Shown piece by piece: positions 1 through 32,198 of a DNA stretch of 32,198 nucleotides. This DNA is from a virus. Location: positions 1 through 32,198 of IMG/VR virus record IMGVR_UViG_3300047550_004232; one strand, 5' to 3'. Both the position numbers and the translations under genes were made by a program. The notes beneath the pieces are model-generated. The model did not search any database, was not told the DNA's origin, and was given only the letters and a program-made list of their open reading frames with translations. Each line of letters begins with the position of its first letter. Within the stretch, counting starts at the first letter, position 1.

Positions 1-32
1 TTACAACAGATGACGGACATAATAATTCCTGA
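1..32 (+). CDS. 3' end of small basic protein gene (truncated by window edge)
   Basis: The first bases read in the frame TTDDGHNNS followed by TGA at 30-32. This is exactly the C-terminus of the complete small basic protein gene at 28719-28919, and the DNA here is identical to that gene's end. The small terminase start codon at position 10 lies inside it, the same overlap as in the second module. Only the last nine codons are present, so nothing more can be said of function. Confidence 0.6.
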   Translation, partial: TTDDGHNNS

Positions 33-107
33 TGATGATTTACCACTAACCCCTCCTGCTCCAAGACCAGCAGGAAGACCAAAAGGTTCATATGCTAAAA
101 AGATGAC
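1..107 (+). repeat. Exact direct repeat, left copy (partner 28888-28994)
   Basis: Bases 1-107 equal 28888-28994 without mismatch. The first difference is T at 108 against G at 28995, after which the copies diverge. It covers the end of the small basic gene and the first 33 codons of the small terminase gene. The window begins exactly at the start of perfect identity, as expected of an assembly that breaks or wraps at a strain-variable locus. A genuine duplicated segment is the alternative. Confidence 0.9.
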
Positions 108-474
108 TGATGTTGAAAAGAGAACATTTATCAATAGTGCTGCTCGTGAGATACTTGAGAATCACTTATCGTATAGTGAGTTTGTTAAATGGGCTAAGGA
201 CACAGCTAATCTTTCAAAATCACAAGCGAACGAATATTGGGGTAAGGTATGGGTATTACTCAAGAAGAAGTTTGAATTAGAAAAAGACAAACTCGTTCTC
301 AAGCATACACAGAAGTATTGGGACATATACGAACAGGCACTCGTTCAAGGAGACCTAACAAACGCAAGGAACTCACTAAATGACCTTGCTAAATTACAGG
401 GACTAAACGAACCTGATAAAGTCCATATCACAGGGACATCAATTAAATTAAACTTCGGGGAACCAAATGAGTAG
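10..474 (+). CDS. terS: Terminase small subunit, copy 1
   Basis: A 154-residue protein that probably recognises phage DNA and hands it to the large terminase for packaging. Residues 15-30 are Pro-rich and basic (RPAGRPKGSYAKK, AT-hook-like). A helical middle (about 35-85) includes LSKSQANEYW, which fits a DNA-binding helix-turn-helix, and a helical oligomerisation-type segment follows (QKYWDIYEQAL...LAKLQGL). Length and position directly before a large terminase support the call. It overlaps the next gene by 8 bases. The protein at 28897-29364 is a second version differing at about 11 residues. No Shine-Dalgarno is visible before the ATG. Confidence 0.8.
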   Translation: MTDIIIPDDDLPLTPPAPRPAGRPKGSYAKKMTDVEKRTFINSAAREILENHLSYSEFVKWAKDTANLSKSQANEYWGKVWVLLKKKFELEKDKLVLKHTQKYWDIYEQALVQGDLTNARNSLNDLAKLQGLNEPDKVHITGTSIKLNFGEPNE

Positions 475-1105
475 AGGACAACTTTACAACGAATTATCAA
501 AACTTGATGTAAGAACAATTTTTGATATTGGAGCGTGTGATTTCCAAGATAGTATCATACTCAAAAGTCAGTTCCCGAATGCTGATGTCTATGCTGTTGA
601 AGCAGACCCCGTAAATTATTTGAGACACTACGACAGAGCAGCGACCTATGGTATTCACACTTACAATTTTGGTATGAGTGATACAACAGGTAAGGCAACA
701 TTCTATCCAAGTTTATATGAGAAACAACAGAACATAGATTGGGGTTATGCTGGTTCATTAGTCAAACCACTTCTAAAACCTAATACGAACGAAGCATTAA
801 ACCATACAGTCATCTATGATACGGATGGGATACAAATACCTACCAAAAGATTTGACGACTTCTGTAAGGAGATAAATGTGGTTAGAATTGATTTATTGTT
901 TATTGATGTTGAAGGAGCAGAATATAAGGTGATGAAATCATTAGGGGACATAAGACCAAAACTAATATTCGCAGAGACAGCACACTACCAAGTAAAGAAC
1001 TACGAGAATGAGATTGACCTAAACCAGTTCGACGAACTAATGTTTTCACTTGGATATGAGATAGTGGAGAGATTGGAATGGGACACACTTTATAGACACA
1101 AATGA
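467..1105 (+). CDS. FkbM-family SAM-dependent methyltransferase
   Basis: A 212-residue class I methyltransferase of the FkbM type (Methyltransf_21). SAM-binding motif I is TIFDIGACDFQDS near residue 20, with the acidic strand-2 motif YAVEADP near 45. The family signature FIDVEGAEYKVMKSLG lies near residues 145-160, and LIFAET follows. Family members O-methylate sugars or other small acceptors, but the acceptor here is unknown. The gene is wedged between the small and large terminase genes with overlaps at both ends (8 bases and ATGA), so it is co-translated with packaging proteins. Module 2 has a different methyltransferase in this place, which suggests exchangeable cargo rather than a packaging function. 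Confidence 0.85.
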   Translation: MSRGQLYNELSKLDVRTIFDIGACDFQDSIILKSQFPNADVYAVEADPVNYLRHYDRAATYGIHTYNFGMSDTTGKATFYPSLYEKQQNIDWGYAGSLVKPLLKPNTNEALNHTVIYDTDGIQIPTKRFDDFCKEINVVRIDLLFIDVEGAEYKVMKSLGDIRPKLIFAETAHYQVKNYENEIDLNQFDELMFSLGYEIVERLEWDTLYRHK

Positions 1106-2340
1106 ATAAACAAATAACAGTTCAAGGTTTCACCCCGACACTCAAACAAAAAGAGATTATTGAGGCTTGCTTATCACAAGGTGTAAAGTATATCATCGGG
1201 TGTTTTGGAAGACAGGTAGGTAAATCATTTACTGCGATGAACCTACTACTCAAGTGGGGACTTGAAGATAATGGTTCGGTAAGTATGTGGGTGTCTCCTG
1301 TTTATTCACAAGCAAAAAAAGTATTCACCGAACTTACCAATACAATAGCGGGGACAGGACTTACCAAGTCAGTCAATAAGAGCGAACTAACAATAACATT
1401 CATCAACGGGTCTGTAATCTATTTCAGGTCAGGGGAACGAGAAGATACTTTGCGTGGATACACATTAGATTACTTGATTATGGATGAAGCGGCATATCAA
1501 AGGGAAGGAGTTTGGAAGACAGTATTGAGACCAACCGTATTGGTTAGAGGTAAGAAAGTATTATTCATATCCACACCAAAGGGAAAGAACTGGTTTCACA
1601 ATATTGCGATGAGAGGTTATAGTGAAGAATACCCCCAATACAAAACATTCCACGCCACATCATTTGATACACCATACATTACCGAAGAAGAATTGATTGA
1701 AGCAAAGTTGTCCCTACCTGAAACAATTTACAAACAAGAAATCTTAGCAGAGTTTATAGATGATGGTGGGGAAGTTTTTGGTTCCTTAAAGAATCTGTGT
1801 GTATTGAATCAATATCCACAACAAGACCCAAACAAAAAATATTATGCTGGTCTCGATTTTGGTCGTCAAAATGACTACACCGTACTTACCATACTCAATT
1901 CAGAAGGAGAAATGGTTGATTTTTACAGGGAAAGACAAAAGAGTTGGGACATTATTATAAGTGAAGTCGTTGTTAAATTAAAGAAGTGGAGACCAGTATG
2001 TTTTGCTGAGGTCAACAGTATAGGTGATGTTCTATATGAGCAGATAAAAAAACAATACCCTTCCGTTCAACCATTTATAACAAATAGTGATAGTAAACAA
2101 AATATGATTGAAGATTTAATTATGGGTATGAATGAAAGTAAAATTAAACTACCATCACCAGACCTCAATACAGACCTATACAAGGAGTTATCTGTTTTTA
2201 CATATGAATACTCACCAAAGACAAGAAAGATTAAATACGGGTCTCCTAATGGGTTCCACGACGATTGTGTGATATCATTAGCACTCTCCTATCACTCTTA
2301 TAAGAAAAAAGCAAGTTATGGAACCTATGTTGTACGCTAA
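1102..2340 (+). CDS. terL: Terminase large subunit, copy 1
   Basis: A 412-residue packaging motor: N-terminal ATPase plus C-terminal RNase H-like nuclease that cuts concatemers and drives DNA into the prohead. Walker A is GRQVGKS at residues 36-42, Walker B is LIMDEA at about 125-130, and the coupling motif FISTPKGKNW is near 155. The nuclease carries LDFGRQNDYT near residue 250, FAEVNSIGD near 312 and the terminal acidic pair in GFHDDCVISL near 390. Length is normal for the family. The start overlaps the stop of the methyltransferase gene (ATGA). Compared with the copy at 30720-31958, substitutions concentrate in the ATPase half. Confidence 0.95.
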   Translation: MNKQITVQGFTPTLKQKEIIEACLSQGVKYIIGCFGRQVGKSFTAMNLLLKWGLEDNGSVSMWVSPVYSQAKKVFTELTNTIAGTGLTKSVNKSELTITFINGSVIYFRSGEREDTLRGYTLDYLIMDEAAYQREGVWKTVLRPTVLVRGKKVLFISTPKGKNWFHNIAMRGYSEEYPQYKTFHATSFDTPYITEEELIEAKLSLPETIYKQEILAEFIDDGGEVFGSLKNLCVLNQYPQQDPNKKYYAGLDFGRQNDYTVLTILNSEGEMVDFYRERQKSWDIIISEVVVKLKKWRPVCFAEVNSIGDVLYEQIKKQYPSVQPFITNSDSKQNMIEDLIMGMNESKIKLPSPDLNTDLYKELSVFTYEYSPKTRKIKYGSPNGFHDDCVISLALSYHSYKKKASYGTYVVR

Positions 2341-2713
2341 AGGTATATGTTGGATTGATGATTGTAGAATACCTTTTGTTGATGAGAAGGATAGTAATAA
2401 AGCATGTAAAAATAATTTAGAACAAGGAATATATAATACGCCGTGGATAAGTGGTTATTTTAAAAGAAAAGGGAGTGATGTTAAGGGTAGATTCCCCGCC
2501 AATATTCTTGTGTGTGATGATATGTTGAATGATGGTGTTATTAGTAAGTCTGTTAAAGGTAGAAACGATATAGGTAGTTCAACTTATGGTGGTAATTCGT
2601 TATTGAATAGTAAAACTAAAATGAATAATACAGATAGGGGTTTTAACGACAAAGGTTCTAACTCAAGATATTACGACATAGATAAGTGGTTCGATAACCT
2701 ATTAGAGTTGTGA
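2327..2713 (+). CDS. Orphan DNA-methylase central-segment protein, copy 1
   Basis: A 128-residue protein whose three conserved blocks are KGICWIDDCRIPF (start), GRFPANILVCDDMLNDG (about 55-75) and NSRYYDIDKWFDN (end). From memory of the family, these blocks occur in the middle, target-recognition-like part of phage N6/N4 DNA methylases. The catalytic DPPY-type motif and the downstream HPTVKP/SAM-binding motifs are absent here and in the flanking DNA. The ATG at 2327 is chosen over 2318 because it aligns with the starts of the other copies. It overlaps the large terminase stop by 14 bases. The region between the second and third blocks differs strongly between copies. Function is unknown; it could be a relic, a recombination handle or a small binding protein. 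Confidence 0.65.
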   Translation: MLYAKGICWIDDCRIPFVDEKDSNKACKNNLEQGIYNTPWISGYFKRKGSDVKGRFPANILVCDDMLNDGVISKSVKGRNDIGSSTYGGNSLLNSKTKMNNTDRGFNDKGSNSRYYDIDKWFDNLLEL

Positions 2714-2741
2714 ATAAATAAATGAAAAAAGATATTTCTAT
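2704..2741 (+). promoter_or_regulatory. GATATTT start-proximal motif, tail chaperone unit
   Basis: GATATTT at 2731-2737 follows an A6 run and ends 4 bases before the ATG at 2742. A TTG lies 20 bases upstream of the motif. The arrangement resembles a -33/-7 promoter of the Bacteroidota type placed so close that the transcript would be nearly leaderless. A translation enhancer is the alternative. Confidence 0.45.
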
Positions 2742-3434
2742 ATGATGACTTTTAAGTATAAAAACAAACAATACAAACTTGAAGAACCTACAGTTGAGAT
2801 GTGGTCTAAACTTGTTCTATTACAAGAATGGACTGATGAGCGTGAGTTTTGTGTAAAATTATTATCATTTACAACAGGACTTACCGAAGAAGAAATTGAA
2901 AATAGTGATTATTTAGAAGTAGTCAAAGTTGCTAATAAAATCTCCGCTTTTTTAAATGAAAATGGGGATAAGTTCTATAACGAGTTTGATTTCAACAATA
3001 AAAAGTATCGTTTCTTGGATTTACCAAATTTAACATTTGGTGAGTTCATAGACATAGACACATACCTATCAAAAGAACCCCACGAAAAGAAAAAGGAAAT
3101 GCCACTAATGATGGCTATGCTGTATCGTGAATTGGATGATAAAGGAAATTACATACCTTATAATTCAAAAGAATTACAAAAAAAGGCAGACGAGTTTAAA
3201 AAACTACCAGTCAAATATGTTAGAGGAGCAACCAATTTTTTTTTTCATTTAGAGAAAACCTTAAAAGGCAATTTTCAGGCCTCTTTTTGGCAAAACCTGA
3301 AATTGATGGCAAAGATGATTTGGATTCTCGTGAAATTTATTCCTTTGATAGGCATTGGGGCTGGTTCGCTACTCTTGTATCGTTGGCGAACGAAGATATT
3401 ACAAAAGTCGAAGAAATTACTACATATCCGTTAG
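2742..3434 (+). CDS. Tail assembly chaperone-like protein (zero-frame product)
   Basis: A 230-residue zero-frame reading; a second ATG follows at 2745. Residues 1-168 look like a genuine folded protein: FKYKNKQYKLEEPT start, acidic helical middle, LTFGEFIDIDTYL near 98. After the T10 run at 3236-3245 the zero frame turns into hydrophobic and basic residues (WILVKFIPLIGIGAGSLLLY) unlike the rest, whereas the -1 frame stays protein-like to 3529. This is the pattern of tail chaperone pairs made by frameshifting, or of a homopolymer error. It is the first gene after the packaging module. The family call is tentative. Confidence 0.6.
   Translation: MMTFKYKNKQYKLEEPTVEMWSKLVLLQEWTDEREFCVKLLSFTTGLTEEEIENSDYLEVVKVANKISAFLNENGDKFYNEFDFNNKKYRFLDLPNLTFGEFIDIDTYLSKEPHEKKKEMPLMMAMLYRELDDKGNYIPYNSKELQKKADEFKKLPVKYVRGATNFFFHLEKTLKGNFQASFWQNLKLMAKMIWILVKFIPLIGIGAGSLLLYRWRTKILQKSKKLLHIR
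3236..3245 (+). other. T10 run: probable frameshift or slippage site
   Basis: Ten consecutive T lie in frame as AAT TTT TTT TTT CAT. A one-base backward slip on U-UUU-UUU would join residues 1-168 of the zero frame to the open -1 frame ending at 3529, giving about 262 residues. No stop interrupts the -1 frame between the run and 3287. Ribosomal -1 frameshifting, polymerase slippage or a miscounted homopolymer would each give this picture. Confidence 0.55.
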
Positions 3435-3529
3435 TATTTGTTTTAAACTATTTAGCATATAGTAAAGACATAAATGATATAAGGAGAAGGGAACAACAGA
3501 AGGTTCAACAACAAATGAAATTCAGGTAA
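3242..3529 (+). CDS. -1 frame extension of tail chaperone-like gene
   Basis: Reading the -1 frame from the T10 run gives FSFRENLKRQFSGLFLAKP and then a plausible C-terminal domain with WGWFATLVSLANED and ITTYPLVFVLNYLAYSKD, ending in a basic tail (INDIRRREQQK). An independent ATG exists at 3287, but translation from there would drop the part joining the two domains. It stops 1 base before the next ATG at 3531. In other tail phages a G/GT pair made by frameshifting chaperones the tape measure; that role is inferred. Confidence 0.5.
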   Translation, partial: FSFRENLKRQFSGLFLAKPEIDGKDDLDSREIYSFDRHWGWFATLVSLANEDITKVEEITTYPLVFVLNYLAYSKDINDIRRREQQKVQQQMKFR

Positions 3530-3530
3530 T

Positions 3531-4076
3531 ATGGCAAACAGCGTAGGATATTATAACTATAAAAAAATCATGGACTTGCTCCGTCAATTGGCAGATTACC
3601 ACGAACAAATCCAATCGTGGGGATTTGGTGATGTGGAACAACTTATTTACCAAACGGAAATGAGATTAAAGCAAGAAAATACAGGGAATCAAGCACCCTT
3701 CTATCCTGCTATGTGGGTGATACCAGAATTAGCTAGAACAGATGGAAAAGAAACAACATACGAGTTCAATATTCTAATCATGGATATTGAAAATGTTAAA
3801 AACTTTGAAAACGAACTCGATACCTATTCTGATACATTAGACATTCTTAAAGATGTAATCGCTCAACTCAAATACGCAACAGGGATGGAGTGTTATTGTA
3901 ATTTAGATATTGATTACCCTATTGATATGACCCCTTTTGGTGAAGCATATGATGATTATGTAAATGGTTGGTCGGGTAAAATTAGGCTCAGAGTTCCTGA
4001 TGCTATAAATAGGTGTATTGCTCCTTATTCAGCATTCCCCCCTTGTGATAATAACAGCGATGGAAACAGCGAGTAA
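3531..4076 (+). CDS. Probable head-tail or tail completion protein
   Basis: A 181-residue protein (MANSVGYYNYKKIMDLL start) with an alternating beta-strand middle (FYPAMWVIPELAR, TTYEFNILIMDIEN) and a C-terminus rich in Cys, Pro and Asp. Size and position, immediately before an HK97 gp10-like gene and overlapping it by 17 bases, suggest a tail terminator or neck component. No diagnostic motif is recognised, so the role rests on context. Confidence 0.5.
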   Translation: MANSVGYYNYKKIMDLLRQLADYHEQIQSWGFGDVEQLIYQTEMRLKQENTGNQAPFYPAMWVIPELARTDGKETTYEFNILIMDIENVKNFENELDTYSDTLDILKDVIAQLKYATGMECYCNLDIDYPIDMTPFGEAYDDYVNGWSGKIRLRVPDAINRCIAPYSAFPPCDNNSDGNSE

Positions 4077-4632
4077 TTATAAGTTTTATTCTTTCCAAAA
4101 AATACCAAAGCCGAAATTTGATGAGGCTATGGAAAAACTTGCTATGGATTTCCAAAATGCTTTAAAAGATAATTTGGCAAAACCATATCCATATGCTCCA
4201 GGTTATTTTGGTCAAAAAGCTCCAACAGGTATTAGAAATATGACCAAAAAAACTGGTGCTTTATATAATTCTATAAAGGTATCATTTGACTCAAATACAA
4301 ATAGAATTAAAATCAATATGTTAAATTATTGGAAATATGTAAATGATGGAAGACAGCCAGGAAAATATGTACCATTAAAACCTTTGATGGATTGGATAAA
4401 AGACAAAGGATTAAACAGAGATACGAAAGGTAGATTCAAAAAGTTCAATATTAAGGCAACAGCTTTTGCTATATCATCTTCAATACAAAAATTTGGTATC
4501 AAACCTACCAATTTTTATGATAATAGTTTTGATGTTTTTATAAGTTCATTTGATGACCCCAAAGGCCCAGCAGCACAACTTGGTCTTGACCTTCAAGAAT
4601 TTTTAATCAAAATAATACAACAACCAGAATAA
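4060..4632 (+). CDS. HK97 gp10-like neck/tail component
   Basis: About 190 residues from the ATG at 4060; an upstream TTG at 4018 would add 14 residues and deepen the overlap with the previous gene, so ATG is preferred. The segments TKKTGALYNSIKVSF, YWKYVNDGRQPGKYVP, PLMDWIKDKGL and AISSSIQKFGIKPTNFYDNS follow the layout of HK97 gp10-type proteins, which help close the head-tail joint. The extended RNMTKKTGALYNSI and FGIKP segments are typical of that family. The gene ends one base before the next ATG. Confidence 0.65.
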   Translation: METASNYKFYSFQKIPKPKFDEAMEKLAMDFQNALKDNLAKPYPYAPGYFGQKAPTGIRNMTKKTGALYNSIKVSFDSNTNRIKINMLNYWKYVNDGRQPGKYVPLKPLMDWIKDKGLNRDTKGRFKKFNIKATAFAISSSIQKFGIKPTNFYDNSFDVFISSFDDPKGPAAQLGLDLQEFLIKIIQQPE

Positions 4633-4633
4633 A

Positions 4634-6241
4634 ATGAGTGTAATAATAAATGTAGAACAATCACCACTAACAATTACCCCAAGTAATGGTGAGCATATCT
4701 ATACTATTTCATCAACAGGATATACCTTACAAAACTTTAAGTTTGTAGTGGATATATATTTCAGACCAGATAGTATAAACTTTTCAGGTTCTCCACAACC
4801 TACAGCCAGACTCAAGGTTCGTCCAAACTCCTATGGTAGAGCAATAATCGAGTTGGAAGAAATCGTTAGAACCTTTTTAAAAGCTAACCCTCGTTTCTCG
4901 GGGACAACATATCCGTATCTAAATTATGTGGCACAAGAAAACTCTGTTCTTACTATGAGTGATGCTACAAATACAAGAACCTTGAATGCTTATAATTTAT
5001 GGCCTACAGGAGACCTAAATGCTGACCTACCTGTACTTTGGCATGTAGAACAATATCAAGTTAAAGTTGGATGTGAATATGAAGACACGAATACAAACTC
5101 TATTGTATTAGATATGGATTTATTAGCATCATATCAACCAGCAGCAGTCAATATTTTTCCTGGTGTGGATAACAAACTTATACCATCACCATACCTTTCA
5201 GGAGCAACACTTGGTTCAGGTTATACACAATCCCCAAACTTTTATCAGGTAAATAATCAGTCGTGGTATTATTATGATTTGTTTAGACACATTTATCAAC
5301 AGGGAGAGGACACGACTTGTGGGCCTCGTGAGTTCTTAAATGCTGCTGGCAGAGAATATAAGACAATCTCTCAAGGTGGTTTCGTATCACAAAGGGTAAG
5401 AAGAAGACAACATCACCCTGACTGTCCTATAATCATATCTTTCCTTGATGGACAGAATGATTATTTCAATAACCAAACAACAAGAGTAGTTGTGAGAGGA
5501 GCTGATACACAAAGTGATAACTACACCTATTCTGCTTACACAGCAAACAACTCAACAATTACAAATAACTACGATATTTGGAAACAAGCTGTTTTTTATA
5601 TGCCATGGAACATTACACAATCAGGAACGAATGTGATTCCACAAGATGCTCAAAAACTATGTTTTTATTTAACATCAGGTACTAACATGAACTTTTCGGC
5701 AAGGACAAGTGAAATCCTTGAATTTTATATGATTGACCCTGACTGTATCAACCAACCAATTCACCTTCTTTTCTTAAATGGAAGGGGTATGTGGGACACT
5801 TATACATTTGGTAAGAAATCTACCAAGACATTTGAGGTAGAAAGAAAATCATATAGACAAGAAAGCTCATTAGACAAACAATATTATTCAAGAGGAGCAT
5901 ATCAAAGAGGAACAACAATTTACGAACAAAACGCTTCTTATAAAATTGAATGTATGTCTGATTTCATGACTGATGAAGATACTGTTGTTGTGGAAGAAAT
6001 CTTCAACTCACCTGAAGTATATATTATAGAAGGGACAACTGAAATGATTGACCCTTGTGCTCAACCTGATATAGAAGATTGCCAGTCTTGTTTAGGTGAG
6101 ATAAGACAATACCAATACCTTTTACCTGTTGTTTTGGAAAACAGAGAACTCAAAAAGTTCCAAAGACAATATCAAAAGATATTCCAATACACATTCACAT
6201 TACAATATGCTGATGTAAAGAGATACAGAACACAAGGATAA
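4634..6241 (+). CDS. Tail/baseplate structural protein
   Basis: A 535-residue, beta-rich protein without signal peptide or membrane segments. The N-terminal part (IINVEQSPLTITPSNG) looks like a virion beta-domain. ARLKVRPNSYGRAIIELEEIVRTFL near 57 and the C-terminal YQYLLPVVLENRELKKFQRQYQ followed by FQYTFTLQYADVKRYRTQG are distinctive but not assignable to a named family. A paired-Cys stretch (PDIEDCQSCLG) lies near 478. It sits between neck genes and the large adhesion proteins, so a distal-tail or baseplate role is inferred from order alone. Confidence 0.5.
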   Translation: MSVIINVEQSPLTITPSNGEHIYTISSTGYTLQNFKFVVDIYFRPDSINFSGSPQPTARLKVRPNSYGRAIIELEEIVRTFLKANPRFSGTTYPYLNYVAQENSVLTMSDATNTRTLNAYNLWPTGDLNADLPVLWHVEQYQVKVGCEYEDTNTNSIVLDMDLLASYQPAAVNIFPGVDNKLIPSPYLSGATLGSGYTQSPNFYQVNNQSWYYYDLFRHIYQQGEDTTCGPREFLNAAGREYKTISQGGFVSQRVRRRQHHPDCPIIISFLDGQNDYFNNQTTRVVVRGADTQSDNYTYSAYTANNSTITNNYDIWKQAVFYMPWNITQSGTNVIPQDAQKLCFYLTSGTNMNFSARTSEILEFYMIDPDCINQPIHLLFLNGRGMWDTYTFGKKSTKTFEVERKSYRQESSLDKQYYSRGAYQRGTTIYEQNASYKIECMSDFMTDEDTVVVEEIFNSPEVYIIEGTTEMIDPCAQPDIEDCQSCLGEIRQYQYLLPVVLENRELKKFQRQYQKIFQYTFTLQYADVKRYRTQG

Positions 6242-6244
6242 TAT

Positions 6245-9200
6245 ATGGGACTACAAATTAGATGTTATATTGACGGGAAGCAAGAGTTTATAGAACTCTA
6301 TGGTAATGAAGATATTGATATGGAAGTGTCTTTTGCTGAGGTGCAGGACATTACAAAAAAGAATAGTGCTTTTACCAAGGAGTTTAAGGTACCAGGTTCG
6401 AAGAATAACAACTATATCTTTAATTACTTTTTTGATATCAACCAAGTATTCACAGATTGGAACCCAAAGAAAAAGTTTGAAGCAGACCTTATCTACGATG
6501 GATACGAACTCTATAACGGGTATGTAAGATTGAATAGTGTTTCTATCAACAAGATAGAGAAAGTGTATTCTATAACCTTCTATTCAGCTGTGGGAGACCT
6601 TGTAGCTAACATAGGTGATAAAGCACTTTGTAATGTTGATACATCATCACTCAATCACTCATTATACGATAGTGAAGTTGTTGAATCTTTTTTCCTTGAC
6701 CCATCATTACACAATCCATATTCATTTAATGCCACAAATCCAATAGTTCCAGCAGTACCAAATCCTGTAAATCTTGGGGATGTAAATTATGTTTTGGGAC
6801 AGAGAGGTTATGATTATACTGGTACAACATATAGAGATATTAGAGATATAAATGTATCTCAAACCCCACTATTAGATTTTTCAGGAGTTACTGGCTTCTT
6901 TGATTTTTCAGGTACCCCGCTTATATCAACATATTTTATTCCTTCAGTAAGAACAAGGAAACTATATGAATTGATTGTGAATCAAGCAGGATACTTTTTG
7001 GAAAGTGAGTTTTTTGATAGTGATTATTTTGGAAGATATTACATACCTCTATCTTTTAATACAGAACAACCATTTATGGCACAAGCCAAACCTTATAAAT
7101 ATAAGTTTGTGAATCTTTCAGGTCAAACGAGTTCAATTTTAAGAGCAGTAAGAAACTTGGCAACCTCTGTAATAACAAATGTAAATTGGGTTCAAACAGA
7201 AGTAATAACAGAAGAGAATATGAACTTTAACCCAATATCATATTCCGCTTATTCTGCTACTTCTTTATCACAAACTGAATTACAACATATGTTCGCTTTA
7301 CCACAAAGCAACGGGGCACCTTATACATGGAAAGCAAGCATCTCTGTTGTGAGTACAGCAGCATATGGTTTTTTTCCATTCATATATACAGGAGGAACAT
7401 TTCAACTTTGGAGATATAGACAAAACACGGGTACAGCAATAAATGCTGACCTTATTGCTTCATCAAATTATTATGTTTTAACACAAAGCTCAGGTCTAAC
7501 CAATACATTCTATATGACTGGTACAACCTTATCTAATGGTTTTTATCTCGGTACTGATTTATTTTTTCTATCTTATACAAAAAATGGTTTGCCATTTAAT
7601 GTTACTGGAGCAACATTTGAAATTACGAGCAGCCCTGTTGTCTTACCTTATACGATTGAATTATATAAGGAAATGTCTTGCGACCAAAAACAAATTGACT
7701 TCATACAGAATATAAATAAGACATTTAATTTAGTTGTAGTAGAACATCCATTCAAGACAAAAACTCTTATAGTGGAACCTATGATAAATTATATAGGTAA
7801 GGGGGAAACTTTGGATTGGACTGATAAGGTGAATTATGATGCTACACAAAATCTATATCCAACTACAAATATTATAAATGGTACGATTTTCACATCCAAT
7901 CAGCCAGATAAAGATTTCATAAATACAGAGTATCAAAAAAGAACAAATAAAATATTTGGACAGAATCAATTTGATTTGGATATAGATTATAAAAACTCTA
8001 CCACAAATATTACACAGACATTAGGACAAAATACTGACTATTACCTCAACGCAAGTGGTACTACGAACTTTGCTTTACCATGTTATTTTATATCAAAGGA
8101 AAATAATAATAATGGTATTTCCACATTTGAGTATAGACCTTTTAAATCAATACCGAGACAAACATTTATGTCGGTATCACTTCCTTCAGGTAATACTCAA
8201 ACAAATCCAATATTTTATAGATATAGAGGTTCTAATATTCCATTTACGAATATTGGTTTGACCGCTATTGCCACATATCCAAACTTTAATCGACTAACAA
8301 CTTATCCATTTGCTTTAACAGGTTTTTCTCATTATACCATCTATGATAGTAGTAATACATTTACTGATGATGAACTTGTTTATCCTGATTTGGAAAACCA
8401 ATACGACAGATATTATCGTGATTATCTAACTGACCTTACGAGTGATGAAAACAAGATTTATCAAGTACAAATGTATCTAACGCCTTGGGAAGTAGCAAGT
8501 TTATATTATAATGAAACAATTGTAATCAAAAATGCTAAATTCCGTATAAATAAGATTTCAGGTTTATCACTACTACAACCTGGTTTATGTAATGTTGAAT
8601 TGGTAAAACTGACGAGGGATTACACACCCACGCCTGTAAGATTTTATGACCTTGTTGATTGTACTAACCCTTGTAATGTTATACATACACATACCGATAT
8701 TTGTTATCCAATATGGGCTTTTGAGGGTCAATATATCAACATACAAACATATCGTCCATATCCGTATTTTTCACTAACAAAAAGATTTAGAGTATTACGA
8801 ACTGAATATAATGAAAGTTATGATTATACCTTACCATTTTTTTCTTTATATGGTGAAGTAAAATATTCTTATAATATCTATTACGATTATGCTACTTTCA
8901 ATAGTTGTAGTGCTGCCACACCTAATTTCTTATTAAACATAAAAGATGAAACAACAACACCATTTACTGGTGATTGTGTGAATATGGTTATAACTAACAC
9001 AGGAGCAACACCACAAACATTTACATTCAAATATTGTGATGGGGTAAATGGTAGTTGGACTTTAGACCCGTCATCAGCAATAACTTTATGTGGTTTATAT
9101 TCATCGTTCCAAACAACAGGGTTTAGTTATTGTTTGAACTCATTTAGCGCTTGTACTTCTTGGACACCTTTACCTACTCCCACACCTACGAGCACGCCAT

Positions 9201-9502
9201 ACAAATCACCCACACCCACACCAACTCAAACTTTAACTCCAGGTATTTCTCCAACGACCACACCAACAATCACTCCCACACCTTCAGGATTACCTTGTAA
9301 GATAAACACAACGCTTAATATAACTGAAACAGGTTGGATAAAATATAACGAATGTCCGTCAGGTACAACAACATATGTATATATAAGTTCTCTCGGTTCT
9401 TATACTATAACAACTTGTATCTATGAGGGTTCAGTACTTCCTGGTTACCCTTATGGTGATTTAGCAGTATTCACGATAACAACAACAGGAACACCTTGTT
9501 AA
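6245..9502 (+). CDS. Large tail protein with C-terminal Thr-Pro linker and beta-domain
   Basis: A 1085-residue protein. The N-terminal 115 residues (LQIRCYIDGKQEFIELYGNEDIDMEV split by a helix, FTKEFKVPGSKNN, LYNGYVRLNSVSI) resemble the entry domain of baseplate or tail-tip proteins. A long beta-rich body rich in Tyr, Asn and Thr follows. Residues about 974-1013 are Thr-Pro repeats. A C-terminal Cys-containing domain (GWIKYNECPSGTTTYVYI) ends at TTGTPC. The domain order suggests the tail-end hub plus an exposed adhesion module. It follows the previous gene by 3 bases. The family name is not recognised. Confidence 0.55.
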   Translation: MGLQIRCYIDGKQEFIELYGNEDIDMEVSFAEVQDITKKNSAFTKEFKVPGSKNNNYIFNYFFDINQVFTDWNPKKKFEADLIYDGYELYNGYVRLNSVSINKIEKVYSITFYSAVGDLVANIGDKALCNVDTSSLNHSLYDSEVVESFFLDPSLHNPYSFNATNPIVPAVPNPVNLGDVNYVLGQRGYDYTGTTYRDIRDINVSQTPLLDFSGVTGFFDFSGTPLISTYFIPSVRTRKLYELIVNQAGYFLESEFFDSDYFGRYYIPLSFNTEQPFMAQAKPYKYKFVNLSGQTSSILRAVRNLATSVITNVNWVQTEVITEENMNFNPISYSAYSATSLSQTELQHMFALPQSNGAPYTWKASISVVSTAAYGFFPFIYTGGTFQLWRYRQNTGTAINADLIASSNYYVLTQSSGLTNTFYMTGTTLSNGFYLGTDLFFLSYTKNGLPFNVTGATFEITSSPVVLPYTIELYKEMSCDQKQIDFIQNINKTFNLVVVEHPFKTKTLIVEPMINYIGKGETLDWTDKVNYDATQNLYPTTNIINGTIFTSNQPDKDFINTEYQKRTNKIFGQNQFDLDIDYKNSTTNITQTLGQNTDYYLNASGTTNFALPCYFISKENNNNGISTFEYRPFKSIPRQTFMSVSLPSGNTQTNPIFYRYRGSNIPFTNIGLTAIATYPNFNRLTTYPFALTGFSHYTIYDSSNTFTDDELVYPDLENQYDRYYRDYLTDLTSDENKIYQVQMYLTPWEVASLYYNETIVIKNAKFRINKISGLSLLQPGLCNVELVKLTRDYTPTPVRFYDLVDCTNPCNVIHTHTDICYPIWAFEGQYINIQTYRPYPYFSLTKRFRVLRTEYNESYDYTLPFFSLYGEVKYSYNIYYDYATFNSCSAATPNFLLNIKDETTTPFTGDCVNMVITNTGATPQTFTFKYCDGVNGSWTLDPSSAITLCGLYSSFQTTGFSYCLNSFSACTSWTPLPTPTPTSTPYKSPTPTPTQTLTPGISPTTTPTITPTPSGLPCKINTTLNITETGWIKYNECPSGTTTYVYISSLGSYTITTCIYEGSVLPGYPYGDLAVFTITTTGTPC
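9164..9286 (+). repeat. Thr-Pro codon repeat tract (large tail protein)
   Basis: Degenerate tandem units of CC(T/A/C)AC(A/C/G)CC(A/T)AC coding TPTPT-type linker. Units vary at wobble positions, so this is not a simple satellite. It separates the body of the 1085-residue protein from its last domain. Confidence 0.8.
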
Positions 9503-9521
9503 AAAAAGATATTTATAAGTA
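9494..9521 (+). promoter_or_regulatory. GATATTT start-proximal motif, first linker protein
   Basis: GATATTT at 9508-9514, directly after an A7 run and the preceding stop codon, 7 bases from the ATG at 9522. No TTG at promoter spacing is evident; the nearest is only 9 bases upstream. Confidence 0.4.
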
Positions 9522-10055
9522 ATGGCATTTGTATATACACCCACTCCCACGCCGAGCAACACTCCAACGATTAGTTTGACCCCGTCAATCAGTCCAACGA
9601 TTACTGCTACGAGTACTGTTTGTCCTGGTTTAACCCCTACAGCAACATCAATCACCCCCACGCCTACGCCAACCATGACTCAAATGACTCCCACACCAAC
9701 CATGACTCAAACAAGTACCCCACAAATAACTCCAAGCAGTACTCCGAGTTTATCTGAATTGTTCGTTTATGCCAAATATGTAAATGCTGAGAATATTTTA
9801 CAGTATCAAGTAAATTATGGTTCTTATGAAATCATAGGAAATATTGATAGTTTAACATGCCAATATTTTTATACTATTACTGGTCTTAGCGTTGGAGATA
9901 TAGTTGATTTCACAACTAATTCTACTTGTATTTTAGCTTTAGATACGCCTCCAGCAAGTTGTCCTAATTCAGGTTTTGCTTGTAATCAAACATATGTTTT
10001 TCCTGGTGGAAGCAATTATGTATATATAACCGTAGATGGTTCAAATTGTTGTTAA
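9522..10055 (+). CDS. Short Thr-Pro linker adhesion protein
   Basis: A 177-residue protein: residues 1-78 are almost entirely Thr-Pro-Ser repeats (TPTPTPSNTPTISLTPSI start), residues 80-177 a small beta-domain with six or seven Cys (ELFVYAKYVNAENILQYQV, SLTCQYFYTITG, ending SNCC). It has no signal peptide. The next gene starts at the base after its stop. The domain resembles in style the small Cys beta-domains of the neighbouring proteins, so it is likely a detachable or accessory adhesion module. Function is inferred only from layout. Confidence 0.55.
   Translation: MAFVYTPTPTPSNTPTISLTPSISPTITATSTVCPGLTPTATSITPTPTPTMTQMTPTPTMTQTSTPQITPSSTPSLSELFVYAKYVNAENILQYQVNYGSYEIIGNIDSLTCQYFYTITGLSVGDIVDFTTNSTCILALDTPPASCPNSGFACNQTYVFPGGSNYVYITVDGSNCC
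9537..9752 (+). repeat. Thr-Pro codon repeat tract (short linker protein)
   Basis: About 215 bases of TP/SP/TMTP-coding units. ACTCCCACACCAACCATGACTC-like stretches repeat nearly exactly within it at about 9675-9710. Confidence 0.75.
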
Positions 10056-12410
10056 ATGAGTATAAATAGATTGAGAATTAGTCCTACACCAAGTAATACA
10101 TCGACGAACACACCGACGATTACAGCATCTTTGACTGCTTGTCCCACAAACACCCCCACCAATACTGCTACTCCGACGATGACTCCAACTAATACAGCCA
10201 CAAACACACCTACGGAAACTATGGTTCCAACTCCTACAACTACAACTACAACCACACCAACTTTCACTCCTACTAATACGACAACTCCTACTTTCACACC
10301 TACTAATACAGCAACTCCTACTTTCACGCCTTCACCTACGATGACCCCTACACCTTGTATATGTTTCCCAAGTGGTTCAGGATTTACCCAATCGGGTACC
10401 TTCAACTTTGATATTTTATCATTAGCATTAGACCAATCAAGAAATAGAATGTATGTCGGGGGTGATATGTTCCAATATAACGGTACGCCTATCCGTTATT
10501 TTACAGCACTTGACCTTACAACAAGTAATATAGTTGGTAGTCCATTCAACACAACTGGTTTAACAAACGGGTATGTTGTGGATATTCAAGTACAACCTGA
10601 CGGAAATGTCTTATTAGGTGGAGCATTCACAACCTATAGTGGTGTTTCTCAAAACAGGCTAACAAGAGTTCTACCTTCAGGATTTAGAGATACAACATTT
10701 AACATAGGAACAGGTTTTAATGCTCAAGTTGAAAGTATATTAGTAGATAGTAATAACAAGATACTTGTTGTTGGTTCATTTAGTACATTCAATGGAAATA
10801 ACAAAGGTGGTATTGTTAGATTGAATAGTGATGGTTCAATAGATACAACATTTAGTGGTCTTACAACAGGTTTTGCTCCTACAGCAGGTATATTCCCATT
10901 TGTAAATGAAATCCAAGAATATAACAACCAATACTATGTTGCTGGTAATTGGAACACATATAATGGTTCAGTTGTTCCTGATGTTGTTAGATTGAACCAA
11001 GATGGTTCGTTAGATACCACATTTAGTGCTATAACTTATTCAGCAGCGACAAGAGTTATTGCTCTTGGTATACAAAGCACAGGTAAAGTTGTTGTAGCAG
11101 ATAACGGTGTTATAGACAGATTACTTACAACAGGTGCTAAAGACACTACATTTACAGCCACAACAGCATTTGCAGAAGTTGATGTTATAAAGATACTTCC
11201 GAGTGATAAAATACTTGCTGGTGGTAGAATATTCTCTCACGGAATAAGAAGGGTAAATGTAAATGGTGGTTTAGATACAGGATTTACAACAACTATGACC
11301 TTCATAAATCAGCCAGGTAGAGGTGTAAGAGATATTGAAATAACTGATGATTGTTATTTCATAGGTGGTGATTGGAGTGAATTGAATGGATTTGTAGGTA
11401 CAGACATAGCCCGTATATATTCTAATGGTAATTTGGATATATGTAATCCTGTTCCTATAACTCCTACCCCTTCTATAACTGCTACAAGGACTTCCACACC
11501 TACAATGACTCCTACGAGAACAGCAACACCTTCCATAACAAGTACAAACACACCAACTATCACAAAAACTCCTACGATGACCCCCACACCTACCCAACCA
11601 TGTTGCTCAGCATTTATGATATCATTTAGTGGTGTCCCTGATGCTGATTATATAACATGGTATAATTGTAGTGGGGTACAACAAACAGGTTATACAAACT
11701 CTTATCTGAACTTTATAGTTTATCACGATAATAGTTTTGGTTCAATATTCGTACACCAAGCATCTGGTTATGTAATTACTAATCTTGGTTGTGTTTGTAA
11801 TTCAACTTGTAATCAAATCAACATTACGGGTATAAGCGGACAAGGGACTTTCTATATTGATTGTAATGGTAATATTCAAACTCCTAATACACCTGTAAGT
11901 ATATGTGCTGATGGTTCACAAAGTTCAGGTTTTGACTTACCAATTACATTTGGTGATGTTACTGGCTTTACTGTGTCTATTGAGTGTTGTGCTTCACCCA
12001 CACCTACCCCAAGTATTACTTCTACTTCTACACCAACTTTCACATCAACTCCTACCAACACTCCTACGAATACTTTAACACCTGAAATCACAACCACACC
12101 AACGACAACCCCCACACCTACCAAGAATTGTCCTGCTACAATCTATACACACGGAGCGTTGAGAGCAAATTGTAGTGATTTCTGTACTACAAACTATTTG
12201 ATACAGGTTGAAGATTGTGCTTCACAAAACTACGCTGGCTTAACTATTGGTGATTTCATTTATGGCTACGCAGGTCAAAGTGGTTATCTGGCTTACTCAA
12301 ATATTTCAACAGACACAGCAACAGGCCCATTCCGTATAGCAGACATAGATGGTACAGGTGAGATACTTGGAATCTATGTTTGTAGTGGAGGGTCTTGTAT
12401 TCCATTATAA
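10056..12410 (+). CDS. Multidomain tail adhesin: Thr-Pro linkers and seven-unit beta-propeller
   Basis: A 784-residue protein of four parts joined by linkers: Thr-Pro tract (9-100), beta-propeller (about 105-465), Thr-Pro tract (466-515), Cys beta-domain (515-645, AFMISFSGVPDADYITWYNC), Thr-Pro tract (646-690) and a C-terminal Cys domain (691-784). The propeller shows seven delta-60 (DUF5122-like) units, for example QPDGNVLLGGAFTTYSG, DSNNKILVVGSFSTFNG and NSDGSIDTTFSG. Propellers of this kind bind ligands or surfaces. The gene abuts the preceding stop. An exposed host-binding fibre is the likeliest role, by inference. Confidence 0.65.
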   Translation: MSINRLRISPTPSNTSTNTPTITASLTACPTNTPTNTATPTMTPTNTATNTPTETMVPTPTTTTTTTPTFTPTNTTTPTFTPTNTATPTFTPSPTMTPTPCICFPSGSGFTQSGTFNFDILSLALDQSRNRMYVGGDMFQYNGTPIRYFTALDLTTSNIVGSPFNTTGLTNGYVVDIQVQPDGNVLLGGAFTTYSGVSQNRLTRVLPSGFRDTTFNIGTGFNAQVESILVDSNNKILVVGSFSTFNGNNKGGIVRLNSDGSIDTTFSGLTTGFAPTAGIFPFVNEIQEYNNQYYVAGNWNTYNGSVVPDVVRLNQDGSLDTTFSAITYSAATRVIALGIQSTGKVVVADNGVIDRLLTTGAKDTTFTATTAFAEVDVIKILPSDKILAGGRIFSHGIRRVNVNGGLDTGFTTTMTFINQPGRGVRDIEITDDCYFIGGDWSELNGFVGTDIARIYSNGNLDICNPVPITPTPSITATRTSTPTMTPTRTATPSITSTNTPTITKTPTMTPTPTQPCCSAFMISFSGVPDADYITWYNCSGVQQTGYTNSYLNFIVYHDNSFGSIFVHQASGYVITNLGCVCNSTCNQINITGISGQGTFYIDCNGNIQTPNTPVSICADGSQSSGFDLPITFGDVTGFTVSIECCASPTPTPSITSTSTPTFTSTPTNTPTNTLTPEITTTPTTTPTPTKNCPATIYTHGALRANCSDFCTTNYLIQVEDCASQNYAGLTIGDFIYGYAGQSGYLAYSNISTDTATGPFRIADIDGTGEILGIYVCSGGSCIPL
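10080..10356 (+). repeat. Thr-Pro codon repeat tract (adhesin, first linker)
   Basis: The longest such tract in the window. It includes near-identical tandem units coding TPTFTPTNT at about 10258-10330, so slippage or recombination here would change linker length without breaking the frame. Confidence 0.8.
11455..11599 (+). repeat. Thr-Pro codon repeat tract (adhesin, second linker)
   Basis: Units coding TPTMTPTRTATPSITST join the propeller to the first Cys beta-domain. It ends just before the CC pair that opens that domain. Confidence 0.75.
11995..12124 (+). repeat. Thr-Pro codon repeat tract (adhesin, third linker)
   Basis: Units coding TPTPSITSTSTPTFTSTPT separate the two C-terminal domains. 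The tract is bounded by Cys codons on both sides, like the second linker. Confidence 0.75.
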
Positions 12411-12413
12411 ACC

Positions 12414-12452
12414 TTGTTATGAACGGATAAATAAAAAATGATATTTCTTATT
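12414..12452 (+). promoter_or_regulatory. GATATTT start-proximal motif, tape measure unit
   Basis: GATATTT at 12440-12446, after A6 and T, 6 bases before the ATG at 12453, with a TTG 23 bases upstream. The motif decides the start: an in-frame ATG at 12438 overlaps it and is probably not used. Confidence 0.45.
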
Positions 12453-12629
12453 ATGAGCACAGAGATAATTGAAAAAACAGAAGATAATGACCTTATAGAC
12501 CCTATTGGTGATTTAAGAAGAGCCTTGAATACTGAATTTCCAAATAAAACAGATTTTCATAAATGGTATAATCAACTCAAAAATTTACCAGATTTTTTTG
12601 AGTTAGCTAAGAAAAGAAGTGAGTTGTAA
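12453..12629 (+). CDS. Small acidic protein upstream of the tape measure
   Basis: A 58-residue protein (MSTEIIEKTEDNDLIDPIGD start) with a helical C-terminal half (DFHKWYNQLKNLPDFFELAK). Its stop overlaps the tape measure start (TAATG), which implies coupled translation. In many tail phages the gene just before the tape measure encodes its assembly chaperone. The position fits, but the protein is short and no family is recognised. An upstream in-frame ATG at 12438 would add MIFLI, which coincides with the GATATTT motif. Confidence 0.55.
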   Translation: MSTEIIEKTEDNDLIDPIGDLRRALNTEFPNKTDFHKWYNQLKNLPDFFELAKKRSEL

Positions 12630-14953
12630 TGGCACAAACACAAACTTTACAAGTAAGAGTTGATGCGGCAATAAATGCTGCTCCTACACTTAAATCTCTC
12701 CGTGAGTTAAAGCAATTACAAAAAGAGGTTGTTGCTGGAAGTGATGACTTTAAAAGAATACAAGGCAGAATAAATGATATTGGTGATGCTGCTAAAACAG
12801 CAAAGGGTCAATCGGAAGATTGGATTGATACTTTAGCAGGAGCACCAGGAGTCGTTGGTTCATTAGGTAGAGGTTTAGACTCTATCACATCTTCAACAAA
12901 CAAATTTGGTTTAGCACTTAAAGCTACTGGTATTGGACTAATTGTCGCACTCGTTGGTCAATTAGTTGCTGCTTTTACATCTAACGAAAAAGCGATGAAA
13001 AAGCTTGAACCAATAATGATTGCGTTTGAGCAAATCTTGGGTGGTATTTTTGCTGCTTTAGAACCAGTTTTCAATCTTCTAATCGATTTAGCGATACAAG
13101 CTTTACCAACCGTAATAAAAGGTTTTGGTATATTATATTCAACGATATTTGGTTTCGTGACTTTCATCAAAGAAACAGTTGTTGGTGCTGGTAAATTGTT
13201 AGTTGGTCTATTCACTTTTGATACTGATATGATAAAAGACGGTATCAAGCAAGTTACCAGTTCTGTGAGTACAGGTGTCCAAGCAACCCAAGATGCTTAT
13301 TCCAGATATGAACAAGGTACAAAAGAAACAACAAAGACCCAAAAGAAAAACTTAGAAGAAGCCGCAGCTGCTCATGCTAAATATCTTGAATCAACAAAAG
13401 CAAATTACGAACAACAAGAAAAGTTGAGACAAGCTGATTTGGATAAGGCAAAAGCAATAGCTATGTCTCAATCACAAACAGAAGAAGAAAGACTGGCTAT
13501 CGAAAAAAAATACGCTGAAGATAGTTATAATTCCAAGAAAAAATTGTTGGAACAAACACAAGCGTTATATCCAAAAAACTCCAAAGAATATAAAGATTAT
13601 ACAGCTCAACTCACCGCTCTTGAAGCTGAATATATAAATAAAAAAACTGAATTTACTAATAAAGAAAAAGAATTAGCAACTAAAGCATTTCAAGACCTTG
13701 TAAAATTAAAACAACAAGAAAACAAACAAATAGTTGATGACCTTACTTTAACATATAATAAACAAAAAGAGTTATATGGGGAAAATTCAAAAGAAGCAAG
13801 AAAAGCACAAGATGAGATTTATATATCTCAACAAAAAGCGGTAAATGATGAACTTGCTCTATATGAAAAAAGAAAACAAGAGGTTGGAAATTTCACAAAA
13901 GAAGAAGCGGCAAGAGTCGAAGAGTTAAAAAATCAACAAAAATCTCTAACGAATACTATTGAGATTGAAAATAATAAAAGAATTAAAGCCGATAGAGAAG
14001 CTGCTATTAAAAAACTTGATGACGACAAAAAAGCTAATGACGAAAAATTCAACAAACAAATAGAAGCAGCATCTTCCAATTTTCAATTACAACAACAATT
14101 ATTAGCAGACAAATTAAAACAAGACGAAGAATATTTCAAAGCTCAACAAGCGCTATATGCTGGTAACCAAGAAAAACTTGATGAGTTAGATAGAGCACGA
14201 ACTGCTAACTTACAACAGAATGCTCAACAACAAGAACAGATAAGAAAAGCACAGGTTGATTTACAGTTGAGAGCAGCAGATGCTGTTATAGGAGCCTTTG
14301 GAGCTGAAACAGCTGCTGGTAAAGCGGCATTATTAGCCAAACAGGTCATCTTAGCTAAAGAGCTTGTTTTGGAAGCTAAAAGAACTTTGACTTTTGCTAA
14401 AGGTACATTTTTCAGGTCAAAAGCGGCAATTGCTGAAGGTTCAGCACAAACAGCTAAAGTTGGTTTTCCGCAAAATATACCACTTTTAATATTATATGCT
14501 GCTCAAGCTGTTGGAATAATTAAAGCTGTTATCGATGCTACAAAAGCAGCAAAAGAAGGTGGGGGTGAAACAGGTGGAAACGAAACACCAGCAGCGTCAG
14601 GAACAGCAGTTCCAAAACCAAGAGGTTTAGCATTTGGTGGTATGGTTACTGGCCCTGGTTCAGGTAGGAGTGATTTGATACCTGCTATGTTGAGTAATGG
14701 TGAAAGTGTTATAAATGCTCAATCCACAGCAGCTTTTAGACCATTACTATCAGCAATAAATGAAATAGGTGGAGGTAGAAGATTTGCTGATGGAGGATTA
14801 GCAATTTCAAGTATTAGTTCTGATACGACATTATCATCATTACAAACTATGATGAATACTCAACAAGTTCCAATAAAAACATATGTGGTATCAAGTGATA
14901 TGACGAATCAACAAATGTTGGATAGAAACATTAAAGACCGTTCCACATTATAA
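12629..14953 (+). CDS. Tail tape measure protein
   Basis: A 774-residue protein that sets tail length and fills the tube. Hydrophobic segments lie near residues 91-115 (FGLALKATGIGLIVALVGQL) and 130-160. A long, charged, Gln/Lys/Glu-rich coiled coil runs about 235-560, and another apolar stretch lies near 610-640. The C-terminal Gly-rich segment (FGGMVTGPGSGRSDLIPAML, then SNGESVINAQST) is typical of tape measures. At roughly 1.5 angstrom per residue the length suggests a tail near 115 nm. Its position after tail genes and its start coupling to the small upstream gene agree. Confidence 0.88.
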   Translation: MAQTQTLQVRVDAAINAAPTLKSLRELKQLQKEVVAGSDDFKRIQGRINDIGDAAKTAKGQSEDWIDTLAGAPGVVGSLGRGLDSITSSTNKFGLALKATGIGLIVALVGQLVAAFTSNEKAMKKLEPIMIAFEQILGGIFAALEPVFNLLIDLAIQALPTVIKGFGILYSTIFGFVTFIKETVVGAGKLLVGLFTFDTDMIKDGIKQVTSSVSTGVQATQDAYSRYEQGTKETTKTQKKNLEEAAAAHAKYLESTKANYEQQEKLRQADLDKAKAIAMSQSQTEEERLAIEKKYAEDSYNSKKKLLEQTQALYPKNSKEYKDYTAQLTALEAEYINKKTEFTNKEKELATKAFQDLVKLKQQENKQIVDDLTLTYNKQKELYGENSKEARKAQDEIYISQQKAVNDELALYEKRKQEVGNFTKEEAARVEELKNQQKSLTNTIEIENNKRIKADREAAIKKLDDDKKANDEKFNKQIEAASSNFQLQQQLLADKLKQDEEYFKAQQALYAGNQEKLDELDRARTANLQQNAQQQEQIRKAQVDLQLRAADAVIGAFGAETAAGKAALLAKQVILAKELVLEAKRTLTFAKGTFFRSKAAIAEGSAQTAKVGFPQNIPLLILYAAQAVGIIKAVIDATKAAKEGGGETGGNETPAASGTAVPKPRGLAFGGMVTGPGSGRSDLIPAMLSNGESVINAQSTAAFRPLLSAINEIGGGRRFADGGLAISSISSDTTLSSLQTMMNTQQVPIKTYVVSSDMTNQQMLDRNIKDRSTL

Positions 14954-14990
14954 AATTGAACTTTTCTTAAAAATTGATATTTAATAGTAT
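14954..14990 (+). promoter_or_regulatory. GATATTT start-proximal motif, head gene unit
   Basis: GATATTT at 14976-14982, after A5 and TT, 8 bases from the ATG at 14991, with a TTG 17 bases upstream. It would open the protease, scaffold and capsid unit. Confidence 0.45.
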
Positions 14991-16856
14991 ATGACCCCTA
15001 AAATTATAGAGCTTATTATTCAAGACGGAGATGAAGAAGCGGGGCTTGATGGTATAGCGTTGGTAGAAATGCCAGCACATGAAGCAAATTTTGAGTATTT
15101 TAATCAAGAAGAACAAACACCTTGTGAAGACGGTAAATGTTCTCATTACATTTTATCTGATGAAAAGGTACCACAGGTTATACAAATGTTTCATGCTTAT
15201 GGAGAACCACAAGGTTTCCTTGAAAAAGAAGGTTGGGAAATTACAGCGGTAAAATCTGTTGGAAAAAAAGAATTTCAAATTATAAGTAATCCAAATTTAC
15301 CGTCAGCACAAGATACCCCTAATGTAAGATTTAGATATAAGTATGTAGGCCCAAAAGATGAACTCAACAGAACATTTTGTGCTGAAATGATGGCTGCTCG
15401 TAGAGTTTTTAGAATTGAAGATATAATGGAAATGAGTAATCGTTCCGTAAATGAAGTAGGCCCTGATGGATATGATATATTCACTTGGCGTGGTTCGTAT
15501 AACTGTCGTCATCGTTGGGTTCAACTGGTTTATGAACCTACAGGTCGTATTGTAAATAACGATAAGGCGCTCGGTAATGTGATGGACGAGGATGATATGC
15601 CAGGTCCAGATACAAGAACACAAGCAACAATAAACGCAGGAAATACACCACCGAGAACTGGTTTCGCAGCATCAAATCCTGATGTTAGTGCTTTGTCTCC
15701 TTATGTGGAACAAATATCAAAACCAAAGAAAAAACCAGTTCTTGCTTCTTTACCTTTATTTGAAAAACAAGAAGATGCTGAAGCAATTGCTATGTTGATT
15801 GGTTGTGAAGGCTCACATCCACATTCATACGGAGATAAGACCTTGTTTATGCCTTGTAAGACACATCCAAAAGAAGATACAAGTTATATCACAGATGGTG
15901 AAACTGACCCTGATGATGTTGGCGGTTCTGATAACCCTATGGATAACTATGGACTTGAAGATGCTTGTTGGGAGGGTTATGAACCAATAGGTACTAAAAT
16001 ACTTGATGGTAGAGAAGTACCAAATTGTGTTCCTGTTGAAATGGCTAAAGAGATGATGAAACAAGAGTTTCAATCTTACGATGACTACCCTTCGAGTGCC
16101 AGAAATAATGCTTGTAAAGCTATCAAGTGGAAAGAAGAACATGGAGACGAAGTTAAAGGTATGACTCAAATAGGTTGGATAAGAGCCAATCAATTATGTA
16201 AGGGTGAAAAAATAAGTGAGGAAACGATAGCCAGAATGTCTGGTTTCCAAAGACATCAAAAGAATAGTGAAGTAGCACCTGAATACAAAGATACGCCTTG
16301 GAAAGATAAAGGTTATGTAGCTTGGTTAGGATGGGGTGGAACAACAGGAGTAAATTGGGCGGCTGATAAACTTAAATCCATTAGAAATGAGATGAGTTTT
16401 TCTGTATTCTCAATGGAGGAAAGAATGGTTGTCGGGCCTGCTATGGTTCCTGATAAGATGATTATTAGAAGGAACGAAATTACGGGTGAGGTATATTATG
16501 TATATTTTACTGCTGAAACTATAAAGAAATTACAACAAAAGTTCATGTTGGAAAAGTTATTAGACAAGACAAATATAGAACACGGAAGAAAGTTCCTCAA
16601 TGGAGTTTCTGTTGTGGAAAGTTGGATTGTTGATGACCCAGCAAAAGATAAACAACAAGTATTTGGTATGGATTACCCCAAAGGTACATGGATGATATCT
16701 ATGAAGATTGAAGACGATGCTATTTGGGATAAGGTTAAAAACGGAAAGTTGAATGGGTTTTCAGTTCAAGGTTATTTCCTTGAAAAAGCTAAGTTCAGTA
16801 GAGATAACGAATCCATACTTGAAGAAATCAAAGATATTCTAAAACAATTTGTATGA
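14991..16856 (+). CDS. Prohead protease polyprotein (XkdF-like C-terminal domain)
   Basis: A 621-residue multidomain head protein. Near residues 115-185 lies a segment with FCAEMMAARRVFRIEDI and GSYNCRHRW, found in head proteins of related phages. Near 320-350 is a Cys motif (ACWEGYEPIGTKILDGREVP). Residues about 360-465 (SARNNACKAIKWKEEHG, IGWIRANQLCKGEKISEETI, VAWLGWGGTTGVNWA) match a domain often joined to prohead proteases. Residues 470-610 are XkdF-like: MVVGPAMVPDKMIIRR, NIEHGRKFLNGVSVVESWIV, PKGTWMISMKIEDDAIW, KLNGFSVQGYFLEKA. His in NIEH and Ser in VESW are candidate catalytic residues. It overlaps the scaffold start by ATGA. Confidence 0.78.
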   Translation: MTPKIIELIIQDGDEEAGLDGIALVEMPAHEANFEYFNQEEQTPCEDGKCSHYILSDEKVPQVIQMFHAYGEPQGFLEKEGWEITAVKSVGKKEFQIISNPNLPSAQDTPNVRFRYKYVGPKDELNRTFCAEMMAARRVFRIEDIMEMSNRSVNEVGPDGYDIFTWRGSYNCRHRWVQLVYEPTGRIVNNDKALGNVMDEDDMPGPDTRTQATINAGNTPPRTGFAASNPDVSALSPYVEQISKPKKKPVLASLPLFEKQEDAEAIAMLIGCEGSHPHSYGDKTLFMPCKTHPKEDTSYITDGETDPDDVGGSDNPMDNYGLEDACWEGYEPIGTKILDGREVPNCVPVEMAKEMMKQEFQSYDDYPSSARNNACKAIKWKEEHGDEVKGMTQIGWIRANQLCKGEKISEETIARMSGFQRHQKNSEVAPEYKDTPWKDKGYVAWLGWGGTTGVNWAADKLKSIRNEMSFSVFSMEERMVVGPAMVPDKMIIRRNEITGEVYYVYFTAETIKKLQQKFMLEKLLDKTNIEHGRKFLNGVSVVESWIVDDPAKDKQQVFGMDYPKGTWMISMKIEDDAIWDKVKNGKLNGFSVQGYFLEKAKFSRDNESILEEIKDILKQFV

Positions 16857-17635
16857 GATACCAAGATGCTATCAAAAGAATAAATAAACTGCTTGGTTTG
16901 TATAAGTTCAACTCCTATAAAATCAAAGAAAGTGGTGATGAAATCATTACTGAAGGTGATTTAGCGGTGGGTGAGCCTATTTATATTATCAATAAAGACG
17001 GACAAATCCCCGCACCTGATGGTGAGTTTGAGTTAGACGATACAACCAAAATAACAATTAAGGACGGAATAGTCCAAAAAATAAATTACGAAAACATGGA
17101 AAAAAAGCAAGACTTCGTAGAAGCGGCGCTAAAAGATGGTACGGTGGTTAAATCCCCAACATTTGATGTCGGTGAAGAAGTTAAAGTTGTAAGTCCTGAT
17201 GGAAAAGAAATGCCAGCACCAGATGGTGAGCATGAATTAAAGCTCAAAGATAGTGAAGGTAAAGAGGTTCTTATCAAGATTATAACCAAAGACGGAAAAA
17301 TCACAGAAAGAGAAAATGTTGAATTACCTGCTGCTGAAGAAAAATCAGTAGAAGAAGAAATGGGTATGACTACACCAGGATTATCTCAAGGCAACGACAA
17401 TATGGAAGGGTTCAAGAAAGAACTTATGGGTATTCTCGGTGAAATCAAAGATAAAATTGATTCAATCGTAGCAGACCAAGAAGAAATGAAAAAGAAGGTC
17501 TCCAAATTCGCTAAGGAACCAGCGGGAGAACCTTTGAGAGTTGGTAAAAACCAAATCCAAACTGAACTAAATCAAGCTAAAGATGACTATATCTCACAGC
17601 TTGTATCAATCAGACAAGGTTTCCACAAAAAATAA
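16853..17635 (+). CDS. Probable capsid scaffolding protein
   Basis: A 260-residue, highly charged Lys/Glu-rich protein between the protease and the capsid gene, the usual place for a scaffold. Two copies of a beta-hairpin-like unit are visible: GEPIYIINKDGQIPAPDGEF near 42-60 and GEEVKVVSPDGKEMPAPDGE near 107-126. Each is followed by a strand ending in KDG(K/I). The C-terminal third is helical or coiled-coil (MEGFKKELMGILGEIKDKI) and basic at the end, as expected for capsid contact. It would be removed by the protease encoded just upstream. Confidence 0.7.
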   Translation: MRYQDAIKRINKLLGLYKFNSYKIKESGDEIITEGDLAVGEPIYIINKDGQIPAPDGEFELDDTTKITIKDGIVQKINYENMEKKQDFVEAALKDGTVVKSPTFDVGEEVKVVSPDGKEMPAPDGEHELKLKDSEGKEVLIKIITKDGKITERENVELPAAEEKSVEEEMGMTTPGLSQGNDNMEGFKKELMGILGEIKDKIDSIVADQEEMKKKVSKFAKEPAGEPLRVGKNQIQTELNQAKDDYISQLVSIRQGFHKK

Positions 17636-17662
17636 ATTAAACTTAAACAAATAACTAAAGTT

Positions 17663-18616
17663 ATGGCAAACAAAAAGTACGACTTCAGTTTTAACCTTTC
17701 ATCTCTATCAACATATACAGATGAAGTAGGTGGAGAACTGATTAGACGCGCTATATTGGAATCAGAAACTATTAAGCTGATTAAGGTGCAACCTGGCGTA
17801 AAAGGTTCTCAAGCAATCAACTTATTAAACTCTGACCTTTATGTGCAAGACGGAACTTGTGGATGGTCTCCATCAGGTTCAACAATTTATACTCAGAGAG
17901 ACATTACTGTCTGCCAGTATAAAATAAACGAAACATTATGTCCTGCTGACTTAAACAACTACTGGTTAGGTCAATTACTTACTCCTGGTTCTACACCAGA
18001 GACAGTTCCCTTCGAACAGCAAATAAGTGAGCTTAAGGTGGCACAAATTTCCCAATATGTCGAAAACACGATTTGGGGAGCTTCTTCAGCAACAACTTGT
18101 TTCTCAGGTATTAAAGAATTGGTAAGAGGCGTAAGTGGAACAACAGCAGACACAACTACTGTGACTGGTGGTATTGTAGTTCCTGGTCAATCACCAATTG
18201 CTTCAACAACAGCGTTATCTCAAATTGATAACTTGATTGAGCAAATTCCAGATGATGTTGTAAATAGAACTGACTGGGTTGTTTTCATGTCTCATGCGAA
18301 CTACAGAAAGTATCTTATCAATTACAGAACTGCTAACTACTACCACTTCAATCCAGAAGGGTCTTACGAAGAGTTCAAAACATTCCATCCCGCAACAAAT
18401 ATTTTGGTGCACCCTGTGGGAGGTCTCCTAAACTCAAATCTTGTTGTCTTGATGCCAGCAGGATACGCAGTTGCTGGAGTCGATTTGATGAGCGATATGG
18501 ATAACCTAAAAATGTTTTATTCAGTCGATTTCGACGAGGTTAGGCTTCGTTGTAATTTTAAAATTGGCGTGCAACTCGCATGGCCAAACTTCGTTATCAC
18601 TAACGGTTTAACATAA
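17663..18616 (+). CDS. Major capsid protein
   Basis: A 317-residue protein with the composition and position of an HK97-fold coat protein: directly after protease and scaffold, single copy, mixed alpha/beta. The N-terminus MANKKYDFSFNLSSLSTYTD leads to EVGGELIRRAILESETIKLI. QYVENTIWGAS near 135 and a C-terminal strand region (KMFYSVDFDEVRLRCNFKIG, then AWPNFVITNGL) fit the family. It lacks a long N-terminal delta-domain, consistent with separate scaffold. An A-rich leader (CTTAAACAAATAACTAAAGTT) precedes the ATG. Well supported by context, not by a catalytic motif. Confidence 0.8.
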   Translation: MANKKYDFSFNLSSLSTYTDEVGGELIRRAILESETIKLIKVQPGVKGSQAINLLNSDLYVQDGTCGWSPSGSTIYTQRDITVCQYKINETLCPADLNNYWLGQLLTPGSTPETVPFEQQISELKVAQISQYVENTIWGASSATTCFSGIKELVRGVSGTTADTTTVTGGIVVPGQSPIASTTALSQIDNLIEQIPDDVVNRTDWVVFMSHANYRKYLINYRTANYYHFNPEGSYEEFKTFHPATNILVHPVGGLLNSNLVVLMPAGYAVAGVDLMSDMDNLKMFYSVDFDEVRLRCNFKIGVQLAWPNFVITNGLT

Positions 18617-18660
18617 AAATAAACGGACTTGAAAAGTCAAAAAATTAAAAAACAAAAGTT

Positions 18661-19206
18661 ATGAGTTTTTCATCATGTTTCGTTAGCAATAATATCTGTA
18701 AAGGATGTAGAGACGCTGTGGGTGGTGTAAAGAATGTCTATGTAATCGCAGGTTGCGTTACTGGCACAACACAAAATGGCGACCAAGAAATCCTTACAGT
18801 AGGTGCTACGGGTGGAACTGTATATCAGTTTCAAGTTGAGAAAAATACATCTAACTTTGTTGAGACAATCCAAGCGAGTTTAGAAAATGGTACTGTGGTA
18901 TATAATCAAGTTGTAAATCTTGTTTTCTTGAAATTACAACAATCCACAAGAAACCAAATAAAACTCTTGGCTCAAAATACCAATATGAAGGTATTTGTTG
19001 AGACAAATGAAGGTGATATTTTCTATTTGGGTGAAGATTTTGGTATGGCTCTACAAACGGGTACTGCTGAGACTGGAACCGCATTTGCGGACAGATATGG
19101 ATACACGATTGTTCTTGAAGGATTTGAGAAGGAACCAGCAAAGAAATTAGCAGGTTCTCTATCATCTACCCTCGTAGGACTTTCACTATCTACTTGTCCT
19201 TGCTAA
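18661..19206 (+). CDS. Probable major tail tube protein
   Basis: A 181-residue protein with six Cys, four of them clustered at the ends (CFVSNNICKGC start, STCPC end). The middle is strand-rich (VYVIAGCVTG, ILTVGATGGTVYQFQV, KVFVETNEGDIFYLGEDFGM) followed by YGYTIVLEGFEKEPAKKL, which resembles tail tube proteins of similar phages. It follows the capsid gene, has the same type of A-rich leader, and is closed by a strong terminator, as expected for an abundant late virion protein. A capsid-associated role cannot be excluded. Confidence 0.6.
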   Translation: MSFSSCFVSNNICKGCRDAVGGVKNVYVIAGCVTGTTQNGDQEILTVGATGGTVYQFQVEKNTSNFVETIQASLENGTVVYNQVVNLVFLKLQQSTRNQIKLLAQNTNMKVFVETNEGDIFYLGEDFGMALQTGTAETGTAFADRYGYTIVLEGFEKEPAKKLAGSLSSTLVGLSLSTCPC

Positions 19207-19218
19207 AAATACAAATAT

Positions 19219-19244
19219 GGGGAGGGTAATACCTCCCCTTATTT
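19219..19244 (+). terminator. Hairpin terminator after the capsid and tail tube genes
   Basis: GGGGAGG (19219-19225) pairs with CCTCCCC (19232-19238) around the loop GTAATA, followed by TTATTT. It lies 12 bases after the tail tube stop and would end the head operon before the lectin-like gene at 19260. Confidence 0.8.
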
Positions 19245-19259
19245 CAGCCACATTTATTT

Positions 19260-20414
19260 ATGAAAGGAAGAATAGACAAAAAGTTATGGGGTGTTTTGGG
19301 TAAGCAACAAACCTACTTCTCACCACAAAAACAAGTAGAAGGAAAAACGAAGGTAGCACTAAATGCTAATGCTTTTGATAGTTGGGACGCTAAAAGGTCA
19401 AGATTTAAGAGAGTTGATGGTTATGAGAATCGTATTCAACAACACGGAGTGGTACCTGAAATAAGTTCAGCACCTGTATCAAGTCCCACACCCACACCAA
19501 GTTTCACGCCTACACCAAGCTTCACTCCTACACAGACTATAACACCGTCAATTACTCCTTCATCAACACCTTTCCCAATAGTTCAACCTTCTTTATGGTT
19601 TGACGCATCTGATAGTTCAACTATGAACTTAATTTTATCGGGGGGAACGACTTATATATCTCAACTTACATCAAAGGGTACTGAAATTTGGACTTTAACA
19701 GGTCAGACAACAGATAGATACCCAACATATTCTGCTTCAACATCTTTACCTGGTAGTCCAAATATTATTAGATTTACTCCTAATGCTACAACAGGTTTGA
19801 GAAAAGCTTTGGTAGCATTTGATAGACCAACTTTAACACATACGGGTTCAACAATATTTATGGTTTGGTCTCAACCAGCAGGAACACCAGCATTTACAAA
19901 TCAGTTGTATTCTGGAAATACAAATGGTACTTTAGTTCAAGTTGGAAGTGATATTTTTGATAGATTACAGTTTGGTGGTTTTCAGGGTGCCACCAATATA
20001 ATAAATGCTAACGTTTATCCACAAAGTTCTACACAGGCTTCCACAATTCCTACACCATATACAGCAGCAACTATAAATGGTAAATATCTTATGAAAGCTG
20101 TTTTACCAGCTAATCCTGGTTTTGGAAGTTGGGAATTGAACCAATCAGGAGCAACGAGTTCATCACTATTTACAGGAACAACAGTAAGTCCGAGATGGAA
20201 CGCATTCAATCTTGGGTGTACATCAAATAACACAGGACAACTATTCGCTACAAATAGTAATATTGAGTTAGCTGAAATCATGATTTATAATCGAGAATTA
20301 TCACCTTCTCAACAAGAAGCAGTTGAACTCTATTTGAGAGATAAATGGAGGTATGATGAATGGGCTTCACCTGTTCCCACACCCACACCGACCCCAAGTC
20401 CTACGAGACCTTAA
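19260..20414 (+). CDS. Lectin-like (LamG/concanavalin-type) fibre protein with Thr-Pro linkers
   Basis: A 384-residue protein. A basic N-terminal domain (1-72: MKGRIDKKLWGVLGKQQTYF) probably anchors it to the virion. A Thr-Pro linker spans 75-105. A beta-sandwich domain (about 108-372) opens with PSLWFDASDSSTMNLILSGG and closes with AEIMIYNRELSPSQQEAVEL, the latter typical of LamG/concanavalin A-like carbohydrate-binding domains. A last short Thr-Pro tail ends the protein. The ATG follows CACATTTATTT just downstream of the terminator, so it probably has its own promoter. Host glycan binding is inferred from the fold. Confidence 0.65.
   Translation: MKGRIDKKLWGVLGKQQTYFSPQKQVEGKTKVALNANAFDSWDAKRSRFKRVDGYENRIQQHGVVPEISSAPVSSPTPTPSFTPTPSFTPTQTITPSITPSSTPFPIVQPSLWFDASDSSTMNLILSGGTTYISQLTSKGTEIWTLTGQTTDRYPTYSASTSLPGSPNIIRFTPNATTGLRKALVAFDRPTLTHTGSTIFMVWSQPAGTPAFTNQLYSGNTNGTLVQVGSDIFDRLQFGGFQGATNIINANVYPQSSTQASTIPTPYTAATINGKYLMKAVLPANPGFGSWELNQSGATSSSLFTGTTVSPRWNAFNLGCTSNNTGQLFATNSNIELAEIMIYNRELSPSQQEAVELYLRDKWRYDEWASPVPTPTPTPSPTRP
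19483..19575 (+). repeat. Thr-Pro codon repeat tract (lectin-like protein, linker)
   Basis: Units coding PTPTPSFTPTPSFTPTQT. Two adjacent copies of the unit coding SFTPTP are almost identical at the DNA level. Confidence 0.75.
20371..20411 (+). repeat. Thr-Pro codon repeat tract at protein C-terminus
   Basis: Codes the last 12 residues (PVPTPTPTPSPTRP) of the lectin-like protein. A linker with nothing after it suggests that a further domain has been lost, or that this is a junction used for domain gain. Confidence 0.65.
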
Positions 20415-20416
20415 AT

Positions 20417-20506
20417 ATGAATATTCTATTTATTCTTATAGACGATAAACTTGATGCTCACTATATAATAAGCGAAAATGTTGATAATAAGGAAGTCCCA
20501 AACTAA
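20417..20506 (+). CDS. Possible 29-residue peptide gene
   Basis: MNILFILIDDKLDAHYIISE then NVDNKEVPN and a stop, placed 2 bases after the lectin-like gene stop and 4 bases before the next ATG. The tight fit on both sides argues for translation as part of the operon. No family is recognised, and a spurious frame is quite possible at this length. Confidence 0.3.
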   Translation: MNILFILIDDKLDAHYIISENVDNKEVPN

Positions 20507-20510
20507 TAAT

Positions 20511-21308
20511 ATGATTGCTACGGTGTCTATGAATAAGACCCTACCCAATCCGTATTATTTGTTTTCATTCCAACATATAGCATCAAAGGAAAGAGTTAGT
20601 TTTTATCCACAGGTTATAACGAGTAATGTTCGTTATGATAAGTTTAGATTCGTTGAAGCACCAACTACAAATCTGTCTCTAACTCCACCACAAGTATTCT
20701 TTGAGTATTTGGGTCAATACTACTATTCCATTTATGAAAATATCACATCAGGTTCAACTGATATTAGTTTAGCTTATAATAAACTTGAAAGTGGTAGAGC
20801 ATGGGTTATCGTTGGTGATGATAATACTCAAGAATGTTTCTTTGAACCTTATATTTCTAATGATGAGGACTTTTCACAGGTTATTTATGTTTCTGAGCAG
20901 GAAGAAGCTTGTATCTACCCAACTCCGAGTATCACTCCGAGTCCAACTGGTACTCCAATAACCCCAAGTCCCACACCTACAATTACATTCACACCAACTC
21001 CGAGTTCAACACCACCAGTATTACCACCTATACAATTTTTGGTTCATTATGGGCCTTCTCAAAACTCAGCTTGTAATGGAACTCCAAACACATTTATCTA
21101 TGCTGCTGATTTGGGTAATTGTGCTCCATGTTTACCTCAAACCTGTTGGGCTTGTCTCAGTACTTCACAACAATTATTTGTCGATGCTAACTTGACTACA
21201 CCTGTGAGTAATGGTTATTATAAAAATGAGATGGCTGCTGGTGTAAGTGCTACTTGGCATGTTATCGGTGGATATCCACAAGGTGGTGGATTTATGGGAT
21301 GTCCGTAA
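20511..21308 (+). CDS. Virion protein with central Thr-Pro linker and C-terminal Cys domain
   Basis: About 265 residues from the ATG at 20511; an in-frame ATG at 20478 lies inside the preceding small frame and is less likely. The N-terminal domain (about 1-135: NPYYLFSFQHIASKERVSFY, VFFEYLGQYYYSIYE, GRAWVIVGDD) resembles small proteins found with Bacteroidota phage tail genes. A Thr-Pro linker (136-170) leads to a domain with many Cys (GNCAPCLPQTCWACLS) and an aromatic/Gly end (ATWHVIGGYPQGGGFMGCP). An exposed adhesion or decoration role is inferred. Confidence 0.5.
   Translation: MIATVSMNKTLPNPYYLFSFQHIASKERVSFYPQVITSNVRYDKFRFVEAPTTNLSLTPPQVFFEYLGQYYYSIYENITSGSTDISLAYNKLESGRAWVIVGDDNTQECFFEPYISNDEDFSQVIYVSEQEEACIYPTPSITPSPTGTPITPSPTPTITFTPTPSSTPPVLPPIQFLVHYGPSQNSACNGTPNTFIYAADLGNCAPCLPQTCWACLSTSQQLFVDANLTTPVSNGYYKNEMAAGVSATWHVIGGYPQGGGFMGCP
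20917..21019 (+). repeat. Thr-Pro codon repeat tract (portal-side linker protein)
   Basis: Units coding TPSITPSPTGTPITPSPTP. This is the last such tract in the window and the only one ending in a Pro-rich SSTPPVLPP stretch. Confidence 0.75.
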
Positions 21309-21347
21309 ATATATGAATAAAATGAAAAAACCTGATATTTATTAGTA
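21309..21347 (+). promoter_or_regulatory. GATATTT start-proximal motif, portal unit
   Basis: GATATTT at 21334-21340, after A6 and CCT, 7 bases from the ATG at 21348. No TTG at promoter spacing is evident. Confidence 0.4.
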
Positions 21348-22493
21348 ATGAACGACAAGAACAAATACGGACTACATATACAAGAGTTTAATGCTGCTTA
21401 TGTACCACAATATCAAGAGGTAATCAAGAACAAGCCTTGGGTGTTTTATGGAGATGATAATAATTTTCCAAATCACCTTTTAACAGTTTATCAATATTCA
21501 CCAATAACTCGTGCTTGTGCTAATGCTACAATCTACGGGGTTAAAGGTAAAAACATTATCGTTAAAGACGGAGACCCAAATAGAATTGGAATGGCTAATC
21601 GTTCTGAGACTCTATATGAGGTCTATGAAAAATGTGTTGTAGATAGAATCATCTTTGGTGGTTTTGCTCTAAACATAGTTAAATCTAATGATGGTGGTAT
21701 AGCTGAAATATATCATACTGACTTCTCAAAATTGAGAGCAGGTAAAGAAGATATGTTTGGTAATGTTGGAACTTACTATTATTCTGTTGATTGGAAAGGA
21801 ACTCAAATCAATCCACAGAAGTGGAAACCTGTTGAATTACCAGCATTTAATATGACTACGGATGATTCACCTTCACAGATTTATTATGTGAAAAGATATA
21901 CTCCGATGATGTCCTATTATCCGCCTTGTGATTGGATTGCTTCACTAACAACTGCTCAGTTAGATATCGAAATTAGAAACTTCCACCTGAATAACACACA
22001 AAATAGCATGATGCCATCTATGTCTGTGAGTTTCGTAAATGGAACTCCAAGTGAAGAAGAAATGGATATAATCATGCGTCAGTTAGAAGCCAAATATACA
22101 TCAACAAATAACGCAGGTAAGATTTTCCTTTTCTTTAGTGAAAATCCAGAGACTGCTCCTATCATAACTCCTTTACCAAACAACGCAAGTGATGCTTGGT
22201 ATTCCAATATGTCTCCACAGATAGACCAAACGATACTTACCGCATGGGGTATAAGTAGCCCGATGCTTCTCGGAATAAAGACTGAAGGACAACTTGGAGG
22301 AAGAACAGAAATGCTTGATGCCTACAATCTTTTCTTACAGACAAGGATTATACCTATACAAGAAGAAATGATGAAAACTTTTGAGAAATTATTGTTCTTG
22401 AGAGATAAACAAACTATCAACTTGGGGATAGAACAAAACCAAATCTTACCTGATGAAGCTCAATCTCAGGTGGATATCAAAGAAGGAATATAA
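21348..22493 (+). CDS. Portal protein
   Basis: A 381-residue protein forming the dodecameric ring through which DNA enters and leaves the head. GDDNNFPNHLLTVYQYSPIT near residues 35-55 and ACANATIYGVKGKNI are typical of the portal start. VDRIIFGGFALNIVKS lies near 95, and the stem-like region SDAWYSNMSPQIDQTILTAW precedes GISSPMLLGIKTEGQLGGR near 300-320, a strong portal signature. A short helical tail ends the protein. It is slightly short for a portal but complete. It overlaps the connector gene by TAATG. Unusually, it lies after the capsid gene, far from the large terminase. Confidence 0.85.
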   Translation: MNDKNKYGLHIQEFNAAYVPQYQEVIKNKPWVFYGDDNNFPNHLLTVYQYSPITRACANATIYGVKGKNIIVKDGDPNRIGMANRSETLYEVYEKCVVDRIIFGGFALNIVKSNDGGIAEIYHTDFSKLRAGKEDMFGNVGTYYYSVDWKGTQINPQKWKPVELPAFNMTTDDSPSQIYYVKRYTPMMSYYPPCDWIASLTTAQLDIEIRNFHLNNTQNSMMPSMSVSFVNGTPSEEEMDIIMRQLEAKYTSTNNAGKIFLFFSENPETAPIITPLPNNASDAWYSNMSPQIDQTILTAWGISSPMLLGIKTEGQLGGRTEMLDAYNLFLQTRIIPIQEEMMKTFEKLLFLRDKQTINLGIEQNQILPDEAQSQVDIKEGI

Positions 22494-23110
22494 TGGCAAG
22501 TACAGTTTTACTTATTTCAGAAACCAAGCTCAAAGCGTTCAGTACCTTAAATCAAAATATAGATATGGCCTTATTGACTAGCACGATATATATGGCTCAA
22601 GAACTCGGTTTGCAAACGCTTATAGGGACTTTGGGTTATGATTACTACATGAATCTTGTGAAGTCAGTTCAATTATCGGGTGGTACGATGTCTCAGGCTG
22701 ATAGTATTATGTTGAATGATTACATAGCACCTTATTTGATTCACAGGGCTTATTTTGAGGCTATACCTGAGATATTTGCCCGTAAAATGAATAAGGCTAT
22801 AACTATTGGAAATACAGAACAAGGTACATCAATAGATATTAAAGGAATGTCTTATTTGAGAGATATTGAATTGGGTAGATATAATTTCTATGCCCAAAGA
22901 TTACTTGATAGAGTTCAGGCATTTCCAAGTGATTACCCGTGGTATTTTCAATATACACAGAAAGACGGTATGCCATCAACATCACAAACTTATTTTGCAG
23001 GCATACACTTTGGGCCTGGTATGAGAAAACCACCAAGAAGAAATGATTGGTATAGAAACCTACCGTACTATCAAGGACCAGAGTATGATGCTTGTGTAGA
23101 TTGCTACTAA
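22493..23110 (+). CDS. Head-tail connector/adaptor protein (DUF6712-like)
   Basis: A 205-residue helical protein directly after the portal, coupled to it by a shared base at TAATG. The start LLISETKLKAFSTLNQNIDM and then TIYMAQELGLQTLIGTLGYD follow the pattern of head completion/adaptor proteins that I associate with DUF6712. YIAPYLIHRAYFEAIPEIFA near 80 completes the helical bundle. The C-terminal tail is rich in aromatic residues and Pro. The role is supported by position and by the pattern, without a catalytic motif. Confidence 0.65.
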   Translation: MASTVLLISETKLKAFSTLNQNIDMALLTSTIYMAQELGLQTLIGTLGYDYYMNLVKSVQLSGGTMSQADSIMLNDYIAPYLIHRAYFEAIPEIFARKMNKAITIGNTEQGTSIDIKGMSYLRDIELGRYNFYAQRLLDRVQAFPSDYPWYFQYTQKDGMPSTSQTYFAGIHFGPGMRKPPRRNDWYRNLPYYQGPEYDACVDCY

Positions 23111-23111
23111 T

Positions 23112-23372
23112 ATGAATAACGAAATACTACTTTTAATATCTAACTCAATTACTGCCGTAGCCGCTTGGTTTGTAGGTAGAAGAAGAATAAGTGCTGAAAC
23201 AGACAATCAAGTATTAAGAAACCTTGAATTATCCATCAACATCTATGCTGAACTCGTTAAAAATCTCAAAGAGGAAATACAGGGATTAAATATTAAGATT
23301 CAAGAGTTAGAAAGAAAAGTGGATGAATTACATGCCGAAAACAAAAAACTAAAATCAAAAGCTAATCTATAA
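23112..23372 (+). CDS. Small membrane-anchored coiled-coil protein
   Basis: An 86-residue protein: one short hydrophobic segment at 4-21 (EILLLISNSITAVAAWFVG), a basic stop-transfer patch (RRRIS), then a heptad-rich coiled coil (LKEEIQGLNIKIQELERKV) to the end. The layout matches small phage membrane proteins sometimes found near lysis or head genes. It could be a holin- or spanin-like protein, but no partner endolysin is seen. It lies 1 base after the connector and 3 bases before the next gene. Confidence 0.55.
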   Translation: MNNEILLLISNSITAVAAWFVGRRRISAETDNQVLRNLELSINIYAELVKNLKEEIQGLNIKIQELERKVDELHAENKKLKSKANL

Positions 23373-23375
23373 TTT

Positions 23376-23921
23376 ATGCCAATCAAACCTACATCATCAG
23401 AAACAGAACAGGAGTTCATCAGTCGTTGTATGAGTGAGGAAAAAGAAAGCTTTCCTGAAACAGACCAAAGATACGCTGTTTGTAAATCTAAATGGGATAA
23501 TAAACAATCTATGGAGACAGAAGACATTACAGACCAAATAGACGAAGCTGAAACTATTGAAGACCAAGCATTCAATTATGCCACAAAAGAGAGTGAAGAC
23601 TTTGCTACCTTACCTACTACGGACTGTATGGAACGTCATAAGTCCGCTGGCTATACTGAAAACTATGCCAAACAAGCTTGTTCCAAACCAAAAGAAAATG
23701 ACGGACAACAAGGCGGAGTAGTTGGAATGAGTGAAGAGTTTGGTAGAAAAAAGTTTGAGTATTCTCCAAATGCTAAAGAAACTCTAAATGAGTTTATGGC
23801 TCGTTGTATGGGTGATGATATCGTTAGAGAAAAAAAGAAGGATAGAGGGGTTAGAGCTGGATTCTGCTACTCACAATATCAACAAAGATATATTGCTTCT
23901 TTGGCTAAGGGTTGGAGGTAA
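23376..23921 (+). CDS. Cys-containing virion-associated protein with duplicated motif
   Basis: A 181-residue acidic protein. Two related units are visible: EFISRCMSEEKESFPETDQR with YAVCKSKW (10-40) and EFMARCMGDDIVREKKKDRG with FCYSQYQQRY (139-172). Between them is DCMERHKSAGYTENYAKQAC. The pattern (E-F-x-x-R-C-M ... C) resembles short motifs found in phage head protease polyproteins, and the gene follows portal and connector. It may be an internal head protein; function is not known. Confidence 0.5.
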   Translation: MPIKPTSSETEQEFISRCMSEEKESFPETDQRYAVCKSKWDNKQSMETEDITDQIDEAETIEDQAFNYATKESEDFATLPTTDCMERHKSAGYTENYAKQACSKPKENDGQQGGVVGMSEEFGRKKFEYSPNAKETLNEFMARCMGDDIVREKKKDRGVRAGFCYSQYQQRYIASLAKGWR

Positions 23922-24004
23922 TCCTAAAATCTCACCAGACGAGCAGAAACACCCCAAATTTCAATTATCTTTTCAATTTGAGATAATACCATTACTTTTA
24001 ATTT

Positions 24005-24370
24005 ATGTCTTTAGAAACGAAAATATGTGGAGCATGTTGTAAGAAACTTTCTATCAAATGGTTCTACAAAAATAAGAGTGGCAAAGATGGTTATGATGCC
24101 AGATGTAAGATATGTAAAAAGTTGGGTAAAAAGATTTATAGAGGTGAAAAAAAACAGAAAGCCAATAGAGCCTATGCTCATTTATCTTTATTCAATCCAA
24201 AGAAAGAAGATTGGATTGAAACTTTCATGTTCTTAAAAAGTATTGGTTATAACTTATCAAGTGATAAGACCATACACGAACAGTTCTGCGAAAAGTACAA
24301 TCTGAGACCAAAGAAAAGAACTTACGAAAAATCTATCCAATTTTCTCCAAAAGAATTGGGGTTAGTTTGA
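24005..24370 (+). CDS. Zinc-ribbon-like protein
   Basis: A 121-residue basic protein. CGACCKKLSIKWFYKNKSGK leads to GYDARCKICKK, giving a Cys-x2-Cys ... Cys-x2-Cys zinc site in the first 40 residues, of the type seen in phage-encoded HNH-associated or nucleic-acid-binding proteins. The C-terminal part (EDWIETFMFLKSIGYNL, EQFCEKYNL) is helical. It starts the block of small early-type genes after an 83-base gap that carries an ATTATCT/AGATAAT hairpin (23964-23987). The exact role is unknown. Confidence 0.5.
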   Translation: MSLETKICGACCKKLSIKWFYKNKSGKDGYDARCKICKKLGKKIYRGEKKQKANRAYAHLSLFNPKKEDWIETFMFLKSIGYNLSSDKTIHEQFCEKYNLRPKKRTYEKSIQFSPKELGLV

Positions 24371-24396
24371 TTTTTGTTAGTGTTGTGTTATATTTA
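24366..24396 (+). promoter_or_regulatory. Bacteroidota-type promoter before the winged-helix gene
   Basis: TTTG (24366-24369), 19 bases, then TATATTTA (24389-24396), 12 bases before the ATG at 24409. This is close to the known TTG/TAnnTTTG consensus. The same TATATTTA block with a TTG 19 bases upstream recurs at 25764-25793. Confidence 0.5.
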
Positions 24397-24408
24397 TAAA
24401 AAAAAAGC

Positions 24409-24792
24409 ATGCGAAAAAAAACTGAAATTGAAGAAATCATCAGGGGTATATTAGGTAAAGATAAGTTCCTTATGGTGAATATGAAACTTGTAAAAGAACT
24501 TACACCCAATGGTGCTCTATTTCTAACTTACTTACTTGATAAGTTGGAATATTTGGTTAAATCGAAAGCAATCGATGAAACAGATGGATTCTATGTATTC
24601 CGTAGAGATTTCGTTGAGAAATTATCACTATCCCATTACCAGCAAAGAAATATAGAAAGAGACCTTGAATTCAGGGGATTGCTAAAAGTTGATGAAGAAA
24701 GAGTTAAAGGAGAAACTTTTAACAGATATTACTTGAACTTGAATAACATTTTCGACTTAGTAGATAAGGAACAGGAAAAGTGTAGTACTTGA
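24409..24792 (+). CDS. Winged-helix protein, possible replication initiator
   Basis: A 127-residue protein. LTPNGALFLTYLLDKLEYLV near 30-50, FYVFRRDFVEKLSLSHYQQR near 65-85 and LEFRGLLKVDEERV to TFNRYYLNLN near 88-115 have the pattern of winged-helix domains in phage replisome-organiser or Rep N-termini (recognition helix around LSHYQQRNIERDL, wing strands ending in RYYLNL). It carries its own promoter-like sequence and lies immediately before the repeat region at 24803-24935, which supports an origin-binding role. A transcription regulator is the alternative. Confidence 0.5.
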   Translation: MRKKTEIEEIIRGILGKDKFLMVNMKLVKELTPNGALFLTYLLDKLEYLVKSKAIDETDGFYVFRRDFVEKLSLSHYQQRNIERDLEFRGLLKVDEERVKGETFNRYYLNLNNIFDLVDKEQEKCST

Positions 24793-24802
24793 GTACCCCC
24801 TT

Positions 24803-24935
24803 AAAAAACTAAAGGGGGGGGTAAAGAAACTTAAGGCTGATACTATACCATATACTATATAAGATTAAATTAAATAATATAGTAATATAGTATAGTATGG
24901 GTAAAAAAACTAAAAGGGGTTGGTAAAGAAATTAA
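24803..24935 (+). other. Origin-like region: direct repeats flanking an AT-rich inverted repeat
   Basis: Two direct repeats of the form A6-7 CTAAA GGGG..GGTAAAGAAA(C/T)TTAA lie at 24803-24834 and 24903-24935. Between them is an almost pure A/T stretch with an imperfect inverted repeat: left arm 24840-24860, right arm 24877-24898, about 19 of 21 positions complementary, with repeated ACTATA/TATAGT units. Just upstream are a GTACT/AGTAC palindrome (24885 minus 100, that is 24785-24796) and a CCCCCTT/AAGGGGG hairpin (24796-24818). Next to a winged-helix gene this looks like a replication origin or operator. Confidence 0.5.
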
Positions 24936-25031
24936 ATGACTTCAACGGAAAGAATGAATACATTAGCACTACAGCTCTTATTGGGATACATAATAGCACT
25001 TTTTATCATCAGAAAAAGGAGAAGAAATTGA
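24936..25031 (+). CDS. 31-residue membrane microprotein
   Basis: MTSTERMNTLALQLLLGYII continues to ALFIIRKRRRN and TGA. One clear transmembrane helix (about 9-25) is followed by a basic cytoplasmic tail, the positive-inside rule being met. Its ATG directly follows the second direct repeat of the origin-like region. Small holin-like or membrane-remodelling peptides have this form. It is too short for a family call, but the helix-plus-Arg design is unlikely to be chance. Confidence 0.45.
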   Translation: MTSTERMNTLALQLLLGYIIALFIIRKRRRN

Positions 25032-25061
25032 TTTTTTTAGTAAAAGTTGATATTTATTTAT
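25022..25061 (+). promoter_or_regulatory. GATATTT start-proximal motif, 74-residue protein
   Basis: GATATTT at 25049-25055, 6 bases from the ATG at 25062, with a TTG 18 bases upstream of the motif and AAAA between. A TTG at 25047 in the same frame overlaps the motif and is rejected as start. Confidence 0.45.
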
Positions 25062-25286
25062 ATGAAGCAGAAAGCACATAAAATTTTAGATTGTAAGTTG
25101 ATAAAGGTTGAAAAGAAATATAACTCAACGAAACCAAGTAAGTTTTTTTATAACTTACATTTAGAAGATTTAGATGAGCCATTACTTCTTGAAACAGAAC
25201 AACCATTAGAATCAAGGTTGATTGGATTAAAGATTAAATATAAACTCAACGCTGAAAACGAAGTAAGTGAGTTTGAGTTTTTATAA
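25062..25286 (+). CDS. Hypothetical 74-residue protein
   Basis: Not recognised. A small strand-rich protein (KILDCKLIKVEKKY, KFFYNLHLEDLDEPLLLETE, LIGLKIKYKLNAENEVSEFE) with a pattern of four or five beta-strands, possibly an OB-like barrel. It has its own GATATTT motif upstream and a strong hairpin terminator 6 bases downstream, so it looks like a single-gene transcript. Confidence 0.5.
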   Translation: MKQKAHKILDCKLIKVEKKYNSTKPSKFFYNLHLEDLDEPLLLETEQPLESRLIGLKIKYKLNAENEVSEFEFL

Positions 25287-25292
25287 AGATAT

Positions 25293-25367
25293 AGAGGGGA
25301 GGTTTTTTACACTATAATAGTGTTCCCATTATTACAAACATGCTCTTATTTTCCTCCCCTCTTTTTT
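25293..25367 (+). terminator. Long-stem terminator with internal hairpin
   Basis: AGAGGGGAGG (25293-25302) pairs with CCTCCCCTCT (25353-25362), followed by TTTTT. The 50-base loop holds a second hairpin, ACACTA (25309-25314) with TAGTGT (25318-25323). The 10-bp GC-rich stem plus U-tract is a convincing terminator after the 74-residue gene. The large structured loop is unusual and might be a regulatory or small RNA. Confidence 0.65.
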
Positions 25368-25371
25368 AACT

Positions 25372-25737
25372 ATGTTTCAAAGCCAAGCAATATCCCCGTT
25401 ATTAGAAAGTGTTATCAACGATAACCCAACCTACAAGTTTCCTATTGAGTTTATCAATAAGGAACTAACCAATATGTTCCTCGAACCTATGGAGTATGAT
25501 TATTTCATGATACAGAGTTATAAAAGATTAAAAAGGGAATATGGTGAAACAATAGGTCATATATTCCTTCAAGTGGCAGAAATGAAAATGACTACACCTG
25601 GTGTGAATATCTATGACCTTACGGTACAACAATATCAAAGCAAGATGGAAGATTTTTTATCGACTCTTGAAAATCTTTACATTACAAAGGTGGATAAGAA
25701 GTCCCCTGATGGTGAAATGATGTCTGCTATGATATAA
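25372..25737 (+). CDS. Hypothetical helical protein
   Basis: A 121-residue protein, not recognised. It is mostly helical: LLESVINDNPTYKFPIEFIN, DYFMIQSYKRLKREYGETIG, QSKMEDFLSTLENLY. It starts 5 bases after a terminator U-tract, so it either reads from a promoter inside the loop region or is part of read-through transcription. It is followed by an A/T-rich promoter region. Confidence 0.45.
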   Translation: MFQSQAISPLLESVINDNPTYKFPIEFINKELTNMFLEPMEYDYFMIQSYKRLKREYGETIGHIFLQVAEMKMTTPGVNIYDLTVQQYQSKMEDFLSTLENLYITKVDKKSPDGEMMSAMI

Positions 25738-25763
25738 TTTTTTTTATTTTTTTTTGGTAGATG

Positions 25764-25793
25764 TTGTTTTTTGTAGATGTTGTGTTATATTTA
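25764..25793 (+). promoter_or_regulatory. Bacteroidota-type promoter before 25815 gene
   Basis: TTG (25764-25766), 19 bases, then TATATTTA (25786-25793). GATGTTGTGTTATATTTAT here matches the promoter at 24366-24396 closely. The surrounding T-runs and a TAGATGTTGT direct repeat (25758 and 25774) add a possible operator. Confidence 0.5.
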
Positions 25794-25814
25794 TTATTAT
25801 AAAAAAAAACAATT

Positions 25815-25991
25815 ATGGGAGCACTAAAACAATACTATCACGAGTACATCAGTTCAGAAGAGTTTGACCTTATGACTGAAGAAGAAATTGATGCTGTAAA
25901 TTGGGATTATTACCAACAACATCTTGAAGACAATAAATTGGAGCAATACCTTCTTGAAAAAGAAGCTATGGAAACTCATTATTCAATCTAA
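25815..25991 (+). CDS. Small acidic protein
   Basis: A 58-residue protein: MGALKQYYHEYISSEEFDLM, TEEEIDAVNWDYYQQHLEDN, KLEQYLLEKEAMETHYSI. It is strongly acidic and helical, with no recognised family. It lies directly behind a promoter-like sequence and an A9 run, and is followed after 7 bases by the next gene. The size and charge resemble anti-host or DNA-mimic early proteins, but that is speculation. Confidence 0.5.
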   Translation: MGALKQYYHEYISSEEFDLMTEEEIDAVNWDYYQQHLEDNKLEQYLLEKEAMETHYSI

Positions 25992-25998
25992 AAAAAAT

Positions 25999-26217
25999 AT
26001 GAAAAAGAGCATTACAAAAGAACAACAAAATTATATCAATCAGCTTCTCAATAAGAGAAAGAAAAAAGATACCCTTGAGATGCTAACAACATCAGAGCAA
26101 AGGGATAGAATGGTTGATTATGGAAACGAAAATAGAATTGGAAGTGAAACAAATAGAGCAGAAATGACCTACATGGAACGAATCCAATTCGATAACACTT
26201 ATAATAATTTCAGATAA
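25999..26217 (+). CDS. Small basic protein, hypothetical
   Basis: A 72-residue protein from the ATG at 25999, which follows an A-rich spacer; an in-frame ATG at 25924 lies inside the previous gene and is not favoured. The N-terminal half is basic (MKKSITKEQQNYINQLLNKR), the rest charged (TSEQRDRMVDYGNENRIGSE, MERIQFDNTYNNF). It ends 1 base before the HNH gene. Not recognised. Confidence 0.45.
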   Translation: MKKSITKEQQNYINQLLNKRKKKDTLEMLTTSEQRDRMVDYGNENRIGSETNRAEMTYMERIQFDNTYNNFR

Positions 26218-26218
26218 T

Positions 26219-26740
26219 ATGAGTATAGAAAAAGAAGTATGGAGACAGATACCACAGTTTCCAAAGTATGCTGCTTCCAACGAAGGAAGAATAAAAAATA
26301 TCAGAACAGGTAAAATTAAAGAACAACACCTTGTTGATGTGAATAGAAAATATTTGAGAACAGGTTTCTATTCAAAAGGTAAGTTCTTTGTAAAAAAGGT
26401 ATCAAGAATCGTTTGGTCAGCATTTAATGATTGTGAGTGCCCACAAACAATCAATCACATCGACGGAGACCCAAGCAATAACAACATTACCAATTTGGAA
26501 TGTATTAGCATTAAGGAAAATTGTTCCAAGAAGCATATTTATAATAAAAAGAAAAATAAATATAACCTTGATGATAATAAGAAAAGGGATATACTCACAG
26601 CATACCAAAATAAAACAAAGTCCGTTTGGAAACTATCAATAGAGTATAAAATACCTCCAAATTATTTATACACAACTTTCAAAAGAGGGAGTTGGGATTA
26701 CCTATGTTGGAACAACGATACAAACAATACAGAGAATTAG
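26219..26740 (+). CDS. NUMOD4-HNH homing-type endonuclease
   Basis: A 173-residue free-standing nuclease. NUMOD4 is EVWRQIPQFPKYAASNEGRI with KN (7-28). The HNH_3 core is RIVWSAFN near 62 and TINHIDGDPSNNNITNLECI near 79-98. The usual VHR before the core reads VSR here, while the NHIDGD His and NN-NLE are kept. The C-terminal helices (LSIEYKIPPNYLYTTFKRG) look like a DNA-binding module. Such enzymes cut intron- or gene-less alleles and spread by repair. It overlaps the sigma-like gene by 37 bases. Confidence 0.75.
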   Translation: MSIEKEVWRQIPQFPKYAASNEGRIKNIRTGKIKEQHLVDVNRKYLRTGFYSKGKFFVKKVSRIVWSAFNDCECPQTINHIDGDPSNNNITNLECISIKENCSKKHIYNKKKNKYNLDDNKKRDILTAYQNKTKSVWKLSIEYKIPPNYLYTTFKRGSWDYLCWNNDTNNTEN

Positions 26741-27189
26741 CAAAAAGAATAACAAAAGGGGATGAAAGATATATTGACCTTCTACATGATATATTGATTC
26801 AGCTGAGCACGAACGAAAAATGGAATAACCTACAAACACCTGAAGAACAAATGTACTTTTTAACAAGAACGATAACCAATCAATATTATTCCAATAACTC
26901 AAAGTTCCAAAGGACATATAGAAAGTTTAGCACAGAATCAGTTGATATACCCGATACCATAGATGAAGAATATTATGAAAGACCGAGCGTGGAATGGATA
27001 AATGACTTACTCGATAACGAATTGAAAACCAATCCAAACAACTGGTATAACATAGGACTTTTTAAGTTATACATGGAACATAGAAAAATTGAACCAATAC
27101 ACCAAAAAACGAGAATACCCCGATATTCAATAAGAGACACGATAAAACACATGAAATCGTGGATTAAACAAAAATGGATAGAAAGATGA
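26704..27189 (+). CDS. RNA polymerase sigma factor-like protein
   Basis: About 161 residues from the ATG at 26704; a TTG at 26692 is less likely. The N-terminal half (YKQYRELAKRITKGDERYID, LLHDILIQL) resembles sigma region 2, and YFLTRTITNQYY follows its helix pattern. The C-terminal half (NIGLFKLYMEHRKIEPIHQK then TRIPRYSIRDTIKHMKSWIK) is a region-4-like helix-turn-helix. Small phage sigma-like proteins of this type direct host polymerase to middle or late promoters. It is coupled to the HTH gene by ATGA. The target may be the GATATTT motif class; that link is inference. Confidence 0.6.
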   Translation: MLEQRYKQYRELAKRITKGDERYIDLLHDILIQLSTNEKWNNLQTPEEQMYFLTRTITNQYYSNNSKFQRTYRKFSTESVDIPDTIDEEYYERPSVEWINDLLDNELKTNPNNWYNIGLFKLYMEHRKIEPIHQKTRIPRYSIRDTIKHMKSWIKQKWIER

Positions 27190-27398
27190 TAAAGTTAGAT
27201 AAAAATGATGTTGAACTTATAAAAGACCTCATCAAAAATACAGACCTATACCACAGAGAAATAGCAGAACTATTTGGAGTATCAAGAGGTCATATAACAA
27301 AGATAAAGAATAATAAAAGATGGAATTATGAATACGGACAATCAACCTGTGAAGCAAACAGAAGAGCTCTTGAAAGAAGAATTAGTTTTTCAAGATAA
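27186..27398 (+). CDS. Small helix-turn-helix protein
   Basis: A 70-residue protein from the ATG at 27186, which overlaps the sigma-like stop (ATGA); an in-frame ATG at 27174 is an alternative. DLIKNTDLYHREIAELFGVS with RGHITKIKNNKRW is a clear HTH with the usual turn G-V-S-R-G-H-I. It is probably a transcriptional regulator or a nuclease-associated DNA-binding module. It overlaps the next gene by 71 bases in another frame, which is long, so one of the two boundaries may be wrong. Confidence 0.6.
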   Translation: MIKLDKNDVELIKDLIKNTDLYHREIAELFGVSRGHITKIKNNKRWNYEYGQSTCEANRRALERRISFSR

Positions 27399-27660
27399 AG
27401 AACTTGACTGTGAAGAATGTGGTAAGTCAAAAGAAGTTTCAATATCTTTTGGATTATCAACAAGACAAGAATGGGATAACATAATGGTTCTCATAAAAAA
27501 ATATGGACTATCGAGAGAGGAAATAAATTACATATATGGATTCTATAACAGGGAACTTAAAGAAAAAAAATCTCCTGGTTGTGGAAAATGTTTTTATAAC
27601 CTATGTAAAAACCTTGAAAAGAGATATCAGTATTTAATTTCACAAGAAAATAGCCAGTAA
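27328..27660 (+). CDS. Cys-rich small protein with two zinc-type motifs
   Basis: A 110-residue protein. CEECGKSKEV near 28 and CGKCFYNLCKNLEKRY near 85 give two C-x2-C pairs that could bind one metal. The helical middle (WDNIMVLIKKYGLSREEIN) resembles small phage proteins between the sigma-like and terminase regions. The only early ATG is at 27328. It is followed by a 165-base non-coding stretch. Role unknown. Confidence 0.5.
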   Translation: MNTDNQPVKQTEELLKEELVFQDKELDCEECGKSKEVSISFGLSTRQEWDNIMVLIKKYGLSREEINYIYGFYNRELKEKKSPGCGKCFYNLCKNLEKRYQYLISQENSQ

Positions 27661-27825
27661 TTTGGGTGTTTCTACACTTGAAACACTATGAGTCGGGGAT
27701 GACTTTCATATTCAGTTTGGGGTAGTTGTAATTTTTTTACGATTACCCCATATTTATTTATATAGGTTATGGTATTATTTTTTATTTATTTGATATCAAA
27801 AAATAACCTGACTAATTAAAAACTA
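27661..27825 (+). ncRNA. Structured non-coding stretch with three hairpins
   Basis: No convincing frame. Hairpin 1: GTGTTTC (27666-27672) with GAAACAC (27680-27686). Hairpin 2: 13 pairs including G-U, GGGGTAGTTGTAA (27719-27731) with TTACGATTACCCC (27737-27749), loop TTTTT. Hairpin 3: GGTTAT (27765-27770) with ATAACC (27803-27808), with T-run/A-run pairing inside. None is followed by a proper U-tract, so they are not plain terminators. Possible small RNA, leader of the next gene, or packaging-site structure near terS. Confidence 0.4.
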
Positions 27826-27954
27826 ATGGCGAAATCAAAATCACCCTTGAGTAGTAGGAAGACAACCTTTGGAAAAAGAGCAAAAGGTTCTCCTGCTAAA
27901 TCGTATAATAAGCATACACCCCGTCCAAAAAAATACAGAGGACAGGGAAGATAA
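27826..27954 (+). CDS. Small basic protein (42 residues)
   Basis: MAKSKSPLSSRKTTFGKRAK then GSPAKSYNKHTPRPKKYRGQ and GR. It is extremely basic, with a C-terminal RPKKYRGQGR that resembles conserved tails of small nucleic-acid-binding phage proteins near terminase genes. It lies after the structured stretch and before the GIY-YIG gene. It may bind DNA or RNA during packaging. The strict Lys/Arg/Ser/Pro composition and ATG context support a real gene. Confidence 0.5.
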   Translation: MAKSKSPLSSRKTTFGKRAKGSPAKSYNKHTPRPKKYRGQGR

Positions 27955-27960
27955 TTTTTT

Positions 27961-27968
27961 TATATTTG
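27961..27968 (+). promoter_or_regulatory. Perfect TAnnTTTG -7 box before the GIY-YIG gene
   Basis: TATATTTG lies 4 bases before the ATG at 27973, preceded by a T6 run. It matches the Bacteroidota -7 consensus exactly, although no TTG is seen at -33. It would give the endonuclease gene its own nearly leaderless transcript. Confidence 0.4.
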
Positions 27969-27972
27969 GATT

Positions 27973-28737
27973 ATGTGGAATGTGTATAGACATATAAGAT
28001 TAGATAAAAATGAACCATTCTATATTGGAATTGGTAAAACAAAATATAGGGCTAAATCAAAATATAATAGGAGTATTTTTTGGCACAGAATAGTCAGCAA
28101 AACTGATTATGAAATAGATATTCTCTTTGATAATTTGACTTGGGAACAAGCAAAAGAAAAAGAAAAAGAGTTTATCAAATTGTATGGTAGGAGGGATTTG
28201 GGTTTAGGAACATTGGTGAATATGACTGATGGTGGTGATGGTAGTTTAGGTTTGAGTATCCCCCGTAATGAAAAATGGATTGAGAAGATTTCCAAATCTC
28301 AAAAAGGTAAGAAAAAAGACCCAAAGGTTATAGAAAAAGCGAGAATAACAAGATGGGGAAAAAATTACGAACCTGAATATAAAAAATTAAAAGAGAAAAA
28401 ATCACGAAAAGGTAGGGTTTTTAGTGAAGAGCATAAACTGAAACTTTCTTTATCTAGGAAAGGAATGAAGTTTAGTGAAGAACACAAACGCAAATTATCC
28501 CTTGCTAAAATCAAACCTGAAGACCAAAAATATAAAAGACCAGCAAGGCCACCAAGAGGTCATCAATTAGTAGGTAAAGTTGCTCAAAACGCAATCAAAA
28601 TAAAAGACCTTGAAACAGATTTAATCTATACGAGTATGAATGAATATATGATTAAAAACAAATTAAAATCATATAAAAAGATTTATAGCAAAATAAAAAA
28701 AGGAGAAATAATAAAACTATGCCAAGAAGTAGAGTAA
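27973..28737 (+). CDS. GIY-YIG homing endonuclease with NUMOD3 repeats
   Basis: A 254-residue nuclease. The GIY-YIG domain (1-95) shows VYRHIRLDKNEPFYIGIGKT, WHRIVSKTDYEIDILFDNLT and LVNMTDGGDGSLGL. Two NUMOD3 units, FSEEHKLKLSLSRKG and FSEEHKRKLSLAK (about 151-180), bind DNA. The C-terminal AIKIKDLETDLIYTSMNEYM is NUMOD1-like. This is a complete enzyme of the homing type, placed just upstream of the duplicated packaging module, whose local variability it could drive. It overlaps the next small gene by 19 bases. Confidence 0.85.
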   Translation: MWNVYRHIRLDKNEPFYIGIGKTKYRAKSKYNRSIFWHRIVSKTDYEIDILFDNLTWEQAKEKEKEFIKLYGRRDLGLGTLVNMTDGGDGSLGLSIPRNEKWIEKISKSQKGKKKDPKVIEKARITRWGKNYEPEYKKLKEKKSRKGRVFSEEHKLKLSLSRKGMKFSEEHKRKLSLAKIKPEDQKYKRPARPPRGHQLVGKVAQNAIKIKDLETDLIYTSMNEYMIKNKLKSYKKIYSKIKKGEIIKLCQEVE

Positions 28738-28919
28738 GGGGCGGAAGGAAAGCCCACAACAAAAGAGTTAAAGCAAGGAATGAAAAAATGAAAGACAAGT
28801 ATTGGGAGTTCGAAGCACTCAAAAGAAAGATTTATGAAGAAGCGAAGGCTCGATACGAACAAGAACAATTAAATAAAGAAATTAAAATTACAACAGATGA
28901 CGGACATAATAATTCCTGA
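28719..28919 (+). CDS. Small charged coiled-coil protein before small terminase
   Basis: A 66-residue protein: basic start MPRSRVRGGRKAHNKRVKAR, then a helix (YWEFEALKRKIYEEAKARYE) and an acidic end (TTDDGHNNS). It overlaps the GIY-YIG gene (19 bases) and the small terminase (23 bases). The left window edge carries the end of a second copy, so the gene belongs to both packaging modules. It may assist terminase DNA binding; unproven. Confidence 0.55.
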   Translation: MPRSRVRGGRKAHNKRVKARNEKMKDKYWEFEALKRKIYEEAKARYEQEQLNKEIKITTDDGHNNS

Positions 28920-28994
28920 TGATGATTTACCACTAACCCCTCCTGCTCCAAGACCAGCAGGAAGACCAAAAGGTTCATATGCTAAAAAGATGAC
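28888..28994 (+). repeat. Exact direct repeat, right copy (partner 1-107)
   Basis: Identical to the first 107 bases of the window, offset 28887. If the contig is a wrapped circle, this offset is the genome length for the variant without the module 2 inserts. Confidence 0.9.
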
Positions 28995-29364
28995 GGATGT
29001 TGAAAAAAGAACATTCATCAACAACGCTGCTCGTGAGATACTTGAAAACCATTTATCTTATGGTGAGTTTGTTAAATGGGCAAAAGATAATGCTAACCTA
29101 TCCAAATCACAAGCAAACGAATATTGGGGTAGAGTATGGGTATTGTTGAAGAAAAAGTTTGAGTTGGAAAAAGACAAACTAATCTTGAAACATACACAGA
29201 AGTATTGGGACATTTACGAACAAGCACTTATTCAAGGAGACCTAACAAATGGAAGACAAGCATTAAATGACTTGGCTAAACTACAAGGTCTAAATGAACC
29301 AGATAAAGTCCATATTACAGGGACACAAATAAAATTAAACTTTGGGGAACCTAATGTGGAGTAA
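28897..29364 (+). CDS. terS: Terminase small subunit, copy 2
   Basis: A 155-residue version of the protein at 10-474. About 11 residues differ, mostly conservative (K to R, V to I, S to N), with a one-residue insertion near the C-terminus (PNVE against PNE), while many codons differ silently. This indicates both copies have been under selection. It overlaps the following orphan methylase-segment gene by 11 bases, where copy 1 instead overlaps FkbM. Confidence 0.8.
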   Translation: MTDIIIPDDDLPLTPPAPRPAGRPKGSYAKKMTDVEKRTFINNAAREILENHLSYGEFVKWAKDNANLSKSQANEYWGRVWVLLKKKFELEKDKLILKHTQKYWDIYEQALIQGDLTNGRQALNDLAKLQGLNEPDKVHITGTQIKLNFGEPNVE

Positions 29365-29746
29365 GGCTATTTGTTGGATTGACGATTGTAGAATACCTTT
29401 TGTAGATAGTGATGATATCAAATCTGCTACACCAGGTTCCTTGAATGCCACAGGGGAGTTCAGTTTGTTTGGTTTTAAGAGTGGTAATCAATTAAACAAT
29501 CAAGGTAGATTTCCTGCTAACATTCTTGTAAGTGATGATATGTTGAATGATGGTTTAATTTACAAATCAGGAAAAGGTCATCCGCATCATAAAAGGAATA
29601 AAACATTAGGCGAATATCAAGGAAACGCTTATGGTAAGTTCAATAATGTAAATCCCCAAATAAATTATGAAAATTATTATGGAGACAAAGGAACTAACAG
29701 CAGATACTACGACATAGATAAATGGTTTGATAAAATAATAGAATGA
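29354..29746 (+). CDS. Orphan DNA-methylase central-segment protein, copy 2
   Basis: About 130 residues from the ATG at 29354; a TTG at 29342 would add four residues. It carries the three family blocks SKAICWIDDCRIPF, GRFPANILVSDDMLNDG and NSRYYDIDKWFDKI. The regions between blocks share little with the other copies (for example PGSLNATGEFSLFGFKSG and GHPHHKRNKTLGEYQGNA). The stop overlaps the next methyltransferase start (ATGA), so it is embedded in the packaging operon. It lacks catalytic and SAM-binding motifs. Confidence 0.65.
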   Translation: MWSKAICWIDDCRIPFVDSDDIKSATPGSLNATGEFSLFGFKSGNQLNNQGRFPANILVSDDMLNDGLIYKSGKGHPHHKRNKTLGEYQGNAYGKFNNVNPQINYENYYGDKGTNSRYYDIDKWFDKIIE

Positions 29747-30342
29747 ATTACCTACAAGAATTACTCAACAGAACTCTAATAAAAAACTTTGATGCGGGTA
29801 CCAATAACTTTGAGCATGTACTAACATTCTTTTCAATTGCTCTACAGATTAGAGCAAAGAACATATTGGAATTAGGTGTTAGAGAAGGTGGTTCAACATT
29901 TCCATTTCTTGTAGCATCAAAAGAGTTGGGGGGACTTACAACATCAATAGATATCAATACCCCAATCTTTAATTGTCCTGATGACCTACGACCTTATTGG
30001 ACTTTTATACAGACAGACGCAATAACTTACCTACAATCAATCACAGAATTTAAGTATGATTTGATTTATGTTGATGACTGGCATTCAGCATTACAGGTAA
30101 GAACGGAACTTGAACTTATAGACAAAATCTCCACACCAAATACTATAATCTTACTACATGATACTATGCCTAACTCTGTACCAAACTATTCTTTAACATA
30201 CAAGATGGGGGATGAATGGGCAGGTGGAGGCCCATACAAAGCACTTCTTGAACTCGATATGGATAAGTGGGAATATGCTACCATACCTGTAAATCACGGC
30301 TTAACAATTCTTCGTAAGAAGGGGGAAGTAAAAATCAAATAA
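29743..30342 (+). CDS. Class I SAM-dependent methyltransferase (CmcI/Methyltransf_24 type)
   Basis: A 199-residue protein with motif I KNILELGVREGGSTFPFL near 39-56, the acidic strand end TTSIDIN near 68, YDLIYVDDWHSALQVRTEL near 105-123 and IILLHDTMPN near 135. This is the cephalosporin hydroxylase/Methyltransf_24 pattern, different from the FkbM enzyme in module 1. The acceptor is unknown; sugars or small metabolites are likelier than DNA. It is flanked on both sides by orphan methylase-segment genes, with a 4-base overlap and a 1-base gap. Confidence 0.8.
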   Translation: MNYLQELLNRTLIKNFDAGTNNFEHVLTFFSIALQIRAKNILELGVREGGSTFPFLVASKELGGLTTSIDINTPIFNCPDDLRPYWTFIQTDAITYLQSITEFKYDLIYVDDWHSALQVRTELELIDKISTPNTIILLHDTMPNSVPNYSLTYKMGDEWAGGGPYKALLELDMDKWEYATIPVNHGLTILRKKGEVKIK

Positions 30343-30343
30343 G

Positions 30344-30727
30344 ATGTATAGTAAAGGTATTTGTTGGATTGATGATTGTAGGATTCCATTTGCTGAAAAT
30401 GATGATGAGAGAATTGATAAAGGTTATAGTTGGAATAGCAAAGCGGAACCATTTGGTGAAGGAAATACAATACAAAATAAACTTGGTTGGAATACACAAG
30501 GTAGATTTCCCGCTAATATCCTTGTCTGTGATGATATGTTGAATGATGGAGTTATTAGTAAAAGTGGAAATAACAAAATGAGGAGTAGTGAAGGTTTTAA
30601 TAAAAACGCATATGGGATTGGTATAGGGGTGAAAGTTGGGGATAATAATGGTGAATATGGAGATAAAGGAACAAATAGCAGATATTACGACATAGATAAA
30701 TGGTTTGATAAGATATTAAATGATTAA
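30344..30727 (+). CDS. Orphan DNA-methylase central-segment protein, copy 3
   Basis: A 127-residue copy with SKGICWIDDCRIPF, GRFPANILVCDDMLNDG and NSRYYDIDKWFDKIL. The variable parts are again distinct (WNSKAEPFGEGNTIQNKLGW; FNKNAYGIGIGVKVGDNN). Its start (MYSKGICW) fixes the likely start of the whole family. The last 8 bases overlap the start of the second large terminase gene. Confidence 0.65.
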   Translation: MYSKGICWIDDCRIPFAENDDERIDKGYSWNSKAEPFGEGNTIQNKLGWNTQGRFPANILVCDDMLNDGVISKSGNNKMRSSEGFNKNAYGIGIGVKVGDNNGEYGDKGTNSRYYDIDKWFDKILND

Positions 30728-31958
30728 ACAACTAACAGTACAAGGTTTTACCCCAACCAAAAAACAAAAAGAAATTATAGATGCTTGTATGAGACAAGAC
30801 ATCAAATATGTTGTTGGTTGTTTTGGAAGACAGGCTGGTAAATCATTTACTGCTATGAATCTACTTCTCAAATGGTCTTTGGAAGATAACGGGTCAGTAT
30901 CTATGTGGGTATCACCAGTATATTCACAAGCAAAAAAAGTATTTACAGAACTCACCAATACCATAGCAGGAACAGGACTCACAAAGTCAATCAACAAATC
31001 TGAACTAACCATAACCTTTATAAATGGGTCTGTGATGTATTTTAGAAGTGGTGAAAGGGAAGATACTTTGAGAGGTTATACTCTAAACTATCTTGTTGTT
31101 GATGAAGCAGCATACATCAAAGATAATGTGTGGATTGAAGTACTACGACCAACAGTTCTTGTAAATGGTAAGAAGGTATTATTCATTTCAACACCAAAAG
31201 GCAAGAACTGGTTTCATCAGGTAGCACTACGAGGTATGAGTGATGAATACCCCCAATACAAAACATTCTTTGCTACATCGTTTGATACTCCATATATCAC
31301 ACATGAAGAGTTAGAAGAAGCCAAGATGTCTTTACCTGAAACGATTTATAAACAAGAAATCTTAGCAGAGTTTATAGATGATGGGGGTGAAGTATTTGGT
31401 TCATTAAAAAACTCTTGTGTATTGAATCAATATCCACAACATGAACCTTCTAAAAAATATTATGCTGGTCTCGATTTTGGTCGTCAAAATGATTACACAG
31501 TACTAACCATACTCAATTCAGAAGGAGAAATGGTTGATTTTTACAGGGAAAGACAAAAGAGTTGGGACATCATTATTTCAGAAGTGGTTGTTAAATTGAA
31601 GAAATGGAGACCAATATGTTTTGCTGAAGTGAATAGTATAGGAGATGTATTATACGAACAGATTAAAAAACAATATCCATCCGTTCAACCATTTATAACC
31701 AATAGTGATAGTAAGCAGAACATGATTGAAGATTTGATTATGGGTATGAATGAAAGTAAAATCTTACTACCATCACCAAACCTCAATACAGACCTATATA
31801 AGGAGTTATCTGTTTTTACATACGAATACTCACCAAAGACGAGAAAGATTAAATATGGGTCTCCTAATGGGTTCCACGACGATTGTGTGATATCATTAGC
31901 ACTCTCGTATCACTCTTATAAGAAAAAAGCAAGTTATGGAACCTATGTTGTACGCTAA
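30720..31958 (+). CDS. terL: Terminase large subunit, copy 2
   Basis: A 412-residue paralogue or strain variant of the protein at 1102-2340. All motor and nuclease motifs are kept: GRQAGKS (36-42), LVVDEA (about 125-130), FISTPKGKNW, LDFGRQNDYT, FAEVNSIGD, GFHDDCVISL. By eye about 40 residues differ, nearly all before residue 245; the nuclease half has three changes and nearly identical DNA. This sharp contrast suggests recombination within the gene. It starts inside the previous small gene and is followed by the fourth orphan methylase-segment gene. Confidence 0.95.
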   Translation: MIKQLTVQGFTPTKKQKEIIDACMRQDIKYVVGCFGRQAGKSFTAMNLLLKWSLEDNGSVSMWVSPVYSQAKKVFTELTNTIAGTGLTKSINKSELTITFINGSVMYFRSGEREDTLRGYTLNYLVVDEAAYIKDNVWIEVLRPTVLVNGKKVLFISTPKGKNWFHQVALRGMSDEYPQYKTFFATSFDTPYITHEELEEAKMSLPETIYKQEILAEFIDDGGEVFGSLKNSCVLNQYPQHEPSKKYYAGLDFGRQNDYTVLTILNSEGEMVDFYRERQKSWDIIISEVVVKLKKWRPICFAEVNSIGDVLYEQIKKQYPSVQPFITNSDSKQNMIEDLIMGMNESKILLPSPNLNTDLYKELSVFTYEYSPKTRKIKYGSPNGFHDDCVISLALSYHSYKKKASYGTYVVR

Positions 31959-32198
31959 AGGTATATGTTGGATAGATGATTGTAGAATACCTTTTGTTGA
32001 TGAGAAGGATAGTGATAAAGCATGTAAAAATAATTTAGAACAAGGGATATATAATACGCCGTGGATAAGTGGTTATTTCAAGAGAAAAGGGAGTGATGTT
32101 AAGGGTAGATTCCCCGCAAATATTCTTGTAAGTGATGATATGTTAAATGATGGGGTTATTAGTAAATCACAAGATAACATTAGGAACAATACATTAAA
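31945..32198 (+). CDS. Orphan DNA-methylase central-segment protein, copy 4 (cut by window end)
   Basis: The first 84 codons are present. Up to the block GRFPANILVSDDMLNDG it is nearly identical to copy 1, including the variable part KACKNNLEQGIYNTPWISGY. After VISKS the two diverge (QDNIRNNTL against VKGRNDIGSS). So the switch from identical to different sequence occurs inside the gene, at the second conserved block. It overlaps the large terminase stop by 14 bases, the same geometry as copy 1. Confidence 0.65.
   Translation, partial: MLYAKGICWIDDCRIPFVDEKDSDKACKNNLEQGIYNTPWISGYFKRKGSDVKGRFPANILVSDDMLNDGVISKSQDNIRNNTL

Follow-up and report, generated by a model that had tools for sequence, protein, structure and literature searches.

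The small T genes that adjoin the packaging genes of this viral contig very probably encode the detached target-recognition subunit of a split beta-class (N6-adenine/N4-cytosine) DNA methyltransferase, in which arrays of T would provide multiple specificities per catalytic chain. T refers here to the small stand-alone gene or its protein, and M to a beta-class DNA methyltransferase without the T segment. Each T combines three framework blocks with two variable modules (V1 and V2). M and T partition single-chain homologues precisely, are linked and coupled as genes and co-vary; the T modules are shuffled and T is under purifying selection. From the sequences we infer that M and T would form a complex and that this complex would methylate DNA.

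The T genes of the window

Four small ORFs with three conserved blocks each had been described in the sequence-only reading of the window (the whole stretch of viral DNA analysed, 32,198 nt). They are all there, in frame and with the three blocks, on the forward strand: a complete ORF behind terL (2327-2713, copy 1), one between terS and a methyltransferase gene (29354-29746, copy 2), a stand-alone ORF between this gene and terL (30344-30727, copy 3) and one ended by the contig end (31945-32198, copy 4). An in-frame start is possible 9-12 nt further upstream in copies 1, 2 and 4 (ATG at 2318, TTG at 29342, and 31936). The blocks of copy 1 cover codons 7-17, 54-70 and 112-122. Pairwise identity between the complete copies is about 46-53%, and their variable regions are unrelated. 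The V1 of copy 1 is common to locus L009 and its V2 to L009, L063 and L088; the V1 of copy 2 is also found in L024, L041, L064 and L065, and its V2 in L040 and L048.

Self-comparison demonstrated that window positions 1-469 recur at 28888-29356 (88% nucleotide identity) and positions 1100-2547 at 30718-32165 (86%). The contig is longer than one genome and continues into a strain variant. Because of this lap, copy 1 and copy 4 represent a single locus, as two alleles from two strains. These two copies are 96% identical along 227 nt and 21% identical along the following 33 nt, which are the final bases of the contig; the divergence begins directly after the second block. Both carry the same V1 and an apparently different V2.

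The first lap (A) is ordered terS, FkbM-type methyltransferase, terL and T, and the second (B) terS, T, Methyltransf_24-type methyltransferase, T, terL and T. In lap A, the probable terS copy (10-474) is followed by the FkbM-type gene (467-1105; 83% nucleotide identity to L129), an alternative cargo of the terS-terL slot, and by terL (1102-2340), which overlaps T at 2318/2327. In lap B, the probable terS (28897-29364, assigned by position) overlaps T at 29354, this T overlaps the Methyltransf_24-type gene (29743-30342) by 4 nt at 29743, and terL (30720-31958) overlaps T at both ends, with copy 3 at its start and with copy 4 (31936/31945) at its end. The coordinates confirm the overlaps with packaging and methyltransferase genes that had been noted before; the FkbM-type and Methyltransf_24-type neighbours are, however, not DNA methylases.

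No M gene was found in the window contig. The Methyltransf_24-type gene occupies the place that M holds in the T-M-T loci L008, L074 and L076, and the terS-terL slot of relatives contains FkbM, Methyltransf_24 or homing endonuclease genes. In the window genome, M would have been displaced by unrelated cargo. Given this putative displacement and the unrelated methyltransferase genes in the slot, the window T proteins may either act with an M from a co-infecting phage, a prophage or the host, or have been stranded recently. The absence of M and the cargo now at its site make it quite conceivable, if somewhat doubtful, that in this window the T genes are recent relics, left when other methyltransferase cargo replaced the M of an M-T operon, and have no function at present. 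Against such relics, the three complete T frames are intact, their framework and modules are common to M-bearing loci, and three separate insertions by terS/terL have been retained, each overlapping or abutting its neighbours. Intact frames over short times are compatible with stranded genes.

Partition of single-chain methylases into M and T

The blocks align to phage DNA methylases, including that of Bacillus phage BSP18 (MH707433) and other single-chain enzymes, which bears out their earlier assignment to a central target-recognition segment. The window T at 30344-30727 is 42% identical to the centre of the BSP18 methylase over 116 aa; in this enzyme M aligns to positions 11-207 and 339-402, and T to 214-325. 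The T segment occupies 156-270 in L127 and 216-336 in L128, which come from bacterial and archaeal MAGs, and the T profile fills the gap precisely between M-profile positions 199 and 202. M and T tile the single-chain homologues, with the gap at M position ~200, and the identical M gap is filled by T in the single-chain enzymes of sister phages. These phages, whose terL is 66-89% identical to that of the window, harbour the single-chain form beside terS or terL (L139, L147, L174, L178 and L183). As beta-class motifs are ordered IV to VIII, target recognition domain (TRD), X and I, with the TRD between VIII and X, the T segment lies at the expected TRD position.

The window T ORFs lack the catalytic and SAM motifs of PF01555 beta-class methyltransferases, as had been read from the sequence, and only the central segment is homologous to methylase. 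By homology and complementarity they are TRD segments, whose complementary enzyme is found in related phages and not in the window. They are not HsdS-type Methylase_S proteins, which have about 400 aa and two recognition domains; the window T proteins have 127-130 aa and zero Pfam matches up to E=1. Neither Pfam nor NCBIfam has a family for window T proteins P0001-P0003, PHROGs gave marginal matches only (E 0.24-0.63), and PDB sequence searches, whether by single T sequence or by T profile, gave no credible match. The AlphaFold model of T alone was poor (pLDDT 48.6).

M is a methyltransferase of 275-454 aa with the T genes downstream. Its chain runs directly from SYIDKVLNF into EALPDNIKMTYP, and all catalytic motifs are retained. 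The L016 M matches PF01555 (E=3e-29, 103 bits against a cutoff of 26.7) and has the motif order DPPY (motif IV), HPTVKP (motif X) and DPFGGSGTTG (SAM motif). M is consequently a beta-class amino DNA methyltransferase of PF01555 and not one of the naturally split C5 methyltransferases, as its motif order is beta-class and no C5 family is among its Pfam matches. A model of M of moderate confidence (pLDDT 63, pTM 0.56) matched beta-class structures with Z 16-19 (TTHA0409 18.7, CcrM 17.9; TTHA0409, CcrM and M.MboIIA together span 17.5-18.7). M has two more variable segments, V0 after IDKR and V3 before HPTVKP, and these too are found in single-chain enzymes. Since they vary and are exchanged with such enzymes, some of the specificity may reside in M itself.

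Where M and T are coupled, the genes overlap by 1-23 bp (4 nt 37 times, 23 nt 20 times, 1 nt six times and 14 nt four times), and T-T overlaps are mostly 14, 8 or 11 nt. An HNH gene lies between M and T in a few loci. Up to five T genes follow one another; L312 is ordered M-T-T-T-T-terL with ATGA coupling at each step, and in L065, a contig of 31 kb, a five-T array stands at one end and M at the other. Among the viral ORFs of the T and M locus sets, no M-T fusion was found.

The proposed mechanism starts from an ancestral single chain, in which the segment KGISWIDDCRIPF...NSRYYDIDKWFD would lie between motif VIII and motif X. This segment would have been excised precisely, M closed up, and the removed piece turned into a gene of its own, translationally coupled behind M. 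T would bind M, probably through the framework blocks, while V1 and V2 would contact and read DNA. Each tandem T gene would give one M another target, and exchange of V1 and V2 among T genes and with single-chain enzymes would generate new specificities, probably so that phage DNA is methylated against host restriction. On balance, we favour the idea of a phage plug-in, in which one TRD-less M would be served within one infection by an array of interchangeable T with two independently shuffled half-modules, so that few parts would give many specificities.

Module exchange, selection and linkage to M

One window T copy used as query retrieved 51 IMG/VR loci, in which every match was either a stand-alone ORF of 92-151 aa or truncated by a contig edge. 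A T profile search found 187 relatives, of which 80 were retained. The 86 non-redundant viral loci contain 140 intact T ORFs, nine cut by a contig end and one short (L055, with the second variable part deleted). The stand-alone T proteins mostly have 110-151 aa (about 127 aa is typical). Two candidate stand-alone copies near terS (L129 and L170) were rejected, as they are truncated single-chain enzymes. The split M/T form was absent from the curated families, phage isolates, plasmids and cellular genomes searched with the queries used: the scanned GTDB genomes had no T relative and three M relatives only, two of them single-chain with the full T segment; among phage isolates the window T query matched the BSP18 single-chain enzyme only and two other T queries matched none; and one T query had zero matches among plasmids.

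The 105 unique T proteins comprise 62 V1 families and 46 V2 families (defined at 55% identity) in 100 combinations, compared to 102 ± 1.6 under free association. The correlation between V1 and V2 similarity across T is -0.01, and at least two partners of the other type were found for 22 of the 24 recurrent V1 families and for all 20 recurrent V2 families. Across 41 M-T pairs the T framework co-varies with M (Mantel r=0.78, p=0.0005), but neither V1 (r=0.04) nor V2 (r=0.05) does; joint inheritance of framework and M could produce this pattern, as could contact between them. T modules are also carried by single-chain enzymes (V1 in 21 and V2 in 15 of 56, with identity up to 91%), and 119 of these 122 module matches are type-faithful, the other three being of the wrong type. 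Within arrays (61 T pairs), V1 is never repeated and V2 is repeated once; about 1-3 repeats are expected by chance, and this non-redundancy is not significant alone. Module shuffling between phages suggests a plug-in system for altering the DNA sites that are methylated.

The small proteins are under selection, one of the options raised earlier, with dN/dS between 0.07 and 0.27 across the parts of T: 0.17 for V1 and 0.23 for V2 within module families (0.24 and 0.27 in the closest pairs) and 0.07-0.16 for the framework blocks. The blocks combine this low dN/dS with strong divergence at synonymous sites (pS 0.50-0.65), so it is the protein sequence that is conserved there. The other option, DNA-level recombination handles as the main cause of this conservation, was rejected because of the synonymous divergence; exchange at block edges does occur, in the form of V1/V2 shuffling.

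The free recombination of modules common to single-chain enzymes, the presence of T at several sites around terS and terL and the window allele pair that appears to switch V2 sharply would also be expected if the T copies mainly served as a store of V1 and V2 sequences for transfer into an expressed enzyme, as in silent hsdS cassettes, with no need for T to work as a protein. We consider such storage unlikely: starts and stops are intact, M-T and T-T overlaps couple the genes, dN/dS is far under 1 throughout, and the split loci have no complete enzyme to copy into, as M lacks the segment.

M was present in 69 of the 86 T loci, and at the far contig end in some others. In the reverse search, T adjoined M in 76 of the 80 loci fetched by M and three were cut by a contig end; in the sole remaining one (L293), M is followed by an HNH gene and the contig end, with no T. 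This linkage bears on a function of T independent of any methylase of its own, either as an anti-restriction decoy binding DNA or a host methylase, or as a TerS/TerL helper. The coupling of T to terS/terL in the window, and also in L016 and L048, speaks for such a role, which is nevertheless quite improbable, as coupling to M is seen for nearly every T gene, the single case of M without T is accounted for by a contig end, and terL-coupled T genes are the tail of M-T arrays or rare. A methylase partner or specificity subunit, one of the roles the sequence-only reading had offered, is the best fit, as outside the window the adjacent methyltransferase lacks exactly this segment. That earlier picture of the T genes is supported in part; it missed the partner gene M (absent from the window), the tandem arrangement of T and the contig lap.

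Because the window contig laps itself and contains strain variants, T could in principle consist of fragments from chimeric assembly of methylase genes; the T and M-T structures recur with conserved junctions in scores of independent contigs from many metagenomes, which makes an artefact extremely improbable. Rare, frameshifted or assembly-confined copies, which had been named beforehand as evidence against selected T genes, were thus not what was found, as the copies are numerous and intact.

Comparison with known systems

No description of detached or stand-alone beta-class recognition segments in arrays turned up in searches of the open-access literature. M/T is overlooked by annotation, as curated families do not include T and M resembles an ordinary methylase. 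If the proposed mechanism is true, T would be a compact (about 13-15 kDa), exchangeable natural specificity subunit for a beta-class DNA methyltransferase, and would explain how small phages rapidly change their methylation pattern against restriction. Decoding of recognition could then draw on the 62 V1 and 46 V2 modules and their single-chain counterparts as a natural data set, and targeted DNA methylation could gain a modular tool.

The closest known enzymes, the single-chain phage PF01555 methylases (BSP18, L139, L147 and L174), share with M/T the motifs, the T segment, the blocks and V1/V2 in mid-chain. In these enzymes the segment lies within one chain, whereas in M/T it is encoded apart, by a single gene or by several, and the catalytic chain has been joined up across the gap.

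In Type I and Type IIB/IIG/IIH systems the recognition parts of S subunits are exchanged; the S subunit is larger, has two whole recognition domains and serves gamma-class enzymes. Type I HsdM/HsdS and the Type IIB/IIG/IIH enzymes with an S subunit (BcgI, BsaXI, M.AhdI) resemble M/T in having separate catalytic and specificity polypeptides with coupled genes, and in HsdS-type S, as in T, two variable recognition parts are set among conserved stretches (PMC4081073). Type IIG enzymes are gamma-class (PMC4081073), and in EcoKI the hsdM and hsdS genes share a 1-nt overlap (PMC3510504). In contrast to the S subunit, T has about 127 aa and no Pfam match, is an excised beta-class segment and forms tandem arrays of up to five.

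M.AquI and M.EcoHK31I are naturally split C5 methyltransferases and, like M/T, distribute one methyltransferase across two polypeptides (PMC3404938). However, they are C5-cytosine enzymes in which the split separates off motifs IX or IX-X and not the recognition segment alone, and they have no arrays. The multispecific C5 methyltransferases of Bacillus phages combine one catalytic core with several recognition domains and act in anti-restriction; unlike in M/T, their recognition domains are all in one chain and the chemistry is C5. M/T resembles the M plus S systems and the split C5 enzymes in its workings, but T is not an S subunit and M is a beta-class enzyme.

Variable content between the terminase genes

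The interval between the small and large terminase genes (terS and terL) is an exchange slot, as its content differs among close relatives. It is empty in some, and in others holds an FkbM-type gene, a Methyltransf_24-type gene, a homing endonuclease, the M-T pair (the beta-class methyltransferase M, PF01555, with T, its proposed detached target-recognition subunit) or unknown ORFs (window 467-1105 and 29743-30342; related loci L129 and L141-L143).

HNH-like and other homing-endonuclease-like genes were repeatedly found inserted at the M-T junction or in the terS-terL interval (L110 5544-6005, L293 4007-4495, L108, L154 and L155). Two such genes lie directly upstream of terS in the window (26219-26740 and 27973-28737). 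Several predicted window proteins carry long Thr/Pro/Ser repeats (TPTPTPS; 9522-12410 and 19260-21308).

Split M and a neighbouring methylase

In L024 (2155-3664) and L104 (1124-2704), M is present as two ORFs (133/149 and 213/218 aa) separated by an HNH-like endonuclease gene, and the break falls in V0, a variable segment inside M. The new ends are alike in these two distant loci, and the split M is possibly a three-part methylase.

Immediately upstream of M, many loci encode another, distinct PF01555 methylase of the SPPYADIVNYGKN type (L009 791-1798, L011 625-1428, L312 1327-2274 and others); the L009 protein has a NUMOD1 match at its C-terminus.

Reduced forms of the proposed recognition segment

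The 92-aa T of L055 (1224-1502) has an in-frame deletion of variable module V2, and framework block 2 runs straight into block 3. The methylase of an archaeal MAG (L126 4983-6143) retains the framework blocks with V1 and V2 nearly absent, a predicted minimal recognition segment.
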